Positions 1-64,000 of a stretch of DNA of 64,000 nt are shown here, one piece after another. This DNA is from an uncultured Bacteroidales bacterium. Its GTDB lineage: Bacteria > Bacteroidota > Bacteroidia > Bacteroidales > Bacteroidaceae. Each line of letters opens with the position of its first letter. Within the stretch, counting starts at the first letter, position 1. Where the stretch lies: contig CACWTU010000006.1 of NCBI GenBank assembly GCA_902763885.1, positions 186,001 to 250,000 on the forward strand, in the 5' to 3' direction. The notes under the pieces are model-generated. The model was not told where the DNA came from, searched no databases, and was given only the letters and a program-made list of their open reading frames with translations. The position numbers were made by a program, and so were the translations under genes.

Positions 1-1046
1 TCTGATGTAAGGCACAACGGGATGAGGAATGACATCTGATTGGTCTTGGGGTAATACATGGGTATAGCATTGCGGTGGTCACAGCGTATGCGTTTCATGG
101 CAAGGTCCATGGCGTAATTGATGGCACCGGCAAACCTCTGATAGATGAACTGGTCACTGAGAATCTTATCCCTAACCTGATCAAAATACGCAGTCTTTTC
201 TGTATCGGAGTCTGGAACAGCAATATCCGGAACAATCTGCTGCAGGAAATTGACAGGCATACGGTACACACGCTTAATGATGTGGTCCATATCAAGGATG
301 GGCTTGCCGCAGCGGATATCATAAACAACATCGGCCGGATTATCCGTATATGTGGCGCGTTCTATCTCTGATGAGAAGGCCTTGTTGATTACCTTACCCT
401 TGCCCTGACCTGCAATGACGAAATCCAGGAATATCCACTCTGATTTGAAGCCTGGGTCATTACGCTTGAACAGTGCGATGATGTCATCATAATGTTCATT
501 ATAGAGGCCGGTATTGAATGCTGCCAGATTGGAGTCTGCGGAATAGACAATCTTTTTCTGGTACTGGATGCGGCAGAAGGTGTAACGCAGATAGCTCCAT
601 AGAATGGGATGACTGGGATATGGAGGCAGGTTGTTGTCAAAGCTCCAGTTCTCATTGGTCATTGAGGCGAGCTTGGAAAGAATCTCATTGATGTTGAGGA
701 GGTATGCCCAGTCTTCGAGCGGCAGAAAGCCACGGTTCTTGATATCACTGTTGCCGGTGCTTGTGGGCTTGCGGTTAACCCTACTGGAAGTGATATCCTT
801 CTTATCAATAAGACGCACATAAACAACGGGAACCTTCTTTGAGTTGTCTATATATAACTCAAAGGTGTCCGGATATGCCTCAAGTAAATTCCTGAGCTTA
901 GGAAAGCCCATCGATGCAATATCTACCTTATTTACTGATATCGCCTTACCTAGAGTGCATAGATTAAGCCACTCTGTACCATTCTCTCTAATTGTAACCT
1001 TTGGCAGCCTTGCTACCAACTCGATTAATGAATTAATCTCTGTCAT
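1..1046 (-). CDS. OST-HTH/LOTUS plus DUF3825-like protein (3' end outside window)
   Basis: The minus-strand frame is open for 348 codons from ATG 1046 to the window edge, so the C terminus is missing. Residues about 5-80 resemble an OST-HTH/LOTUS domain: a short helical start, a WLNLCTLGKAI-type core, then GFPKLRNLLEAYPDTFEL and a closing PVVYVRL strand. After a linker, a block with PILWSYLRYTFCRIQYQ and AAFNTGLYNEHYDDI resembles DUF3825. LOTUS domains bind RNA (G-rich or G4) in studied cases; the function of DUF3825 is not established. I infer an RNA-linked role. The family call is from memory of the motifs. Confidence 0.6.
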   Translation of the reverse strand, partial: MTEINSLIELVARLPKVTIRENGTEWLNLCTLGKAISVNKVDIASMGFPKLRNLLEAYPDTFELYIDNSKKVPVVYVRLIDKKDITSSRVNRKPTSTGNSDIKNRGFLPLEDWAYLLNINEILSKLASMTNENWSFDNNLPPYPSHPILWSYLRYTFCRIQYQKKIVYSADSNLAAFNTGLYNEHYDDIIALFKRNDPGFKSEWIFLDFVIAGQGKGKVINKAFSSEIERATYTDNPADVVYDIRCGKPILDMDHIIKRVYRMPVNFLQQIVPDIAVPDSDTEKTAYFDQVRDKILSDQFIYQRFAGAINYAMDLAMKRIRCDHRNAIPMYYPKTNQMSFLIPLCLTS

Positions 1047-1121
1047 ATCTATTTGTGTTAATTGTATTCTTAACTTATCGCCCGAGGGCTAATGTCATAA
1101 CTGACGAGACAAAGGTGAGGA

Positions 1122-1148
1122 CAAAACGCTGAGAGAAAAAGCGTTTTG
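1122..1148. promoter_or_regulatory. 9-bp dyad upstream of the LOTUS gene
   Basis: CAAAACGCT (1122-1130) is perfectly complementary to AGCGTTTTG (1140-1148) across a 9-nt loop. It lies about 75 bp upstream of the LOTUS/DUF3825 start at 1046, with a CACCTTTG (near TAnnTTTG) following on the minus strand. It could be an operator or part of the terminator region of the gene ending at 1240. Confidence 0.35.
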
Positions 1149-1157
1149 ATAAAAGAC

Positions 1158-1194
1158 TCATGGGGTAAATGCCCTTAAGCAATTTACCCCATGA
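1158..1194 (-). terminator. Hairpin terminator after the 1240-2373 gene
   Basis: A 13-bp perfect stem (1158-1170 with 1182-1194, arm TCATGGGGTAAAT) closes an 11-nt loop. On the minus strand it is followed by GTCTTTTAT. It sits 46 bp beyond the stop of the upstream minus-strand gene, the place expected for an intrinsic terminator. The T-run is short, so efficiency is uncertain. Confidence 0.55.
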
Positions 1195-1239
1195 CTTAAA
1201 AAATATGCTTTCTACGTATTTCTTACAAGCTTTATACTT

Positions 1240-2373
1240 TTACTTCAAAGAGAGTTTCTCCAATGTTTTTTTTAGCATTTCCTCCGATTCTATATTATAG
1301 TCTTTTATACAACTCCAAACATAATTCCTGATATTTTCGTAATCGCCGCTGTTATACCATTGATTTAAGTCATTTAGTGTTTTTTTACTTTGATTATCCG
1401 GCTTAATAAGACCGGTAACATATAGCATTAGAGCGAACAGTTTGTTTTTATCTGTTATCAATAACAATCTTTTCTTTCTTTCCTCATCATTTAAGGTCGA
1501 ATGTTTGATACTATTGTTGTTCAAATATCCAAATACAAAATATTTAAGTAGTGCAATCTGCTGCCACTTGTTTACCTTACTACGTATAATTTTTGGTTCT
1601 AACAAACCATCAAGACAACCGCTATCATTTCTTTCTTTTAGTTCTTCATCTGTCAAATCCCCTTTAGTATTGTAATACAAATACTTCATATAATCGGGAG
1701 TTAACTTAGGTTGCAAATTTTCTAGATATTGCTCAGTTTCAGGATTATGTTTTTCTTTTAAAAAATGGTCGATAAGCTGACCTATTAAGTGTATTGTTTG
1801 TGGGGTAGTAATTGATATCTTTTCTTTATCAACGCCATTAGCCAATGTTAGAATGCCATTATACAGCGGGTATGAAGATTCCCAATTATTATTGCTGAAA
1901 TTCAAATTTCTTATACGCGCAACTAATAATTCCAAGTCTCCCTTGATACTCCTACTCTTCTTTTCTACTTTCAATAATTCTCCTGAATAATAATTGCAGA
2001 ATAAAAAAAGATACCAAAACGATGACGGGTCCAATCCCCAATATTTTAAAGAATCAATTAATATTTTATTGTTATAAAACCTCCTTAACCGTTCCTCATA
2101 TTCCACTCTACTACGTTTAGTCCTTAAACGTGATGTATGCCTTGAACAATAAACCTGTACTTCCCAGCTTACCTCATTCTCATCATAGTCAATAAAAGTT
2201 AGATTTCTTTTCCTTGCAAAATCTGTAACGAGATCTAAAAGAGGTTCATTCAATAAATCCATTTCAGAGATCTCTGTCAAAATGTGATGCCACACTTTTC
2301 CATATAGATTACTTAACTGCTCTTCCTCATAATACTCTAGTGGCCCATTATCTAACAATTTTCTAAGTTCCAT
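1240..2373 (-). CDS. Hypothetical protein, 377 aa
   Basis: I do not recognise this family. I chose ATG 2373 (MELRKLLDNG), because the 14 codons upstream are AT-rich and poor. The protein is hydrophilic and mostly helical in appearance, has no signal peptide or membrane span, and has charged stretches near residue 80-100 (RTKRSRVEYEERLRR). It is strongly AT-rich compared with the core genes further right. It is transcribed divergently from the GIY-YIG gene at 2451 with about 77 bp between starts, so the two may share a control region. Confidence 0.6.
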   Translation of the reverse strand: MELRKLLDNGPLEYYEEEQLSNLYGKVWHHILTEISEMDLLNEPLLDLVTDFARKRNLTFIDYDENEVSWEVQVYCSRHTSRLRTKRSRVEYEERLRRFYNNKILIDSLKYWGLDPSSFWYLFLFCNYYSGELLKVEKKSRSIKGDLELLVARIRNLNFSNNNWESSYPLYNGILTLANGVDKEKISITTPQTIHLIGQLIDHFLKEKHNPETEQYLENLQPKLTPDYMKYLYYNTKGDLTDEELKERNDSGCLDGLLEPKIIRSKVNKWQQIALLKYFVFGYLNNNSIKHSTLNDEERKKRLLLITDKNKLFALMLYVTGLIKPDNQSKKTLNDLNQWYNSGDYENIRNYVWSCIKDYNIESEEMLKKTLEKLSLK

Positions 2374-2450
2374 GATTATGACTTTTTTATTAAAGCAAAT
2401 GTATAAAACAATCAATTATTTATCCCTATGTTTGTAATAGAAAACATTTT

Positions 2451-3026
2451 ATGTCAAAGTTATTAAAGGTCATGCTAGGAAATAGGATCGATAGACTTCA
2501 TACAATCACAATTAAATGGACTAGAGCCACTTCGTTTGACAAAAACGAACTAAGGCGGCTACGTAATGATAAAGAATGTGGATGGTATATTATTACTAAA
2601 CTAACACGTAATGGAGATGAAGTCCCCATCTATATTGGTAAAGCCATTAATTGTATTTATAAGAGAGTATTACAACATCGCACAGACGATTCTGATACGC
2701 CTTTCTTAAAGAAGTATGGAGAAAAGTATGTTTATATAGGTACAGTACAAAATGTGACCCTTAATACTAAAGAAAAACTAAGAAAGCATTATCATCTAAA
2801 CAGACTTCTTCTAACTGTGGAAAGTGCCCTAATCCAAAACAAGAATGACTACTTTAAGAAATACAATTGTAATATTAGTCAAAATGTAAAATACACCAGG
2901 TGGTATATGCTCCGCATTAAGAACATGAATATTAATGAAACAATTATAGATCACGTAATTGACAACAGGGAGCATGAGAATGTTTATCCTTGTCCCAAAT
3001 TTTGGAAAGGCCAACTGATGCCATAA
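2451..3026 (+). CDS. GIY-YIG nuclease-like protein
   Basis: 191 aa. The sequence shows GWYII (about residue 44) and, after a short insert, PIYIGKA (about 60), followed by the basic IYKRVLQHR and later VESALIQ (about 125). These match the GIY-YIG tyrosines, the arginine helix and the metal-binding glutamate, in order and spacing. GIY-YIG proteins are DNA endonucleases in mobile introns, UvrC, restriction enzymes and some defence systems. No second domain is recognisable. AT-rich, divergent from the 1240-2373 gene. The target is unknown. Confidence 0.6.
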   Translation: MSKLLKVMLGNRIDRLHTITIKWTRATSFDKNELRRLRNDKECGWYIITKLTRNGDEVPIYIGKAINCIYKRVLQHRTDDSDTPFLKKYGEKYVYIGTVQNVTLNTKEKLRKHYHLNRLLLTVESALIQNKNDYFKKYNCNISQNVKYTRWYMLRIKNMNINETIIDHVIDNREHENVYPCPKFWKGQLMP

Positions 3027-3044
3027 CTAAACTTTATCTTAGTG

Positions 3045-3737
3045 TCAATCCCCAAAACAAACGTTACGTTGAATGCTCCAGTTGTTCCTATAGCCTGTCA
3101 CTGAGTCTATGAACCGGTAGCGCAGGTGGACTTGATAGTCTTCAATGTCCGGCCGAGGAACATTGAAGATTATTTCATTCTGTTGGCCACGGTTGCCCAT
3201 ATATGTGCGCATCTTGCCCGGGTCACAGCCCACGCCCGGGGCGGTGAGCTGGATACAGGCCGATACGTGCCAGCGGGCGGGATTATCTGTGTTTTGGAGA
3301 GATAGGCGACAGCGCAGGGTTACCGTTTCTGATGAAGTGCCGGAATCTACCTGCAGCAGCTGGAGATATGAGATTGGGAACAGCGGATACGGCTGTGGTA
3401 CCGGGACGTGTTCCCTACCCAACTGGGCGAAGCCATGATAGGCACTGACGAAGAGGTTGTAGCCGCTGATGTGGTGGTTGTCATCGTATGGCGGACGGTG
3501 AGACGGGACGGATTTGGCCAACTCACGCCACTGGAGCTGGACAACATGCGGCAACTGCTGCCAGGCAAGGATGGCGCGGTGATGAACCTGGGCTTGGTCT
3601 AACTGGGCTGTGGTACCACGGTATTGGGTATAGGGCTTGCGCTTGTAGAAGCACTGGCCGTTGCGGTGGTAGAAGGTGATGTTGCCTATGCTGGACCAGC
3701 AGTCCAGGATTATGGGTGTGGGATGGAACTTGGGCAT
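3045..3737 (-). CDS. Hypothetical Bacteroidales protein
   Basis: 230 aa, unrecognised by function. The N-terminal part (GNITFYHRNGQ, KRKP, TTAQLDQAQ, then LPHVVQLQWRELA) has the layout of short Bacteroidales proteins that begin with a glycine strand, a KP motif and a TPAQ-like helix. The C terminus contains LRYRFIDSVTGYRNNW. GC is clearly higher than in both neighbours. A remnant of a paralogue's C terminus (RYLLIDELTGYRNNW) lies at 19975-20047, so this family has been copied in the genome. Confidence 0.6.
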   Translation of the reverse strand: MPKFHPTPIILDCWSSIGNITFYHRNGQCFYKRKPYTQYRGTTAQLDQAQVHHRAILAWQQLPHVVQLQWRELAKSVPSHRPPYDDNHHISGYNLFVSAYHGFAQLGREHVPVPQPYPLFPISYLQLLQVDSGTSSETVTLRCRLSLQNTDNPARWHVSACIQLTAPGVGCDPGKMRTYMGNRGQQNEIIFNVPRPDIEDYQVHLRYRFIDSVTGYRNNWSIQRNVCFGD

Positions 3738-3824
3738 GGTTTCATGGTGTTAGTGTTAGAACAAAGATAGAAAAAAGAATACTAGTGACTATCCGTTTAA
3801 TGCTTTATAATCATATTCACCAGA

Positions 3825-4604
3825 CTATCTCCTATGTGACTCCACAAATGAAGGATTTGTTTCGATAAAGCGACTGTATGCATCCATCAACTCATTATAC
3901 CATTCTTCAGAACTCTTTCTAGCACTTAAATGCCAATTGTTAATAGCTATTTTATTCTTTTCCTTATCAAAATAAATCCAATCATCCCCAGATTGCTTAA
4001 TAAGATTATAATTACATTCGTTATTAAGAAAGTTCAGCAATAAGTTACCACTATCTTCTATATAATCTGAATAGCCACAGCAAACAAAAATATCTGCATC
4101 TAAATTAAGTATCTGTTCTTTTAAGTATTTCTTATCTCTGTCGATATAGAAACGTAGAGTTGAATTAGATACCGAACTGGTTCCAGCTTCCTTCTTTGCA
4201 TTAATTCTTGCAATTGGAAAAGTATTATACAATTCTATTGCCTGCTCATTTGTGAACATGTAATTTGCCTTGTATCCAGGTTGGGTATTAACAAGCCCAT
4301 ATAATTGATACATTAAATTTCGGAAAAAAGCATATGATAGATTCCCTGTTTCACCCCTTACATCCCAGGCGTCATATCCACCCGCATTTTGATCCTTAGT
4401 AAGGAACAAGACCCTTAATGGAGCTTCATTCCACATCTTATTTTCTTGTTCCTTATTAGAATAACGTTCAGTTCCATTGTCGATTACTCCGATTTCTCCG
4501 CGATACATTATCCCGTCGTCAGCAAAATTACTTTCACCTTTTTGCAGATTACGCTCTTTCCATTTCTTGAGAATATTATCATTCTCCCCGACAAAGTCCT
4601 TCAT
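3825..4604 (-). CDS. Possible uracil-DNA-glycosylase-like protein 1
   Basis: 259 aa from ATG 4604 (MKDFVGEN); nine more codons upstream are possible. The sequence has a strand PLRVLFLTKDQNAGG, a middle YNTFPIARINAKKE, a strand DADIFVCCGYSDYI and a late NNWHLSARKSSEEW. This order (ILFvGq...P.N...diivcCG...HpS) is that of the UDG-like fold, but the match is weak and the catalytic residues cannot be assigned. It follows the AAA+ ATPase gene by 35 bp on the same strand, so the two probably form an operon from the 6450 operator. AT-rich. A second protein with the same layout is encoded at 7406. Confidence 0.5.
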   Translation of the reverse strand: MKDFVGENDNILKKWKERNLQKGESNFADDGIMYRGEIGVIDNGTERYSNKEQENKMWNEAPLRVLFLTKDQNAGGYDAWDVRGETGNLSYAFFRNLMYQLYGLVNTQPGYKANYMFTNEQAIELYNTFPIARINAKKEAGTSSVSNSTLRFYIDRDKKYLKEQILNLDADIFVCCGYSDYIEDSGNLLLNFLNNECNYNLIKQSGDDWIYFDKEKNKIAINNWHLSARKSSEEWYNELMDAYSRFIETNPSFVESHRR

Positions 4605-4639
4605 AATTATATTGCTTTTTATCAAATACAAATATATGA

Positions 4640-6406
4640 TTAAATACTACAAAAACCTACCACCTTTTGCATTCCTTTAGAGACTACTTCTTCCTCACTG
4701 CAGTAATTCAATATCTCATTCAAATCCGGATCTATTCCTGTCAGGATGGATTGTATTTCCTTTTTTCGGACAATGTTTTCTATCTGGCCGCCACTGAATT
4801 CGTACTTGGATGAAAGCATGCTGGCATCAGAATCCGAAAGTCCGGGAATCATTGACTTCCATATCTGGCACTTTACGGCAGCTGATGGCTTACTAAACTT
4901 TATCTTATAAAGGAAACGGCGTTCAAATGCCTTATCAAGATTCTCAGTCAGGTTTGTGGTAGCAATCAATATACCTTGCAGGTCCTCCATCTCTTGCAGA
5001 AGTATGTTCTGAAGGCTGTTTTCCATTTTGTCAACTGCGCTCTCGGCACCTGAACGGCGGATGCCGAATATTGCATCGGCTTCATTGAAAAGAAGAATAG
5101 GCGTCACTTTAGAGTCTTTAACCGACTGACGGTATCTTGAAAAGAGGGCTTTGAAGTTTTTTTCACTCTCACCAACCCAACAGCTCTTGAGTTTAGACAC
5201 ATCGACCATAATAATATCACGACCGGCATTGCGGGCAAGTTGATAAACAGTCTCTGTCTTCCCGGTACCTGGACTGCCATAAAACAGACAAGTAAAACCG
5301 GAACGCATACCTTTGGCGGTTAGAGCTGAACGAATTTGACCAAATCGCTCTTCGGAAAGTAACTGAGACAAAGTGTTAACTTGACGTGATATGTCATCAT
5401 CATAAAACAATTCTTTGGAGACAATATCCCTGTTTAATATGGTTCCGGTCATTGGCGTAGCTTCATGGAGACCACCACAATCAGCAAATATCTCCTCTTT
5501 AACGGAATCTGCAATTTTGAAATAATCCTTGGTTTTAACACCATTTACATTAGCGTATTCCAATATTTCTTTAAATTGCATTTCCAGATTCTCTCCACGA
5601 TATTGATCTGATAGATAATCTATTACGTTATCTTCAAAGAAATCAGACACATCACTCCAGCAAACACAATCATCTTCTTTTCTGTCATATCTGTAGCACA
5701 AGGCATAAAATAACATACGTTCCATAGGGAGCAAACTACCAAAATAATCAAGTGAGTATTGTACACCACCATCATAATAATACTGCATTTGGGAACCTGC
5801 TTTCAGAATACCATGCTTGTCGGCTGCCTTTGCAATACTGGTATTAGGATTGGAAAGAATCATATTATCAATCTGATGCATATATATAATACTGTTACCC
5901 TCATCATTGTCTAATTGTTTGAAAAGGCGACCCAGTTTTGTCATAATGTTTGCAGTTGAAAGATTCGTTGCCAATGGCTTGACATATGGCATGTTTTTTA
6001 ATAAGAGATCATTAACCTCATGAGGTATTATATATCTGTCACAGCAATCATTTCTGATTAGCATGGCCGCCTCAAGTGCCTTTAAGTCTGCTTTAACGTT
6101 CAAAGTTTCTAGTAAACTTAATTCAGTTGTATCAAACAATGTTGATAGTCTTACGCTATCACCCTTGCCAATACTCATAATTATGGTAAATAAAACTGCT
6201 TGCCTTGGGGTTATATGGTATTGAGCTGATAAGTATGAAGCATCTGGACCAATTGATTCAATAAAAGATTCACTGTACTTATAAAATGTTTCATTACCCC
6301 CTCTACTACCTTTCTTCTCATATTTGGATGCAGAGATAATGCGTTCCATAGAGGAAATAACCCCTTTCTCAACTACAGCAGGAGCTGTTTCTTTTTTCTG
6401 TCCCAT
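4640..6406 (-). CDS. AAA+ ATPase (spastin/FtsH-like module)
   Basis: 588 aa from ATG 6406 (MGQKKETAP). The N-terminal 300 residues are helical and unrecognised. The ATPase module has Walker A GSPGTGKTE (about 375), a pore-like KSCWVGESEKN, Walker B ILLFNEADAIF (about 440, with NEAD instead of DEAD), sensor 1 IATTNL and arginine-finger region AFERRF (about 497), then a small C-terminal helical lid. This is a classic AAA+ remodelling ATPase, probably a hexamer acting on a protein partner. It is divergent from a WYL regulator and followed by a UDG-like gene. Its promoter carries the palindrome TGCCAAAATTTGGCA at 6450-6464. Confidence 0.8.
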   Translation of the reverse strand: MGQKKETAPAVVEKGVISSMERIISASKYEKKGSRGGNETFYKYSESFIESIGPDASYLSAQYHITPRQAVLFTIIMSIGKGDSVRLSTLFDTTELSLLETLNVKADLKALEAAMLIRNDCCDRYIIPHEVNDLLLKNMPYVKPLATNLSTANIMTKLGRLFKQLDNDEGNSIIYMHQIDNMILSNPNTSIAKAADKHGILKAGSQMQYYYDGGVQYSLDYFGSLLPMERMLFYALCYRYDRKEDDCVCWSDVSDFFEDNVIDYLSDQYRGENLEMQFKEILEYANVNGVKTKDYFKIADSVKEEIFADCGGLHEATPMTGTILNRDIVSKELFYDDDISRQVNTLSQLLSEERFGQIRSALTAKGMRSGFTCLFYGSPGTGKTETVYQLARNAGRDIIMVDVSKLKSCWVGESEKNFKALFSRYRQSVKDSKVTPILLFNEADAIFGIRRSGAESAVDKMENSLQNILLQEMEDLQGILIATTNLTENLDKAFERRFLYKIKFSKPSAAVKCQIWKSMIPGLSDSDASMLSSKYEFSGGQIENIVRKKEIQSILTGIDPDLNEILNYCSEEEVVSKGMQKVVGFCSI

Positions 6407-6449
6407 AATGTTGCTTTTTAAATACCATTGCAAATTAACCACAGCAGAT

Positions 6450-6464
6450 TGCCAAAATTTGGCA
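6450..6464. promoter_or_regulatory. Palindromic operator in the AAA+/WYL divergent promoter
   Basis: TGCCAAAATTTGGCA is a perfect 7-bp-arm dyad around one central base. It overlaps the -33 TTTG (6458-6461) of the plus-strand promoter. The same motif with two changes is at 9098-9112 upstream of another cluster gene. On the minus strand both copies are followed, exactly 12 nt after TTTGGC, by TT(A/T)ATTTGCAAT. I infer binding by one of the WYL regulators. Confidence 0.65.
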
Positions 6465-6489
6465 GTGACAATTTGATTGTTTATTTTTG
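6458..6489 (+). promoter_or_regulatory. Bacteroidetes-type promoter of the WYL-1 operon
   Basis: TTTG at 6458-6461, a 20-bp spacer, then TATTTTTG at 6482-6489 matches the Bacteroides consensus TTTG-N19-21-TAnnTTTG. The predicted transcript start is about 6494, giving a roughly 20-nt leader to ATG 6513. The palindromic operator covers the -33 element. Confidence 0.6.
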
Positions 6490-6512
6490 CTCCAGAACTA
6501 TACAAAAAGGAC

Positions 6513-7409
6513 ATGGCGAAGAACTCATTTAGCCGTTATATATGGCTTATTGACCTGATTAACAGGCGAGGTTACATCAAGATGGCTGAGATTAATGAAG
6601 CCTGGCTTAGGTGTACACTTAACGACGAGCATAAGGATATGCCGGAGCGCACATTCTTTAATCACCGAGATGCTATTAGCGAGATATTTGGATTGGATAT
6701 AGAATATGATAGGGAACTGGGATACCATATTCCCACTTCACAGATGAATGATAGCGGAGCACGATCATGGTTACTCCAGTCTCTATCTATTAATAATGTC
6801 ATAAATGAGAGTAGTAGTCTAAGAGACAAAATCCTTTTTGAATCTGTACCATCAGCCATTCCATTCCTGGGCGAGATAATTAACATTATCCGAGACGGAA
6901 ACGCTATGAATCTGACATATCAGAGCTACAGGAACAAAGAGCCATACACATTTGAAGCACATCCATATTGCTTGAAGATGTTCAAACAAAGATGGTATCT
7001 GCTGGCCAAGACACCCAAGTACGATTATCCAACCATTTACTCTTTAGACCGTATAGTAGATGTAGAGGAACTGGATATAAAAGCAGAAATTCCTAAAGAC
7101 TTTAAGGCCGATGAATATTTCAGTCAATTCTATGGAATTGTTACTGGAGTAGACGGCACACCTGAGGAAGTTAAACTTAAGGTGTTGGCTATGAGAGCGA
7201 ACTATTTTAGAGACTTACCTTTACATCATTCACAAGAAGAGATAAAAAAAACAGATGATTACTCTGTTTTCAAATACTTTATTGTTCCTACACCCGACTT
7301 TGTAGAAGAGATTCTTTCGCATGGAGATACTGTTGTGGTGATGAAACCTAAATGGTTGGCGGATGAAGTCAAAGACATTGCTTCTAACATGATTAATAAC
7401 TATAAATGA
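6513..7409 (+). CDS. WYL-domain transcriptional regulator 1
   Basis: 298 aa from ATG 6513, which fits the promoter at 6458-6489; the ATG 36 bases upstream would be inside the promoter. An N-terminal winged-helix-like part (SRYIWLIDLINRRG, then RTFFNHRDAISEIF as recognition helix) is followed by a WYL domain at about 125-200 (ANNLTYQSYR-type strand, AHPYCLKMFKQRWYLLAK, YSLDRI) and a WCX C-terminal domain. WYL proteins are ligand-sensing regulators common in defence islands. It overlaps the next gene by 4 bp (ATGA). It is a paralogue of the regulator at 13021. Confidence 0.85.
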   Translation: MAKNSFSRYIWLIDLINRRGYIKMAEINEAWLRCTLNDEHKDMPERTFFNHRDAISEIFGLDIEYDRELGYHIPTSQMNDSGARSWLLQSLSINNVINESSSLRDKILFESVPSAIPFLGEIINIIRDGNAMNLTYQSYRNKEPYTFEAHPYCLKMFKQRWYLLAKTPKYDYPTIYSLDRIVDVEELDIKAEIPKDFKADEYFSQFYGIVTGVDGTPEEVKLKVLAMRANYFRDLPLHHSQEEIKKTDDYSVFKYFIVPTPDFVEEILSHGDTVVVMKPKWLADEVKDIASNMINNYK

Positions 7410-8164
7410 AAAGGACTATGGGATATCCAAATGATTTTATCGAAATGCTGAATCGATGTAAACAACAACCTGATTTTATTATCGGAGGTGGAAACCCAGA
7501 TAGTAAGATCTTATTTGTTGGCAAGGAGCCTACGGATGATGCGGAAGGATATAATACCTTAGAGCATTATAGGGAGAATCTTATGCAAGGAAAAGTAGAC
7601 AATTGGGCCAGATATAGAGATCAAGAAGAAAACCATTTTAAAAAGCAAGGCAAAGAACTCCCCAATTACTGGAATAAGACTCAATCCCTATGGTCACGAT
7701 ATCAAACCTTGTGCGATTATATATATCCAGAGAGAAAAAAGAATCGCAAAGAAATCTTTGATTTTGAAGAAATAGTTTTTTGCTCTGAAATGAATGGTTC
7801 TCCTAGTAAATATACAGCTAATGCGCCAAAGGGTACAATCAATTCGCGTAAATCTTTTTTTAAAGATCCTTACTTTTCCCGTTTTAATGTTATCCTACTT
7901 GCTTGTGGTAATTACATAAATAACAACTCAAGCAAACCTGAAGAGAGAGAGATTGATAATATTTTTGATGTAAAATTCGCCACAAATGAATGTCCGAACC
8001 CGCGGGAATATGGCAGTAAAGCCAACAGCTTTTGGATTCATTACAACGAAAGCAAAACCCGTTTAGTAATCCATACCAGAAATCTCAGCAATGGAGTCCC
8101 CAATAAAATGCTAAAAGACATGGGACTATTAATACGTGATTTCTTAGATAAATTACCCCAATAA
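7406..8164 (+). CDS. Possible uracil-DNA-glycosylase-like protein 2
   Basis: 252 aa, start overlapping the WYL-1 stop. The sequence shows ILFVGKEPTDDAEGYNTLEHYRENL at about 30-55 (strand, glycine loop and substrate-binding-like segment), FFKDPYFSRFNVILLACGNYI at about 150-170 and VIHTRNLSNGVPN near the end. This follows the UDG-like layout (ILFVG.EP, later strand with CG, late H-x-LS), as in the gene at 3825 but with little direct identity. AT-rich. Translational coupling to WYL-1 suggests an effector or sensor partner. Fold assignment is tentative. Confidence 0.5.
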   Translation: MKRTMGYPNDFIEMLNRCKQQPDFIIGGGNPDSKILFVGKEPTDDAEGYNTLEHYRENLMQGKVDNWARYRDQEENHFKKQGKELPNYWNKTQSLWSRYQTLCDYIYPERKKNRKEIFDFEEIVFCSEMNGSPSKYTANAPKGTINSRKSFFKDPYFSRFNVILLACGNYINNNSSKPEEREIDNIFDVKFATNECPNPREYGSKANSFWIHYNESKTRLVIHTRNLSNGVPNKMLKDMGLLIRDFLDKLPQ

Positions 8165-8175
8165 ATACGGTTCTT

Positions 8176-9054
8176 TTATTCCCACAATAACGGCATAGCT
8201 TTTGAATACTCCCGTGCCTTAAACATAGGTAGAGACCGTCTTTCAAAATCAAGCAGTTCAAACAAAACTTCAATCATCTTGAGACGGCCTAGGGACCACA
8301 CCATCTGACGGACATGAGGCAGGTATAACACCGAAGGATAAAAATCATAGTATTGGGCGCTGGTTATCTCTTGTCTTAGCTGTACACCCAGTTCTTTCAT
8401 TGCGTCCTCTTTAGAGATAGGCAGGCCAAGATATGCCAGCAACATCAGGTATTCCCAGTTGCCTTTACACATACTGCGGTCTATAGGTTCATCGGCCGGC
8501 AGATGACGGCGGGCCTCAACATAGAGGTATGATGTGGAGAGTTCTTTTAGGTGTTTACGAATGTATTCCACTGTATCATAACGGCAAATGATTTTGGCAG
8601 CCCCCGGCTCCCGGTACATCTCAAACAGGGCTTCGACCGCCTTAAGAAAACGGTCATCCCAATACTTGAAAAGGTGCTTGAATGTCCAGATGCGGTCTAT
8701 CTTGTTGCCGTCAAGAAAGGTGTAGATGACGCGTTTCTTTTCCATTGCGGTCATATAGAGTATCCTCTCCCGGAGTTCTTTACGGCATTGCGCCTTATTC
8801 TTTCCCTTATTGAAATCTGATAGGACACGTGATACCGGGCGATATAAAGGAGACGTAACTGGTTTGTCATAATCACCATCATTACGTTCCAGATAATGGA
8901 CTATATCCAGAACTGTAGAGATTCCGTTTACGTTGCGGCTGGTCTCATGAACCTTCTGGAATGGCAATGTGTTTACCATTGCAATCAGTAACCGGTTATC
9001 ATAATCACCACTTGCATACTCACACACCTTTAGGATCTGTTCTTTTGTTGTCAT
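8176..9054 (-). CDS. Hypothetical helical protein of the island
   Basis: 292 aa from ATG 9054 (MTTKEQILKVCEY). I do not recognise the family. The sequence is all-helical in appearance, rich in aromatic and basic residues (TFKHLFKYWDDRFLKAVEALF), without signal peptide or membrane span. It has the higher-GC composition of the cluster backbone. Its upstream region carries the second copy of the TGCCAAAnTnTGGCA palindrome (9098-9112), so it is probably controlled together with the AAA+ and WYL-1 genes. It converges with the 7406 gene. Confidence 0.6.
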   Translation of the reverse strand: MTTKEQILKVCEYASGDYDNRLLIAMVNTLPFQKVHETSRNVNGISTVLDIVHYLERNDGDYDKPVTSPLYRPVSRVLSDFNKGKNKAQCRKELRERILYMTAMEKKRVIYTFLDGNKIDRIWTFKHLFKYWDDRFLKAVEALFEMYREPGAAKIICRYDTVEYIRKHLKELSTSYLYVEARRHLPADEPIDRSMCKGNWEYLMLLAYLGLPISKEDAMKELGVQLRQEITSAQYYDFYPSVLYLPHVRQMVWSLGRLKMIEVLFELLDFERRSLPMFKAREYSKAMPLLWE

Positions 9055-9097
9055 ATTGTTATTGCTTTTGTTTGATTGCAAATAAACAATATGAGGG

Positions 9098-9112
9098 TGC
9101 CAAAGTATGGCA
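9098..9112 (-). promoter_or_regulatory. Second copy of the TGCCAAAnTnTGGCA operator
   Basis: TGCCAAAGTATGGCA differs from the copy at 6450-6464 at only two of 15 bases, and the next GTG is also shared. On the minus strand it reads TGCCATACTTTGGCA, then 12 nt, then TTTATTTGCAAT, with the start codon at 9054. This is the same arrangement as the AAA+ promoter. It lies only 6 bp from the stop codon of the upstream gene at 9118. Confidence 0.6.
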
Positions 9113-9117
9113 GTGGG

Positions 9118-9423
9118 TTACAGCATCTCGAGTATCTCGGCAGCCTGGCTGTAATAGTCCAGACGGTTCTGAAAGAAGTCCGGGGACAATTCATCCAATG
9201 GAAGACGGACGATTTCCTTAATAAGAGGCTCTGTTATTCCTGTCATCTCTGATAAACGGGTTGTTGCATAGTCTGTAGAGTAGCTAGTGTTTATGACATT
9301 AGCCAATGTCTCTACACTGACTCCTGAATCAATCCAGGCATTAACGGCATTGGATTGAAGCAATGCGTATTTGCGGCAGGCCTCTATGGCCTCCAGATAA
9401 GCAGTTTCATCTTTAAATTCCAT
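9118..9423 (-). CDS. Small helical protein, 101 aa
   Basis: I chose ATG 9423 (MEFKDETAYLEA) because it has the same AAACAAT-ATG leader as the genes starting at 9054 and 9600, and the upstream codons are not protein-like. The product is an acidic all-helical protein with no recognised domain (VETLANVINTSYSTDYATTRLSEMTG, LPLDELSPDFFQNRLDYYSQAAEIL). It is divergent from the DnaE-derived gene at 9600 and carries a TGCAnnnTTTTTGCACA motif (9484-9500, minus strand) upstream, so it probably belongs to the same regulon. Confidence 0.6.
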   Translation of the reverse strand: MEFKDETAYLEAIEACRKYALLQSNAVNAWIDSGVSVETLANVINTSYSTDYATTRLSEMTGITEPLIKEIVRLPLDELSPDFFQNRLDYYSQAAEILEML

Positions 9424-9483
9424 ATTGTTTGATATTTGTAACAACGCCATCGTATTATATATAGGACAAAAGTCTTTTATGGG

Positions 9484-9500
9484 TGTGCAAAAAGAATGCA
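9484..9500 (-). promoter_or_regulatory. TGCAnnnTTTTTGCACA motif, copy 1
   Basis: On the minus strand this reads TGCATTCTTTTTGCACA and points toward the 9118-9423 gene, 61 bp before its ATG. It shares 14 of 17 bases with the copy at 9543-9559 and also 14 with the copy upstream of the sigma gene at 14668-14684. Confidence 0.55.
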
Positions 9501-9542
9501 GATGAAGAAAAATTTTGAGAAAAGAGAAAAAAAGATTACCTA

Positions 9543-9559
9543 TGCAATGTTTTTGCACA
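9543..9559 (+). promoter_or_regulatory. TGCAnnnTTTTTGCACA motif, copy 2
   Basis: TGCAATGTTTTTGCACA contains a TGCAA-N5-TTGCA dyad. It faces the DnaE-like gene (ATG 9600). A TATTTTTG -7-like box follows at 9569-9576. The motif differs from the sigma-gene copy at one base of 17. Confidence 0.6.
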
Positions 9560-9599
9560 TCGTGCCCATATTTTTGCGCCAAATTAAATGCAAAACAAT

Positions 9600-10076
9600 A
9601 TGATATTAAAGAAGGAACAATTGCTGAAGAACGCCGCCTTTGAGGATGTGGTTAAGGCTGGCCAGAAGAAGGTTTATCCTAAAATGAACGAGCTGCAGAG
9701 CGAGCGCTGGGAGCGTGAAATGGATTGGATCAGACTGCAACGCCTGCAGGACGGTTTCCTGGAAATGTGGAACATTGTAGATACGGCCCGCACCAACATG
9801 GGAGCCACTATTGGCAATGCCCGCCGTGGTCTTGAAAACAGCATGGTGGCGTATAGCATGGGGCTGACTGCCAACGACCCGCTGCAGGGAGAAGGCCTGC
9901 CGGCATTCCCCTTCCCGGACATCAACCTACCGCTGAACGTTGGCGTGGCCATCGACAACGAGAACCGCAACCGCCTGGTCCAGCTGGCCGAGGTGGTGTA
10001 CGGCAAATCGATGATGCGGGCTGGGCTGCCCATCCTGAGACTTAACGGCATAATACTGGAATTCTACCGGTGTTAA
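9600..10076 (+). CDS. Mini DnaE-palm-derived protein 1 (degenerate)
   Basis: 158 aa. Residues about 35-140 align with the palm of DNA polymerase III alpha: REMDWIRLQRLQDGFLEMWNIVDTAR matches REL.vI...Gf..YFLIV.d.i..a; RRGLENSMVAYSMGLTANDPL matches GRGSAAGSLVAYALGIT.iDPL; FPDINL matches the catalytic PDIDID; RNRLVQLAEVVYG matches the following helix. The glycine-rich loop is altered and one of the two catalytic aspartates is Asn, and PHP, fingers and OB parts are absent. It is therefore unlikely to polymerise DNA. I chose ATG 9600 (AACAAT-ATG leader); ATG 9588 is also possible. It may be a non-catalytic clamp or DNA-binding relic, or a regulator. Confidence 0.6.
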   Translation: MILKKEQLLKNAAFEDVVKAGQKKVYPKMNELQSERWEREMDWIRLQRLQDGFLEMWNIVDTARTNMGATIGNARRGLENSMVAYSMGLTANDPLQGEGLPAFPFPDINLPLNVGVAIDNENRNRLVQLAEVVYGKSMMRAGLPILRLNGIILEFYRC

Positions 10077-10084
10077 TGCCGGTA
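10065..10084 (+). terminator. Hairpin over the stop of the mini DnaE gene
   Basis: TACCGG and CCGGTA form a 6-bp stem around an 8-nt loop, followed by TTTTAA. The stop codon (10074-10076) is inside the loop. It may be a weak intrinsic terminator separating this gene from the nuclease gene at 10125. Confidence 0.4.
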
Positions 10085-10124
10085 TTTTAAGAAAACCAGT
10101 ACATTTACACAACTAACCTAAACT

Positions 10125-11087
10125 ATGACATTTATGAAAAAAAGGAGTATCTCAAATGAATTATTGGAAATGCTTAAAACTGGCATTTTCAAACCTATTG
10201 TAGATATAGTTAAAGTTGATCCGTATTTGGATATGGAGATGAGAGGTAAAGATGGTGTTATGGTTTATTATAGAGGGGGCAAAGTTATTACAGTAAATGA
10301 GCAATTAGTTGTTGAGGGATTAGACTCCAATTACTATTCTAAAGGCGATAAAGAATTGCCACTACCTCAACAGCAAAATGCAGAAAGTTTCCTCGATTAC
10401 ATTAGATTAGCAAAAGAACAAATTGATTTACATGAATCAACAATAGAAGGAGGAAGAAGCAAAAGAAAACTAATTGAGAAGGAATTTCAACAAAGAGTGG
10501 TTTTTGAGAATAACCTATCTGCAAATGCTGAAAATACAGATTACTTTATAGCTGATGTTGAATGGGCTGATAATAATACTCTTGGTGGTAGAGCCGACAT
10601 TGTTGCATTCCGTTGGAATCACATGGAACACAGGAAAAGAGTATTGCAGTTAACTCTTATTGAAGTCAAGCAAGGTGATAAAGCAATTAAAACATCATTT
10701 TCCAAAGATGGAAAGCCATCAGCTGGACTAAGAAAACACTATGATGATTATTTGCAATTTAAAGAAAACCACCAATATTTTGAGAAAGTTGCATCTGATA
10801 TGCTTGAGGTATTAAAACAGAAGGTTTATCTAGGACTAATTAAAGGATTAGACAAACTATTTGAAAGTGGGAACCATAAATATACCCCTGCAATTGAACC
10901 AACCCCAGATTTCATTTTTCTTCTTGCTAATTATCATCATTATGGTTCAATCCTACCTGAGGAATGCAAGCTATTACCTCAGGAATCAAGATTCTTTATG
11001 TCTTCATTGATGGGATACGGATTATATAAGGATTTTGTTGTTTCTATGAAGGATTTAGGGGAAAAATGGCCTTTTATATTTAAATGA
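10125..11087 (+). CDS. PD-(D/E)XK nuclease-like protein A
   Basis: 320 aa. The sequence shows GGRADIVAFRW (about residue 154) and then LTLIEVKQGDKAIK (about 178). This is the D...ExK pattern of the PD-(D/E)XK nuclease core, preceded by a conserved-looking acidic helix (KLIEKEFQQRVVFENNL). The remaining parts are unrecognised. It is strongly AT-rich between two higher-GC genes, which suggests that it was inserted as cargo. It sits between the DnaE-derived gene and the MBL gene on the same strand. Targets could be DNA of phage or mobile elements; this is inference. Confidence 0.6.
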   Translation: MTFMKKRSISNELLEMLKTGIFKPIVDIVKVDPYLDMEMRGKDGVMVYYRGGKVITVNEQLVVEGLDSNYYSKGDKELPLPQQQNAESFLDYIRLAKEQIDLHESTIEGGRSKRKLIEKEFQQRVVFENNLSANAENTDYFIADVEWADNNTLGGRADIVAFRWNHMEHRKRVLQLTLIEVKQGDKAIKTSFSKDGKPSAGLRKHYDDYLQFKENHQYFEKVASDMLEVLKQKVYLGLIKGLDKLFESGNHKYTPAIEPTPDFIFLLANYHHYGSILPEECKLLPQESRFFMSSLMGYGLYKDFVVSMKDLGEKWPFIFK

Positions 11088-11096
11088 AACTGGAGA

Positions 11097-12299
11097 ATGA
11101 ACATAACAATACATAGAGGACTAGAACAGATTGGCGGATGTATAACAGAGATATGCACCGCCACATCACGTGTGTTTATTGATTTGGGAAAGAATCTGCC
11201 CGGAAATGGCGAGGCAACTACTCCCGAACAGGATAAGATTATGGTGGAGACACTGTTCCGGAATAACCAGAAAGAGCACACGGCAGTTATCTACACCCAC
11301 GTGCATGAGGACCATATCGGACTATTTGATTATGTCCCCGATGGCATACCGCAGATGGTTGGTGAAGGAGCGAAGGAAATCATTCTGGAGAAGTACCGTT
11401 TGCTCTGTGAGGCTGATAAACTGGCAGGGAATGATCCAGAGACCAATCAGCGCAAGTATGCTAAGCTGAAAGCGTTCAAGACCTGGCCAAGAAGCACAAA
11501 GCCGGTTGCCTTTTCTGTTGGAGACATAAGGATTACCCCCTACTACAATTGTCACTCAATATACGACTCTTATATGTTCCTGATTGAAGCTGACGGGAAA
11601 CGTATATGGCATATGGGTGATTACCGCCAGCACGGCTGGATGGGAGGCAAATTACTCAAGCTGCTTAAGTGGCAGGCAACCGACATTGATGTTCTGATAA
11701 CAGAGGGTACCATGTTGAGCCGTGATGATGAGTGCATACATGAAAGTGTGGTGGCCGAGAAGATGGCTCATGTGATGCAGGCATTCAAGTATGTTTTTGT
11801 GTTGGTATCAGCAACAGATATTGAACGACTGGCCAGCATTAACCTGGCTGCGAAAGAGGCCCACAAGCCTCTGTGCGTATGCTCGGGATACATAAATTCC
11901 ACCATGCGGATATTTACCGGCAGAGAGTCTAAGCGGCCGGGTGACCTGTTTGACTTTAAGCACCGCTATTACGATGAAAAGAAGCCTATTGAACCTGTTC
12001 TAAAACGTGGGTTTGTGATGTGCGCAGGTGTATCACAACTTGAAAGGGTTGATAAGCTACGCAGTCAATTGCCTGAAGAGGAGACGCTGCTGATTTATTC
12101 AACATGGGACGGCTACTATAAGGATGCGGCACAGGTTGAGCAGAATCCTGGGTACAAGAAGTTCCGCGAGACATTCCACAATGTGGTGGACATCCATACT
12201 TCCGGGCATGCCAGCAGGCAGACTATTAAGGCGGTGATTGAGACGGTGAATCCGAAAGAAACAATTCTTATACATAAAGAAGCAAACGCTACATTATAG
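11097..12299 (+). CDS. MBL-fold hydrolase, RNase J-like
   Basis: 400 aa. Metal-binding motifs are present: THVHEDHIG (about 68-76), a His in NCHSIYDSYMFLIEADGKR (about 152), HMGDYRQHG (about 172), then a beta-CASP-like insert with VLVSATDIERLASIN, and the C-terminal HTSGHAS (about 367) and ILIHKE. These are the landmarks of the RNase J / beta-CASP family, which cut or degrade RNA (or DNA) from the 5' end. It is shorter than RNase J (about 550 aa) and lacks its C-terminal domain. The gene is 9 bp after nuclease A, so it is probably cotranscribed. A nucleic-acid-degrading role in the island is likely. Confidence 0.75.
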   Translation: MNITIHRGLEQIGGCITEICTATSRVFIDLGKNLPGNGEATTPEQDKIMVETLFRNNQKEHTAVIYTHVHEDHIGLFDYVPDGIPQMVGEGAKEIILEKYRLLCEADKLAGNDPETNQRKYAKLKAFKTWPRSTKPVAFSVGDIRITPYYNCHSIYDSYMFLIEADGKRIWHMGDYRQHGWMGGKLLKLLKWQATDIDVLITEGTMLSRDDECIHESVVAEKMAHVMQAFKYVFVLVSATDIERLASINLAAKEAHKPLCVCSGYINSTMRIFTGRESKRPGDLFDFKHRYYDEKKPIEPVLKRGFVMCAGVSQLERVDKLRSQLPEEETLLIYSTWDGYYKDAAQVEQNPGYKKFRETFHNVVDIHTSGHASRQTIKAVIETVNPKETILIHKEANATL

Positions 12300-12327
12300 A
12301 AATAACTACTAAAAACTAACAAGGATT

Positions 12328-13008
12328 ATGGCTGAAATGGGACTGGGTTATGGAAGTGAGTATCAATTATTGCGTTTTCTAGGTCATCATAGAGAAGAAC
12401 TAGATAAATTAATACTGAATGCGACTGGACTGTCTGGTAATATTAACTGGTTAGATTATCCTTATGAAGAAGATAGAGTTTCCGGAGACGGAGAGTGGAA
12501 AGGTATTAATTGTTTCAATAATCGCAATGATTATATTACGATAGATTCTAATTGGAAAAAATTCTGGCCAAATAGCGGTACAGCTATGAACTGGGATGGG
12601 ATTTTTACTATAGATGATACATGGTTTTTTGTTGAAGCAAAAGCACATAAGGATGAATCTCATCAAAAATGTACGGCAACTTCAAACGCTAGTAGAAAAA
12701 TGATCAATAAGGCATTTGATGAAACAATCAAATGGTTTGAAGCAAAGCCAAAAGAAAAATGGATTGATACAAATTGCTATCAACTTGCCAACCGACTGGC
12801 CTTCTTATATTTCTGTCATTCAAATAAGATTAAGGCAAGACTGTTATATATTGGCTTTATTAAGGGATATCGTAGGAAAAAAGACGAAGTTCAGAAAGCA
12901 GAGGAATGGATGAATATTTGGAAAGAAGAACTTAATACCCTTGGATTAGATGAACAAAAAATCATTCCATATATTTCCTTTATTCATCCAATATGCGAAA
13001 AAGAGTAG
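12328..13008 (+). CDS. PD-(D/E)XK nuclease-like protein B
   Basis: 226 aa. It begins with GLGYGSEYQLLRFLGHHR, then shows FWPNSGTAMNWDGIFTI (about 80-95) and WFFVEAKAHKDE (about 100-110), which is a D...ExK core, followed by a helix with QLANRLAFLYF and LLYIGFIKGY. The family is widespread as an orphan predicted restriction-like nuclease. It is AT-rich and located between MBL and WYL-2, 12 bp before the WYL-2 start. I infer that WYL-2 controls or accompanies it. Confidence 0.6.
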   Translation: MAEMGLGYGSEYQLLRFLGHHREELDKLILNATGLSGNINWLDYPYEEDRVSGDGEWKGINCFNNRNDYITIDSNWKKFWPNSGTAMNWDGIFTIDDTWFFVEAKAHKDESHQKCTATSNASRKMINKAFDETIKWFEAKPKEKWIDTNCYQLANRLAFLYFCHSNKIKARLLYIGFIKGYRRKKDEVQKAEEWMNIWKEELNTLGLDEQKIIPYISFIHPICEKE

Positions 13009-13020
13009 ACATTATTCATT

Positions 13021-13923
13021 ATGGGAAGTAAAACAATCAACCGCTACGTATGGCTGCTGGACATACTGCTGCAGAAGAAAAAGTTGACTTTTGAGGAGAT
13101 TAGCGGCCTGTGGGAAAGGAGTTGCCTGGGTGATGGCAATCCCCTGCCCCTGAGGACGTTTCATCAGCACAAGAGCGCCATTGAGGAGATGTTTGGCGTG
13201 GAGATTAAGTGCAATCCATCTGATGGGTATCATTACTATATCAGTGATCCGGATATATTCAAAAAAGACCGAACCAAGCATTGGCTGTTCAACTCATTTG
13301 CGCTCTCTAATCTGATTATTGCTGGTCATAACATGGAGGACAGAATCCTGTTTGAGGACATACCTCACGGAACTGAATATTTGCAGACAGTGATTGAGGC
13401 AATGCAGCAGAACAAGGTTCTGGAGATAGATTACCAGCCGTTTAGCGGCGACCACAACATATATCATTTGGCACCATACGCCATGAAGGTATATAATAGG
13501 CGCTGGTATATTCTCGGTAAGTTGTCAGAATCTGGAGGTATTAGGAATATTGCGTTAGATAGGCTTGTAGACATGCAAATTACCGATGTATCATTTAAGG
13601 TACCCAAATCATTCAACGCCGAGAAGTACTATGCCAATTCAGTAGGAATATTTGTGAATGATGATCTTAAGCCCCAAACTGTACGCATAAAAGTCTATGG
13701 ACGCACTGTAGAATATGTTCGTTCTCTCCCATTACACAAAAGTCAGGAGGAAGTTCTCACTAAGAATGGAGAGTACAGCGAATTCAAGTACAAAGTATGC
13801 CTCACTCCTGAACTGACAACTCAACTGCTGGCTATGGGTGAAAATGTGGAAGTGCTGGAGCCACAGGAACTAAAAGAGTCTATGAGAGAGAGAATTAAGA
13901 ATATGATAAACCTTTATAGATAA
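13021..13923 (+). CDS. WYL-domain transcriptional regulator 2
   Basis: 300 aa. NRYVWLLDILLQKKKLTFEEIS and RTFHQHKSAIEEMFGVEI form the winged helix, followed by a WYL domain (VLEIDYQPFSGD, LAPYAMKVYNRRWYILGKL, IALDRLVDM; about 135-200) and a C-terminal WCX-like part ending with a helix. It is similar along its length to WYL-1 at 6513, including RSLPLHKSQEEV versus RDLPLHHSQEEI. The two paralogues probably recognise related sites. It is flanked immediately by nuclease genes on both sides (12 and 4 bp). Confidence 0.85.
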   Translation: MGSKTINRYVWLLDILLQKKKLTFEEISGLWERSCLGDGNPLPLRTFHQHKSAIEEMFGVEIKCNPSDGYHYYISDPDIFKKDRTKHWLFNSFALSNLIIAGHNMEDRILFEDIPHGTEYLQTVIEAMQQNKVLEIDYQPFSGDHNIYHLAPYAMKVYNRRWYILGKLSESGGIRNIALDRLVDMQITDVSFKVPKSFNAEKYYANSVGIFVNDDLKPQTVRIKVYGRTVEYVRSLPLHKSQEEVLTKNGEYSEFKYKVCLTPELTTQLLAMGENVEVLEPQELKESMRERIKNMINLYR

Positions 13924-13927
13924 CCAT

Positions 13928-14650
13928 ATGAAAATTAGTTTTTTTAAAAAAGTAGGTGATAATAAAATTCCAGTTAATAAAGACAATTGGGAGTTGGCAT
14001 GGGCACCAGCAAAAAAGAGCCATTGGCAAGATGGCAAAAGTTCAAAGGAATTATCAAAGTTCGCAGCTAGTGAATCATTTATCCCTTTCATTTCCAAAGT
14101 TCTTAAAGATTGTAACATTAAAGAACAAGACTTTGAATGCGAACCTGAATCTCGCAATAGTTTGGGGCCAGGATTTAACCCAGGAGTTAGACACCACGAT
14201 TTATTGATGATTGGCGAAGATTGCATAATTGGTATTGAAGCCAAAGTTTGCGAGACATTCGACGGAAAAATAAATGATATCATAGACGAACAAAAAGTCA
14301 AATATCATAATGATGAAACAAAAACACGTGCTTATAAATTAAAAGAAGACCTTACGCCAGATTCCAATGCTGGCCAGATCGGATATCAATTATATACAGC
14401 TACTAGAGCAACTGTCTATTCCGCAATACAACATAATAAAGACATTTGTATTATGTTAGTGATTGTTTTCACCGGGAATGTTCGGTTGGATAAGCCTGAA
14501 AACGTCAAGAAAAACAACAAAGACTTTACGGACTTTAAACAAATGGTCGGAAAATACCAGAAAGGTGATAATGAATACTTCAATCTTTGGAATAAAAAAT
14601 GCAGGATTGAAAAATATGAAGTAAATATATCTAATTGCTATAATTTTTGA
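13928..14650 (+). CDS. PD-(D/E)XK nuclease-like protein C
   Basis: 240 aa. An N-terminal segment (ELAWAPAKKSHWQDGKSSKELSKF) precedes VRHHDLLMIGEDCIIGIEAKVCETFDG (about 87-110), a D...ExK pair separated by a short hairpin, as in PD-(D/E)XK nucleases. A later block, GYQLYTATRATVYSAI, may be the back helix. AT-rich, 4 bp behind WYL-2. Third nuclease-like gene in the same operon-like series, unrelated in sequence to A and B. Confidence 0.55.
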   Translation: MKISFFKKVGDNKIPVNKDNWELAWAPAKKSHWQDGKSSKELSKFAASESFIPFISKVLKDCNIKEQDFECEPESRNSLGPGFNPGVRHHDLLMIGEDCIIGIEAKVCETFDGKINDIIDEQKVKYHNDETKTRAYKLKEDLTPDSNAGQIGYQLYTATRATVYSAIQHNKDICIMLVIVFTGNVRLDKPENVKKNNKDFTDFKQMVGKYQKGDNEYFNLWNKKCRIEKYEVNISNCYNF

Positions 14651-14662
14651 TAATAAAATGGG

Positions 14663-14687
14663 TGGTGTGCAAGGTTTTTGCACACCA
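14663..14687 (+). promoter_or_regulatory. Perfect dyad with TGCAnnnTTTTTGCACA motif upstream of sigma gene
   Basis: TGGTGTGCAA-N5-TTGCACACCA is a 10-bp-arm perfect palindrome. It contains the third and best copy of the motif (14668-14684, TGCAAGGTTTTTGCACA). It lies between nuclease C and the sigma-factor gene, 84 bp before ATG 14771. It could be an operator, or the upstream element of a promoter read by this sigma factor itself. As RNA it could also form a hairpin ending nuclease C, but no T-run follows. Confidence 0.65.
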
Positions 14688-14770
14688 TCGTAGGATTTTC
14701 AGGAAAAGATGCACTTTTTCTGACGTATATATATATGGAGGGGTATGAATAATAACCAACACATATATAT

Positions 14771-15640
14771 ATGAAGAAAAAGATGAAACAGCTGAAAGTT
14801 ACAAAGCGTATCACAAACCGTGAGAGTGTATCACTTGACAAGTATCTGCAGGAGATTAGCCGTGAGGAGATGGTCACGGCTGAACAGGAAGTAGAACTGG
14901 CGCAGCGCATACGCAAGGGTGACCGCGATGCACTGGAGAAACTGGTACGTGCTAACCTGCGCTTTGTGGTAAGTGTAGCCAAACAGTATCAGAATCAGGG
15001 ACTGAGCCTGCCCGACCTTATCAATGAAGGTAATTTGGGCCTTATCAAAGCAGCCAGCAAGTTTGATGAGACCCGCGGATTCAAATTCATCAGTTACGCA
15101 GTCTGGTGGATACGCCAGTCCATATTGCAGGCACTGGCCGAGCAGTCAAGTCTGGTGCGTAAGCCCTTGAACCAGGTGGGCTTAGTAAACAGAATAAGCA
15201 AAGCGATAACGAAGTTTGAGCAGGACAATGAGCGTCGTCCTTCGGCCGACGAGTTGGAGGAACTGCTTGATGTACCCGCTGAGAAGATTGACGGTGCCAC
15301 TCTTACTATGGGCCGCAGCATCTCTGTGGACGCCCCGTTTGTGGATGGTGAAGACAACAGCCTGCTGGATGTGATGGTGAATGAGGACTCGCCCAAGGCC
15401 GATAATGGCCTTATGGCCGAATCGCTCTCACAGGAGATAGAAAGAGCACTCTCAATACTTACTGACCGAGAAAGGGAGATAATCAAGATGTTCTTTGGTA
15501 TAGGATGCCGCGAAGCAACACTTGAGGAAATTGGTGACAAGTTTGGCCTGACCCGCGAGCGTGTGCGCCAGATCAAGGAGAAGGCCATACGCCGCCTGAG
15601 GAACAGCAAGAACAGTATCATTCGTGAATACATAGGTTGA
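14771..15640 (+). CDS. RpoD-family (primary-type) sigma factor, paralogue-like
   Basis: 289 aa. Group 1 architecture without a long region 1.1, as in Bacteroidetes Rpo[14 protein letters not shown] (region 1.2), [17 protein letters not shown] and [20 protein letters not shown] (regions 2.1-2.4), then regions 3 and 4 with [28 protein letters not shown]. Region 2.4 is unchanged, but the usual RIVRLPLNQVGSLNKI just after it reads [16 protein letters not shown]. The start may be ATG 14783 ([15 protein letters not shown]), which matches family starts better. Its place between a nuclease and a DnaE-derived gene suggests a second copy serving the island. Whole-genome context is needed to exclude that it is the only RpoD. 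Confidence 0.85.
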
Positions 15641-15667
15641 TTAAGGAAACAAAACTGTATAAGGAAT

Positions 15668-16966
15668 ATGAATAATACGACTAGAGAACAACTTAGAAAA
15701 CATGCGACACATGGCTTTAAAGAGCGTTACGGAGAGCATCCGGACAAGCAGGCTCTGCTGAGACTGCTATGTGAATTGAGGCGTATAGACATGACCGGAT
15801 ACGCAGGTTATTACCTGATGGCTTACCGGATATTTTGTGAGATGGCCAGCACATCCGGCATCAAGGTATGGCCACGCGGAGCTGTGGCATCATCGGTGGT
15901 ATGCTACAGTCTGGGGTTGACGGAAGTGGAACCATTACGATACGGACTCCACTCTGCAAGGTTTGTGAACGAAGAGCCACCAAGGTTCCAGTTTGACATT
16001 GAGGCAGCACGTTTTGAAGAGTTCAAGGAGAAAGCAACAGAGTTATTGAAAGATAATCCTGACATACTTGACTATGAAACTGGCTGCAAATATCTGCTTG
16101 GCGATTTACAATCTACAAGCTACTTGAACGGGAAGGATGTCTGCCCACTGCCCCAACCAGAAAACATAGATGATAAAATAGCTGAATATGCCCTGAGCTA
16201 TCCGGACACAATGACTCTTTATGAGACCTACAAAGAGAGGAAGAATGGCGCAACCTGGACACCTACCGGTATAGCAAAGCTTGATGAGATCCTGGCGCCC
16301 ACATGCGGATTACTGGCATATCAGGAACAGATGTTTGATATAATGAAGCTTTGTTTCAACGTGCATGGGACATTGCCGAACAAAGTAAGACTCTCTATAC
16401 AAAGGGGAGAAACTGAACAGATTAAAGCTTATAGAATAGAACTGCAGGAGAATGCAAAACAAGTTGGACTTGGTGATAATGAGTTTGATACCGCCTGGTC
16501 TGTTCTAACATCAAACCACAAGGCGTTCCTGAAAGCGCATGCGGTGTGTAGAGTTTTATCAAGGTATTTCAATACGACAGATCTATTTCGTGACATCAAT
16601 AAAGCTAATGCCGTTATTCGCATTGACATGAATGACATAAACAAGTTTTTGTCTTGCAACGGCAAAATAGTGAAGTTCAAAGCAGAAGCTGACAATCTTG
16701 AGACTGCCCTGCGCAATCTGTTTACAAATACCCCTATTGAAAAGGAGGACATAATTAAGGCCAAACGGCTGTTGCTGACCATAACCATAAAAACGGATGA
16801 CAACCTATTGCTGAAGGAGATGGACTGCTTAAGAGATTTTATTGGCGGTTTTAAGGAACATACATTCGATGTATGGGGATTATATAAGGATGCCAACCAG
16901 ACTCACAATGTGAGTATAATTTGCTGGGTTGGGGGGCGTATGAATGGAGATTCAATGCTACCATAG
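15668..16966 (+). CDS. DnaE-derived protein 2, PHP-less and partly degenerate
   Basis: 432 aa against about 1150-1250 for DnaE. The order matches pol III alpha: QLRKHATHGFKERYGE (start of palm), MTGYAGYYLMAYRIFCEMAS, GIKVWPRGAVASSVVCYSLGLTEVEPLRYGL (GPGRGSAAGSLVAY loop changed to WPRGAVASSVVCY), FQFDIE (about 107) where DnaE has PDIDID, LLAYQEQMFDIMKL (about 213; VYQEQVM in DnaE) and HKAFLKAHAVCRVLSRYF (about 280; FNKSHAAAYALLSY). The PHP, most of the fingers and the OB/tau-binding parts are missing. The last 130 residues are unrecognised. The gene is 27 bp after the sigma gene, so they are probably one operon. A polymerase function is doubtful. Confidence 0.7.
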   Translation: MNNTTREQLRKHATHGFKERYGEHPDKQALLRLLCELRRIDMTGYAGYYLMAYRIFCEMASTSGIKVWPRGAVASSVVCYSLGLTEVEPLRYGLHSARFVNEEPPRFQFDIEAARFEEFKEKATELLKDNPDILDYETGCKYLLGDLQSTSYLNGKDVCPLPQPENIDDKIAEYALSYPDTMTLYETYKERKNGATWTPTGIAKLDEILAPTCGLLAYQEQMFDIMKLCFNVHGTLPNKVRLSIQRGETEQIKAYRIELQENAKQVGLGDNEFDTAWSVLTSNHKAFLKAHAVCRVLSRYFNTTDLFRDINKANAVIRIDMNDINKFLSCNGKIVKFKAEADNLETALRNLFTNTPIEKEDIIKAKRLLLTITIKTDDNLLLKEMDCLRDFIGGFKEHTFDVWGLYKDANQTHNVSIICWVGGRMNGDSMLP

Positions 16967-17001
16967 CTCATCTGAAACGCCACAAATAATCAAAAAACGA
17001 G

Positions 17002-17009
17002 TATATTTG
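17002..17009 (+). promoter_or_regulatory. -7 box for the PLD-family gene
   Basis: TATATTTG matches TAnnTTTG, 19 bp before ATG 17029. No clear TTTG -33 element is seen. Confidence 0.45.
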
Positions 17010-17028
17010 TATTCAGGCTATTGTTAGT

Positions 17029-17532
17029 ATGATACAATACATAGCAGATCAAGCCCACTTCAAGGAGGTTATAGAGCGAATCCCCAACGTAAAGGAATCA
17101 CTCTGGATAGGTACGGCCGATATAAAGGACCTTTATGTGGGTGAGCGGCCGTTTCTGGGAGTGCTGGCCGACCTGCTTAAAAAAGGGCGTGAAGTGCGTC
17201 TGGTTCACGCCAAGGAGCCCGGCCCTAACTTCCGCCAGGACTTTGACCGGTACCCTATTCTGTTTGACGGACTGGAACGAGTTCTCTGCCCCAGGGTTCA
17301 CTTCAAGATCATCATATTTGACCATTCGTTAGCGTACATCGGCTCCGCCAATCTGACCGGCGCCGGCATCGGTATGAAAAGCCCCCAAACCCGCAACTTT
17401 GAGGCCGGAATACTGACCGATGACCACACCCTGATAGAACAAGCCATGAATCAGTTTGATTCAGTCTGGGCCGGAATCCAGTGCAAAAACTGCGGACGAA
17501 AGAAATTCTGCAGCGATCCCATCGCAAAGTGA
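17029..17532 (+). CDS. Single-HKD phospholipase-D-family protein
   Basis: 167 aa. One HKD motif is present: VHFKIIIFDHSLAYIGSANLTGAGIG (H at about 91, then K, D and GSAN), with the following RNFEAGILTDD. The family includes nucleases such as Nuc and BfiI; single-motif members work as dimers. The C terminus has CKNCGRKKFC, a small cysteine cluster that may bind zinc. It is the last gene of the island on this strand. A REP-like element begins exactly at the stop codon. Confidence 0.75.
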   Translation: MIQYIADQAHFKEVIERIPNVKESLWIGTADIKDLYVGERPFLGVLADLLKKGREVRLVHAKEPGPNFRQDFDRYPILFDGLERVLCPRVHFKIIIFDHSLAYIGSANLTGAGIGMKSPQTRNFEAGILTDDHTLIEQAMNQFDSVWAGIQCKNCGRKKFCSDPIAK

Positions 17533-17560
17533 CGCAAAGAGAAACGACCCCTTTGCGTCA
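17530..17560. repeat. REP-like repeat, GACGC type
   Basis: TGACGCAAAG (17530-17539) and CTTTGCGTCA (17551-17560) form a 10-bp inverted repeat with AGAAACGACCC between. It belongs to the family also seen at 20072-20134 and 41976-42004. It starts with the TGA stop of the PLD gene and marks the left limit of REP elements in the window. Confidence 0.7.
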
Positions 17561-17754
17561 CGGTGAGCCCACAGAAGGAGGCGTACCATACGGATGAGCG
17601 TGTGGAGCTGACGGCCACTCCTGCTGAGGGTTGGCGGTTTGCCGGATGGCACAGCCGGTACTGGTCTGACAACAGCCGGGAGACTGATATTGATATCTAC
17701 AGGGATATGACTATTGAGGCCCGGTTTGTGGAGATTGAACCGGATGACGATTGA
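17560..17754 (+). pseudogene. Remnant of an InlB-type repeat domain
   Basis: About 65 codons read VTVSPQKEAYHTDERVELTATPAEGWRFAGWHSR...TIEARFVEI, which is the pattern of divergent InlB/bacterial repeats (VTL.A.P..GY.F.GW, then A.F). A normal protein of this class has a signal peptide and several repeats; here a stop and a REP element lie directly upstream. I read it as the 3' end of a lost surface protein gene. A GTG at 17563 could start a 63-aa protein, but this is unlikely to be functional. Confidence 0.5.
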
Positions 17755-17824
17755 CTTATTGGGCTTTTTTAATGATGCAGGGACGGTCGTGGTGGCCGCC
17801 CCTGCTATGTTTATAATTTGAGAG

Positions 17825-18472
17825 TTATGGACGATTGCAGACCGCACGGACAGTGCAGCCGTTGAAACGGCGGGTGCTCTTGAAGTTGGTATGTGCTATA
17901 AGACGCGGGGTGAAGCGCAGGCAATAGGCATTATCGGGCACGAAAAGGCTTTGGGAAGACCAATAGTAGCCCTCTTGGCCGCCGAGCATGTGTCTGGAGC
18001 CTGTATAGATGCCAGCCGCAGGCAGGAAGATGGAATTGCCATTAGGGCCTGTGACACGGTAGCCCGGATTGGGGTCATCTTCTACCCAATCCCACTGGCA
18101 TTCCCTGGTCAGCTCCATCAGTTCATCGTAGAGAGGAGTACGCCAGCTGCTGCCCATCATCACGGTTGCCACGTCATCATCCGGTTCAAGAACGGTCTTG
18201 CCGTCGGGCACAGTGAGGACCTCGTCAGGATTATAGGCGTAGTATTTGGTTGGTGAGCAGAAATCGCCGGTACAGAAGCGGTAGTTTGACATGAGATACT
18301 CACTCTTGGGTTCCAGTTCCCCCCACGATACAAAGATGCCGGGAGAGCCAGGGCTGTCGGCTCCGACGTTGCGGTCAGCCCATAAGACACTGAGCCCCAG
18401 GTCAACCGCATGCTGTGCATACATGAGGTGTGCCAGCAGCAGGGATAAGACGGAAGAAAGGATACGTTTCAT
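17825..18472 (-). CDS. Secreted FISUMP-like protein
   Basis: 215 aa. The signal peptide is MKRILSSVLSLLLAHLMYAQ. The mature part starts with HAVDLGLSVLWADRNVGA and contains SWGELEPKSEY, SSWRTPLYDELMEL, IFLPAAG, YYWSSQ and a final VRAVCN. These are the landmarks of the Fibrobacter-succinogenes-major-paralogous-like domain common in Bacteroidales surface proteins; its role is unknown. It overlaps the stop of the CotH gene by 4 bp, so the two are translationally coupled. Paralogous, more lipoprotein-like copies are at 59160 and 61380. Confidence 0.7.
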   Translation of the reverse strand: MKRILSSVLSLLLAHLMYAQHAVDLGLSVLWADRNVGADSPGSPGIFVSWGELEPKSEYLMSNYRFCTGDFCSPTKYYAYNPDEVLTVPDGKTVLEPDDDVATVMMGSSWRTPLYDELMELTRECQWDWVEDDPNPGYRVTGPNGNSIFLPAAGIYTGSRHMLGGQEGYYWSSQSLFVPDNAYCLRFTPRLIAHTNFKSTRRFNGCTVRAVCNRP

Positions 18473-19908
18473 CTGACAAATGTTTTTTTGTTGCCCTGAA
18501 TGTACAGGCCTTTGGAGTTTAAGTAAGGATATTGGCCTACATACCGGCCCTGCATGTCATAGACGGGGTTAGAGGCATCATCCTGAACCGGGCTGATGAC
18601 GCCGGTGATGTATGGCGTAAGCAGTTCATCAAGACGCTGGCGGTTGGCACTGTACCATTGGACCATATAATCAGCCTCATCACGGGCGGTCTCTCCAAGT
18701 GTGACAGGGTTGTAGTTCCATGTGTCACGCTCATTCTGCCACGCCCCGGTACTATCAAACAAATCAGCGTAACCGTAGATGAGCTCTGATACGTTATTGA
18801 CTGACAACACTCCGTCACGCAGCTGCGCCCACCTGTTGGCAAGCGCCGTGACAAAGCCCAGGTCGGGGTTCTGCAACAGCCGCCTGAACGGAATGACCTT
18901 GCTCCAGTTGGACTGGCCCATAAGCGTGTTGACATCAATGAGCGGAACACCGCAATAGGTTGCGCCGAAGCTGTGGTCCATATCCCATGGGGTGATGATG
19001 AAGCGTTGTGCGGCGGTGAAGTCCTGCAGGCTGAGATAGCTGTTCTTATAGCCCATATCGGCCACGCCTGCCACAAGGGTAAGCAGATACAGGTCAACCA
19101 GGTTATCCCAATAGAAGTGCTGACGGACCAGGTCCGGATAATCTTGATCAGGGGTGGTGTCCCATGGGACATCCATGAGCTGACACAAGGGGTCCCACAC
19201 ATGGGCAGGATATTGATTGGGATATTTGACCTCCCAGGCGTTCCATGAGCTGTCGCCTGATTGAGGCTGGGTGCCATCAGTCTTAAGGAAGCTGCCGCTA
19301 CCGAATGACTTGCACTTGTAGATGACACCCCTTACCTGTGAGTCTTTAGTCTTCTTGACTCCAAGCAGCTTGCGGTTAACACGGTCTGTCATGCAGTAAA
19401 GACCGCTGTAGCGGCCATCGGTCCACACCTGCACGTATGTGCCGGTTATGCCGTGACGGCCATCCGTTTCTGTGGCATACGGCAGGCGCGAGTAGCTGTT
19501 GAACAGTTCCATGGCTATGCGGTTGCGTATATGAGAACGGTCAACACTGGCTGCATCAAGATTGATCTTGCTGTCTGTACGCCCAAGTCCAGGCAGGAGG
19601 ACATCACGCTCTGAATCAGTTTCATCATTGATGAAGGCTATCTTCATGGATTTCTTGTCATACAGTATAGAGGTTGAGCCGCGCCAGGTTACTAGGCAAC
19701 GGTACCGGTCACGTGTGTCACTGACAGTGTCACGGATTGTGAAGGTGGCTGTGACAGGGCTGTCGGCATTGATGGTTCCGCTTATGTTGTCAAGGAAGAC
19801 CTGATGCAGCGCCATGCCTGCTGATGTGCCGGACTGCGCCTGTATGCGATGCAGGCCCCAGGGGAGGATAAAACAAGCGAACAGGGGCATCAGTCTGATA
19901 TATTTCAT
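18469..19908 (-). CDS. CotH-family kinase-like secreted protein
   Basis: 479 aa. Signal peptide MKYIRLMPLFACFILPWGLHRIQAQ. CotH landmarks: RCLVTWRGSTSILYDKKSMKIAF, ADSVDRSHIRNRIAMELF-type segment, GTYVQVWTDGRYSGLYCMTDRV, DNLVDLYLLTLVAG and TPWDMDHSFG (about 310), which holds the metal-binding aspartates of CotH kinases. The C terminus, VYDMQGRYVGQ...SKGLYIQGNKKTFV, is the short tail typical of Bacteroidales secreted proteins. CotH proteins are atypical protein kinases of spore coats in Bacillus; the role in Bacteroidales is not known. First gene of a two-gene operon. Confidence 0.8.
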   Translation of the reverse strand: MKYIRLMPLFACFILPWGLHRIQAQSGTSAGMALHQVFLDNISGTINADSPVTATFTIRDTVSDTRDRYRCLVTWRGSTSILYDKKSMKIAFINDETDSERDVLLPGLGRTDSKINLDAASVDRSHIRNRIAMELFNSYSRLPYATETDGRHGITGTYVQVWTDGRYSGLYCMTDRVNRKLLGVKKTKDSQVRGVIYKCKSFGSGSFLKTDGTQPQSGDSSWNAWEVKYPNQYPAHVWDPLCQLMDVPWDTTPDQDYPDLVRQHFYWDNLVDLYLLTLVAGVADMGYKNSYLSLQDFTAAQRFIITPWDMDHSFGATYCGVPLIDVNTLMGQSNWSKVIPFRRLLQNPDLGFVTALANRWAQLRDGVLSVNNVSELIYGYADLFDSTGAWQNERDTWNYNPVTLGETARDEADYMVQWYSANRQRLDELLTPYITGVISPVQDDASNPVYDMQGRYVGQYPYLNSKGLYIQGNKKTFVR

Positions 19909-19974
19909 ATTCTACAATATTGTGACAGACTTTTAATAACCCAAAGATAGGGATTTTTGTGAAAAGGAAAGGCG

Positions 19975-20047
19975 TTAGTGAGGTAATCTTTGCCAATTGT
20001 TTCTATATCCTGTAAGCTCATCTATCAGAAGGTAGCGGATGTGGGCA
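19975..20047 (-). pseudogene. C-terminal remnant of a 3045-3737 paralogue
   Basis: The minus strand reads HIRYLLIDELTGYRNNW and ends after QRLPH at 19975. It matches HLRYRFIDSVTGYRNNW at the end of the 230-aa protein encoded at 3045-3737. Nothing of the rest of that gene remains; a REP cluster starts directly upstream, at the break. Confidence 0.6.
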
Positions 20048-20053
20048 CACAGT

Positions 20054-20134
20054 GGGGACTGTCCCTTTTGTGACGCAAAGGGGTCGTTTAATAATGCGTC
20101 AAAATGACGCAAAGGGAAACGACCCCAATGCGTC
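20054..20134. repeat. REP-like cluster, three units
   Basis: GGGGACTGTCCC at 20054-20065 is followed by a GACGC-type unit at 20072-20100 and an approximately inverted GACGC-type unit at 20106-20134. The cluster fills the space between a gene remnant and the stop codon of nspC (20138). Confidence 0.7.
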
Positions 20135-20137
20135 GTT

Positions 20138-21280
20138 TTAAAGTCTGCTCTTAAAGTCAGCGTAGGTGAATGACTTGAGGAGGGTGTAGTTAGAGCCCTG
20201 CTTGAGGTAGATTGCGGGCAGGGGCATACCGTTGAAGGTGTTGTTCTTGACCATGGAGTAGATGGCCATATCCTCAAATATCAGGGTCTGGCCTTCTTTT
20301 AATGGGGCATCAAAGCTGTACTCCCCTATTATATCGCCCGATAAGCATGTGGGGCCTCCCAGACGATAGGTGTATACTTTCTCTTCAGGCAGTCCGCTAT
20401 CGCGCAAAGGGGGCCGATACGGCATCTCCAGCACATCGGGCATGTGGCAGGCGGCCGATGTATCAAGGATTGCGATATCCATTGCTCCTGCGTGATGCTG
20501 GACCTCAAGTACCTGAGTGTGCAGATAACCGGCGTTGAGGGCTATTGCCTCACCGGGCTCCAGATAGACCGTAAGGCCGTAACCCTTAGACATACGCTCG
20601 ATGCAGCGCTCCAAGCGCAGGATATCATAATCGGCGCGGGTAATGTGATGTCCGCCGCCAAAGTTTACCCATTTCATTTGCGGCAGCCACTCACGGAACT
20701 GCTCCTCAAAACCGCTCAGAGTTATTTCCAGATCATCGGAGTTCTGCTCGCAGAGAGTATGGAAATGGAGGCCATCAAGCAAAGAAAGCAACTCAGCAGG
20801 TACATCAAGGAACTCCGCCAAAGTTACACCCAACCTACTCCCGGGAGCGCAAGGATCATAGATTGCATGCTCGGCCGGTTGGGTTGAAATCTGCGGATTG
20901 ATACGCAAACCCACCTGCAGACCTGCATCCTTGGCCCTACGGCCAAACAGTTCTAACTGACGTATGGAATTGAAAACGATATGGTCGCAGATAGAAAGAA
21001 TCTCCGGCATATCCTCCTCACGGAACGCAGGAGAAAATATGTGATTCTCACGCCCTGGCATCTCCTCATGGCACAGGCGGGCCTCAAAGATCCCGCTTGC
21101 TGTAGCGCCACAGAGATATTGTGATATAAGCGGATAGACGGCATAGCAACTGAACGCCTTCTGCGCCAGCAGGATTCGGCATCCGGTTCGGTCCATTACG
21201 CCGCGCAGCACCTTGAGGTTCTCCTCCAGACGGTCGCGGTCAATTACGTAACACGGGGTATGCAGCTGCTCTGCGTGCAT
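20138..21280 (-). CDS. nspC: Carboxynorspermidine/carboxyspermidine decarboxylase
   Basis: 380 aa, fold III PLP decarboxylase. The start HTPCYVIDRDRLEENL, PLP lysine in LAQKAFSCY (K41), HFHTLCEQ, NFGGGHHIT, EPGEAI and the DTSAACHMPDVLEMPYRP block with the catalytic cysteine all match NspC. The enzyme removes CO2 from carboxyspermidine (or carboxynorspermidine) to give spermidine. It is 12 bp behind the dehydrogenase gene on the same strand, forming the last step of the operon. Cytoplasmic. Confidence 0.92.
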   Translation of the reverse strand: MHAEQLHTPCYVIDRDRLEENLKVLRGVMDRTGCRILLAQKAFSCYAVYPLISQYLCGATASGIFEARLCHEEMPGRENHIFSPAFREEDMPEILSICDHIVFNSIRQLELFGRRAKDAGLQVGLRINPQISTQPAEHAIYDPCAPGSRLGVTLAEFLDVPAELLSLLDGLHFHTLCEQNSDDLEITLSGFEEQFREWLPQMKWVNFGGGHHITRADYDILRLERCIERMSKGYGLTVYLEPGEAIALNAGYLHTQVLEVQHHAGAMDIAILDTSAACHMPDVLEMPYRPPLRDSGLPEEKVYTYRLGGPTCLSGDIIGEYSFDAPLKEGQTLIFEDMAIYSMVKNNTFNGMPLPAIYLKQGSNYTLLKSFTYADFKSRL

Positions 21281-21292
21281 CGGGCCAAAAAA

Positions 21293-22558
21293 TCAATCAA
21301 CAAGTACAGGATTCTCATCCACAACCCAAGGCAGACCCCACTTGTTCAGGGCCTCCATGTATGGATCGGGATCAAACTCCTCAACGTTGAACACGCCTGC
21401 ACCCTTCCATGTGCCGGTCATAACCATTGCGGTACCGATCATTGCAGGAACACCTGTGGTGTACGAAATAGCCTGTGATCCCAGCTCCTTGTAGCACTCC
21501 TGATGGTCGCAAACGTTGTATATCTTTATGCTGCGCTTCTTGCCGTCCTTGGTGCCGGTATAGATGCAGCCGATGTTGGTCTTGCCTACTGTGCGCGGAC
21601 CCAGTGATGCAGGATCGGGCAGCAGAGCCTTGAGGAACTGGATGGGAACAATCTCCTTACCCTCAAACATAACGGGATCGGTGCGGAGCATACCTACGTT
21701 CTCAAGACACTTCATGTGAGTAAGGTAGCTTTGGCCGAATGTCATGAAGAAACGGATTCTCTTTACGCCGGGGATATTCTTGGCGAGTGACTCAATCTCC
21801 TCATGATGAAGCAGATACATATCCTTCATGCCTACCTGCTCAAAGTTGTACTCGCGCTTTATCTCCATTGGCTTGGTCTCTACCCAGTGGCCGTTCTCCC
21901 AGTATGAACCGTTGGCCGATACCTCCCTGAGGTTGATCTCGGGGTTGAAGTTGGTTGCAAAGGGATAACCGTGGTCACCGCCGTTGCAGTCCAGGATGTC
22001 GATGGTGTCTATCTGATCAAAATAGTGCTTGAGGGCATATGCTGTGAATACGCTGGTTACGCCCGGATCAAAGCCTGTGCCCAGTATTCCCATGATGCCG
22101 GCGTCCTGGAAACGCTTCTGATAGGCCCACTGCCATGAGTAGTCAAAATAGGCGGTAAAGCCTTGCTCCTTGCAGCGCTTCTCATATATCTTGCGCCACT
22201 CGGGATCCTCGGTATCCTCGGGCTCGTAGTTTGCTGAATCAACGTAATGTACGCCGCATGCCAGGCAGGCGTCCATGATGGTCAGGTCCTGATACGGCAG
22301 GGCCAGGTTCAGTACTACATCGGGCTTGACGCTCTTGATCAGCGCAATCAGTTCATCTACGCTGTCGGCGTTTACCTTTGCTGTGGTTATCTTGGAGCGG
22401 CTCTTGCCTTGGGCCTCAATCTTCTTCTTGAGGTCATCACACTTGCTTACAGTACGGCTTGCAATGCAAATCTCGTTGAACACTGCGTCGTTTTGGGCGC
22501 ATTTCTGGATTGCTACTTGGGCTACTCCTCCGCAGCCTATTACTAATACCTTTCCCAT
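21293..22558 (-). CDS. Carboxynorspermidine synthase (saccharopine dehydrogenase family)
   Basis: 421 aa. Rossmann start GKVLVIGCGGVAQVAIQKCA, then DVVLNLALPYQDLTIMDACLACGVHYVDSANYEP and GTGFDPGVTSVFTAYALKHYF, typical of the carboxy(nor)spermidine dehydrogenase branch of the saccharopine dehydrogenase family. It joins putrescine (or diaminopropane) and aspartate semialdehyde with NADPH. The neighbouring nspC and the agmatinase upstream support this rather than lysine metabolism. It follows agmatinase after a 166-bp gap that holds a long inverted repeat. Confidence 0.88.
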   Translation of the reverse strand: MGKVLVIGCGGVAQVAIQKCAQNDAVFNEICIASRTVSKCDDLKKKIEAQGKSRSKITTAKVNADSVDELIALIKSVKPDVVLNLALPYQDLTIMDACLACGVHYVDSANYEPEDTEDPEWRKIYEKRCKEQGFTAYFDYSWQWAYQKRFQDAGIMGILGTGFDPGVTSVFTAYALKHYFDQIDTIDILDCNGGDHGYPFATNFNPEINLREVSANGSYWENGHWVETKPMEIKREYNFEQVGMKDMYLLHHEEIESLAKNIPGVKRIRFFMTFGQSYLTHMKCLENVGMLRTDPVMFEGKEIVPIQFLKALLPDPASLGPRTVGKTNIGCIYTGTKDGKKRSIKIYNVCDHQECYKELGSQAISYTTGVPAMIGTAMVMTGTWKGAGVFNVEEFDPDPYMEALNKWGLPWVVDENPVLVD

Positions 22559-22588
22559 ATTTCTTTTTTTGTAATTTCTTCTAACCCC

Positions 22589-22720
22589 GCTAATTTTTTC
22601 ATTAGGGGGTTACCGGACTACGCGCTTCGCGCTATCCCTCCCACTCCTTCGGAGCGGGCCCCTCCCTCTGACGCGCCGAGGGTGGCGACGGTCCTGTAAC
22701 CCCCTAATGAAAAAATTAGC
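22589..22720. repeat. Long inverted-repeat element between speB and the synthase gene
   Basis: Perfect 25-bp arms (22589-22613 and 22696-22720; outer end GCTAATTTTTTCATTAGGGG) enclose an 82-nt GC-rich centre that itself contains small hairpins (GCGCTTCGCGC, CTCCTTCGGAG). It occupies nearly the whole gap in the middle of the polyamine operon. It could be an mRNA-processing or attenuation hairpin, or a small non-autonomous mobile element. No coding frame is seen in it. Confidence 0.75.
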
Positions 22721-22724
22721 TAAA

Positions 22725-23582
22725 TCATATCTTGATGCTTAAGAGCAATTCTCTAATTATCTTGCAGGCTGCTGCTGTTGAGGCTCCAGTTTGATCGTAA
22801 GGTGGACAGAGTTCGTTAACGTCCAAGCCTACGATATTGCAACCATCACATACAGTCTTAATTGCTTCTATCAATTGCATGAATGTTACGCCACCGTACT
22901 CGGGGGTGCCGGTGCCGGGGAACACTGAGGGATCCATTACGTCAAGGTCTATAGTAAAGTACACGGGCACCTGACCCAAAGCAGCGACAGTTTCCTTAAG
23001 ACCGTCAAAACTGAAGGGATGCAGGTCGGTGTGACCTTGGCGGGCCCATTGCCACTCGGCACGCTCGCCGGAGCGGATTCCGAACTGGTGGATGCGGTTG
23101 TCACCAACCAGGTCGTGGCAGCGGCGGATTACGCAGGCGTGTGAGAGCTTTACATCAAGGTAGTCGTCACGCAGGTCTGTGTGGGCGTCAAAGTGGATTA
23201 TGTGCACGTTGGGGTATTTCTTGAATACCTCACGGAAGGCTCCTAGGGTTACAAGATGCTCACCTCCTATCATGAAGGGGATCTTGCCATCGGCAAGGAT
23301 GGTGGCAGTGCGCTCCGATATCTGATTCAGAGCTTTATCGGCGCTGCCGATGCAGAGCTCTATGTCGCCGCTGTCAAATACGCTGATATCCTCAAGGTCA
23401 CGGTCCAGCCATGGGCTGTAGGTCTCCAGGCCGAATGATTCTGAGCGGATGGCGTGCGGGGCAAACCTTGTGCCGGGACGGAATGACGTGGTGGAATCAA
23501 ATGGTGCACCGAACAATACTATGCGGGCATCAGCATAATCGGCATCACAGCCTATGAATGTCTCAACGTTCCTGTTCAACAT
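22725..23582 (-). CDS. speB: Agmatinase
   Basis: 285 aa, ureohydrolase family. Manganese-binding motifs: MIGGEHLVTLG (about 105), HFDAHTDLRDDY (about 130) and FTIDLDVMDPSVFPGTGTPE (about 210). It hydrolyses agmatine to putrescine and urea. Arginine decarboxylase in the same operon supplies agmatine and the downstream synthase uses putrescine. The start overlaps the speE-like stop by one base (TGATG). Cytoplasmic. Confidence 0.93.
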   Translation of the reverse strand: MLNRNVETFIGCDADYADARIVLFGAPFDSTTSFRPGTRFAPHAIRSESFGLETYSPWLDRDLEDISVFDSGDIELCIGSADKALNQISERTATILADGKIPFMIGGEHLVTLGAFREVFKKYPNVHIIHFDAHTDLRDDYLDVKLSHACVIRRCHDLVGDNRIHQFGIRSGERAEWQWARQGHTDLHPFSFDGLKETVAALGQVPVYFTIDLDVMDPSVFPGTGTPEYGGVTFMQLIEAIKTVCDGCNIVGLDVNELCPPYDQTGASTAAACKIIRELLLSIKI

Positions 23583-24445
23583 CAGTCCTTTATTCTTTCC
23601 ACATCAGCAAGCATGCGCTCCACGTATGCAGGGAGTGCAAAGCAGCCTTTGTGCAGGTTTGTAGTGTAGTAGTTGGTCTTAATGCCCAGTTTGTTCCAGG
23701 CATCGGCATCCAGATCCAGAACCGGACGGTACTTCTTGGATGCGAATCCAAAGAGCCAGTAACCGGAAGGATATGTGGGTATGTGTGCCTGATATACACG
23801 GCTTATTGGGAATCGGTTCACGATACGCATGTGAGCCTTCTGGGTCTCCAAGCGATCCTCCTCATAGAAGGGACTCTGATGCTGGTTCACCATGATGCCA
23901 TCGGCCTTGAGTGCCTTGTAGCAGCTGCCGTAGAACTCGCGGGTGAGCAAACTCTCGCCAGGACCATAGAATCCGGCTGAGTCAACCACAATCACGTCAT
24001 ACTCATTCTCTATATGGCGGATGTAGCGCAGGGCATTCTCAGTGTAGATGGTCACGCGGGGATCATCAAGTGACTCTGCCATCTCAGGGAAATACTCACG
24101 GCATGCCTGAACCACGCCCTCATTGATCTCAATCAGGTCAATCTGCTGGATGGACTTGTATTTGAGCAGCTCACGTACCACACCTCCGTCACCGGAACCG
24201 AATACCAGAATCTTCTGGGCTGTGGGATGAACGGCCATAGGTATGTGTGACAGCATCTCATCATAGATGAACTCATCTCTTTGGGTAAAGATGATGTAGC
24301 CGTCAACAGCCAGGAACCGGCCAAACTCGGGTGACTCAAAGATATCAACCCTACCCAGGTCATTCTCTGAAGTATAAAGGTGCTTATCGACCTTTACTGA
24401 GAACTTTACGTTTGGAGTATGAAACTCAGAAAACCAAAATTCCAT
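23582..24445 (-). CDS. speE: Spermidine-synthase-like aminopropyltransferase
   Basis: 287 aa. It has LYTSENDLGRVDIFES, FLAVDGYIIFTQRDEFIYDEMLSHIP, the SAM-pocket ILVFGSGDGGVVRELLKY and IDLIEINEGVV. The usual VDSTDPFGPGEGLF appears here as VDSAGFYGPGESLL, so the TD of the active-site loop is changed; the following TREFYG and NQHQSPFYE are normal. SpeE transfers the aminopropyl group of decarboxylated SAM to putrescine. No SAM decarboxylase is in this window, and the same operon carries the alternative carboxyspermidine route, so the true substrate is open. Confidence 0.8.
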   Translation of the reverse strand: MEFWFSEFHTPNVKFSVKVDKHLYTSENDLGRVDIFESPEFGRFLAVDGYIIFTQRDEFIYDEMLSHIPMAVHPTAQKILVFGSGDGGVVRELLKYKSIQQIDLIEINEGVVQACREYFPEMAESLDDPRVTIYTENALRYIRHIENEYDVIVVDSAGFYGPGESLLTREFYGSCYKALKADGIMVNQHQSPFYEEDRLETQKAHMRIVNRFPISRVYQAHIPTYPSGYWLFGFASKKYRPVLDLDADAWNKLGIKTNYYTTNLHKGCFALPAYVERMLADVERIKD

Positions 24446-24457
24446 TGCCCTTGAGAA

Positions 24458-25915
24458 TCAATATGTTGTACTTTCCTTAATCACATTCAGACGCTCTACC
24501 TTCTCATCCTCGGGACCGGTCAGCTGACAGCCCTTTTCTTTTGCGTAGAGTATGTAGTCAATTATTTCCTGCGTGATACGCTCACCCGGGGCCAGGATAG
24601 GAATTCCGGGAGGATAGCACATCACAAATTCCGTACAGATACGTCCATTGGTCTCGCGGATGGGAATCATCTCCTCCTTGGGAGCATAGAAAGCCTCCTG
24701 CGGAGTCATCACGACCGATGGGTTGATGTACTCATGATCAAACAGGCCGGAACGGTCGCGGCTGTAACGGCGCTTCACGTCAACCAGTGCGCTTACTAAG
24801 CGTTCAACCTCACGCATGCGATCACCTATCGATATGTAAGCCAACACGTTACCCATATCACCCAGCTCCAACTGGATGTCATACTCGTCACGCAGCAGGT
24901 CATAAACCTCAATTCCTGCAAGGCCGATATCCAAAGTATAGACAGTCAGTTTTGTGGGGTCAAAATCAAATACGCTGTCTCCGTTAATCAGCTCCTTGCC
25001 GTAAGCGTAGTAGCCGCCAATCTTGTTAATTTCGGTGCGGGCGTAATTGGCAATGCGCATAACCTCGGCAAACAGTTCCTTGCCGCGCAGGGCCAGGTTA
25101 CGGCGTGAAATATCAAGACTTGAAATAAGCAGATACGATGCGCTTGTGGTCTGCGTAAGATTTATCACCTGACGTACATAACCGGCGCTCACATTAGGAC
25201 CGGTAAGCAGGAACGAGCTCTGCGTAAGACTACCGCCCGACTTATGCATTGAAACCGATGACATATCGGCCCCAGCAGCCATAGCGGTCAAAGGCATGTC
25301 CTCACCAAAGTAGAAGTGTGTTCCGTGAGCCTCGTCCACCAGCACCATCATGCCGTGCTCGTGAGCCAGCTCAACAATCTTTTTAAGGTTGGAGCAAATT
25401 CCGTAGTAAGTGGGGTTGTTCACCAGGATGGCCTTTGCCTCGGGGTTCTCCTCGATGGCGCGCTCCACCTGTGATATCTTCATGCCCAGGGCTATACCCA
25501 GGCGGCTGTCTGTATCGGGATTAACGTAAATGGGAGTTGCGCCGTTTACAACCAGAGCGTTAATCACGCTGCGGTGCACGTTACGCGGCAGGATTATCTT
25601 CTCGCCGCTCTTGCAGGCGGTCAGCACCATAGTCTGTACGGCCGATGTAGTACCACCCACCATAAGGAATGCGTGTGCGGCACCGAATGCCTCGGCAGCC
25701 AGTTCTTCGGCCTCTTTGATAACTGAAATGGGATGACAGAGATTGTCAAGGGGTTTCATTGAGTTCACATCCAACTCAACGCACTGCTTACCAAGCAGAG
25801 CAACAAGTTCGGGGTTTCCCCTACCTCTTTTGTGACCGGGTACATCGAAAGGTACCACTCTGTTCCTGCGGAACTCCTGCAGAGCCTCATAAACGGGAGC
25901 TTTTCGCTGATCCAT
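24458..25915 (-). CDS. Arginine decarboxylase (Orn/Lys/Arg decarboxylase major family)
   Basis: 485 aa, fold I PLP enzyme without the long N-terminal wing domain. Motifs: FDVPGHKRGRGNPEL, FLMVGGTTSAVQTM, VLVDEAHGTHFYF and the PLP lysine in SMHKSGGSLTQSS (about 230), and a C-terminal PPGIPILAPGERI. The substrate call (arginine rather than lysine or ornithine) rests on the agmatinase downstream. First gene of the polyamine operon; 12 bp before speE. A terminator-like hairpin 66 bp upstream suggests attenuation control. Confidence 0.85.
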   Translation of the reverse strand: MDQRKAPVYEALQEFRRNRVVPFDVPGHKRGRGNPELVALLGKQCVELDVNSMKPLDNLCHPISVIKEAEELAAEAFGAAHAFLMVGGTTSAVQTMVLTACKSGEKIILPRNVHRSVINALVVNGATPIYVNPDTDSRLGIALGMKISQVERAIEENPEAKAILVNNPTYYGICSNLKKIVELAHEHGMMVLVDEAHGTHFYFGEDMPLTAMAAGADMSSVSMHKSGGSLTQSSFLLTGPNVSAGYVRQVINLTQTTSASYLLISSLDISRRNLALRGKELFAEVMRIANYARTEINKIGGYYAYGKELINGDSVFDFDPTKLTVYTLDIGLAGIEVYDLLRDEYDIQLELGDMGNVLAYISIGDRMREVERLVSALVDVKRRYSRDRSGLFDHEYINPSVVMTPQEAFYAPKEEMIPIRETNGRICTEFVMCYPPGIPILAPGERITQEIIDYILYAKEKGCQLTGPEDEKVERLNVIKESTTY

Positions 25916-25980
25916 CTACTCAAAAACGTTTTAAAAAGTTCAACCATCCTGCCTTTTTCCATCCTTTCTGTTGAGGGGAC

Positions 25981-26021
25981 AAAAAAAAGACATAAACAAT
26001 AAAACCTCTCTTGTTTACGTC
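25981..26021 (-). promoter_or_regulatory. Terminator-like hairpin in the leader of the arginine decarboxylase operon
   Basis: On the minus strand GACGTAAACA (26021-26012) pairs with TGTTTATGTC (25998-25989) and is followed by eight Ts (25988-25981). It is 66 bp before the start codon, with no convincing gene upstream that it could end. Just before it, GTAC-AAA-GGC...GCC-GGC-GTAC (26050-26025) can form another hairpin. The arrangement resembles an attenuator or riboswitch expression platform; the ligand, if any, is unknown. Confidence 0.5.
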
Positions 26022-26269
26022 TTCGGTACGCCGGCAGTAAGGCCTTTGTACTTTCAAATCAGAGTCTATATAGTAAACAAATACTTTTACTACTCTTCTT
26101 ATTGACCGTTTTCCAAGTCGGGCGGTTATAAAGTAACCAACTTTAAAAAAAGGGGTACGTTACCGTACACAATGTGCGTTATGCGCACAACTCAATAATA
26201 GGAAAACTCTGATTCAATCCATTCTGCTTTCCTGACTGCAAAGGTACACCTTTTTTATTACCCCCCAAC

Positions 26270-26420
26270 CTTTTTATAAAATAATTGAGAATTGAAAATT
26301 GAAAATTGAGAATTAACGCAGGTACAAGCGTATTGGAGCGAACGAGGCGACGAGTGAGACCGCGATCCCGGAGGGTCGCCAAGCTCCCAGAGGGAGCGCT
26401 TTCGCGTAGCGAAATAAAAT
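26270..26420. repeat. Non-coding repeat-rich stretch before tRNA-Pro
   Basis: It contains short direct repeats of the type AATTGAAAATTGA/GAATT (about 26281-26314) followed by a GC-rich section with several small dyads (GGAGGGTCGCC, CTCCCAGAGGGAG, TTTCGCGTAGCGAAA). I see no gene here. Between 26022 and 26270 nothing else is recognisable apart from a small GTACG-TTAC-CGTAC hairpin near 26156. Confidence 0.45.
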
Positions 26421-26479
26421 GAGGTTTACCGAATCCTTTCATCCCGACAGGAAACTTTTCCAAAATCAGATAGGATAGC

Positions 26480-26515
26480 AAAAAAAGAAACAGCAGCTGA
26501 ATGAGCCACTGTTTC
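26480..26515 (-). terminator. Intrinsic terminator of tRNA-Pro
   Basis: On the minus strand GAAACAG plus five more pairs (two wobble) form a stem with CTGTTTC (26515-26487), followed by seven or more Ts. It begins five bases after the tRNA discriminator base. Confidence 0.8.
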
Positions 26516-26519
26516 ATTG

Positions 26520-26594
26520 TCGGGATGAAAGGATTCGAACCTTCGACCACCTGGTCCCAAACCAGGCATTCTAACCGGACTGAACTACATCCCG
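26520..26594 (-). tRNA. tRNA-Pro (anticodon TGG)
   Basis: The minus strand folds into a cloverleaf: acceptor CGGGATG/CATCCCG with discriminator A, anticodon stem CCTGG/CCAGG with loop TTTGGGA (anticodon TGG), and T arm AAGGTTCGAATCCTT. CCA is not encoded. It reads codons CCA/CCG and is followed by a good terminator. Confidence 0.95.
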
Positions 26595-26653
26595 AAAGCC
26601 TTTCTTTCCTGAAAAGCGGCACAAAGGTACACTTTTCAGACAGAATCAGCAAA

Positions 26654-27841
26654 TTATTTCAAAATTTCTAAAGCCTTGAAGCACTTTACAAGCTTATCGA
26701 TGGCAAAATCCACCTGCTCCTTTGTGTGGGTAGCCATCAGTGAGAATCTGATAAGCGTATCATCAGGTGAACAGGCCGGCGGAACAACCGGATTCACGAA
26801 TACGCCCTCATCAAACAGCATCTTGGTTACGGTAAAGGTCTTCACCATATCCCTTATGTACAATGGAATGATCGGGGTCGATGTCTTGCCTATCTCAAAT
26901 CCAAGCTGACGGAAACTGTTCAGTGCATAATCAGTAAGTTTCCACAGGTGCTCTATACGCTCCGGCTCGTTTTTCATAATCTGCAGGGCTGCACGTGCGG
27001 CTGCTGTAGCGGCCGGGGTATTGCTGGCGCTGAAGATATATGCACGTGAATGGTGACGTACAAAGTTTATTATGTCTTTGTCTGCAGCAATGAAACCGCC
27101 TATTGCAGCCAGTGACTTGCTGAAGGTACCCATTATTATCTCAACCTGATCCGTCAGGCCGTAATGGTTGCAGACTCCACGTCCGTGATCACCCAAAACG
27201 CCCAGTCCATGAGCCTCATCCACCATTATAGCGCAATTATACTTGTCCTTGAGAGCCACTATGCCCGGCAGGTCTGCCAAATCACCCTCCATGCTGAATA
27301 CGCCATCTACCACCACGAGCTTGAGCGAATCCGGCTCACAACGCTGCAGCGTCTTCTCGAGCGATGCCATATCATTGTGTCTGAACTTGAGCGGTTTGGC
27401 AAATGAAAGACGCCTGCCGTCCACAATAGAAGCATGATCCAACTCATCACATACCACATAATCATCCTTACCCATGAGACATGAGATAGTACCCAGGTTT
27501 GACTGGAAACCGGTTGAGTATATGATAGCCTCCTCCTTACCAACAAATTCTGCCAGTTCAGCCTCAAACTCCTTGTGAAGGTCAAGCGTGCCGTTAAGAT
27601 AACGTGAACCGGCACAACCTGTACCGTATTTCTTGACGGCCTCAACGGCAGCCTCTATTACCTTAGGATGGTTGGTAAGTCCCAGATAGGAGTTGGAGCC
27701 AAACATCAGAACCTTGCGGCCCTCCATGGTAACTTCTGTGTCCTGTTTACTTGAAATACATTTGTGGTACGGGTAAATATTGCGCGCCATAGCTATCTGA
27801 GGCAGAGTATATTTGGCGCATCTTTCGCTTAGTTTGTTCAT
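26654..27841 (-). CDS. spt: Serine palmitoyltransferase (alpha-oxoamine synthase family)
   Basis: 395 aa. PLP enzyme with SNSYLGLTNHPKV, GCAGSRYLNGTLDLH, DELDHASIVDGRRLS, VDEAHGLGVLGDHGRG and the PLP lysine in GTFSKSLAAIGGF. SPT, KBL and BioF share these, but HKCISSKQDTEVTMEGRKVLMFGSNSYLGL and the C-terminal VNPVVPPACSPDDTLIRFSLMATHT agree with the Bacteroidales SPT that condenses serine with a fatty acyl-CoA or ACP to start sphingolipid synthesis. It is divergent from a lipid kinase gene 62 bp away, which fits a lipid role. Confidence 0.85.
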   Translation of the reverse strand: MNKLSERCAKYTLPQIAMARNIYPYHKCISSKQDTEVTMEGRKVLMFGSNSYLGLTNHPKVIEAAVEAVKKYGTGCAGSRYLNGTLDLHKEFEAELAEFVGKEEAIIYSTGFQSNLGTISCLMGKDDYVVCDELDHASIVDGRRLSFAKPLKFRHNDMASLEKTLQRCEPDSLKLVVVDGVFSMEGDLADLPGIVALKDKYNCAIMVDEAHGLGVLGDHGRGVCNHYGLTDQVEIIMGTFSKSLAAIGGFIAADKDIINFVRHHSRAYIFSASNTPAATAAARAALQIMKNEPERIEHLWKLTDYALNSFRQLGFEIGKTSTPIIPLYIRDMVKTFTVTKMLFDEGVFVNPVVPPACSPDDTLIRFSLMATHTKEQVDFAIDKLVKCFKALEILK

Positions 27842-27903
27842 AACGGCGCAAAATTAGTTATTTTTACCTATCTTCGCATCTGTAATAGCGCCTTTTATTT
27901 ATA

Positions 27904-28803
27904 ATGAGTTCAAAAAGAAAAATTGTGTTTGTATATAACCCCATTTCAGGAGGTCGCAGGCTGATACCTGTGGTCCCCATCATTGAGAGGTTTACAAACC
28001 GTGATCTATACGATTTTGAAATTGTTTCTACTGATCATAAAGGGCACTCCACAGAACTTGCGCGCCAGTATGCCGCTAAAAACTATGATGCCGTCATTGC
28101 CGTGGGAGGTGACGGAACAGTAAATGAGGTGGGCTGCGGTCTTATAGGGACAGACACTGCGCTCGGTATTATCCCATGCGGTTCAGGCAACGGACTGGCA
28201 CGTCACTTAGGCATACCCATCGACCCATATAAAGCAGTAAAATGGTTAAACAAATCAAGGTTCACTGAGATTGACTACGGGATGATGGAGAACCAACCGT
28301 TTTTCTGTACTTGCGGTGTAGGTTTCGATGCCAAGGTAAGTGACGCCTTCTCCAAGTCAAGCTCACGTGGCATACTGACCTATTTGGAGAGCATCATGAA
28401 GGAGATTGCCACCTATCACAATGAGACCTACAAGCTTTCATTCGACAATTCAAGTGAGACATTTGAGGCATTCTTCATAACCTGCGCCAATGCTGACCAA
28501 TGGGGCAACAACGCATACATAGCCCCCACAGCATCACTTCAGGACGGACTTTTGGATGTAATAGCCGCCCATCCGTTCACCGTGATTGACGCACCGCTCA
28601 TAGCTTTCCAGCTGTTCAACAGGCTCATTGACAAGAACCCTAAAGTTGATGTGCGCAAGTGCAGCAGGGTTACCATAACACGTGACTCGGAAGGTCCGGC
28701 CCATTTTGACGGAGAACCGGTAATGATGGGTAAGGTAATACACATTGAGCTGGTATCGGGAGGGCTTAAGGTCCTCATCCCCGACAAGCATCACGGCATC
28801 TGA
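27904..28803 (+). CDS. Diacylglycerol/lipid kinase family protein
   Basis: 299 aa. DAGK catalytic domain: VYNPISGGRR, AVGGDGTVNEVGCGL (nucleotide-binding), GIIPCGSGNGLARHLG, and the C-terminal HFDGEP. This is the YegS/BmrU/DgkB-type soluble lipid kinase. The substrate could be diacylglycerol or a sphingoid base; the divergent SPT gene makes the latter possible but unproven. Its end overlaps the trmN6-like gene by 13 bp in convergent orientation. Confidence 0.85.
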   Translation: MSSKRKIVFVYNPISGGRRLIPVVPIIERFTNRDLYDFEIVSTDHKGHSTELARQYAAKNYDAVIAVGGDGTVNEVGCGLIGTDTALGIIPCGSGNGLARHLGIPIDPYKAVKWLNKSRFTEIDYGMMENQPFFCTCGVGFDAKVSDAFSKSSSRGILTYLESIMKEIATYHNETYKLSFDNSSETFEAFFITCANADQWGNNAYIAPTASLQDGLLDVIAAHPFTVIDAPLIAFQLFNRLIDKNPKVDVRKCSRVTITRDSEGPAHFDGEPVMMGKVIHIELVSGGLKVLIPDKHHGI

Positions 28804-29501
28804 TATTTAAGGTAAAAATCCTTTACAAGCGCTATATACTCCGGCGTCTCCTCGCCATCAGTTCCGCACATCTCCAAAACACAGATATCCAATGTGGGGC
28901 AATGCCTGCCGAAAGCCACGAGTGAACGCTTGGGCGTTTTGCCTGCCACTGTTACCACATCTGTCCTACGGCACATCTCAAGTCCGTTAGCAACAGCACA
29001 TTTGGCAAACGTCTCAACAGAATCATAAGGCAGCACCAGACAAAGCAATCCGTCATCAGCCAGCAGCCTGGCAGCAGATGCAGCCAGCGTCTCATAGCTC
29101 AAGGAATCATTATGCCGGGCAGTGTTACGTCCTGAATCAGGACAACGCAGCGAATCGCGGAAATAAGGCGGATTGCACACTATCCGGTCATACTTGACGC
29201 CTGTAAAATCTGCAATATCAGTATGCTCAACCGCAATCCTGTCCGCCCAAGGTGAATTGGCGGCATTCATTCCTGCCTGCTCGGCCGCAGCGGCATCGAT
29301 TTCAACGGCAGTCACGCTGCCTGCACCACGCTGAGCGGCCATAAGCGCTATCAGGCCCGTACCGGTGCCGATGTCAAGCACGCTTAAACCCGCACTTATG
29401 GGAAACCAGGCACCAAGCAGGACACCGTCAGTGCCCACCTTCATGGAACATCTCTCCTGCTCTATGCTGAATTGCCTGAATCTGAACCAGCTGTTTGACA
29501 T
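28791..29501 (-). CDS. trmN6: tRNA1(Val) A37 N6-methyltransferase
   Basis: 236 aa from ATG 29501 (MSNSWFRFRQFSIEQERCSMKVGTDGVLLGAW). The N-terminal part is diagnostic for the YfiC/TrmN6 family. SAM-binding VLDIGTGTGLIAL and the adenine-N6 motif CNPPYF follow. It methylates A37 of tRNA-Val. Eight further codons upstream are possible but less likely. Confidence 0.88.
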   Translation of the reverse strand: MSNSWFRFRQFSIEQERCSMKVGTDGVLLGAWFPISAGLSVLDIGTGTGLIALMAAQRGAGSVTAVEIDAAAAEQAGMNAANSPWADRIAVEHTDIADFTGVKYDRIVCNPPYFRDSLRCPDSGRNTARHNDSLSYETLAASAARLLADDGLLCLVLPYDSVETFAKCAVANGLEMCRRTDVVTVAGKTPKRSLVAFGRHCPTLDICVLEMCGTDGEETPEYIALVKDFYLKYQMP

Positions 29502-29594
29502 CGGACAAATAACTTTTACCGGCACAAAAGTACTTTTTTTGTTTTATTCAGAGGTTTTGACGGCACAAATAGCTGTTCCTTGCGCGCGTTTTAT

Positions 29595-29602
29595 TACTTT
29601 TG
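29595..29602 (+). promoter_or_regulatory. -7 box for lon
   Basis: TACTTTTG matches TAnnTTTG, 22 bp before ATG 29625, giving a short leader. No clear -33 TTTG is present. Its position favours ATG 29625 over the ATG-like start at 29580, which would lie upstream of the promoter. Confidence 0.45.
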
Positions 29603-29624
29603 CAGATTATTTGCAGAATTATAT

Positions 29625-32099
29625 ATGTGGACTAAGAAACACTCTGAAGAATCTTTTGACGAATCCAACCCCTCATTCTCAATGATTGCTGATTTTGACG
29701 GCAATGAGAACGGCCTTTTTGAATCGGATCTGGATGAAGTAGTGCCTGTGCTCCCTCTCAGGAACATGGTGCTGTTCCCTACCGTCGTTATGCCGGTCAC
29801 CGTTGGGCGGAAATCGTCACTCAAACTGATACAAAACGCCTCTGCTGAAAGCAAGCAGATAGCGGTTTTCTGCCAGAAAGACCCTGATACTGAGAATCCA
29901 GGCTTGAATGACCTCTACAACACAGGTGTGTTGGCCAAGGTGATCCGCGTGTTCGATATGCCCGACCAGACCACCACAGTGGTACTGCAGGGTATGCAGC
30001 GCATCAAGCTTAGAAGCATAATTGATGACAATCCTTATCTGATAGGTACCGCTGAGCTTTTCCCGGAGGTACTGCCCCCCACCCGCAGTAAGGAGTTCAA
30101 GGCTATCGTTGATTCATGCAAGGATGCCGCAATAAAGTATGTAAAGCTGTCTGACAACATTCAGCCCGATGCCGCATTCGCACTCAAGAACATCTCCAAC
30201 GGACTGTTCCTGATAAACTTCATATGCGCCAACCTGCCCTTTGACATAAAGGAGAAGGCACGTCTGCTGCGTGAGGGAACCTGCTCCAGCCGTGCGCTGA
30301 GCCTACTCTCTCTGCTCAACCGTGAGATACAGCTGGCAGAACTCAAGATGAGCATACAGCGCCGCACCCATGAGGATATTGACAAGCAGCAGAAAGAGTA
30401 TTTCCTGCAGCAGGAGCTTAAGAACATCCAGGATGAGCTGGGCGGAAGCGTCCAGGACCAGGATATTGAAGAGATGCGCCTCAAGGCCGGCCAGAAGAAA
30501 TGGAGCGATGAGGTACGCAAGATTTTTGAGAAGGAGCTGGTCAAGCTGGAACGCACCAACTCCCAGTCACCTGACTACAACGTACAGCTTTCTTATCTGC
30601 AGACTGTACTGAGCCTGCCCTGGGGTGAGTTCACCAAGGACAACCTCGATATGGACAATGCCCGCAAGGCCCTTGACAAGGACCACTACGGACTGGAGAA
30701 AGTAAAGGAGCGTATCCTGGAGCATCTGGCCGTGATGAAGCTGCGCGGTGATTTCAAATCACCCATCCTGTGCCTCTACGGCCCTCCCGGAGTTGGTAAG
30801 ACATCACTGGGACTCTCCATTGCCAACGCCCTCAAACGCAAGTACGTGCGTATATCACTGGGCGGTCTGCATGATGAGGCTGAGATCCGCGGACACCGCA
30901 AGACCTATATCGGCGCAATGCCTGGCCGTATCATCAAGGGACTGGCCAAAGCCGGTTCATCCAATCCCGTGTTCATTCTCGATGAGATTGACAAGGTGAG
31001 CCAGATGACCACACAGGGTGATCCCTCATCGGCCATGCTTGAGGTACTGGATCCAGAGCAGAACATAGCATTCCATGACAACTATCTGGATATTGACTAT
31101 GACTTGTCAAAGGTTATGTTCATAGCTACAGCAAACAACATCAATACAATACCTGCTCCCCTGCTGGACCGTATGGAGCTGATTGAGGTGAGCGGATACA
31201 TCACTGAGGAGAAGATTGAGATTGCCAAGCGCCACCTCATACCAAAGGAGATGGAGGCAAACGGCCTTAAGAAAGGCAGCCTGAACATTACCAAGCCCGC
31301 CATTGAGGCTATCATTGAGAGTTACACCCGTGAATCGGGCGTACGTGAACTGGACAAGAAGATCGGCAAGATTTGCCGTAAGACCGCTTGCAAGTATGCC
31401 AATGACGCTGATTTCGGCAAGATGACGGTGAAGCCGGCCGACCTCAAGGAACTGCTTGGCACCAAGCCCTACTCCCGTGACAAGTATCAGGGCAATGACT
31501 ACGCCGGTGTGGTGACAGGCCTGGCCTGGACAGCCGTAGGCGGTGAGATACTGTTCGTTGAGACCAGCCTGAGCCGAGGCAAGGAGGGCAAGCTTACCCT
31601 TACAGGTAATCTGGGTGATGTGATGAAGGAGTCAGCCATGCTGGCTATGGAGTACATCCGCGCCCACGCCAAACTGCTTGATCTGGATCCGGCCGTATTC
31701 AACTCATGGAACGTACATATCCATGTGCCTGAGGGTGCAATACCAAAAGATGGCCCATCGGCCGGCATAACAATGGCAACGTCTATTGCATCGGCCTTTA
31801 CCCAGCGTAAGGTGCGCGCCAACCTGGCTATGACCGGTGAGATAACGCTTCGCGGCAAGGTTCTGCCCGTAGGCGGTATACGTGAGAAGATACTGGCCGC
31901 CAAACGTGCCGGAATAACCGATATAATCCTCTGCGCCGAGAACAAGCGTGACATAGAGGAGATCCCGGCCGAATATCTGAGCGGCGTGGAGTTCCACTAC
32001 GTAAACAACATAAGTGAAGTGTGGAAGATAGCCCTTCTTGATGAGAAGGTGGCCGATGCCCAGGAGATAGTCCCCATTCAGCAACCTGAAAAACAATAA
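29625..32099 (+). CDS. lon: ATP-dependent protease Lon
   Basis: 824 aa from ATG 29625. An N-terminal LON substrate-binding domain ([24 protein letters not shown]), a coiled linker ([19 protein letters not shown]), an AAA+ domain with [15 protein letters not shown] (about 387) and [24 protein letters not shown], and a protease domain with catalytic Ser in DGPSAGI (about 712) and Lys in [15 protein letters not shown] (about 755). Degrades damaged and regulatory proteins in the cytoplasm. Complete and typical for Bacteroidales. Confidence 0.96.
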
Positions 32100-32103
32100 G
32101 GCA

Positions 32104-33243
32104 TTGAAAGGATTGACATTTGAACTTCAGCATACTGACGGCACCAGCCACGCCAGGGCCGGCAAGATCACGACCGGACATGGTGTGATTGAAACCCCCA
32201 TCTTCATGCCCGTGGGCACGGTGGGGTCTGTCAAGGCCGTACAGGTGCCTGAACTCAAGAATGACATCAAAGCCCAGATCATACTGGGCAACACATACCA
32301 TCTCTACCTGCGTCCGGGACTGGATGTCCTTGAGAAAGCAGGCGGACTGCATAAATTCAACAGCGTTGACCTGCCCATGCTCACTGACAGCGGCGGCTTC
32401 CAGGTGTTCTCACTGACGGGCCTGCGCAAGATGACTGAGGAGGGTGTAACATTCCAGTCACACATTGACGGCTCACGTCACCTCTTCACCCCTGAGCGCG
32501 TCATGGACATTGAGCGCAGCATCGGCGCCGACATAATGATGGCATTCGATGAGTGCTGCCCGGGCGATGCTGACTACAAGTATGCCAAGCAGTCAATGCA
32601 GCGCACCCACCGCTGGCTGGACCGTTGCGTGCAGCGTTTCAGTGAGACCGAGCCCAAGTACGGATATCATCAGTCACTCTTTCCTATCGTTCAGGGTTGC
32701 GTTTACAAGGACCTGCGCTCTGCATCGGCCGAATATATTGCATCAAAAGGCGCTGAGGGTAATGCCATAGGCGGACTGGCCGTAGGAGAGCCAACAGAGG
32801 TCATGTATGAGATGATTGACCTGGTACACGGTATTCTGCCGCAGGACAAGCCGCGTTACCTGATGGGCGTAGGCACCCCTGCCAACATACTTGAAGCCAT
32901 TGCGCTTGGCGTTGACATGTTTGACTGCGTAATGCCCACCCGCAACGGCCGCAACGCCATGCTGTTCACCAAGGACGGCATCATAAACATACGCAACAAG
33001 AAATGGGAGGATGCCTTTGAGCCCATTGAGGCCGATGGTGCATCATACGTGGATACGCTCTACACCAAGGCCTATCTGCACCACCTGTTCAAGGCGCAGG
33101 AGTATCTGGCTCTCCAGATTGCCTCCCTGCACAATCTGGCATTCTACCTATGGCTGGTACGTGAGGCCCGCAAGCATATCCTGGCCGATGACTACCACAC
33201 ATGGAAAGATATTATGGTAAAACGTGTAATGCAACGCATATAA
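32104..33243 (+). CDS. tgt: tRNA-guanine transglycosylase
   Basis: 379 aa, TTG start four bases after the lon stop (KGLTFELQHTD); no better ATG exists before the conserved ARAGKITTGHGVIETPIFMPVG. LTDSGGFQVFSL holds the general-acid aspartate, and DCVMPTRNGRNAMLFT the nucleophile region. It exchanges G34 for preQ1 in tRNA-Asp, -Asn, -His and -Tyr. Odd: the CxCxxC...H zinc site of characterised bacterial Tgt is not visible; the corresponding stretch reads GASYVDTLYTKAYLHHLF and contains no cysteine. Confidence 0.92.
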   Translation: MKGLTFELQHTDGTSHARAGKITTGHGVIETPIFMPVGTVGSVKAVQVPELKNDIKAQIILGNTYHLYLRPGLDVLEKAGGLHKFNSVDLPMLTDSGGFQVFSLTGLRKMTEEGVTFQSHIDGSRHLFTPERVMDIERSIGADIMMAFDECCPGDADYKYAKQSMQRTHRWLDRCVQRFSETEPKYGYHQSLFPIVQGCVYKDLRSASAEYIASKGAEGNAIGGLAVGEPTEVMYEMIDLVHGILPQDKPRYLMGVGTPANILEAIALGVDMFDCVMPTRNGRNAMLFTKDGIINIRNKKWEDAFEPIEADGASYVDTLYTKAYLHHLFKAQEYLALQIASLHNLAFYLWLVREARKHILADDYHTWKDIMVKRVMQRI

Positions 33244-33249
33244 TCAGAT

Positions 33250-34368
33250 ATGGCAAAAACTATCAGACATAGACTACTCAAACGGCTTGACTGGTACATC
33301 ATCAAGAAGTTCCTGGGCACATACTTCTTTACCATTGCGCTGATTATCATCATTATGGTAGTGTTTGACTATAATGAGCATATAGACAAACTGAACAGGG
33401 CCTCTGTACAAGAAATCATATTTGAGTACTATTTGAACTATGTACCGTACTTCATAAACATGTTCAGTCCCCTGTTTGTATTTATCGCCATAATATTCTT
33501 CACCTCAAAGCTGGCTGAGAATTCAGAGATAATAGCCATGTTCTCCACAGGTATGAGTTTCAGGCGTATGATGATACCGTACCTGCTCTCCGCAGCCTTT
33601 ATAGGCGCCATTACACTTTATTTAGGCTCACAGGTCATCCCCAAGGGCAGTATAACCCGATTGAAATTTGAAAACAGGTACGGCTTGAGCCACTACGACC
33701 GTGACAACTCCGGTGGAACAACTAATATCCAGCTTGAGGTTGAGGAGGGTGTGATAGCATACATGGAGAGTTATCAGGACCTCAATAAAACCGGTTACAG
33801 ATTTTCACTTGACAAGTTTGAGGGCAAGAAACTGATGTCACACATGACAGCCCGTAGTGCCACATACGACACCCTCTCTACTGAGAAATATCATTGGAAA
33901 CTAAAGAACTTCATGATCCGTGACCTGTCAGGCAATATTGAAAGCATCAGCCAAGGTAATGAACTGGACACCATAATACGTTTTGAACCTGCTGATTTCC
34001 TGGTAGAAAACGGACAGCAGGAGACTATGTCATCGAAAGAGCTCCGTGAATACATCCAACGCCAGAAGGCCCGCGGATTCGGTAACATACAGGACTTTGA
34101 GATTGAGTACCACAAACGCTACGCCATGTCATTTGCGGCATTCATCCTCACCATAATGGGCGTGTCGCTCTCCAGCCGCAAGCGCAAGGGAGGCATGGGG
34201 CTCCATCTGGGTATCGGACTGGGACTCAGTTTCGGATACATACTGTTCCAGATAGTCTCATCAAACTTTGCAATAACAGGCTCTATGTCTGCTTTCATGG
34301 CTGAATGGTTACCCAATTTCATTTACATACCGATAGCAATATTCCTTTACATAAAAGCACCTAAATAA
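33250..34368 (+). CDS. LptF/LptG-family permease
   Basis: 372 aa. Three N-terminal membrane spans (FTIALIIIIMVVF, FSPLFVFIAIIFFTSKLAENSEIIAM with the conserved NSE, ISFRRMMIPYLLSAAFIGAITLYLGSQVIP), a beta-jellyroll periplasmic part, and three C-terminal spans ending LYIKAPK. This is the YjgP/YjgQ family that moves LPS from the inner membrane through the LptB2FG complex. Seven bases behind tgt, so lon-tgt-lptF/G-helicase is probably one transcription unit. Confidence 0.88.
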   Translation: MAKTIRHRLLKRLDWYIIKKFLGTYFFTIALIIIIMVVFDYNEHIDKLNRASVQEIIFEYYLNYVPYFINMFSPLFVFIAIIFFTSKLAENSEIIAMFSTGMSFRRMMIPYLLSAAFIGAITLYLGSQVIPKGSITRLKFENRYGLSHYDRDNSGGTTNIQLEVEEGVIAYMESYQDLNKTGYRFSLDKFEGKKLMSHMTARSATYDTLSTEKYHWKLKNFMIRDLSGNIESISQGNELDTIIRFEPADFLVENGQQETMSSKELREYIQRQKARGFGNIQDFEIEYHKRYAMSFAAFILTIMGVSLSSRKRKGGMGLHLGIGLGLSFGYILFQIVSSNFAITGSMSAFMAEWLPNFIYIPIAIFLYIKAPK

Positions 34369-34376
34369 CAAAAGTC

Positions 34377-35597
34377 GTGAGATTTGACGAGTTTGATTTC
34401 CAGCCCGCACTGCTGGACGCGATAGATTCAATGAACTTCAGGGAGTGCACTCCCATCCAGGAGAAAGCCATACCCATACTGCTTGAGGGCCATGACCTTA
34501 TAGGCATAGCGCAGACCGGCACCGGCAAGACCGCAGCCTATCTGCTCCCTGTCCTGGACAAGCTCTCTGACGGAGGCTATCCTGAGAACGCGGTGAACTG
34601 CCTCATCATGGTGCCCACCCGTGAGCTTGCACAACAGATTGACCAGCAGATTGAAGGATTTTCATACTTTACCAACATATCAGGTACCGCCGTCTATGGC
34701 GGCAATGACGGCATCCGTTTTGAGCAGGAGAAACGCGGCTTTGCTATGGGGGCCGATATCGTTGTAGCCACTCCCGGCCGTTTGATAAGCCATATCAGCC
34801 TGGGTAACATTGATTTGAGCAAGGTATCATTCTTTATCCTTGATGAGGCTGACCGCATGCTTGACATGGGCTTCTATGATGACATAATGCAGATTGTAAA
34901 GCAGCTGCCACACAAGCGCCAGAACATGCTCTTTTCTGCCACCATGCCCGATGAGATCCAGCGCATGGCCCGCACCATACTGCACAATCCCGTTGAGGTC
35001 AAGCTGGCCGTCTCCAAACCGGCCGACAAGATACTGCAGGCCGCATACGTCTGCTACGAGGCCCAGAAGCTGCCCATCATCCAGAGCCTCTTCAGCAACA
35101 ACGCTCCCAAGCGCGTCATTGCATTTGCATCATCCAAGCTCAAGGTAAAGGAGATAACCAAATCGTTGCGTCGTCTGGGCCTGAACGTGGGTGAGATGCA
35201 CTCTGACCTGGCTCAGACAGAGCGTGATGACATAATGCACAAGTTCCGTAACGGACACATCAACATACTGGTAGCTACCGATATCGTATCACGCGGCATT
35301 GACATTGACGATATAGACCTGGTCATCAACTTTGACGTCCCCCACGATCCCGAAGACTACGTCCACCGCATAGGCCGCACCGCCCGCGCCGGCGCCGAGG
35401 GCTGCGCCATCACATTTGTCAGCCTCGATGACCAACCCAAGTTCCGCCAGATAGAGCGCTTCTTAGGCAAAGACGTCTACAAAGTACCTCTCCCACCCGA
35501 GCTGGGTGAAGCACCGGAGTACAAATCCGAATCCCCCAAGCACCATTTCCACAAAGGCAAGAAGCCGTTCTTCAAGCGCAAAAGTAAAAACGTGTAA
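34377..35597 (+). CDS. DEAD-box RNA helicase, RhlE type
   Basis: 406 aa, GTG start 8 bases behind the permease stop (RFDEFDFQPALLDAI). Q-motif FRECTPIQEKAIP, motif I AQTGTGKTAAY, DEAD in FILDEADRMLDMGF, SAT in LFSATM, and RGIDIDDIDLVINFD and HRIGRTARAG in the second RecA domain. A short lysine-rich tail (HKGKKPFFKRKSKNV) probably binds RNA. Role in ribosome assembly or mRNA turnover. A REP-like element follows the stop by 3 bases. Confidence 0.93.
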   Translation: MRFDEFDFQPALLDAIDSMNFRECTPIQEKAIPILLEGHDLIGIAQTGTGKTAAYLLPVLDKLSDGGYPENAVNCLIMVPTRELAQQIDQQIEGFSYFTNISGTAVYGGNDGIRFEQEKRGFAMGADIVVATPGRLISHISLGNIDLSKVSFFILDEADRMLDMGFYDDIMQIVKQLPHKRQNMLFSATMPDEIQRMARTILHNPVEVKLAVSKPADKILQAAYVCYEAQKLPIIQSLFSNNAPKRVIAFASSKLKVKEITKSLRRLGLNVGEMHSDLAQTERDDIMHKFRNGHINILVATDIVSRGIDIDDIDLVINFDVPHDPEDYVHRIGRTARAGAEGCAITFVSLDDQPKFRQIERFLGKDVYKVPLPPELGEAPEYKSESPKHHFHKGKKPFFKRKSKNV

Positions 35598-35600
35598 ATG

Positions 35601-35613
35601 GGGACAGTCCCCT
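35601..35613. repeat. REP-like repeat, GGGGACAGTCCCC
   Basis: Perfect short palindrome directly after the helicase stop codon, followed by TTTTGCACGTTTTGC. Same family as the elements at 36481-36587, 40717-40774, 59987-60015, 60948-60976 and 62216-62244. Confidence 0.65.
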
Positions 35614-35637
35614 TTTGCACGTTTTGCATCTTTTTTC

Positions 35638-35712
35638 TACCTTTGTATCATCTGATACCAAGGGGTATTTCACAAGGCTATGGTGTCAGATGGAATACCC
35701 TTTGTTATTTAG
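35638..35712 (+). ncRNA. Pseudoknot RNA element, copy A (upstream of hicAB)
   Basis: TACCTTTG (35638-35645) is a consensus -7 box; the RNA would start near 35650. Stem 1 pairs 35651-35659 (TCTGATACC) with 35682-35690 (GGTGTCAGA). Stem 2 pairs 35660-35671 with 35692-35703, 12 continuous pairs including two wobbles. The order 1-2-1'-2' is an H-type pseudoknot with loop ACAAGGCTAT. Copy B at 60041-60109 has the same architecture with compatible base changes. As hicA has its own promoter (35812-35842), this may be a separate small RNA or a long leader. Confidence 0.65.
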
Positions 35713-35780
35713 TACCAATTAGTGTTTAACCTAAAAAATTGTTTGCCTATGGAAAAGATATAGTTCGGTTCTGTAAAAAG

Positions 35781-35842
35781 TATTAATTCTCGTACTTTTT
35801 CCAATAAATCTTTTGTGAGTAATATTAATTTTCGTACTTTTG
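35781..35842 (+). promoter_or_regulatory. hicAB promoter with paired operator repeats
   Basis: Two 19-bp direct repeats, TATTAATTCTCGTACTTTT (35781-35799) and the same with one change (35823-35841), are 42 bp apart. The second overlaps TACTTTTG (35835-35842), which with TTTG at 35812-35815 and a 19-bp spacer forms a full Bacteroidetes promoter. The predicted transcript starts about 8 nt before hicA. The repeats fit binding sites of the HicB antitoxin for autoregulation. Confidence 0.6.
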
Positions 35843-35854
35843 AAAACGCTAAAC

Positions 35855-36043
35855 ATGAAATACAGCGAACTTGAACGGCTTTTGAGAAAAGCTGGGTGCT
35901 ATGACACAGGCGATCAAATGGCTGGTCATCCAATTTGGTATAGCCCAATAACAGACAGAGAGTTTAAAATGAGTAATCATGGAAGTGAAGAGGTTGCTTC
36001 AGGCACACTGAACAAAATCTTGAAACAAGCCGGATTGAAATAA
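35855..36043 (+). CDS. hicA: HicA-type mRNA interferase toxin
   Basis: 62 aa from ATG 35855 (MKYSELERLLRKAGCYD). It has the small dsRBD-like fold pattern with the active histidine in AGHPIWYSP and the SNHGSEEVASGTLNKILKQAGL end. HicA degrades mRNA when free of HicB. It is 12 bp before the antitoxin gene. Confidence 0.8.
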   Translation: MKYSELERLLRKAGCYDTGDQMAGHPIWYSPITDREFKMSNHGSEEVASGTLNKILKQAGLK

Positions 36044-36055
36044 TAACAAATAAAG

Positions 36056-36469
36056 ATGTCTAATATGAGAAAAGTAAATGCAATAATAGAACGTGCAAGT
36101 GACGGTTCATACAGTATCTACAGTGATGCTGATGATCTGACATATCTGATAACCGGCACCGGCAAGACCGCTGCTGAAGCCAAGAAATGCTTTGAGGATG
36201 GCTATGAGGATATGCGCCGCCATTATCAAAAAATTGGCAAGCATTTCACCGAGGTAGAAATGGTGTACAAATATGATATGGCATCGTTCCTGTCATACTA
36301 TGCCAGTTCTTTCACATTGGCTGGTCTGTCGCGCATCACAGGCATAAATCAGGGACAGCTGTCCCATTACGTTACGGGCAGGAGCGTACCCACACGCAAA
36401 ACAGTGCAGAAGATGGAAAACGCCATCCACGCCTTTGCAGATGACCTTAAATCAGTGCAGTTCATCTAA
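36056..36469 (+). CDS. hicB: HicB-family antitoxin with HTH
   Basis: 137 aa. The N-terminal part (NAIIERASDGSYSIYSDADDLTYLITGTGKTAAEAKKCFEDGYEDM) is the HicB partial RNase-H-like fold. The C-terminal part (SSFTLAGLSRITGINQGQLSHYVTGRSVPTRKTVQKMENAI) is a Cro/C1-like HTH that would bind the repeats upstream of hicA. Neutralises HicA and represses the operon. Confidence 0.8.
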   Translation: MSNMRKVNAIIERASDGSYSIYSDADDLTYLITGTGKTAAEAKKCFEDGYEDMRRHYQKIGKHFTEVEMVYKYDMASFLSYYASSFTLAGLSRITGINQGQLSHYVTGRSVPTRKTVQKMENAIHAFADDLKSVQFI

Positions 36470-36480
36470 AAAAGAGTACC

Positions 36481-36587
36481 AGGGGCACAAAGGGGACGGT
36501 TCTTTTTGTGCCCCTAAAATAAGGCCATTGGGGACAGACCTTAATAAATCACAGGGGCACAAAAAGAACCGTCCCCTTTGTGCCCCT
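36481..36587. repeat. REP-like inverted pair (BIME-like), 35-bp arms
   Basis: The unit 36481-36515 (starting AGGGGCACAAAGGGGACGGT) is the exact reverse complement of 36553-36587; 37 bp lie between, including another partial GGGGACAGACC. It separates hicB from the convergent panB remnant. A transcript could form a 35-bp hairpin. Confidence 0.8.
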
Positions 36588-36595
36588 CTGCTCGC

Positions 36596-37442
36596 TTAGT
36601 ATTGTTCTTTCTCGTTGGGGAAGTCAGAGTTCTTGACATCCTCCACGTAGTGACCTACCGCGCTGGTGATGGTCTCGTAGAGGTTGGCGTAACGGCGCAG
36701 GAACCGGGGGCTGAAATCGTTGTTCATGCCCAGCATGTCGGCGCAGACAAGGACCTGACCGTCAACACCGCCGCCGGCACCGATGCCGATGATGGGTACG
36801 TTCACCTCTTTTGCTACGCGCTCGGCAAGCTTGGCGGGGATTTTCTCAAGTACGATTGAGAAGCAGCCTACCTCCTCCAGCTTGTGGGCATCGGAAATGA
36901 GTTTCTCAGCCTCGGCCTCCTCCTTGGCGCGTCTCAGCCTCGGCCTCCTCCTTGGCGCGTACGGCATATGTTCCGAACTTATTGATTGATTGGGGCGTCA
37001 GGCCCAGATGTCCCATAACAGGAATACCTATTTCTATTAAATGACGCACCTGAGGCAGGATCTCCTCGCCACCTTCAAGTTTAAGGGCATCGGCATGAGA
37101 GACCTTCATTATCTTGATGGCGTTGGTTACGGCCTCGGAATCGTTGATCTGATATGTACCGAACGGCATGTCAACCACCACGAGGGCGCGCTGAACGCCG
37201 CGTACTACTGACTTGGCGTGATATATCATCTGGTCAAGCGTGATAGGCAGAGTGGTCTGGTTTCCGGCCATAACGTTTGATGCCGAGTCACCCACCAGAA
37301 TAACGTCAATGCCGGCGCTATCAACCATCTTGGCCATAGTGTAATCATACGCTGTAAGCATTGCAATCTTCTCGCCACGCTGTTTCATCTCCCTGAGACG
37401 CTGTGTGGTCACTTTTCTCTTGTCCTCAGTAATATATCCCAT
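36596..37442 (-). pseudogene. panB: 3-methyl-2-oxobutanoate hydroxymethyltransferase, frameshifted by a 28-bp duplication
   Basis: The start ATG 37442 ([23 protein letters not shown]) and [36 protein letters not shown], then [27 protein letters not shown], are PanB (first step of pantothenate synthesis from ketoisovalerate). At 36905-36960 a 28-bp unit is repeated in tandem, which shifts the frame; the rest ([46 protein letters not shown]) is intact in another frame to the stop at 36596. Removing one unit restores a normal 273-aa protein. Either a recent mutation, possibly reversible, or an assembly artefact. Confidence 0.9.
36905..36960. repeat. 28-bp tandem duplication inside panB
   Basis: Units 36905-36932 and 36933-36960 are identical (each begins CTCAGCCTCGGCCTCCTCCT). 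28 is not a multiple of three, so panB is out of frame after the repeat. Confidence 0.95.
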
Positions 37443-37523
37443 AATGTCATATATGTAAATTGGACCGCGAAGATAATGCTTTTCTGAAAGGGATTTACTA
37501 TTTTTGGGTAGTTTATACTCCAA

Positions 37524-40500
37524 ATGGATAACAAATCGCACTTTACTGTGTATAAAGCGTCGGCCGGATCAGGTAAAACGTTCCGTCTGGCCGTACAATA
37601 TATCACCATGCTCATCCGCGAGCCTGAGAGCTACCGTCATATCCTGGCGGTAACTTTTACCAACAAGGCCACAGCTGAGATGAAACAGCGCATCCTGTCG
37701 CAGCTCTACGGCATCGGCCACAGCCTGCCCGGTTCCGCAAATTATTATGCTGAGGTCAAGAAGGCCGTTTCATACAACGAGCAGACCATACGCCACAACG
37801 CCCTGCTGGCACTTGACATGATACTCCAGGATTACGGCCGATTCCGCGTGGAGACCATTGACAGCTTCTTCCAGACCGTACTGCGCAGCCTGGCCCGTGA
37901 GCTGCACATAGGTGCGAACCTTTCCCTTGAGCTGGATACCGAACTGGTCATTGATGAGGCTGTAGATTCATTTCTGGCTGGCATAGAACAGGGCTCAAAT
38001 GATAAGCGTAACGTGATGGAGTTCGTTGAGAACAATATTGACAATGACAAGAACTGGTCAATTGACATCACGCTCAAGAAATTCGCCCAGGAGCTGTTCC
38101 GCGAGATATTCATGGAGCGTGGCGATGAACTCAGGAAGATTCTCTCTAAGCCCGATGCCATATCGGACTACAAGCAGAACCTAACCGCTGCACGTGACTC
38201 CGTCCTGCCCGCTTTAATTGAGAAGGTAAAAACCATAGGTGCAGAGATTGAATCAGCGCTTTCCAATGAAGGATTAGGCATTGAAGGCCTCTCCTCAAAC
38301 CCCGGCAAGGTGGTGGTAAAAATAATCAACGCCACAATCCTTGACTCAGACCTGGGCGCCACGTTCTCCAAATGCATCCAATATCCTGACAGTTTCTTCC
38401 GCAAGAAGGACCTTGAGGACAACCCGGGGTATTCAACTTTTGCTGAAGTGCAACTGGCACCACGCTTTGAACAGGTTGAGGAACTGCACGCTGAGTACAC
38501 CCGGCTAAAGAACACTTATGATGCCGCCCTCCAATACGTTCATGAGTTGAGCCTGCTGCTGGGCATACGTGCTGAGATTGACCGCCAAAGCCAGGAGCAG
38601 AGCCGTTTCATTCTGGCCGATACCCCCCAGCTGCTCAGCAAGTTATCAGGCAGTGACACATCATTCGTATATGAAAAGACCGGCAGTTTCATTGAGCACC
38701 TCATGATTGATGAGTTCCAGGACACCTCACGCCTGCAATGGGGCAACCTCTACCTGCTGCTGTGGGAGTGCCTGGCCAACGGCAAGGACTGCCTTGTGGT
38801 AGGTGATGTCAAGCAATCCATCTACCGCTGGCGCAACAGTGACTGGAACATTCTCAACTCCATCATGGAAGAGAAACTTGCCACCTATAGCCCGCAGGTG
38901 ATAGCTATGGAGAGCAATTTCCGCAGCCAACGCAACATCATCGATTTCAACAACAGGCTGTTCCCCAAGGCCGTTGAGATGCTCGCCATGAACTACAACG
39001 CCGAGACCGGCACTGACTACCCCGCCCTAAGCCAGGCATACAGCACCGTTGAGCAGCGTAGTTCCAAGGCCGATGACAAAGGCTACGTGTACATCCGCAT
39101 AGATACAAAAACCGATAAAAGCGCCGACTCTGCCGATAAGATTTTCTTACAGATTGAAGAGCAACTGGACCGTCTGACCGCCGCCGGAGTAAGACAGACA
39201 GACATAGCCATACTCTGCCGCAAAGGCCGCCATATAACCGATATCGCCGAGTGGTTTGCCGCAAACCGCCCGGACTACAAGATGATCTCAAGTGAGGCGT
39301 TCCAGTTAGGCTCATCGGCATCGGTAAGGATACTCATAAACGCACTTAAATGGCTCACTGACAGCACTGACCGCATAGCGCTGGCACAACTGGTATGGGA
39401 ACGCGAGTGCAACATCACCAAATCAGGAGAACCCTTTGACCGGCTCATGGCGCAAGGCCTTGAGAACTGCCTACCCGCCCCCTTCACAGGTAGCCTGGAG
39501 TCATTGAGACACCTGCCTTTATATGAACTCACTGAGAAGCTGTACACCATACTGGAACTTGACCGCATACCCGGGCAGGAGCAGTATGTGATGTCATTCT
39601 TTGACACGCTTTGCCAGTGGATGAGCCATAATCCCGGCGAGCCATCGGCCTTCCTGACTGAGTGGGATGAGAAACTCTGCACAAACTCCATCCCCGCGAC
39701 CGATGCCAACGGCATACGCCTGCTCACCATCCACAAGTCAAAAGGCCTGGAGTTCCACACCGTCATAGTGCCCTACTGCAACTGGAATGTCATTGAGTAC
39801 CAAAGCGGTTTCAAGGACGAGCGCATTTGGGTAAACCCTCAAACGGAACCGTTCAGCACCATACCCCTCTTGCCGGTAGGTTTCAGCCAGAAACTCAAGA
39901 ACTCTGACTTCAATGCAGAATACCGGCAGGAAGCAGGATTGCAGACCGTTGATAACCTCAACCTGCTGTACGTAGCCCTGACCCGTGCCGTAAGCAACCT
40001 CATTGTGCTCAGCTCAAAGACCAAGGGAACATCCATTGCAGACACTCTCATCTATGCCCTGTCATCAGAATTCGGTTGTCAGCCTGATGAGAAAGAATCT
40101 TACATTTATGAGAACGGGCAGATATTGCCTCATACAGAAAAGGCAAACGTCTCAGATGACAACCCGTTTGACTGCAAGCCCACCCCACAGGAACTGAGCC
40201 TGCACTCCTACCCCATAAACGCCCGCTTCCGCCAATCGGGAGAATCCACCCGATTCATCCATTCCACCGATGACCCCGATGACCGGCAGGAGGAGTACAT
40301 TGAGACCGGCCGGCTCATGCACAGCATCTTTGCCACCATCCGCACAGAGGCCGATATAGACCCGCAAATTGACAGCATGCTAAGCCAAGGTCTGATAGAG
40401 ACCACCAGCAAGGCCGATGATATCCGCAAGATGATACACCGCCACATTGAGGCATCGGGCGTACAATCCTGGTTTGACGGCTCCTACACCCTCTTTAACG

Positions 40501-40775
40501 AGACATCAATCATCTACCGTGACGGAGGCAAACTCCAGACCCGCCGCCCCGACCGCGTAATGATAAAGCCCGATGGCCGCGCCGTCATAGTGGATTTCAA
40601 GTTCGGCCGCGAGAAAGAAGAATACATGCATCAGGTACAGGAGTACATGGACCTGCTGCGCAAGATGGGCTACGCCCAGGTAGAGGGATACATTTGGTAC
40701 GTCTACAATGACACAATAGGGACAGTCCCCTTTGTGCCATTTTCCTCAAAACGACACAAAGGGGACTGTCCCTAA
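37524..40775 (+). CDS. addA: AddA-like helicase-nuclease (UvrD/RecB family)
   Basis: 1083 aa. Walker [10 protein letters not shown] (11-19), [16 protein letters not shown], Walker B region [13 protein letters not shown] (about 395), [40 protein letters not shown] and a C-terminal PD-(D/E)XK nuclease ([22 protein letters not shown], about 1005-1025). This is the Bacteroidales AddA/RecB-like subunit for double-strand break processing. Odd: from about residue 1061 ([12 protein letters not shown]...) the C terminus is encoded by a REP-like element, which also supplies the stop. Its AddB partner is not adjacent; an AddB-like gene begins at 63730. Confidence 0.9.
40717..40774. repeat. REP-like inverted pair over the addA stop
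   Basis: TAGGGACAGTCCCCTTTGTG (40717-40736) is the exact reverse complement of 40755-40774. It encodes the last residues and the stop of AddA. Confidence 0.8.
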
Positions 40776-40795
40776 TGCGCCAATTACAACTCATT

Positions 40796-41977
40796 ATGAA
40801 AGACTTTAATTATTACGCACCCACCGAGGTGGTTTTCGGTAAACAATCAGAAGAACAGGTAGCCCAGCTTGTACGCAAATACGGCGGCACCAAAGTACTG
40901 GTTCATTACGGCGGCAAGAGCGCCATCAAATCCGGCTTACTGGATAAGATTGAGCACCTGCTCAGTGAAAGTGGAATACAATATGTCACCCTGGGTGGTG
41001 TGGTACCAAACCCAAGGCTCTCAAAAGTGCATGAAGGCATTGAGCTATGCCGCAAGGAGAAGGTTGACTTTATCCTTGCCGTTGGTGGCGGCAGTGTGAT
41101 CGACTCATCCAAAGCCATCGCGTACGGTGTTCCCTATGACGGCGAGGTCTGGGACGTTTATCTGCGCAAATACACGCCCGTTACATCACTGCCGGTGGCA
41201 TCGGTCCTGACCATTCCCGCTGCCGGAAGCGAGATGAGTGACTCAAGCGTCATCACCAATGAGGACGGTGATGTCAAGATAGGCTACTCCAACAACCTGT
41301 GCCGCCCCAAGTTCGCCATCATGAACCCGGAGCGCACCTACACCCTGCCCGCATATCAGACGGCAGCCGGCATAACTGACATTATGATGCACACCATGGA
41401 ACGCTACTTCTCCCATGATGATGACATGAACATAACCGATGCCATTGCCGAGGGACTGCTCAAGACCATGATTGACGTCGCACCCCTGGTACTCAAGGAT
41501 CCGGAGAACTACCGCTATCGCGCCCAAGTAATGTGGGCAGGTTCACTGGCACACAATGACCTTACCGGCTGCGGCCGCATAGGAGACTGGGCAACACATC
41601 AGCTGGAGCATGAGCTGAGCGGAATGTTTGATGTCACCCATGGAGCCGGTCTGGCAGCCATATGGCCCAGCTGGGCACGCTACGTTATGGGTTGCGGCAT
41701 CCAGCGTTTTGTACGCTTTGCAGTAAACGTAATGGGCGTTGAGAATGACTTTACAGCCCCCGAGGCAACCGCCATCCGCGGCATTGAGGCAATGGAGCGT
41801 TTCTACCACTCAATAGGCATGCCCATCAACATACACGAACTCATAGGCCGTGATATAACCGATGCCCAGATCAAGGAGATGGTACGCAAGTGCAGCCACG
41901 ACTACACGATAACCCAAGGCCAGTTCAAGGAACTCACCCCCAATGACATGGCCGCAATCTACACCTTAGCCAAATGA
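40796..41977 (+). CDS. Iron-containing alcohol dehydrogenase (butanol-dehydrogenase type)
   Basis: 393 aa from ATG 40796 (MKDFNYYAPTEVVFGK). NAD(P)-binding ILAVGGGSVIDSSKAI; metal-binding region TDIMMHTMERYFS, GDWATHQLEHELSGMFDVTHGAGLA with His ligands. It matches the BdhA/YqhD class, mostly NADPH-dependent aldehyde reductases that remove reactive or fermentation aldehydes. Complete. The stop TGA forms the first bases of a REP-like element. Confidence 0.88.
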   Translation: MKDFNYYAPTEVVFGKQSEEQVAQLVRKYGGTKVLVHYGGKSAIKSGLLDKIEHLLSESGIQYVTLGGVVPNPRLSKVHEGIELCRKEKVDFILAVGGGSVIDSSKAIAYGVPYDGEVWDVYLRKYTPVTSLPVASVLTIPAAGSEMSDSSVITNEDGDVKIGYSNNLCRPKFAIMNPERTYTLPAYQTAAGITDIMMHTMERYFSHDDDMNITDAIAEGLLKTMIDVAPLVLKDPENYRYRAQVMWAGSLAHNDLTGCGRIGDWATHQLEHELSGMFDVTHGAGLAAIWPSWARYVMGCGIQRFVRFAVNVMGVENDFTAPEATAIRGIEAMERFYHSIGMPINIHELIGRDITDAQIKEMVRKCSHDYTITQGQFKELTPNDMAAIYTLAK

Positions 41978-42004
41978 CGCAAAGGGGTCGTTTAACAATG
42001 CGTC
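41975..42004. repeat. REP-like repeat, GACGC type
   Basis: GACGCAAAGGGGTCGTTTAA to ATGCGTC, closely matching the unit at 20072-20100. It begins at the stop codon of the alcohol dehydrogenase. Confidence 0.7.
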
Positions 42005-42040
42005 AGTTTTTCTGTTTTTGTTTCTATTAAATAAAGAACT

Positions 42041-42868
42041 ATGGGAATGAGGAGATTTGTTGTGATTGCTGTAATGGCGTGCCTTCCGTGCATATCGGTC
42101 CAATGCAAACGCGCCAAGAGTTATGCGCCCCAAGGATACCAGTTGGTTTGGCAGGATGAGTTCAATGAGGGCACCGAGCCCGATGCCACCAAGTGGACAC
42201 ACGTGGTAATGCGTCAAGGTATGGTCAACCATGAACTCCAAAACTACGTGAACCACGTCACTCCCGCCGGCACCCCCGTAACCGAGGTCAAGGACGGAAC
42301 CCTGCGCATAAACTGCTTCAAGGAGGACGGCAAAGTCTATTCCGGCCGCCTGAACGGAAACGCCCGCACCGGCTGGCAGAACGGCTACTTTGAGGCCCGC
42401 ATCAAACTCCCCAAGGGCAAAGGCACCTGGCCCGCCTTCTGGATGATGCCCGCCGCCAACCGCATGCCCAACAACGGCTGGCCCCGTTGCGGTGAGATAG
42501 ACATCATGGAAGAGGTAGGCTTTGTACCCAACGAGGTCTCATCGTCCATCCACACCCAGGCCTACAACCACACCAACAAGACCCACAAGACCAAGGCCGT
42601 CACCATAAAGAAAGCCGAGGGCGATTTCCACATCTACTCCCTCCTATGGACCGATGACGAAATCAGAACCTACGTCGACGGCAAGGAACTGCTCCACCTG
42701 GAGAAATCCGTCCTGGGCGACACCCACGACCAATGGCCCTTCCACTACCCCTTCCACATAATCCTGAACCTGGCTTGGGGCGGTGACTGGGGCGGTCAGG
42801 AAGGCGTCGATGAGAGCGCCCTACCCGTCACCATGGAAGTAGACTACGTCCGCGTCTACCAAAAATGA
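42041..42868 (+). CDS. GH16 family glycoside hydrolase (laminarinase-like), secreted
   Basis: 275 aa. Signal peptide MGMRRFVVIAVMACLPCISVQC, where the Cys could be lipidated. Catalytic signature GEIDIMEEVG (about 150; E-x-D-x-x-E) with WPAFWMMP before it and NLAWGGDWGG near the end. GH16 enzymes cut beta-1,3 or beta-1,3-1,4 glucans and related polymers; specificity cannot be read here. It is not in a SusCD locus in this window. A REP-like element starts at the stop codon. Confidence 0.9.
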   Translation: MGMRRFVVIAVMACLPCISVQCKRAKSYAPQGYQLVWQDEFNEGTEPDATKWTHVVMRQGMVNHELQNYVNHVTPAGTPVTEVKDGTLRINCFKEDGKVYSGRLNGNARTGWQNGYFEARIKLPKGKGTWPAFWMMPAANRMPNNGWPRCGEIDIMEEVGFVPNEVSSSIHTQAYNHTNKTHKTKAVTIKKAEGDFHIYSLLWTDDEIRTYVDGKELLHLEKSVLGDTHDQWPFHYPFHIILNLAWGGDWGGQEGVDESALPVTMEVDYVRVYQK

Positions 42869-42893
42869 TACCATTGGGGACAGACCCCTTTGG
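42867..42893. repeat. REP-like repeat
   Basis: ACCATTGGGGACAGACCCC and TTTGGT form an imperfect palindrome next to the GH16 stop. It is a variant of the GGGGACAGTCCC family. Confidence 0.55.
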
Positions 42894-42936
42894 TACATTT
42901 TTTGAGTATATTCGCAAAAAAACAACCTTTTCCATT

Positions 42937-43347
42937 ATGAAGAAGATCTGGAAGATAGTATTGATTACTGTTGCGGCGGCGGGAATTCTTGCCGCCACAT
43001 GCCCCGGCAAGCAGCGTCACACTGACGCGATAGTCGGGTTTATGAGCAAAGAGCTGCATAAGCAGGCCGACAACCTGGTCAAAGATTATGAGAAACAGCA
43101 TAACAACAGTATGCCCGATAAAGGCAAACAGGTGTTATCAAAGCTGGAGGAATCACTGATAGATCAGATCAGGCCTGCCGTCAATATAGTCCTTGTGGTA
43201 AAGAACTATGGCCTTTTCAGCATAGGATACTTTGAGGATGATACCCATGGAACCACCAGGGTAACTACAGGTATCCTGGGAATGATTATTCCCAGCAAGA
43301 AAGCCCTCAAGACCGATTACAATCTGAACATAAACGGTAGCAGATAA
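42937..43347 (+). CDS. Small exported protein, DUF4359-like
   Basis: 136 aa from ATG 42937 (MKKIWKIVLITVAAAGILAATCPGKQRHTDAI). One N-terminal hydrophobic segment, possibly a signal anchor, then CPGKQRHTDAIVGFMSKELHKQAD and VVKNYGLFSIGYFED...TTGILGMIIPS. The NP/CP-x-x-x-H/Y start, the FSIG strand and the final glycine-rich part resemble DUF4359. Function unknown. The longer start at 42865 would lie in the REP element. Confidence 0.6.
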   Translation: MKKIWKIVLITVAAAGILAATCPGKQRHTDAIVGFMSKELHKQADNLVKDYEKQHNNSMPDKGKQVLSKLEESLIDQIRPAVNIVLVVKNYGLFSIGYFEDDTHGTTRVTTGILGMIIPSKKALKTDYNLNINGSR

Positions 43348-43348
43348 T

Positions 43349-43603
43349 ATGAAACACATACAATATAGAACAAAAGGAACCTGTTCACTACTCATAGAAG
43401 TTGTGGCCGATGACAACGATGTAATCCAGCAGGTAGCATTCCTGGGCGGATGCAACGGCAACCTGCAGGGAATAAGCCGCTTGGTAGCCGGCCAAAAGAT
43501 AGACGATGTAATAGCCCGCCTTAACGGCATAGACTGCGGCGGCAAAGGCACCTCCTGCCCTGACCAGCTCTGCCGCGCCCTGGAGCAACTCAAACTAAGT
43601 TGA
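43349..43603 (+). CDS. TSCPD-domain protein (TIGR03905 type)
   Basis: 84 aa. It carries the name motif in GIDCGGKGTSCPDQLCRAL and VAFLGGCNGNLQGISRLV. The domain also occurs at the end of B12-dependent ribonucleotide reductases; the free-standing protein has no firm role. One base separates it from the preceding gene, so they are cotranscribed. Confidence 0.85.
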   Translation: MKHIQYRTKGTCSLLIEVVADDNDVIQQVAFLGGCNGNLQGISRLVAGQKIDDVIARLNGIDCGGKGTSCPDQLCRALEQLKLS

Positions 43604-43635
43604 ATCTTAAATATAGTCCCCAATGGTATTTTTTA

Positions 43636-43643
43636 TACCTTTG
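43636..43643 (+). promoter_or_regulatory. -7 box for the giant surface protein
   Basis: TACCTTTG fits TAnnTTTG, 26 bp before ATG 43669. The -33 region lacks a clean TTTG. This position argues against the in-frame ATG at 43600. Confidence 0.45.
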
Positions 43644-43668
43644 CACAATTTTAAAATGGTCCTTAATC

Positions 43669-46600
43669 ATGTACAGTTCAAAGCGTTCCATTAGCAATAC
43701 GGTGTGCGGTAATATAGGTTTAATGCTCAAGCGCTCAGCAGCGGTGCTGTTGATGCTTATTATGACGGCGGCAACGGCGTGGGCAGACAGCAAGCCGGTG
43801 ATGTACATTGATGAGTGCTACGCAGGCGCTGGCTACATCCATGCAAAAGGTTGGGCGTATGACCCTGATAATCAGGACTACTCTTTAGACGTGATTTTCT
43901 GTATTTTTACTGACGCTAACCTAAGCCAACTTGCAGACAGACACGTAATAAAAACCAACATAGCGAGGACTGACGTCAACCAGTTGCAAGGCATTTCGGG
44001 CAACCACGGATTTGAAGCAGACATACCCATTGATGCGGACAATTACTGGGTAGGATTTGTAGCATATAACAGGCATAACACAGAAGAGACTACGAGAGCC
44101 CCCTACCCTGTGACCGTCTTGGATCCACAGACTGTCACGGTGACTCTTACTTCAGAATCTGGTCCAGTTACGCTGGGTGACGGGGCTGTACTTACTGGTA
44201 CAGGTGGGGCGAACACCCACGTATCAATTGCATCTGGTGCTACTGTGACGCTGAGCGGTGTAAACATAACCTCTATCACTGAAGACAGAAAACACGATTG
44301 GGCGGGCATAACCTGTATGGGTGATGCCACCATCATCTTGGCCGAAGGGACGGATAACGCGGTAAAGAGCGGTGATACATTTTTTCCGGGCATACAGGTT
44401 GGTCCTCCAGGCTCTACGCTCACCATCAGGGGCAACGGCTCGCTCAATGCCCAACCGGGCGGCAGCTGCTTCGCTGCGGGCATAGGTAGCCCACTGATTT
44501 ATGGCATATACAATTACGGCAACATTCTTATTGAAGGCGGCAACATAGCGGCCTATAGTGTAGTAGGTGCAGCCATAGGCGGAACCTCTTTATCTTCATG
44601 CGGCACTATTACCATTACGGGCGGCAATGTCTATGCCGAAAATTGGAGTGAAGGGCCTGGCATAGGTTGTACCCAGAGTACCTGTGCAGGCATCACGATT
44701 ACGGGTGGCACCGTAACGGCCAAAAGCTACTACGGGCCCGGGCTGGGCAGTGCAAACGGTGGCAATTGCAACTACATCACCATATCGGGTGGCACAATCA
44801 CGGCTGAAACTTCAACTGCCGACTGCAGCATTGGTGTAAAAACTGAAAGATACGACATCAATCCAGCATATGAATGCACCTGCGGCCCTATCACCATAGG
44901 AGGCGTTGTGGTGGATGGCATCAAGGCAAGAAAATTTGTCTATAACTCTGAAACCACCATCAACTACGTCCATTTTGAAAAGAATGACGGCGGAGCAACG
45001 GGCACTATGGCCAACCAGGTTTTCTTCTCTACTACAGCTCAGCAGCTGAACGCTTGCGCCTTCAGCCTTACGGAGAACACATGCGTGGGATGGAACACTG
45101 CGCCTAACGGCAGCGGCACCAGCTATAGTAACGAAGAGACCATCACCGTAACAGCCGGCATGACACTCTATGCGCAGTGGGTACCTAATACCTACTATGA
45201 CGTCAGCTTCAACAAGAATGCTACTGATGCCACTGGGTCTATGAGCAATCAGACTTTCATCGCCATTGTGCCTAAAGCCCTGACGGCTAACGCATTCACA
45301 CGCACCGGCTATGTATTTACCGGCTGGAACACTGTGCCCGACGGCAGCGGCACCCATTATGCTGACGGAGCCACTGTCTCAAACCTGGGCGATGTGACAC
45401 TCTACGCACAATGGCAAATCATAACATACAGCATCACCTATAACATGGACGGCGGCACGAACGGCAGCGGCAACCCAGCCTCCTACACAATCCAGAGTGA
45501 TGCCATCACGCTTGCCGAGCCTGTGCGTGTAGGCTATGACTTTGCGGGCTGGACCTTTGAGGGACAGAATGATCCTATCAAGAACGTGACCATAGGCCAC
45601 GGCTCACACGGGGACAGGGCCTACACGGCACACTGGACGTTCAACTCCATAGTAACCATAACCCCTGAAATGGGCGACGTCTTACTCTACAACGGTCACA
45701 TACTCACCGGCACGGGCGGCGCCAACACGCACGTCATCATCAAGGACGGAGCGACTGTGACGCTCAGCGACGCTACCATAACCGGCATTTCTGACGACGT
45801 AAGTCACATGTGGGCGGGCATAACCTGTGAGGGCAATGCCGTCATAGTCCTGGCCAGCGGAACGACTAACAACATAAAGGGTGGATTAGGCAGCTATCCT
45901 GGCATTTCTATTCCCAAGGACAAGACTCTCACCATACAAGGCAACGGCACACTCTATTTGAGCAGTAACGGATATGGTCCGGGAATTGGACCAGATGACT
46001 ATGGTGGGGGCTGTGGAAATATCACCATCGAGGGTGGCACTATATTTGCCACGGGCGGTAATAAAGAAGCGGGAATTGGCGGATCATTTAGCGGCAATAT
46101 CACCATTACTGACGGAGTGACCAGCGTTACTTCTACGGCTGGCACAGGGGCTCCCTATAGCATAGGTACGGGCAGAGGCACCTTAACCATAGGCGGCGTT
46201 GTGACAGATAACTTCACGCAGAATCCCTTCACCTATACTCCGTCAGAAACCAACGAAACCTACACCATCACCTACAATGCCAACGGCGGCGAGGGAACGA
46301 TAGACCCGCAGGTTGTTTCCATGAACACGCTACAGACCCTGACCGCAAACTCGTTCACAAGACAAGAATACATATTTTTAGGATGGAATACTGAAGCCAA
46401 TGGCAGCGGAACCAAATACACAGACGGGCAGTGTGTGATGAACATAGGTAACGTGACGCTCTATGCACAGTGGAGTAGTAGTAGCGCGCGGGTCTTAGGA
46501 GAAAACACTGCAACCTGCGTGTTTGGAAATGGCTCTATTGTAACCGGCACCGGCGGAAGCGATACTCATATTTCTATTGCCGCTGGCGCGACGGTGACGC

Positions 46601-49527
46601 TCAGCAACGTTGACATCACCAACATTCCTAATGATTCACGTCATACGTGGGCGGGTATTTCCTGCAAGGGCGATGCCACCATCATACTTGATGGCTACAA
46701 CGTCGTGATGGGAGGACATCAATCAGCGGGCATCTATATACCTACAGGCTATACGCTCACGATCCAGGGCGATGGAATACTCACAGCCACGGGGGGCAGT
46801 GGCAGATCCGCAGGCATCGGCTCAAATAAGGATACAGGCTGCGGCAACATCGTCATTGAAGGAGGCACCATCACAGCCACAGGCAAAATTAACGCAGCAG
46901 GAATAGGCTCCGTATATAAAAACACTTGCGGCGATATCACCATCACAGGCGGCACGGTCACGGCCTCGGGCGGTAATACTGCAGCAGGAATAGGCTCCGG
47001 ACAATATGGCACATGCGGCAATATCACCATTGCAGGCGGCACCGTCACGTCCACGGGCGGTAATTTTGGAGCGGGCATAGGCTGCGGACAAGATGGCACA
47101 TGCGGCGATATCTCCATTTTAGGCGGCACCGTCACGTCCACGCCCGGTAGTTATGCAGCGGGCATAGGCTGCGGAGGTGATGGCAAATGCGGCAAAATCA
47201 CCATCACAGGCGATATGACGCGCGTCATCGCCACTAAAATTGATAGATATGTCGACATCATTGGCTCAAGCAGCACCGGATCGAAATGTGGCGCCGTCAC
47301 CATCGACCCCAGCCTGATAGACGTCACAAGCGATGATGACCTGACCCTCAATATCTATCCGGGCCTGATGCTTCACAACACCGATGACAACACATCGGCC
47401 ATTGCCGCCGCCGACGACGGCGCGACGCACGATATCCTGCTGCGTGGACACACGCTCTATAAGGACAGCTACTGGAACACATTGTGCCTGCCGTTCAGCA
47501 TAGACAACACCGGCGGCACACCATTAGAAGGGGCTATCATCAAGGAACTGGACGTTACAACATCAAGCCTGACAGATGGATTGCTGACGCTGAACTTCAA
47601 GGATGCTACTGGCATCGTGGCTGGCAAGCCGTATATCGTTAAGTGGACATTGACTGAAGCTGATTTTACTGTTACCACAGATGCTGAATGGGAGACGCTA
47701 GCCAGTAACGTGAACAACGGCACGGAAGAGTACTCTGGTAAGTTGGTGAGACTTGGCGCCGACATAAATGTATCAACGATGGTGGGCACGAGCGAGCATC
47801 CGTTCCAAGGAACGTTTGACGGTGACGGACATACCCTGACGCTGAGCCTCAGCGACACAGAGAACCAAGGCACGGCACCGTTCCGATATATCAGCGATGC
47901 TACAATTATGAACGTGAAGACCACAGGAACTGTGACGGGTAACCTGCACTGCGCCGGACTGGTGGGATTTGCCAAGGGTGGTACAAACATCATCAAGAAC
48001 TGCAATGTGGCTGCCAGTGTCATTTGCAGTGGTGGTGACCATAGCCACTGCGGCGGCATAGTGGGACACAGCTTATCATCAGACATCACCATCAGCGACT
48101 GCCTGTTCTCTGGCAGCATCAGCGGGGCTACTACTGCCACAGGTATCATACACGGATGGAGCGACCAAGGCACTCTGACCATTCTTAACTGCTATGCAAA
48201 CGGTTCTTATAGTGACGGCTCTATCGACCTGATTGAAGGCGACGGTACCTATAAGGTTTATAATTGCTATAAGAATGCTAGCATAGGCATATCTGGCAAG
48301 CGTACCTACGCTACCGGCGATGCCCTGGTTGCACTGCTTGGCAGTGGTTGGAAGAATGATGGCGGCAACGTGGTGCCTAAAAAATACGTCGAAAAGATTA
48401 ACAACCCAGTATTCTTAAATGTGACGTTCGATGCTAACGCTGAGACGTCTGTTAACTACGGTGTCGGACAGTTTGTGGGAACGTACAGCCCGCTGGCCTC
48501 TACATCAGGAATGCTGCTTGATGATCATAACCCGGACAACGGGGCTTTCTGCGCTGCGTTGAGCATCACCTCTGAGCCTACACTTGAGGGCTACACGTTT
48601 GGTGGCTGGTACACCGATATAAGATATACCGTTCCTGTCAGCAGCATTCCGTTTGCTGATGACGGAACTGTGAGGCTCTATGCTAAATGGACCAGGAACA
48701 CCGTGGTGCTGACCGCCCTGAACAGCGGCAGCTCTGTAGCTGAACTGGAAAGCAACTGGGCCGGTAAGACGGTTGATGTAAGCTTTACTCGTACTTTCAC
48801 TCAGGATGTGGCAAGTACCATCTGCCTACCCTATCCTATGACTGAAATACCTTCCGGCGGCAGCGTATATGAGTTTGTTGATGTGCAGAAGGAGGCCGGA
48901 GTCTGGGTGGCCACCATGAGAGATGCCACACCGGGTAATAGTGGTAATGAGGTTACTGAAACTGTGGCCGGTAAGCCTTACCTGTTCATGCCATCATCTA
49001 CGGGTGAAGTTACCTTTACAGGTACGGTTGAAGTACCTGATAATGTTACTGCTGGAACAAGCACCAGCAGCGCCAATGACGGCACCTGGACGTTCCGCGG
49101 CACATACCGCCGCCTGGCTTACAAGGCTGACGGTTCGGCTGATCTGGACGGTTCAGTATTCGGGTTTGCATCGGCCACCAAGAAGGTTGACGGCAAAGAT
49201 GTGAATGCCGGAGAGTTTGTAAAGGCAAAGGACGGTGCTGGCGTGCCTGCGTTCCGCGCTTACCTCACTTATGACGGCACTAATAATGTGTTCCGCGCTC
49301 CGATGAGAGGCGGTGCCGATGATACAAGCCCTGACATTCCGGACCGCATTACGGTGCGTCTGCTTGGCAAGGGCGGCATCGTGACCGTTGTGGGTACAAT
49401 GGACACCTCTACCGGTGATGTTAAGATTGAGCAGTGGTTTGACATGCAGGGCCGCCCCGTTGATGGTACTCCTACGCAAAGTGGCATGTATTTCAACAAC
49501 ATCGGCAGTAAAATAATGATACAGTAA
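43669..49527 (+). CDS. Giant secreted surface protein with beta-helix modules and Listeria-Bacteroides repeats
   Basis: 1952 aa. Signal peptide to ...TAATAWA-D (about 40). Three copies of a module of the form VTLGDGAVLTGTGGANTHVSIASGATVTLS...WAGITC.GDATIIL, each followed by ITI.GGTVTA-type beta-helix repeats with AGIG turns (about 165-420, 665-860, 955-1220). Between them are Listeria-Bacteroides/InlB repeats (ITYN..GG..., F.GWNT.ADGSGT.Y, TLYAQW). A GLUG-like block (CAGLVGFAKGG, CGGIVGHSL) is near 1430-1500. The C terminus (WFDMQGRPVDG...SGMYFNN) is the usual short Bacteroidales tail. Probably a surface adhesin or binding protein; no enzyme domain is seen. Confidence 0.85.
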   Translation: MYSSKRSISNTVCGNIGLMLKRSAAVLLMLIMTAATAWADSKPVMYIDECYAGAGYIHAKGWAYDPDNQDYSLDVIFCIFTDANLSQLADRHVIKTNIARTDVNQLQGISGNHGFEADIPIDADNYWVGFVAYNRHNTEETTRAPYPVTVLDPQTVTVTLTSESGPVTLGDGAVLTGTGGANTHVSIASGATVTLSGVNITSITEDRKHDWAGITCMGDATIILAEGTDNAVKSGDTFFPGIQVGPPGSTLTIRGNGSLNAQPGGSCFAAGIGSPLIYGIYNYGNILIEGGNIAAYSVVGAAIGGTSLSSCGTITITGGNVYAENWSEGPGIGCTQSTCAGITITGGTVTAKSYYGPGLGSANGGNCNYITISGGTITAETSTADCSIGVKTERYDINPAYECTCGPITIGGVVVDGIKARKFVYNSETTINYVHFEKNDGGATGTMANQVFFSTTAQQLNACAFSLTENTCVGWNTAPNGSGTSYSNEETITVTAGMTLYAQWVPNTYYDVSFNKNATDATGSMSNQTFIAIVPKALTANAFTRTGYVFTGWNTVPDGSGTHYADGATVSNLGDVTLYAQWQIITYSITYNMDGGTNGSGNPASYTIQSDAITLAEPVRVGYDFAGWTFEGQNDPIKNVTIGHGSHGDRAYTAHWTFNSIVTITPEMGDVLLYNGHILTGTGGANTHVIIKDGATVTLSDATITGISDDVSHMWAGITCEGNAVIVLASGTTNNIKGGLGSYPGISIPKDKTLTIQGNGTLYLSSNGYGPGIGPDDYGGGCGNITIEGGTIFATGGNKEAGIGGSFSGNITITDGVTSVTSTAGTGAPYSIGTGRGTLTIGGVVTDNFTQNPFTYTPSETNETYTITYNANGGEGTIDPQVVSMNTLQTLTANSFTRQEYIFLGWNTEANGSGTKYTDGQCVMNIGNVTLYAQWSSSSARVLGENTATCVFGNGSIVTGTGGSDTHISIAAGATVTLSNVDITNIPNDSRHTWAGISCKGDATIILDGYNVVMGGHQSAGIYIPTGYTLTIQGDGILTATGGSGRSAGIGSNKDTGCGNIVIEGGTITATGKINAAGIGSVYKNTCGDITITGGTVTASGGNTAAGIGSGQYGTCGNITIAGGTVTSTGGNFGAGIGCGQDGTCGDISILGGTVTSTPGSYAAGIGCGGDGKCGKITITGDMTRVIATKIDRYVDIIGSSSTGSKCGAVTIDPSLIDVTSDDDLTLNIYPGLMLHNTDDNTSAIAAADDGATHDILLRGHTLYKDSYWNTLCLPFSIDNTGGTPLEGAIIKELDVTTSSLTDGLLTLNFKDATGIVAGKPYIVKWTLTEADFTVTTDAEWETLASNVNNGTEEYSGKLVRLGADINVSTMVGTSEHPFQGTFDGDGHTLTLSLSDTENQGTAPFRYISDATIMNVKTTGTVTGNLHCAGLVGFAKGGTNIIKNCNVAASVICSGGDHSHCGGIVGHSLSSDITISDCLFSGSISGATTATGIIHGWSDQGTLTILNCYANGSYSDGSIDLIEGDGTYKVYNCYKNASIGISGKRTYATGDALVALLGSGWKNDGGNVVPKKYVEKINNPVFLNVTFDANAETSVNYGVGQFVGTYSPLASTSGMLLDDHNPDNGAFCAALSITSEPTLEGYTFGGWYTDIRYTVPVSSIPFADDGTVRLYAKWTRNTVVLTALNSGSSVAELESNWAGKTVDVSFTRTFTQDVASTICLPYPMTEIPSGGSVYEFVDVQKEAGVWVATMRDATPGNSGNEVTETVAGKPYLFMPSSTGEVTFTGTVEVPDNVTAGTSTSSANDGTWTFRGTYRRLAYKADGSADLDGSVFGFASATKKVDGKDVNAGEFVKAKDGAGVPAFRAYLTYDGTNNVFRAPMRGGADDTSPDIPDRITVRLLGKGGIVTVVGTMDTSTGDVKIEQWFDMQGRPVDGTPTQSGMYFNNIGSKIMIQ

Positions 49528-49553
49528 TTGATAACCTTAAATAGACAATCATT

Positions 49554-49670
49554 ATGGAAAAGAAGATTTACAGCAAACCTGCTACTAAGGTTATCAAGAT
49601 TGCAGCCACCAAGGTTTTGACCGGAAGTGGCGATTGGGACGGAAACTTCTGGGATCAGGATTTTGGATAA
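49554..49670 (+). CDS. 38-aa peptide gene behind the giant surface protein
   Basis: ATG 49554 opens MEKKIYSKPATKVIKIAATK followed by VLTGSGDWDGNFWDQDFG and TAA. The start KKIY.KPA...VI.I followed by a short Gly/Asp/Trp tail is a pattern I know from many tiny Bacteroidales and Prevotella ORFs located after or among surface-protein genes. It is usually unannotated; function unknown. The 26-bp gap to the large gene suggests cotranscription. Confidence 0.6.
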   Translation: MEKKIYSKPATKVIKIAATKVLTGSGDWDGNFWDQDFG

Positions 49671-49673
49671 AAT

Positions 49674-49696
49674 GGCACAGGGGGGGGGGACAGTCC
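49674..49696. repeat. REP-like trace with a G run
   Basis: GGCACAG, nine or more Gs, then ACAGTCCC; the second arm is degraded. It directly follows the small peptide gene and is the last clear REP element before 58.0 kb. Confidence 0.5.
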
Positions 49697-49993
49697 CTTC
49701 TGCGATACGAATTGTACCAAATTGGGTATTTTGCAGGAAACTCCTCCCCTTTGGGTCATTGTAAAGAATATTCAAGATTGTTCAGCAAATCAAGGATTAA
49801 AGTATATATAATTACGCACCGCGTAGAGTTTTTCTTGCGCTCCAACTAGGCAGATTTTTCTCTCCAGTTAGCGAGCCTTTTTTCTCTCCCTCATCGACAC
49901 TGCAAATATATAATCCCCAAAATGCGGTTTACGAATAAACGACCAACTTTTTTTGTAAAAAGTTTTTAGTTCAATTTCTCACAATCTCACTGT

Positions 49994-50112
49994 CTCAGTG
50001 TCTCAGTTAAAAATGGAACAAAAGAACCACCAAAAATACTTTTATATTTATATATAAATATAAAGTTGATTTTTGACCTTTTACCGGTATAAAAAACAAC
50101 TGAGACACTGAG
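49994..50112. repeat. 15-bp inverted repeat around an AT-rich centre
   Basis: CTCAGTGTCTCAGTT (49994-50008) and AACTGAGACACTGAG (50098-50112) are exact reverse complements, 89 nt apart, enclosing TATATTTATATATAAATATA-like sequence. CTCA(G)TGTCTCAG units are partly repeated outside the arms. No gene is seen. It could be the end of a mobile element or a protein-binding site. Confidence 0.55.
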
Positions 50113-50159
50113 ATACTGAGATGCGGCTCTGTCTTTTCCTGATTTTGGTTGACAGATTT

Positions 50160-51690
50160 AGGGCTTTTTCCTGAAAAGGTTGACAGCGTTTTTCTCAAAA
50201 ATGCACTTTTTCCTGAAAAAGTTGACATTTTCCTGAAAAAGTTGACAGACTCACTGGCGAAGCCATGATATTATGAAAAACACTGCGGTGGTTTGCCAAG
50301 CGGCTGGAGGCGCAAAGCCTCCAAAGAGCGTCCGCCCTGCTTTCGTTTGTAAAGCTATAGATTAATCTGCAATCTCTGTCCATTGCCGGCATAGTTTTTC
50401 TTTTTCCACATCTTTCTCTGTTCTCCAGTTTGCTCGTGAGCGACGTCAGGAGTCTGCATCCCAATGCTGTAGTGAGGACGCCGGTTGTTGTAGAAGTCAA
50501 CGAATCGTTCTATCTCTTTCAAGGCTTCGTAATACGTCTTGAAACGTCTTTGCTGGCGGTATATGCTCTCACCTTTGATGATGCCGTTCACGCGCTCCGC
50601 GATTGCGTTGTCCGTAGGCTTGTAGTCTTCGGTCATTGATATCTGGATGCCATATTTCTGAAGCTCATCGATATATAGGTCACAACAGTACTGTACGCCT
50701 CGATCAGAGTGGTGAATGAGTCCGGAGAGGTCACTTCCGCCAGCTTGATTTATAGCCATACGTAGCGCTTTGAGTGTAAACGTTGCCCCTAGAGAGCCTG
50801 CCAAACACCAACCTACAATCTTCTTTGAATAGGCATCAGTTACCAAGTGCAGATAACAGCATCCGTCCACCAAATCAATATATGTAATATCGCTTACCCA
50901 CAGCTGGTTGGCCGCAGTTGGAATAAACCCTTTTATGAGATTTTTCCATTTGTGGTATCGGTGATTGGAGTTTGTGGTAGATCGACTCTTGCGAGGCTTC
51001 TGCATCAGATTATGACGATGTAACAGGTTTAGAAACGCATCACGCCCAGGCATCCAGTCCGCATTGTACATGTCGTCTAGCATTACCCATAATTTCACAC
51101 CACCTATACCGGGATCCATCTCGCGTATCTCACGTACTGAATCCAAAATACGGCTTTCTTTTGCTAGTTTATCCTCCTTGTCCGTTTTCTTCTTGTAAAA
51201 GGCCTGACGGCTATGGCCAAGCAGATCACAGGCAGCTAAAATGGTCAGGCCATGCTGCCTATGAAGTTCTTCTACTGCTTGGCCCCAGATTTTTTTCTGA
51301 TATCGATGCCGTTACGCTCAGCAACGTCTATCAGGGTGTTCAGAGCCAAGTTTTCCAGTTCCAGTTCACGGATGCGGGCTTCCAGAGATAATACATCCGA
51401 CGTCTTTTCCGGTTCTTTCTTCTTGCGAGGCATGTCTTCAACGGGATGGAGTTGCGACTGCAAAGAAACAACTTTTCCCGATTCCCTAAAGCGACTAACC
51501 CAGGTTCGTATTGTACTCGGCTTCACTTTGTAGTAATCACCCAGCTCTTCATAGCTGTTTCCTCCATTTAGGTAAATGGAGATAATCTCTTCCCGTAGCT
51601 TCTTGGGATAATAATAAGCACTTGAATACTTCATAAGTTTAACACATTTATTTTGTTCCTAAATGTGTCAACCTATTTCAGTATAAGACA
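50160..51690 (-). mobile_element. IS3-family insertion sequence (boundaries approximate)
   Basis: The transposase gene is flanked by matching ends: on the right CTGAAATAGGTTGACA (minus strand, 51681-51666), on the left CCTGAAAAGGTTGACA (50170-50185) plus two further copies of CCTGAAAAAGTTGACA (50212-50227, 50232-50247). Because the left end is repeated, the exact terminus and target duplication cannot be fixed. Confidence 0.7.
50355..51634 (-). CDS. IS3-family transposase OrfAB (programmed -1 frameshift)
   Basis: OrfA (51634-51272, 120 aa) has a HTH (YYPKKLREEIISIYLNGGNSYEELGDYYKVKPSTIRTWVSRF) and a coiled coil with ELELENLALNTLIDVA. A run of seven As on the minus strand (51296-51290) near its end allows a -1 shift into IWGQAVEELHRQHGLTILAACDLLGHSRQAFYKKK, continuing as OrfB. 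The DDE catalytic residues are in WVSDITYI, IHHSDRGVQY and AIAERVNGIIKGE, followed by FVDFYNNRRPHYSIGMQTP. All motifs are intact, so the element may be active. Confidence 0.88.
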
Positions 51691-51860
51691 CTCTGCTGTT
51701 TTGATAGCTCAGCAACGTGTAATCATAGGAAAAAATATGTGCCATTAAGTCTGATAGTTCACCATTTTTCTACCCCTACTGCGAAAGCTTTGCAAAGATT
51801 TGGAGGTATTTTTAAATAGTGCGACATTTGCTGAAAACATATGTTTTAAAGATAAAAGAC

Positions 51861-52556
51861 ATGACACCTTATGAAGATAATAACAATCATTTATTTAGTA
51901 TGATTGATCAAATAATAGAACTTGAGAAGAAAAGTGTAAAACAAAACACATCATTACTTCATGAGATGATAGATAGCAGAGAACGTGACATCCAAACTTT
52001 AGACAGTGTGGCTGACCGATTATTAGACACCATGAACGGCTTAACTGGAGATGGAGAAAACGAATACAGACAGTACCTTGATTATATTGAAACATTTAAT
52101 CCCACAGAAGCAAAAGAACGAAGGGATGACCTTGAATACGATCTGGGATATAAAACCCACGTACTATACGCAGCAGCAATATTATGTCGTAAAGAACTGG
52201 AAGGCAAACAATCAAAAGACGGCCAACCATCTTTTGATGTCATTATGAAGAACTATAATCCAAAAGTCTATGATATAAAGAAAAAGACAGCCTCATTCTT
52301 ATTCTTCATCCATTTAGGAACCGGACGTTCTACTGACGAACTGATTAAGATGCTTCAATCCATTACGGAATCAACAGACTATGTTCTTTCAAATGTTGAT
52401 GAATTTGAAGATTTAATGCACTTTCCCAGAGAAACCTACCATCCGCTTCGCGAAGATGAATGGAAACACATCCAATACATTGTTGAATACAACATAGAAT
52501 TATACAAAACACATCTTGAGCAGAACAAAGATTTGATAAACAATGTATTTGAGTAG
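51861..52556 (+). CDS. Hypothetical protein, 231 aa
   Basis: From ATG 51861 (MTPYEDNNNHLF); 14 codons upstream from 51819 are also open. Helical, charged and without recognised domain (LEKKSVKQNTSLLHEMIDSRERDIQTLDSVADRLLD, then a segment ending FLFFIHLGTGRSTDELIKMLQSI). No signal peptide. AT-rich, directly beside the IS element and the nuclease-helicase gene, so probably part of the acquired stretch. Confidence 0.6.
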   Translation: MTPYEDNNNHLFSMIDQIIELEKKSVKQNTSLLHEMIDSRERDIQTLDSVADRLLDTMNGLTGDGENEYRQYLDYIETFNPTEAKERRDDLEYDLGYKTHVLYAAAILCRKELEGKQSKDGQPSFDVIMKNYNPKVYDIKKKTASFLFFIHLGTGRSTDELIKMLQSITESTDYVLSNVDEFEDLMHFPRETYHPLREDEWKHIQYIVEYNIELYKTHLEQNKDLINNVFE

Positions 52557-52597
52557 AGTTCCTCGGTATATGGGAATCATTACATAATTCATCTTTT

Positions 52598-52621
52598 AAC
52601 CCCCTCAAATTCGAGGGGTTT
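52598..52621. terminator. Bidirectional hairpin between convergent genes
   Basis: AACCCCCTC-AAATT-CGAGGGGTT forms a strong stem in the gap between the 52556 stop and the convergent gene ending at 52806. T-runs are short in both directions. The rest of this 249-bp gap holds only a trace of GGGACAGGTTCC. Confidence 0.45.
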
Positions 52622-52805
52622 AGAAAAGAAGCAGGTCTAAGCCAAAGGAGACGATTCCGTTTGGCATCATTGTGTGTAGAGGAGCTATCCCTAATATGTT
52701 AAGTTTACTATTGCGGCCTCAGTGCAGTCGCTATTTACGGAAAACACAAAAGGGACAGGTTCCAAATGTCTGTAAGGTGTTTGTTTGAATAAAAACAACA
52801 CCTCC

Positions 52806-55157
52806 CTAAATAGTCCCAAGGAATTCTCCTATCACTCTGAAATCATCAGCTTCATCTTCATTCAGGATAATAGGTTTGTAATCTGGATTCAAAGGTTTAA
52901 GTATTATTGATGAATGATACCACAAGCCGTCATCAGAGAAAGACTTATCGCTTGTGTATTGTTTGATTGCATAACTGCCGCCATACTCAGGATCGTAAGA
53001 TGTGTGGTTCTGGACAAGCAATATCTTTCCCTCACGACTACCGGCAGGATTTGCCCTAAAAACGCATAAGTCTCCGTCGTGTATTTTGGGTTCCATAGAA
53101 TTACCCGATGCCTTAACGACAAACATATTTCGATTCAACCGGCCCATTCCTTCCACTTGTACCCAACCGGATTCCTCAACCTCTTCGCCTTCACCAAAAT
53201 AACCGCAGGCGGCTTTTAATGAGTAAACAGGCAGAAAGTCAATGTATTTTACATCATCATTCACAGCCGGCTCAATACGAGTCGCAACCTCTTCATGCAC
53301 AACAGTTGACATCAACTGTCGGAAATGTTCCGCAAGAGCTGCATCGCAGCAATAGACATAGCACCCCTTCATGCCACGGGTCATCAGCGTGCGATATGTA
53401 TTCTTGATGATTTGGTCAGCGTCCTGCATAGCTTTGTCGGGATTCTTCTTAAACAACTGCTTGAACCCAGCCAGAGACTTGTCAGTACCGGAACGTTTGA
53501 ATCCGTCCGTAACGATATGCCCATCCCTAAAGGTCATATCAGGACCGATAATCACGCCCACATAGTCCAGTTCCAAACCTTGACAAGTGTGTATGCAGCC
53601 AATCTGCTCAATTGACTCACTGCCTATCAGCCAAGGTTCTCCACCTCGGAAATTCCATTTCTTACGGAATGAAAACTCGGGGAAACAGATATCATATGCA
53701 TTCTTATCCTGCTTGCTCACCCAATCCCAGCAATAGCCGGCAACCACCCTGCTCTTATTGTTCACCTCATTCTTGCGGTGAATCTCATTAAACAACACAA
53801 CAGGCGAATCAAAAACGCGGAAGTCAAAATCCTCATTTGTCAGAATAATGTTTGCAGTGTCACGGATCTGGATGGCATTGTCAATCCAACTTAAATAGCC
53901 GTCAGAACCGTTGCAACGGAACTGTGAACTCAGATGCTCCAGATGCACATCGGCCCCAAGTTCTTGGGCGCAGTCCTTTATTGACTGCACGCTACCTATG
54001 TCTTTCATGTGGATACGCTGATAGTCATCAACAAAAAAGACAGTAAAACGAGCGGTATTGATTATCTCCTTTATCTGGTTCTCACCGCGATTTGCATATA
54101 ACCCACTCTTGAGGTTGAGTCTGTGAGCCTCGTCCACAACAAGAGTTCCGATAGAATCTTTTGGAGCCTCGGTAAACTGGCCGCTTCCCACAAATAAATT
54201 GTTGATATATGTCTTTTTAAATGATCCCGACAACTTTACGCTATATACATCACGTGGCGCCTGATTCTTGGTAACATATTGAGTCGCTATCCCTTCATTG
54301 GTAAGTTTAACCAATAGGTTCACTGCCAAAACGCTCTTACCCGTTCCGGGACCACCCTCAACGATAAGCACCTGTTTCTTGCCGTCCTTAGCCTTGTTTG
54401 CCAGATAGACCGCAGTTTCAAATACCACCTTCTGGTCATCAATCATTTTGAACTCTTCGTTGCCCTTAAGCATGGAATCCAAAGAATCGGCCAATTGCTT
54501 GGACGGACATATGCGGCCATGATCAATCTTCCAGATTACATCATCCCGTGATGACTGCTTGATATGATGAAGAATAAAGTCTTGAAGGCGCGCAGCATCG
54601 TTTCTGAGAAATACTGGAGCCAATGCGGTATAATCGGCATATTCAGCACTATCTATAATGCCATCCGGCGTATAATTGTGCAAATAAGCGCATGGCGAAA
54701 TAACAACCCCCTCATCCTGAACAGTCAGGTTGTAGTTAGATAGCATATATGCATAAGACCACGCCTGATAAGATGGATGTACGGTCTCTGCCGGCCCACC
54801 TTGAAAACGGGTAACCACTACGCCTGGCTTGGATGTAGATTGAGCCGATTCCCACTGTTTGAGTTCGACAACAACTAAATGCGAGTGATTCTCACCATCA
54901 AGGCCTGACACTATAAAGTCAACGCGCTTGGATGTAAGAGGAATCTGATATTCAATGGCTATACCTACGTCATCTGGCAAAGAAGATGTGTTAACCACCC
55001 GCTCCATATATTGCATGGAGTTTTTCCACGAGCGGACCTCATTGGGTGATGTGTGTCGGCCTAAATGCTCATAAAATGCATTATCTATGTTATCGGCTAT
55101 GACTCCGTTGAAGACATCTTCAACAAACTGCCTCTTGGTAGCTTTGTAGATAATCAT
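52806..55157 (-). CDS. PD-(D/E)XK nuclease - DUF2075 helicase - S24 peptidase-like fusion
   Basis: 783 aa in three parts. Residues about 65-130: RVDFIVSG...LVVVELKQWESAQ, a nuclease-like D...ExK core. Residues about 245-640: SF1 (Schlafen/DUF2075) helicase with VEGGPGTGKSVLAV, TLVVDEAHRL, DDYQRI, SSQFRCNG, HTCQGLELDYVGVIIG and YRTLMTRGMKGCYVY. Residues about 670-780: LexA/UmuD-like S24 domain with Ser in VKASGNSMEPKIHDGD and Lys in SYAIKQY. Overlaps the MazG-like gene by 4 bp. The combination suggests a DNA-damage or phage-sensing defence protein with an autoproteolytic switch; this is inference. Confidence 0.8.
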   Translation of the reverse strand: MIIYKATKRQFVEDVFNGVIADNIDNAFYEHLGRHTSPNEVRSWKNSMQYMERVVNTSSLPDDVGIAIEYQIPLTSKRVDFIVSGLDGENHSHLVVVELKQWESAQSTSKPGVVVTRFQGGPAETVHPSYQAWSYAYMLSNYNLTVQDEGVVISPCAYLHNYTPDGIIDSAEYADYTALAPVFLRNDAARLQDFILHHIKQSSRDDVIWKIDHGRICPSKQLADSLDSMLKGNEEFKMIDDQKVVFETAVYLANKAKDGKKQVLIVEGGPGTGKSVLAVNLLVKLTNEGIATQYVTKNQAPRDVYSVKLSGSFKKTYINNLFVGSGQFTEAPKDSIGTLVVDEAHRLNLKSGLYANRGENQIKEIINTARFTVFFVDDYQRIHMKDIGSVQSIKDCAQELGADVHLEHLSSQFRCNGSDGYLSWIDNAIQIRDTANIILTNEDFDFRVFDSPVVLFNEIHRKNEVNNKSRVVAGYCWDWVSKQDKNAYDICFPEFSFRKKWNFRGGEPWLIGSESIEQIGCIHTCQGLELDYVGVIIGPDMTFRDGHIVTDGFKRSGTDKSLAGFKQLFKKNPDKAMQDADQIIKNTYRTLMTRGMKGCYVYCCDAALAEHFRQLMSTVVHEEVATRIEPAVNDDVKYIDFLPVYSLKAACGYFGEGEEVEESGWVQVEGMGRLNRNMFVVKASGNSMEPKIHDGDLCVFRANPAGSREGKILLVQNHTSYDPEYGGSYAIKQYTSDKSFSDDGLWYHSSIILKPLNPDYKPIILNEDEADDFRVIGEFLGTI

Positions 55158-55483
55158 AACTCATTGTATTTTTTTGCGCTACCCTTGGCTTTATCTACCG
55201 GATATTTCTCAGCATTTCTTTTGATCTTATCCAGCATAATCTGCTTGATGTCCAGATTATAGCGGTCCGCCATTTGGAATGCATAGTTCAGCACATCAGC
55301 CAGTTCCTCCTTAATCTTGTCTTTCGATGCTGACGCGGCATCTTTCCATAGGAATGCCTCAAGAAGTTCGGCTGACTCAACAGAAAGAGCAACAGCCAAG
55401 TCCTTTCCATTATGAAACTGGTCCCAATCACGTTCCTGATTGAATTTCCTCAATTCAGCCAGAATCTCATCAATATCACTCAT
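55154..55483 (-). CDS. MazG-like nucleotide pyrophosphohydrolase
   Basis: 109 aa. The all-alpha NTP-PPase helices are visible: FHNGKDLAVALSVESAELLEAFLWK (ExxAE metal site) and IKEELADVLNYAFQMADRYNLDIKQIMLDKIKRNAEKYPV (ExxD). It hydrolyses NTP or dNTPs to NMP. Translationally coupled (4-bp overlap) to the nuclease-helicase fusion, so nucleotide depletion or clean-up may accompany its action. Confidence 0.85.
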   Translation of the reverse strand: MSDIDEILAELRKFNQERDWDQFHNGKDLAVALSVESAELLEAFLWKDAASASKDKIKEELADVLNYAFQMADRYNLDIKQIMLDKIKRNAEKYPVDKAKGSAKKYNEL

Positions 55484-55755
55484 ATCACTCGGTTAGCTTT
55501 ACAGTTTCAAAAATAATGAAAAATATTAAAAGTGAAATGTACAATTTGGACCTGTCCTAAATTGCACCAACAAACAGCATAATAAATAACTAATAATCAT
55601 ATAATTATAGTAAATAACTATTTCAAAAGTCTTAACCGAACTTAACAAATTTCCTTGCAATCTTACCAGATAAACGCAGTACGTTTGCATCGGAGTTAGC
55701 GCTCTGATTATTAAATATTTATATAAATAATTGTTCCATTAAAATCAGAAATGTT

Positions 55756-56622
55756 ATGATTCAGGATTATGAAACAAATTTGGTGTATATGGCAAACGGT
55801 CTGAAGCATTATCGGCCACTGTTTACCAACCTTGTCAGTGCGCTTGAGAGAGAAGGTATCGCGTTCCGTTTTCTGCCCAGGACGGAATCTGATAAGCATG
55901 TTTGGGTGCGGGACTATATGCCTATTCAGATTGAGAAAGACAAGTTCTTAAGGTACTGGTATGAGCCCGATTATCTGTGGGGGTTTGAATCTTACATCCC
56001 CCAGTACCGCGCCATAGACAAGGAACTGAGCCTGGATTGTAAAAGTACCGACATCATTCTGGACGGCGGAAATGTTATTAAGTGCGGCGACAAGGTGATT
56101 ATGACCGATAAGATCCTGAAGGAAAACCGGTACCGCCACAAGAAAAAACTGATAAGCAAACTGGAGAACTTGCTTGAGGCCGAAATAGTACTTATTCCAT
56201 GGGACCGTGAAGAGGAGTTTGGTCACGCCGACGGTATGGTACGCCACATAGAGGGCAACCGCGTGCTCATGAACAATTACGTCAAATTTGACCCTCTGTT
56301 CAGGGATAAACTCATTAGTGCTTTAATCCCCCACTTTAAGGTTGAGGAGTTCTTCTACTATACTCCCCGCCACAGCCAATACTCCTGGGCCTACATAAAC
56401 TTTCTGCAGGTAGGTTCAACCATTTTTGTCCCGGGGCTTGGGATTGACGAGGACCTGCTGGCAGTAGAAAAGATTACAGCTATATACCCCAACTGCAAGG
56501 TCATTAAGATAGACGGATGCCAGGATCTGGTCCGGGATGGCGGGGCTTTGAATTGCGTAACGTGGAATATTAAGAGTGATTTAACTGAGAAAAGAAATAA
56601 AGTTTTACCAAACACTATTTGA
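55756..56622 (+). CDS. Agmatine deiminase / PAD-like amidinohydrolase
   Basis: 288 aa, shorter than typical agmatine deiminase (about 350-370). Signature blocks: TESDKHVWVRDYMPIQ, DIILDGGNVIKCGDKVIMTDKI, EEFGHADGMVRHI (catalytic His, about 158) and RDGGALNCVTWN (catalytic Cys, about 267). Family members turn agmatine into carbamoylputrescine or citrullinate peptide arginine. No signal peptide, so free agmatine, arginine derivatives or a cytoplasmic partner protein are possible substrates. The next gene starts 2 bp after its stop. Confidence 0.8.
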   Translation: MIQDYETNLVYMANGLKHYRPLFTNLVSALEREGIAFRFLPRTESDKHVWVRDYMPIQIEKDKFLRYWYEPDYLWGFESYIPQYRAIDKELSLDCKSTDIILDGGNVIKCGDKVIMTDKILKENRYRHKKKLISKLENLLEAEIVLIPWDREEEFGHADGMVRHIEGNRVLMNNYVKFDPLFRDKLISALIPHFKVEEFFYYTPRHSQYSWAYINFLQVGSTIFVPGLGIDEDLLAVEKITAIYPNCKVIKIDGCQDLVRDGGALNCVTWNIKSDLTEKRNKVLPNTI

Positions 56623-56624
56623 TT

Positions 56625-57341
56625 ATGTTTACACCGAAATTTATTAAAAACATATCCTTTAACGGAGAATTATTACTGGCTACAGGAAGGAGTGGAGAAG
56701 GAGCCCCTGTATTTGTTAGACAAGGAGATCTGGACAGTTCATATACCATATACTGTCTGATGATGTTATTGATACTGCATAAGAATTTGGACCGGAATGA
56801 TTTGACTGATAAAGAACGGGCTGATGAGGATGATTTTGTATACAGCATCCAACGTATGTTCTTAGAGAAATTAAATGGATGTTGTAGGGGCGGGCATAAA
56901 ATGAAAGAAATATCCAATAAACTGAACATCTGTTTTAATGCAAAACTATCTGAGACTTATACCATAAGTCGTGGAAAACATAATTCCGTATTCCGCCCAG
57001 GATTGCATAAAATAATAAAGTATTATTTAGATAATGGAAAACCTGTTATGATTGGTTTTAAAAAGGAAATAGGTGGTGTTCATGCAGTAGTAGCTATAGG
57101 ATATATAAAGGAAGGAAAAACAATGCGTTTGTTCTGCCTGGATCCAGAACACCCGCTTGGATATATGCAAGTTTGGAACAATGTTATAGACCTGAAATAT
57201 TACCAACTATGTGATGATGATTACACTGATTACAATTATTATACAGGAACACAGATTATTGTGGATGAGATTCTGATTATTAATGACCCGCCACAAGAGG
57301 ACTTACCATTTAATGAGGAGAGCAATAAGATTCCGTTCTAA
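56625..57341 (+). CDS. Papain-fold (C39-like) protein, possibly inactive
   Basis: 238 aa from ATG 56625 (MFTPKFIKN). FVRQGDLDSSYTIYCLMMLLIL resembles the QG....C start of papain-like peptidases with Ser39 at the position of the nucleophilic Cys; GKPVMIGFKKEIGGVHAVVAIGYIKEGKTMRLFCLDPE supplies the His strand and the Asn/Asp region. No signal peptide. The tight coupling to the deiminase gene suggests that they act together. Fold assignment is tentative and activity is doubtful. Confidence 0.5.
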   Translation: MFTPKFIKNISFNGELLLATGRSGEGAPVFVRQGDLDSSYTIYCLMMLLILHKNLDRNDLTDKERADEDDFVYSIQRMFLEKLNGCCRGGHKMKEISNKLNICFNAKLSETYTISRGKHNSVFRPGLHKIIKYYLDNGKPVMIGFKKEIGGVHAVVAIGYIKEGKTMRLFCLDPEHPLGYMQVWNNVIDLKYYQLCDDDYTDYNYYTGTQIIVDEILIINDPPQEDLPFNEESNKIPF

Positions 57342-57425
57342 ATACACAAAGGAAGAAGATTATTTGAAGTGTTGCTATTATAGAACCGGTTAAGTTGATT
57401 ACATTTACATTCTAAAAAAAGGATT

Positions 57426-58052
57426 ATGAGTAAGCTAATAAAAGTATTACTGGATTTTGACTTACGCAAAGCCACATCTAAGACAATTCAAGAAGAGTTT
57501 GAGAAGATTGCTGATGTTGCCTTGAACGAAGGGTATTTTCTTGTTAAGCTTGATAAACGAAGCAAAAAGATATATCCGGTAGAGATTGAGTTCTACATAT
57601 ATGGTGAAAAGGAAAGCGATCAGGATCAAGAATGGATGTGCGATTACAATATGTATCATAGGCACTATGATAAGATTGACAGGACAAATCCAAAAAGTGA
57701 TAAGAAAAACTATGTTGAGTATTTCCCTAAGGCTGGATCATTGTTCCCTCATAAATCTGGTGTAGATGTTACTTTTGAGGATAAAGACAATGAATACAGG
57801 GCTTCATTCTTAATAAAAAAATATCGGATTGATGACCCCAAAGGTGATATCCAGAAAAAAGCAACTTACCTAAGTGAAGAAATGTTTGGATATGCTCCAT
57901 TTGGTAGCGACGGGCTCCATCTAGATATTAAATGGGTTGATGACCCTACCGTAAGGACCGGAATTAAAGAATGGAAAACACGTATTAATTTCCATAAGAA
58001 AAACAAAGAACTGGACGACAAAGAATGGCGCTGCATTAAAGCTGATTGGTAA
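57426..58052 (+). CDS. Hypothetical protein, 208 aa
   Basis: Not firmly recognised. The middle part (YPVEIEFYIYGE, MYHRHYDKIDRTNP, KAGSLFPHKSGVDVTFEDKDNEYRASFLIKKYRI) vaguely resembles the beta-core of alkyladenine DNA glycosylases (ExE strand, H, GxDxTF, ILIR), but the catalytic residues cannot be placed with confidence. Rich in Lys and Asp; AT-rich; no signal peptide. Confidence 0.5.
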   Translation: MSKLIKVLLDFDLRKATSKTIQEEFEKIADVALNEGYFLVKLDKRSKKIYPVEIEFYIYGEKESDQDQEWMCDYNMYHRHYDKIDRTNPKSDKKNYVEYFPKAGSLFPHKSGVDVTFEDKDNEYRASFLIKKYRIDDPKGDIQKKATYLSEEMFGYAPFGSDGLHLDIKWVDDPTVRTGIKEWKTRINFHKKNKELDDKEWRCIKADW

Positions 58053-58056
58053 TGTG

Positions 58057-58093
58057 CAATTGGGGTCTGCCCCCTTTTGTCCTATTTTGTGCT
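58057..58093. repeat. REP-like repeat, degenerate
   Basis: GCAATTGGGGTCTGCCCCC followed by TTTTGTCCTATTTTGTGC, a variant of the GGGGACAGTCCC family, 5 bp behind the stop of the 57426 gene. Confidence 0.5.
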
Positions 58094-58148
58094 TATCGGC
58101 CTAAATGTGTATATTCTCAAAAAAGAGAATTATATAATAGACTAAAAT

Positions 58149-58694
58149 ATGATTGACCAGATTATTGAATTCAACAAGGAGTTCGTGGCCCGCAAGGGTT
58201 ACGAGAAGTATCTTACCGACAAGTATCCCGACAAAAAACTTGCTGTGCTGTCTTGCATGGATACCAGGCTGACAGAGTTGCTGCCGGCTGCGCTGGGTCT
58301 TAAGAACGGTGATGCCAAGATTATAAAGAATGCCGGAGGTTTGGTGATATCGGCCTTTGACTCTGCTATGCGTAGTCTGATTGTGGCTATCTATGAGTTG
58401 GGCGTACAGGAGATTATGGTGGTGGCCCACTCCCACTGCGGAGCCTGCCATATGAGCTATGACCATTTCCATCATCAGATGCTGGAGCGCGGGGTTACGG
58501 ATGAGACACTGTCCACAATACGTAAGTGCGGCATTGACCTGAATCAGTGGCTGGAGGGATTCAAGGACACTCCAACATCGGTCCGAAATACTGTGCATAC
58601 CATCAAAACTCATCCGCTGGTTCCAAAGGATATTACGGTGCGCGGATTCATCATTGACTCTGAGACTGGGGCGCTGGAGGAGATTACAGAATAA
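58149..58694 (+). CDS. Beta-carbonic anhydrase
   Basis: 181 aa. Zinc ligands and dyad: VLSCMDTRLTELL (Cys, Asp, Arg; about 35-40), IIKNAGGLV and AHSHCGACHM (His and Cys; about 94-100). Short beta-CA of the type common in gut Bacteroidales. It interconverts CO2 and bicarbonate in the cytoplasm. Confidence 0.9.
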   Translation: MIDQIIEFNKEFVARKGYEKYLTDKYPDKKLAVLSCMDTRLTELLPAALGLKNGDAKIIKNAGGLVISAFDSAMRSLIVAIYELGVQEIMVVAHSHCGACHMSYDHFHHQMLERGVTDETLSTIRKCGIDLNQWLEGFKDTPTSVRNTVHTIKTHPLVPKDITVRGFIIDSETGALEEITE

Positions 58695-58723
58695 AATGGA
58701 GCAACCTACATCCGTCATTGCAT

Positions 58724-58999
58724 ATGGCTAAGAAGAAAAACAAACTCGAACTTGGGATAAGAGGAATACTAGGCATAGCGTGTGTTGCCATCTGGCTTAT
58801 ATGTGCATATGGGCAGATTAAAGAAGGCGTGGGTATTGCCCATCAAAACCAAGTTCCTTATAGGTTTGTGGACTCCTTGGTAAGTATTTGTGAATATATG
58901 TTGTTGCTATTTATAGTATACATTGTTATCCTTAGTTTTTTCGGCATGTTTTTTCCTCCTGATAGAAACAAAAAAGGAAACATGGAAGAATACCGGTGA
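58724..58999 (+). CDS. Small membrane protein with two spans
   Basis: 91 aa from ATG 58724 (MAKKKNKLELGIRGILG). Two hydrophobic segments (IRGILGIACVAIWLICAYG and YMLLLFIVYIVILSFFGMFF) with charged ends. No recognised family. It begins 29 bp after the carbonic anhydrase stop, so it may be cotranscribed. Confidence 0.6.
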   Translation: MAKKKNKLELGIRGILGIACVAIWLICAYGQIKEGVGIAHQNQVPYRFVDSLVSICEYMLLLFIVYIVILSFFGMFFPPDRNKKGNMEEYR

Positions 59000-59067
59000 G
59001 TATTAAAATTGCTCATCAGTTTTTTCCGGCGGTGCTTGGAAACATCGCGCATCGGCCCACATCGGTT

Positions 59068-59157
59068 AGTGCTTGCCAAAGGGATTGAGGGTGCGGAACT
59101 CTCCGGTGGTGCCGTCACAGTGTCGGAAGGTGGGCGGATTGGTGGAGATTGAACTCA
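59068..59157 (-). pseudogene. Short coding remnant (30 codons)
   Basis: MSSISTNPPTFRHCDGTTGE followed by FRTLNPFGKH and a stop. It has biased protein-like composition but is too short for a domain. It lies directly behind the FISUMP gene ending at 59160. It may be the C-terminal end of a lost gene. Confidence 0.25.
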
Positions 59158-59159
59158 TT

Positions 59160-59927
59160 CTATGGGCAGACGGGACGGACAGAAAGACCGTAGGGACGTG
59201 GGTTTTTAACAATATAGTGGTTTTTCCTATCAAAGCGTAGTGCCCACACCTGATTCGGGTGATTTGTGTCCAGCGAACTGGACCAGTAGTCAGTATGAGT
59301 ACTCGTATGGAGGGTAGTTCCCTGACGCCACCCAGCTCCAGGAAGGAAAATGTATTGGCTCGGGTCCTTTCTGCTGGTAAACTTCATACCGTAACCATTA
59401 TTATCAGTTCTAATATACTCATAATCACAACTGTCTAGCAGTTCCTCAAACTCTGCTTGTGTAGGCATACGCCAGTTTCCACCCCACCTATAGTGGGCTA
59501 CATCATCAACTGGAAGAAGAGTGGTATCATTGTCAGTGTAATCTCCATCGCCTTCACTGCTTTTATTACAGTACTTGATTAGTTTGTTATTTGAGCTGTT
59601 TATGTACTTGTAGGAGGACCCATCGTACCCAGATGATTTGCCTTCCTTCCAGTGTGTCTGCGGATCTTCCCGTGCATAGCCGGGTTCGTAGTATGTTGTA
59701 GTATCGCCCCAGGCATAGTAGTCACCATATTCCTCCGGCGTATTTGCGCCCACATTACATGTAGCCCATTTCACGCTAAGGCCCAAGTCAACTGCAAAGT
59801 CACCGTTGGGTTGAATTGCTGGAGCGGCAACGGGTGCACTGTCATTATCATCATCCTTATCACAACAACAAGACTGCATGCCCATCAAAAGGGCTGCAAC
59901 CGGAAGTAAGTAGATTATACGCTTCAT
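59160..59927 (-). CDS. FISUMP-like lipoprotein, copy A
   Basis: 255 aa from ATG 59927. Lipoprotein signal MKRIIYLLPVAALLMGMQSC with following Cys. Mature part: DFAVDLGLSVKWATCNVGANTPEEYGDYYAWGDT, NWRMPTQAEFEELLDSCDY, YIFLPGAG, YWSSSLD and a final GLSVRPVCP. Surface protein family of unknown role. It is a near-duplicate of the gene at 61380, including the promoter and upstream REP. The -7 box is TATTTTTG (minus strand, 59969-59962); a TTTG 21 bp upstream is part of the REP element. Confidence 0.75.
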   Translation of the reverse strand: MKRIIYLLPVAALLMGMQSCCCDKDDDNDSAPVAAPAIQPNGDFAVDLGLSVKWATCNVGANTPEEYGDYYAWGDTTTYYEPGYAREDPQTHWKEGKSSGYDGSSYKYINSSNNKLIKYCNKSSEGDGDYTDNDTTLLPVDDVAHYRWGGNWRMPTQAEFEELLDSCDYEYIRTDNNGYGMKFTSRKDPSQYIFLPGAGWRQGTTLHTSTHTDYWSSSLDTNHPNQVWALRFDRKNHYIVKNPRPYGLSVRPVCP

Positions 59928-59986
59928 AAGAATCAGGATTAAACTATTGATTTTAACTGCACAAAAATAGAAAACTTTTTCAAAAC

Positions 59987-60015
59987 GGCACAAAGGGGAC
60001 TGTCCCTACTGTGCC
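59987..60015. repeat. REP-like repeat upstream of FISUMP copy A
   Basis: GGCACAAAGGGGACTGTCCC then TACTGTGCC; near-perfect palindrome. It sits at the -33 region of the FISUMP-A promoter on the minus strand. Confidence 0.75.
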
Positions 60016-60040
60016 ATTTTGCTGTTTAAGAATTCTTGCG

Positions 60041-60109
60041 TATCTTCGCGGTATCTGATACCAGGGGGTATTCCACAAGGCATACAGGTGTCAGGTTGGG
60101 ATGCCCCTT
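60041..60109 (+). ncRNA. Pseudoknot RNA element, copy B (upstream of rhuM remnant)
   Basis: TATCTTCG (60041-60048) is a -7-like box, and stem 1 begins five bases later, exactly as in copy A. Stem 1: 60054-60062 with 60087-60095. Stem 2: 60063-60074 with 60098-60109 (12 pairs, three wobbles). Loop ACAAGGCATACA. Against copy A, five stem-2 positions differ and all still pair. The GTTGTTTGCAG after the stem also matches copy A (GTTATTTAG). ATG of the rhuM-like frame follows 45 nt later. Confidence 0.65.
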
Positions 60110-60154
60110 GTTGTTTGCAGATTATACTTTTAATAACCTAATAATTATTGTACT

Positions 60155-60957
60155 ATGGAACAAAATGACATTACCGGTATGCCGGAGAAAAACAATGGCG
60201 AGATAGTCCTTTATCAGCCAGATGAAACCATACGTTTGGAGGTTCGGATGGGGGATGACACAGTCTGGTTGACTCAATCACAAATGGCAGAATTGTTTGA
60301 TAAGGACAGGACTGTCATTGGTCGTCATATTAGAAATATCTACAAGGAAGAGGAACTTGAGAAAGATATCACATGTGCAAATTGTCCAAACGAGGTACCA
60401 AATTCCGTCAATGGGCCAATAGAGTGCTGAAAGAGTATTTGTTGCGTGGATATACGATGAATTCACGACTAACAGTTCTGGAACAACAAGCTGAAAAACA
60501 TAACGCAGAAATACAATCATTAAAAAATAAAGTTGATTTCTTTGTGCGTACATCACTCCCACCCCAGCAGGGCATCTTCTTTGACTGCCAGGTATTTGAT
60601 GCATATCTGTTTGTAAGTGATCTAATACGCAAAGCACATAAAGCAATCGTGCTGATTGACAACTACGTTGATGACACTGTCCTGACCATTCTTGATAAGC
60701 GCAGAGAAGGGGTATCGGCCACCATATATACTCAGCGCATAAGCCAGCAGCTGCAGCTGGATCTGGATAAGCACAACGCGCAATACGCACTTATAAGCGT
60801 TGTTCAATTTAACAAAGCGCATGACCGATTCCTGCTCATCGATGATGAGGTTTACCACATTGGTGCCTCTATAAAAGACCTGGGCAAGAAATGGTTTGCT
60901 TTCACCCTGATGAGGGATATCACGGCGGAGGAACTGATTGGAAAAATGACACAATAG
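60155..60957 (+). pseudogene. RhuM-family gene with internal deletion
   Basis: The first 76 codons (NGEIVLYQPDETIRLEVRMGDDTVWLTQSQMAELFDKDRTVIGRHIRNIYKEEELEKDITCAN) are RhuM. The frame then breaks and resumes in another frame with RGTKFRQWANRVLKEYLLRGYTMN, skipping the usual middle (about 35 residues). The rest to 60957 is normal: a coiled coil and a PLD-like C-terminal domain (IVLIDNYVDDTVLTIL, HDRFLLIDDEVYHIGASIKDLGKKWFAF). RhuM proteins occur in islands and phage-defence contexts. Probably non-functional here; its last codons and stop are REP sequence. Confidence 0.75.
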
Positions 60958-60976
60958 GGACTGTCCCTACTGTGCC
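60948..60976. repeat. REP-like repeat shared by two convergent stops
   Basis: GACACAATAGGGACTGTCCC then TACTGTGCC. It contains the TAG stop of the rhuM remnant (plus strand, 60955-60957) and the stop of the convergent gene at 60967. Confidence 0.75.
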
Positions 60977-61350
60977 ATTTTCAGAAAGGACTCCGGGAGG
61001 TATATGTTGGGGAGTGATTGGGCATCGGCAAAGAAGGGGGCTATATCACGGGGCGTGTAGCCGGCAATTCCGCAACCTATGGGAGTGACCAGGAAGGTGA
61101 GTTCCTGATGATCTTTTGCAAAAGCTATGAAGCGCTCTACGGCTTGTTTGGTGCTGTCTAGGCCTTCCATCGTTGGAATGGCGTAGGATTGGCCTTGGAG
61201 GCCCTCGCCATTACCCCACTCCGCTCCGAAATGGTCCAGCGCATATCTGGCCGCACCTCCGGCATGGTGGCCGTATTGGTTGGAGCCAAAGACAAAGATC
61301 TGCCCGGGCTGGAGAGTGCTGATATGTTCTGGGGTTATTCGCTCAATCAT
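60967..61350 (-). CDS. A1S_2505-type macro-like protein
   Basis: 127 aa. ISTLQPGQIFVFGSNQYGHHAGGAARYALDHFGAEWGNGEGLQGQSYAIPTME and FLVTPIGCGIAGYTPRDIAPFF match the family annotated as A1S_2505 phage non-structural protein. The FVFGSN..G.HGgGAA and P.G.GiaG motifs resemble macro domains that bind ADP-ribose. Function not established. The last residues (KMAQ) and the stop come from the REP element. Confidence 0.7.
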   Translation of the reverse strand: MIERITPEHISTLQPGQIFVFGSNQYGHHAGGAARYALDHFGAEWGNGEGLQGQSYAIPTMEGLDSTKQAVERFIAFAKDHQELTFLVTPIGCGIAGYTPRDIAPFFADAQSLPNIYLPESFLKMAQ

Positions 61351-61379
61351 ATTGGTTGTTATTAATTAAGATGGTAATT

Positions 61380-62156
61380 CTATGGGCAGACGGGACGGAC
61401 AGTAAACCCATTATGGCGGTCGTATTTCTTCATATAGCAACTATTAGAAGAATAGAAGAATAAACTCCACGCGTCACTTGGATTGTTTGTGACAAGCGAA
61501 CTGGACCAGTAGTAACCGTAGGTGTGAATGCCGCTTAGGTGAGTCTCAGAACGGAACCCGTTAGTTGGTAGGAAAATAGATCTGGTCGAATCCTTTCTAC
61601 TGGTAACCTTCCAACCATGTACATCAGCATAATTATAATCGGTCCATGCCCAATCACAACTGTCTAACAATTCCTCAAACTCTGCTCGTGTAGGCATACG
61701 CCAGTTACCGCCCCACATGTAGTGGGCTACATCATCAACAGGAAGAAGCGTGGTATCATTGTCAATGTAACCTTCATCGCCATAACTGCTTTTACTACAG
61801 TACTTGGTCAGTTTGTGACTAAAGTTGTGCCTGAACTTATATGTATCATCATTATACCCAGATTCTTTGCCTTCCTTCCAGTGAGCCTGCGGATGTTCCC
61901 GTACATAGCCGGAGGCGTAGTATGTTGTAGTATCGCCCCAGGCAAAGTAGTCACCATATTCTTCTGGCGTAGTTGCGCCCACATTGCATGTGGCCCATTT
62001 CACGCTCAGACCCAAATCAACCGGATAGTCACCGTTGGGTTGTATTGCGGGAGCAGCAATAGGTGTGCCATCATTATTATCATCTTTATCACAACAGCAA
62101 GACTGAACGCCCATCAAAAGGGCTGTAATCGGGAGTAAGTAGATTATACGCTTCAT
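61380..62156 (-). CDS. FISUMP-like lipoprotein, copy B
   Basis: 258 aa from ATG 62156. Lipoprotein signal MKRIIYLLPITALLMGVQSC. Same layout as copy A with DYPVDLGLSVKWATCNVGATTPEEYGDYFAWGDT and a variable C-terminal half (YYWSSSLVTNNPSDAWSLFF). Strongest conservation with copy A is in the N-terminal half and the promoter; differences concentrate near the C terminus, as if the exposed face diverges. Confidence 0.75.
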   Translation of the reverse strand: MKRIIYLLPITALLMGVQSCCCDKDDNNDGTPIAAPAIQPNGDYPVDLGLSVKWATCNVGATTPEEYGDYFAWGDTTTYYASGYVREHPQAHWKEGKESGYNDDTYKFRHNFSHKLTKYCSKSSYGDEGYIDNDTTLLPVDDVAHYMWGGNWRMPTRAEFEELLDSCDWAWTDYNYADVHGWKVTSRKDSTRSIFLPTNGFRSETHLSGIHTYGYYWSSSLVTNNPSDAWSLFFYSSNSCYMKKYDRHNGFTVRPVCP

Positions 62157-62215
62157 AAGAATCAGGATTAAACTATTGATTTCAACTCCACAAAAATAGA
62201 AAACTTTTTCAAAAC

Positions 62216-62244
62216 GGCACAAAGGGGACAGTCCCTACTGTGCC
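62216..62244. repeat. REP-like repeat upstream of FISUMP copy B
   Basis: GGCACAAAGGGGACAGTCCC then TACTGTGCC. Same position relative to FISUMP-B as 59987-60015 has to FISUMP-A; one base differs. Confidence 0.75.
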
Positions 62245-62334
62245 ATTCTATCCACTGAAGGAATAAAAAGGATTTGCCGCCAATCCTTCATTCAATCAAA
62301 ATGAGTACATTCGCAAAAACAAGTGATCTATAAT

Positions 62335-62640
62335 ATGTCACAACCCAAATTCATAATAACAAGAGCCGGAGTCCTGCGCCTAGGGATGGTCCGTCAGCAC
62401 AAGGACCTGCTGCAGCCGGAGGATGATTGTATCGGCGGCGGGTATTATCAGTTTGACTTTACCTGCAACCGCATGATACTGGATCGGGCATCATATGACT
62501 TTGGGATTCCGCGGTGGCACTTAATAGATACGCTGAAAGTTCCGGACGTGTATCGCGGTCTGCGCATAGTGTATAGGTATGAGGATGATTTTCATGAGGA
62601 TTTCCATGTGAGTGATGAACTAAAAATGGAGTATTACTGA
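62335..62640 (+). CDS. Hypothetical protein, 101 aa
   Basis: From ATG 62335 (MSQPKFIITRAGVLRLG). GVLRLGMVRQHKDLLQPEDDCIGGGYYQFDFTCNRMILDRASYDFGIPRW suggests a small beta-rich protein. I do not recognise the family. Its 3' end lies in a 70-bp tandem duplication that also contains a REP element. Confidence 0.55.
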   Translation: MSQPKFIITRAGVLRLGMVRQHKDLLQPEDDCIGGGYYQFDFTCNRMILDRASYDFGIPRWHLIDTLKVPDVYRGLRIVYRYEDDFHEDFHVSDELKMEYY

Positions 62641-62744
62641 AAAATGGCACAAAGGGGACTGTCCCCAATGGGTCCAGGTGAGTGATGAACTAAAAATGGA
62701 GTATTACTGAAAAATGGCACAAAGGGGACTGTCCCCAATGGGTC
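62604..62744. repeat. 70-bp tandem duplication carrying a REP-like element
   Basis: The sequence from 62604 is repeated from 62674 with a period of 70 and one early mismatch. Each unit holds the last 11 codons of the 62335 gene and a GGCACAAAGGGGACTGTCCC element (62645-62664 and 62715-62734). Confidence 0.85.
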
Positions 62745-62761
62745 ATGGGTCACTAACAACA

Positions 62762-63694
62762 ATGAAACGAATACTGATAATAGTTTTTGCCGCAGCGCTA
62801 TTAGTGGCATGCGGAGATAGCCAGAAGCAGCTGATGAGCCGCGCTGATGAGTTGTGCCGGTACATTCCGGACCATGAGTTGCTGGAAAAGTCAAAGGAGT
62901 TTATGACGGCCGATTTCTATGCCGTTTTAGACACCATGTTCTACCAGCTGCCGGAGCATGAGGCTATGGACCACGAGTGGCTCTATTTCTTTGTGACCGG
63001 CAATGGCGGCACTATTGCCGATTACACTGTCACAAGGGTACAAAAGACCGATGACACCCATGCCACGGCAACCATCAGCGTACGGCAGATGTGGGAGGAC
63101 GGCTCATTTGATCCGTCAAGTGATATTGAAGAGCATCAGCTCTCTATGGAAAAAGTTAACGGTCAATGGCTGATGTGTGACTTTGACAATCACAAGCAGG
63201 ACTGCATCCGATATATTGAAAACAACCGCAAGGAGCAGGCCCTACGCGATGCCATCAGTGACTATCTGGTCAAAGAGATTGGAGTTCACTACAAACAGGG
63301 TGAGCTCTGCATCCCCACCCTGATGATTGTATCGGCCCAGGAAATAAGTGCTGATCAGGCATGGGTCTGGGGCGATTTCTGGATATGGTGGTACAATCAG
63401 GAAGGCGATACGCTCATGACCGTATCGGGCGGTAACCACTCCGGGCTCATGACTGTAACACAACAGAACGGAGCCTTCACTATAACATCATTTGACCAGA
63501 CGGTTGACGGAGCCGGAAATGATGCCAGCGCACGCCGCATATTCCGCAGCCACTATGACATCTACCAGAACATGCACTCCAACCAGGATGTGCGTGAGGC
63601 CGTGCGCCGCGAGCAGCTTGGAGAGTATGTCAAGAGCCACAATCTCAAAGTAAACTATTACAAGGACTATGGCTGGGATGCCGTGAAACTATAG
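62762..63694 (+). CDS. Lipoprotein of unknown function
   Basis: 310 aa from ATG 62762. Lipobox LIIVFAAALLVACGDSQKQ. Two similar-looking halves of alpha/beta character (LDTMFYQLPEHEAMDHEWLYFFVTGNG, WEDGSFDPSSDIEEHQLSMEKVNGQWLMCDFDN; then a second WVWGDFWIWWYN block). No family recognised. The 16 codons upstream belong to the REP element and are not counted. It ends 35 bp before the addB-like gene. Confidence 0.65.
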   Translation: MKRILIIVFAAALLVACGDSQKQLMSRADELCRYIPDHELLEKSKEFMTADFYAVLDTMFYQLPEHEAMDHEWLYFFVTGNGGTIADYTVTRVQKTDDTHATATISVRQMWEDGSFDPSSDIEEHQLSMEKVNGQWLMCDFDNHKQDCIRYIENNRKEQALRDAISDYLVKEIGVHYKQGELCIPTLMIVSAQEISADQAWVWGDFWIWWYNQEGDTLMTVSGGNHSGLMTVTQQNGAFTITSFDQTVDGAGNDASARRIFRSHYDIYQNMHSNQDVREAVRREQLGEYVKSHNLKVNYYKDYGWDAVKL

Positions 63695-63729
63695 GACAAA
63701 ACGCTATCTTTGTCAAGTAATAGAGACTA

Positions 63730-64000
63730 ATGGAACCGTTTCTTAAAATAGTAGCAGAGGACCTGTACCGCAAGTACGGCGCACAGGGCAGCGGGCTGGC
63801 CGATGTTACGGTGGTGTTCCCAAACCGCCGCGCCAGGCTGTTCTTTGATGATTTCCTGTCTGCCTGCTCCTCAAAGCCGGTGTGGTCACCGCAATACACT
63901 ACCATTGAGGAACTGTTCCAGTCACAGTCTGATCTCCGTCCTGCTGACCGCATTGAGATGGTCACCCTACTCCACAGGATTTATCAGGAAGAACTGCATA
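63730..64000 (+). CDS. addB: AddB-like helicase-nuclease subunit, N-terminal part
   Basis: Open from ATG 63730 to the window end (90 codons). MEPFLKIVAEDLYRKYG...ADVTVVFPNRRARLFFDDFL and WSPQYTTIEELFQSQSDLRPADRIEMVTLLHRIYQEE match the start of Bacteroidales AddB-like PD-(D/E)XK proteins. Its partner would be the AddA-like protein at 37524-40775. Confidence 0.75.
   Translation, partial: MEPFLKIVAEDLYRKYGAQGSGLADVTVVFPNRRARLFFDDFLSACSSKPVWSPQYTTIEELFQSQSDLRPADRIEMVTLLHRIYQEELH

Follow-up and report, generated by a model that had tools for sequence, protein, structure and literature searches.

A promoter-linked two-stem RNA leader of toxin-antitoxin and defence genes in a Bacteroidales genus, a probable transcription attenuator

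The two copies in the window and the genes behind them

The window, that is the whole stretch of 64,000 nucleotides analysed here (contig CACWTU010000006.1 of an uncultured Bacteroidales bacterium), contains two copies, A and B, of a short element made of a promoter box and two stems; both had been claimed in a sequence-only reading and both were confirmed by the sequence. Coordinates are positions in the whole window and all features lie on the forward strand. In copy A, the -7 promoter box TACCTTTG (35638-35645) is followed by the 5' strand of stem 1 (S1; TCTGATACC, 35651-35659), the 5' strand of stem 2 (S2; AAGGGGTATTTC, 35660-35671), which would be a terminator arm, a loop with ACAAGGC (L2, 35672-35681), which is a possible second partner of the S1 3' strand, the S1 3' strand itself (GGTGTCAGA, 35682-35690), the S2 3' strand (GGAATACCCTTT, 35692-35703) and the U-rich tail GTTATTT (35704-35710). 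Copy B has the box TATCTTCG, one base off TAnnTTTG (60041-60048), the S1 5' strand TCTGATACC (60054-60062), the S2 5' strand AGGGGGTATTCC (60063-60074), L2 (60075-60086), the S1 3' strand GGTGTCAGG (60087-60095), the S2 3' strand GGGATGCCCCTT (60098-60109) and the U-rich tail GTTGTTTG (60110-60117); a third helix, S3, is predicted, because GGCAT (60079-60083) can pair with GTGTC (60088-60092). Boxes and tails were assigned from the sequence, stem strands from the sequence and covariation, the S1 3' strands (the putative switching strands) also from predicted folds, and L2 from prediction.

The copies do not seem to be chance occurrences, as the 30-base core pattern, with at most 3 mismatches allowed, was expected 0.00 times in shuffled windows. 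When parsed in pseudoknot order, copies A and B scored 48.4 and 48.0. A score of at least 40 was reached by none of 4000 sequences obtained from them by dinucleotide shuffling (top shuffle 38.4), and among the 68 TAnnTT(T/C)G boxes of the window only copies A and B reached it, the next box scoring 21.0.

Copy A lies upstream of a hicA toxin gene (35855-36043), assigned by BLASTP grouping with the genes of loci L223 and L228, both of which are Pfam HicA_toxin, and of a hicB-like partner gene (36056-36469), proposed by its position and showing a weak HTH_3 match under the Pfam cut-off. Where the genes of other copies start, copy A is followed by a 4-codon ORF (MEKI, stop; 35749-35763), possibly the relic of a replaced gene. 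A second box, TACTTTTG (35835-35842), was found just upstream of hicA, and therefore copy A is probably not the sole promoter of hicAB; a second downstream box is apparent in some toxin-antitoxin copies, copy A included. Copy B precedes a gene of the rhuM family (60155-60957) that is split between two frames here (60155-60430 and 60373-60957); in another genome (L225) the same leader is followed by an intact relative.

Covariation of two stems beside a promoter box

An alignment of 40 copies (A5) was built, leaving out L215 and L219, for which no S1/S2 parse was obtained, L220, L221, the short copies and the copies found later. In four short copies (L216, L218, L404 and the second one in L200) S2 and the S1 3' strand have been lost, but the S1 5' strand and the gene remain. 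Two of the 40 rows (L231 and L233), off by one column in S2, were retained, and G-U and A-C cells were also counted without them. The box was TAnnTTTG in 36 of the 40 copies and TAnnTTCG in 4, the gap between the box and S1 was 5 nt in all of them, and a TTG beginning 25 to 21 bases 5' of the box was present in 26. At most places the start of the gene lies some 100 nt downstream, and it is farther away in the case of hicA and of the operons of one hotspot, where the assigned genes start 368, 473 and about 1000 nt away; the leader thus sits between promoter box and start codon, as it does in an attenuator.

Covariation of S2 had been proposed from the comparison of copies A and B. Pairing was indeed kept at all five positions that differ, and every one of these differences was one-sided (for instance A-U to G-U), so that the window alone displays compatible change and not compensation. 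An earlier alignment of 17 close copies, with two-sided change in no S1 pair and in two S2 pairs, was not decisive, since this result was matched by 138 of 500 shuffles. Two-sided compensation became clear only with the 40 copies: it was found in 4 of the 9 pairs of S1 and in 8 of the 12 pairs of S2, and these 12 of 21 pairs were equalled in 1 of 500 shuffles. Paired cells amounted to 93.4% of 837, equalled in 0 of 500 shuffles, although cell counts overstate the number of independent events because the copies are related; pairing fell to 38-50% when partners were slid by 1-3 columns. There were 134 G-U cells against 16 A-C cells, which favours an RNA of the sense strand. Both stems therefore covary across further homologues in the order a-b-a'-b', the crossing arrangement of an H-type pseudoknot.

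Distribution of the element and its downstream genes

The final list comprised 57 places, 56 of them within one Bacteroidales genus of gut and rumen bacteria, and the genome that contains the window holds two more copies besides A and B. L221 (no box), the second match of L204, L401 (a greA leader) and L403 were dropped by eye, and matches on the strand opposite an element were disregarded. Placement before toxin- or defence-like genes, proposed from the two copies, turned out to be far stronger by this census: among the 56 downstream genes that were assigned, 14 groups were distinguished, and almost all are of toxin-antitoxin, candidate-defence or mobile-nuclease type, including ORF6N, RhuM, Rpn, DUF1016, HicA, AbiEi and a BREX operon. 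The leader was present at 17 of 20 strong ORF6N places of the genus (17 of 28 when all ORF6N places are considered), at only 4 of 29 RhuM places and at 7 of 36 DUF1016 places. At the hotspot, related leaders precede three operons that are unrelated to one another.

The view that the element belongs to no named family held, as an Rfam 15 search found nothing matching either copy. At the gathering threshold the whole window gave only a tRNA, and at E values up to 10 copies A and B gave 10 and 4 matches, all below gathering and of unrelated kinds. No description of the element was recognised in the literature searched, which mostly lay outside subscription journals. At the order level, outside the window's own genome, models R1 and R2 gave weak matches in 16 and 23 of 392 genomes (best E 1.3e-4 and 2.1e-5, respectively). 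We inspected 15 R1 loci (L178-L192) and 9 of 19 R2 loci, two more of the 19 being the places of L179 and L188. Since none of the inspected loci had both stems, no match was counted as convincing, although this does not prove absence from the order. By eye, 13 of 15 readable R1 matches outside the genus were short-loop hairpins of terminator type, such as CAAAGGGCATCC-loop-GGATGCCCTTTGTTT.

The pseudoknot-order parser was also applied to the leaders of ORF6N and Rpn genes at 64 loci, 16 of them with no usable ORF, leaving 48 that were scored. Among the 44 scored loci outside the genus, the cut-off was attained by two (L408 and L461), and in neither of them did S1 lie beside a box. Only 2 of 4 controls from the genus were found (L397 and L460, which are the same place); L398 and L225 were missed, we think because the script picked another ORF, and absence from these leaders outside the genus is thus a weak negative. 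No stretch of the viral_contigs set contained the specific pattern; a 15-base pattern gave at least 120 stretches in the viral scan and was discarded as too loose.

Predicted folding and interpretation of the leader

Folding was predicted for 44 copies (all but L215, L219-L221, L400, L402 and the short copies) with a program that cannot score pseudoknots. S1 was formed in 41 of the 44 predicted nascent RNAs, whereas in all 44 full-length RNAs S2 was formed with the S1 3' strand re-paired to L2, and S1 was retained in none. S2 together with the GTT(A/G)TTT tail resembles ordinary Bacteroidales terminators, except that its loop is far longer; S2 of copy B did not appear in the output of a terminator scan that accepts loops of 3-8 only. 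Taken alone, S3 was weak: its pairing surpassed that of shuffled loops (p<=0.05) in no more than 4 of 44 copies (mean z -0.92), and 302 of 500 shuffles reached its covariation score and 50 of 500 its percentage of paired cells.

We propose, with a probability of roughly 0.6, that the element is a transcription attenuator serving as common leader of toxin-antitoxin and defence genes. To judge from the box, transcription would begin with the first base of S1 or one beside it, and the first 45 nt or so would fold into the S1 hairpin, acting as antiterminator. On emergence of the S2 3' arm, the longer terminator hairpin S2 would compete with S1, being extended by S3, in which the S1 3' strand is re-paired with GGCAU in the loop, and S2 with the U-rich tail would halt transcription ahead of the gene. 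If the two hairpins are mutually exclusive, stabilisation or removal of S1, or a change in elongation speed, may set the amount of message reaching the gene. The weakness of S3 alone, the long loop of S2, the four short copies, the two copies with no parse (L215 and L219), the low share of RhuM and DUF1016 places with the leader, its presence at just 17 of 28 ORF6N places overall, the second promoter boxes and the distant genes of the hotspot speak against this reading.

The sequence-only reading had pictured a promoter-proximal two-stem RNA with no known family, placed before toxin- or defence-like genes and standing as a pseudoknot; the last part is not supported in that form, and the predicted folds suggest a terminator/antiterminator leader instead. 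An H-type pseudoknot that stays folded at the mRNA 5' end, where it binds a ligand or protein or shields the message in the manner of a riboswitch or stability element, seems unlikely. It would account for the covariation of both stems in pseudoknot order and for the conservation of this order, with short connecting loops, in three sequence sub-types. However, connecting loops of mostly 0-2 nt next to stems of 9 and 12 bp would be sterically awkward, S2 and its tail are terminator-like, S1 is never kept in the predicted full-length folds (by a program that scores no pseudoknots), and the L2 sequence varies from sub-type to sub-type, which would be unexpected for the highly conserved ligand-binding core of a riboswitch. 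In type III toxin-antitoxin systems the RNA antitoxin is specific to one toxin family and often consists of tandem repeats, and in those of the ToxI type a structured RNA and a terminator lie 5' of the toxin gene. The order promoter, structured RNA, terminator and gene agrees with this layout; avcID, also of type III, has been described as active against phage. A small RNA gene whose RNA neutralises the protein encoded directly behind it, at an RNA:protein ratio set by the terminator, is nevertheless improbable: matches of the model lay singly at each gene (the two in L202 each have their own gene), and the 14 gene groups, among them a BREX operon of several genes and the HicAB and HigBA loci, which have protein partners, argue against a specific RNA-protein pair.

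Alternatively, the element might above all be the left boundary of a mobile cassette, functioning in recombination as a folded DNA site, with the gene as cargo. Common upstream and downstream flanks enclose non-homologous genes at L201, L202, L208 and L236, the leader and first codons are similar across unrelated genes, operons have been swapped at one site, and REP-like palindromes occur at several edges. We consider this very improbable as the main role, because strand-biased tolerance of G-U and the exact distance from the promoter box are in keeping with a transcribed RNA, and no 3' end shared by every cassette emerged. Mobility and attenuation are compatible and not exclusive.

The regulation of scattered bacterial defence genes is largely an open question. 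If the attenuator reading is correct, a covarying leader common to unrelated defence and toxin-antitoxin loci would indicate a defence regulon acting through RNA, the leader would be a sequence tag for new defence genes in these genomes, and a common signal, open to search, is predicted. Only tentatively do we extend this to a single RNA switch class as common trigger of the anti-phage and toxin-antitoxin arsenal of the genus, in which phage attack or another cue (altered elongation or a trans-acting factor) might shift the balance between S1 and S2 and turn on BREX, DrmD-type, AbiE, HicAB, ORF6N and other systems together, the defence cargo being swapped behind a resident leader.

Intrinsic-terminator attenuators are usually bound to one pathway or operon; as in these, an early 5' hairpin and a later U-tailed hairpin are predicted here to compete for a strand, but a single class of leader stands before 14 gene groups. 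Three other systems are comparable. LoaP leaders likewise place a small RNA hairpin and an intrinsic terminator 5' of cargo genes, LoaP being reported in the vicinity of secondary-metabolite operons (PMC12691694). The STAXI motif, likewise an RNA in pseudoknot order, occurs close to genes involved in DNA handling or in countering restriction, but it is repeated two, usually three times (PMC2864571), whereas our element is single, attached to a promoter box and gives no Rfam match. The topAI toxin-antitoxin transcript is under the control of a 5' leader, as proposed here, through the uORF toiL in a translation-coupled, Rho-dependent manner (PMC12121999); unlike it, the copies of the element share no uORF, and in some of them, copy B included, an ATG in the S2 3' arm opens a short ORF.

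Two leader copies and the covariation of their stems

Re-reading of the sequence confirmed the two copies of the element, one at 35638-35712 before hicAB (copy A) and one at 60041-60109 before a rhuM-family gene (copy B), each with the stem 1 (S1, 9 bp) and stem 2 (S2, 12 bp) described in the sequence-only reading. They exceed chance, as the 30-base core pattern was expected 0.00 times in shuffled windows and none of 4000 shuffles gave a pseudoknot-order parse equal to copies A and B. The five S2 differences between the copies, from which covariation had been proposed, are present, but all of them are one-sided, hence the window itself shows no compensatory change; covariation was also indecisive when the 17 closest copies found first were aligned. 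In an alignment of 40 copies both stems do covary among further homologues, with two-sided changes at 4 of the 9 S1 pairs and 8 of the 12 S2 pairs. Pairing was found in 93.4% of 837 cells, counts which overstate the independent events because the copies are related, and it fell to 38-50% when the 3' partners were slid by 1 to 3 columns. Because G-U cells numbered 134 versus 16 A-C cells, a sense RNA is favoured over DNA or the antisense strand. S1 occurs as sub-type I, UCUGAUACC/GGUGUCAG(A/G); sub-type II, (A/G)CUAAUACC/GGUGUUAG(U/C), at loci L217, L275, L295, L397 and L398; and sub-type III, UCUAGUACC/GGUGCUAGA, at L213 and L214.

The promoter box of the aligned copies was TAnnTTTG in 36 and TAnnTTCG in 4, always 5 nt from S1 (40/40), and a TTG lay 25 to 21 bases upstream of it in 26 of the 40. 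The box and the upstream TTG agree with the promoter consensus quoted for Bacteroides fragilis in PMC7366714, which has TAnnTTTG at -7 and a TTTG near -33, and we infer a transcription start for the leader.

Proposed attenuator reading of the leader

We prefer to read the leader as a transcription attenuator, in which S1 would be the antiterminator and S2, with its U-rich tail, the terminator. Median single-stem energies over 41 copies were -11.1 kcal/mol for S1 and -16.3 kcal/mol for S2. Folding of 44 copies (40 parsed and four entered by hand) predicted S1 in 41 when the RNA ended at the S1 end, and in all 44 full-length RNAs it predicted S2, with the S1 3' strand paired to the loop between the S2 5' strand and the S1 3' strand. 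This second pairing (S3, GGCAU/GUGUC) was paired in 87.1% of 194 cells; its covariation score was matched by 302 of 500 shuffles, and the loops were better than shuffled loops at p<=0.05 in only 4 of the 44 copies. In view of these last two results, we regard the predicted S3 pairing as likely though unproven and the exchange between S1 and S2 as an inferred model.

Among the readable weak matches outside the genus to R1, a covariance model from 17 copies, 13 of 15 were by eye short-loop terminators of the S2-like kind, for example CAAAGGGTATCC-loop-GGATACCCTTTGTTATT (L182). The arm and tail of S2 are of the same kind, whereas its loop has roughly 20-25 nt and contains the S1 3' strand. In two leaders, L215 before a HigB-like gene and L220 before an HTH gene, the parser gave no S1/S2 solution and a poor one, respectively; by eye, both have another U-tailed hairpin that shares bases with the S1 3' strand, which is compatible with the exchange. 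Four short leaders (L216, L218, L404 and L200 (3330)) retain the box and the 5' strand of S1 but no longer have S2 or the 3' strand of S1. As they still precede ORF6N or DUF1016 genes, they are candidate constitutive versions. Ahead of a greA-like gene (L401, G030:C17) lie a promoter box and a hairpin followed by a run of U; this leader falls outside the family and is perhaps another leader attenuator.

Distribution and relation to known elements

The own genome held two further copies (C11:46051-46127 and C11:10540-10616). R1 matched 19 of 37 genus genomes (E<=0.1), and R2, a covariance model from 40 copies, matched 23 of 37 (E<=0.05), two of them weakly; by eye, the weak match in G002 was accepted as a degenerate copy and that in G030 was rejected. 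In 393 genomes of the order, both models gave strong matches from the own genome only, the other 392 (five of the same family) having weak matches or none. An exact pattern found 22 loci in 84,980 species genomes; their titles all name Bacteroidales that are uncultured or metagenome-assembled and, where a source is given, it is the rumen or another gut sample. These are largely the same records as the genus genomes, and the pattern had no match in the viral collection. On this evidence, from mostly incomplete assemblies, the element is restricted to one genus, with one possible exception, a record titled Paludibacteraceae (L250).

No match was found in Rfam, in line with the earlier statement that a named family with this fold was not known, and no description of the element was recognised in searches of an open-access library. 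The nearest kinds are attenuators, LoaP-type leaders and STAXI, none of which, to our knowledge, fronts many unrelated defence loci.

Downstream genes and unit edges

A downstream gene was assigned at 56 of 57 places, L222 being a contig end; at L217 and L400 it was picked by hand. Grouped by similarity to representatives annotated with Pfam and PADLOC, the genes were ORF6N (17), Rpn/PDDEXK_2 (12), DUF1016 (7), HicA (6), RhuM (4) and HigB/Gp49 (2), with one each, serving as its own representative, of AbiEi, PD-T4-5-like, LPD3-like (a match under Pfam's cut-off), ResIII, DrmD-like, HTH_3, BrxA and Bro-N. Those Rpn and HicA proteins that were scanned had no PADLOC match, and PADLOC's PDC labels denote candidates only. 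The element was present at 17 of the 20 genus ORF6N places of at least 90 bits (14 full, two short, one degenerate; three without) and at 17 of all 28, at only 7 of 36 DUF1016 places (two of the seven short) and at only 4 of 29 RhuM places.

L213, L214 and L400 (L466-L468) are a defence hotspot, in which one chromosomal site carries related leaders and different operons. Their common upstream DNA was 95% identical over 572 bases (L213/L214), 100% over 95 (L213/L400) and 77% over 400 (L214/L400). The L400/L466 operon is BREX (BrxA, BrxB, BrxC, an Eco57I-type methylase in the PglX position, PglZ and BrxL), with BrxA starting about 1 kb from the leader and an opposite-strand ORF between; that of L214/L468 has DrmD-like helicase, methylase and ResIII genes, and that of L213/L467 has ResIII helicase, methylase and NOV_C genes. 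Further downstream, both L466 and L467 contain ORFs of 227 and 239 aa, alike in size and order. Flanks common to unrelated single genes were found at L201, L202, L208 and L236, and by eye the likeness between unrelated genes begins at the box, covers the 5' UTR and reaches the first codons. These arrangements would fit an exchange of cargo behind the leader.

In the window, copy A keeps a stub before hicAB, a 4-codon ORF (35749-35763) where other copies start their gene, and hicA has its own TACTTTTG box preceded by two similar TATTAATTnTCGTACTTTT stretches (35780-35855). The rhuM-family gene of copy B (60155-60957) is split, with two reading frames that overlap; in another genome (L225) the same leader precedes an intact relative. 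Where the S2 3' arm is GGGATGCCC, an ATG within it opens a short ORF (60101-60133 and many relatives), of 10 codons in copy B and of differing length elsewhere; copies with GGAATACCC have no such ORF. Several edges of leader-gene units (35600-35625, 36480-36590, 59985-60017 and 60950-60982), and relatives too, bear REP-like palindromes whose core is of the GGGGAC-GTCCCC type and whose outer arms vary (GGCACAAAG, GTACAATTG, TGACGCAAAG).
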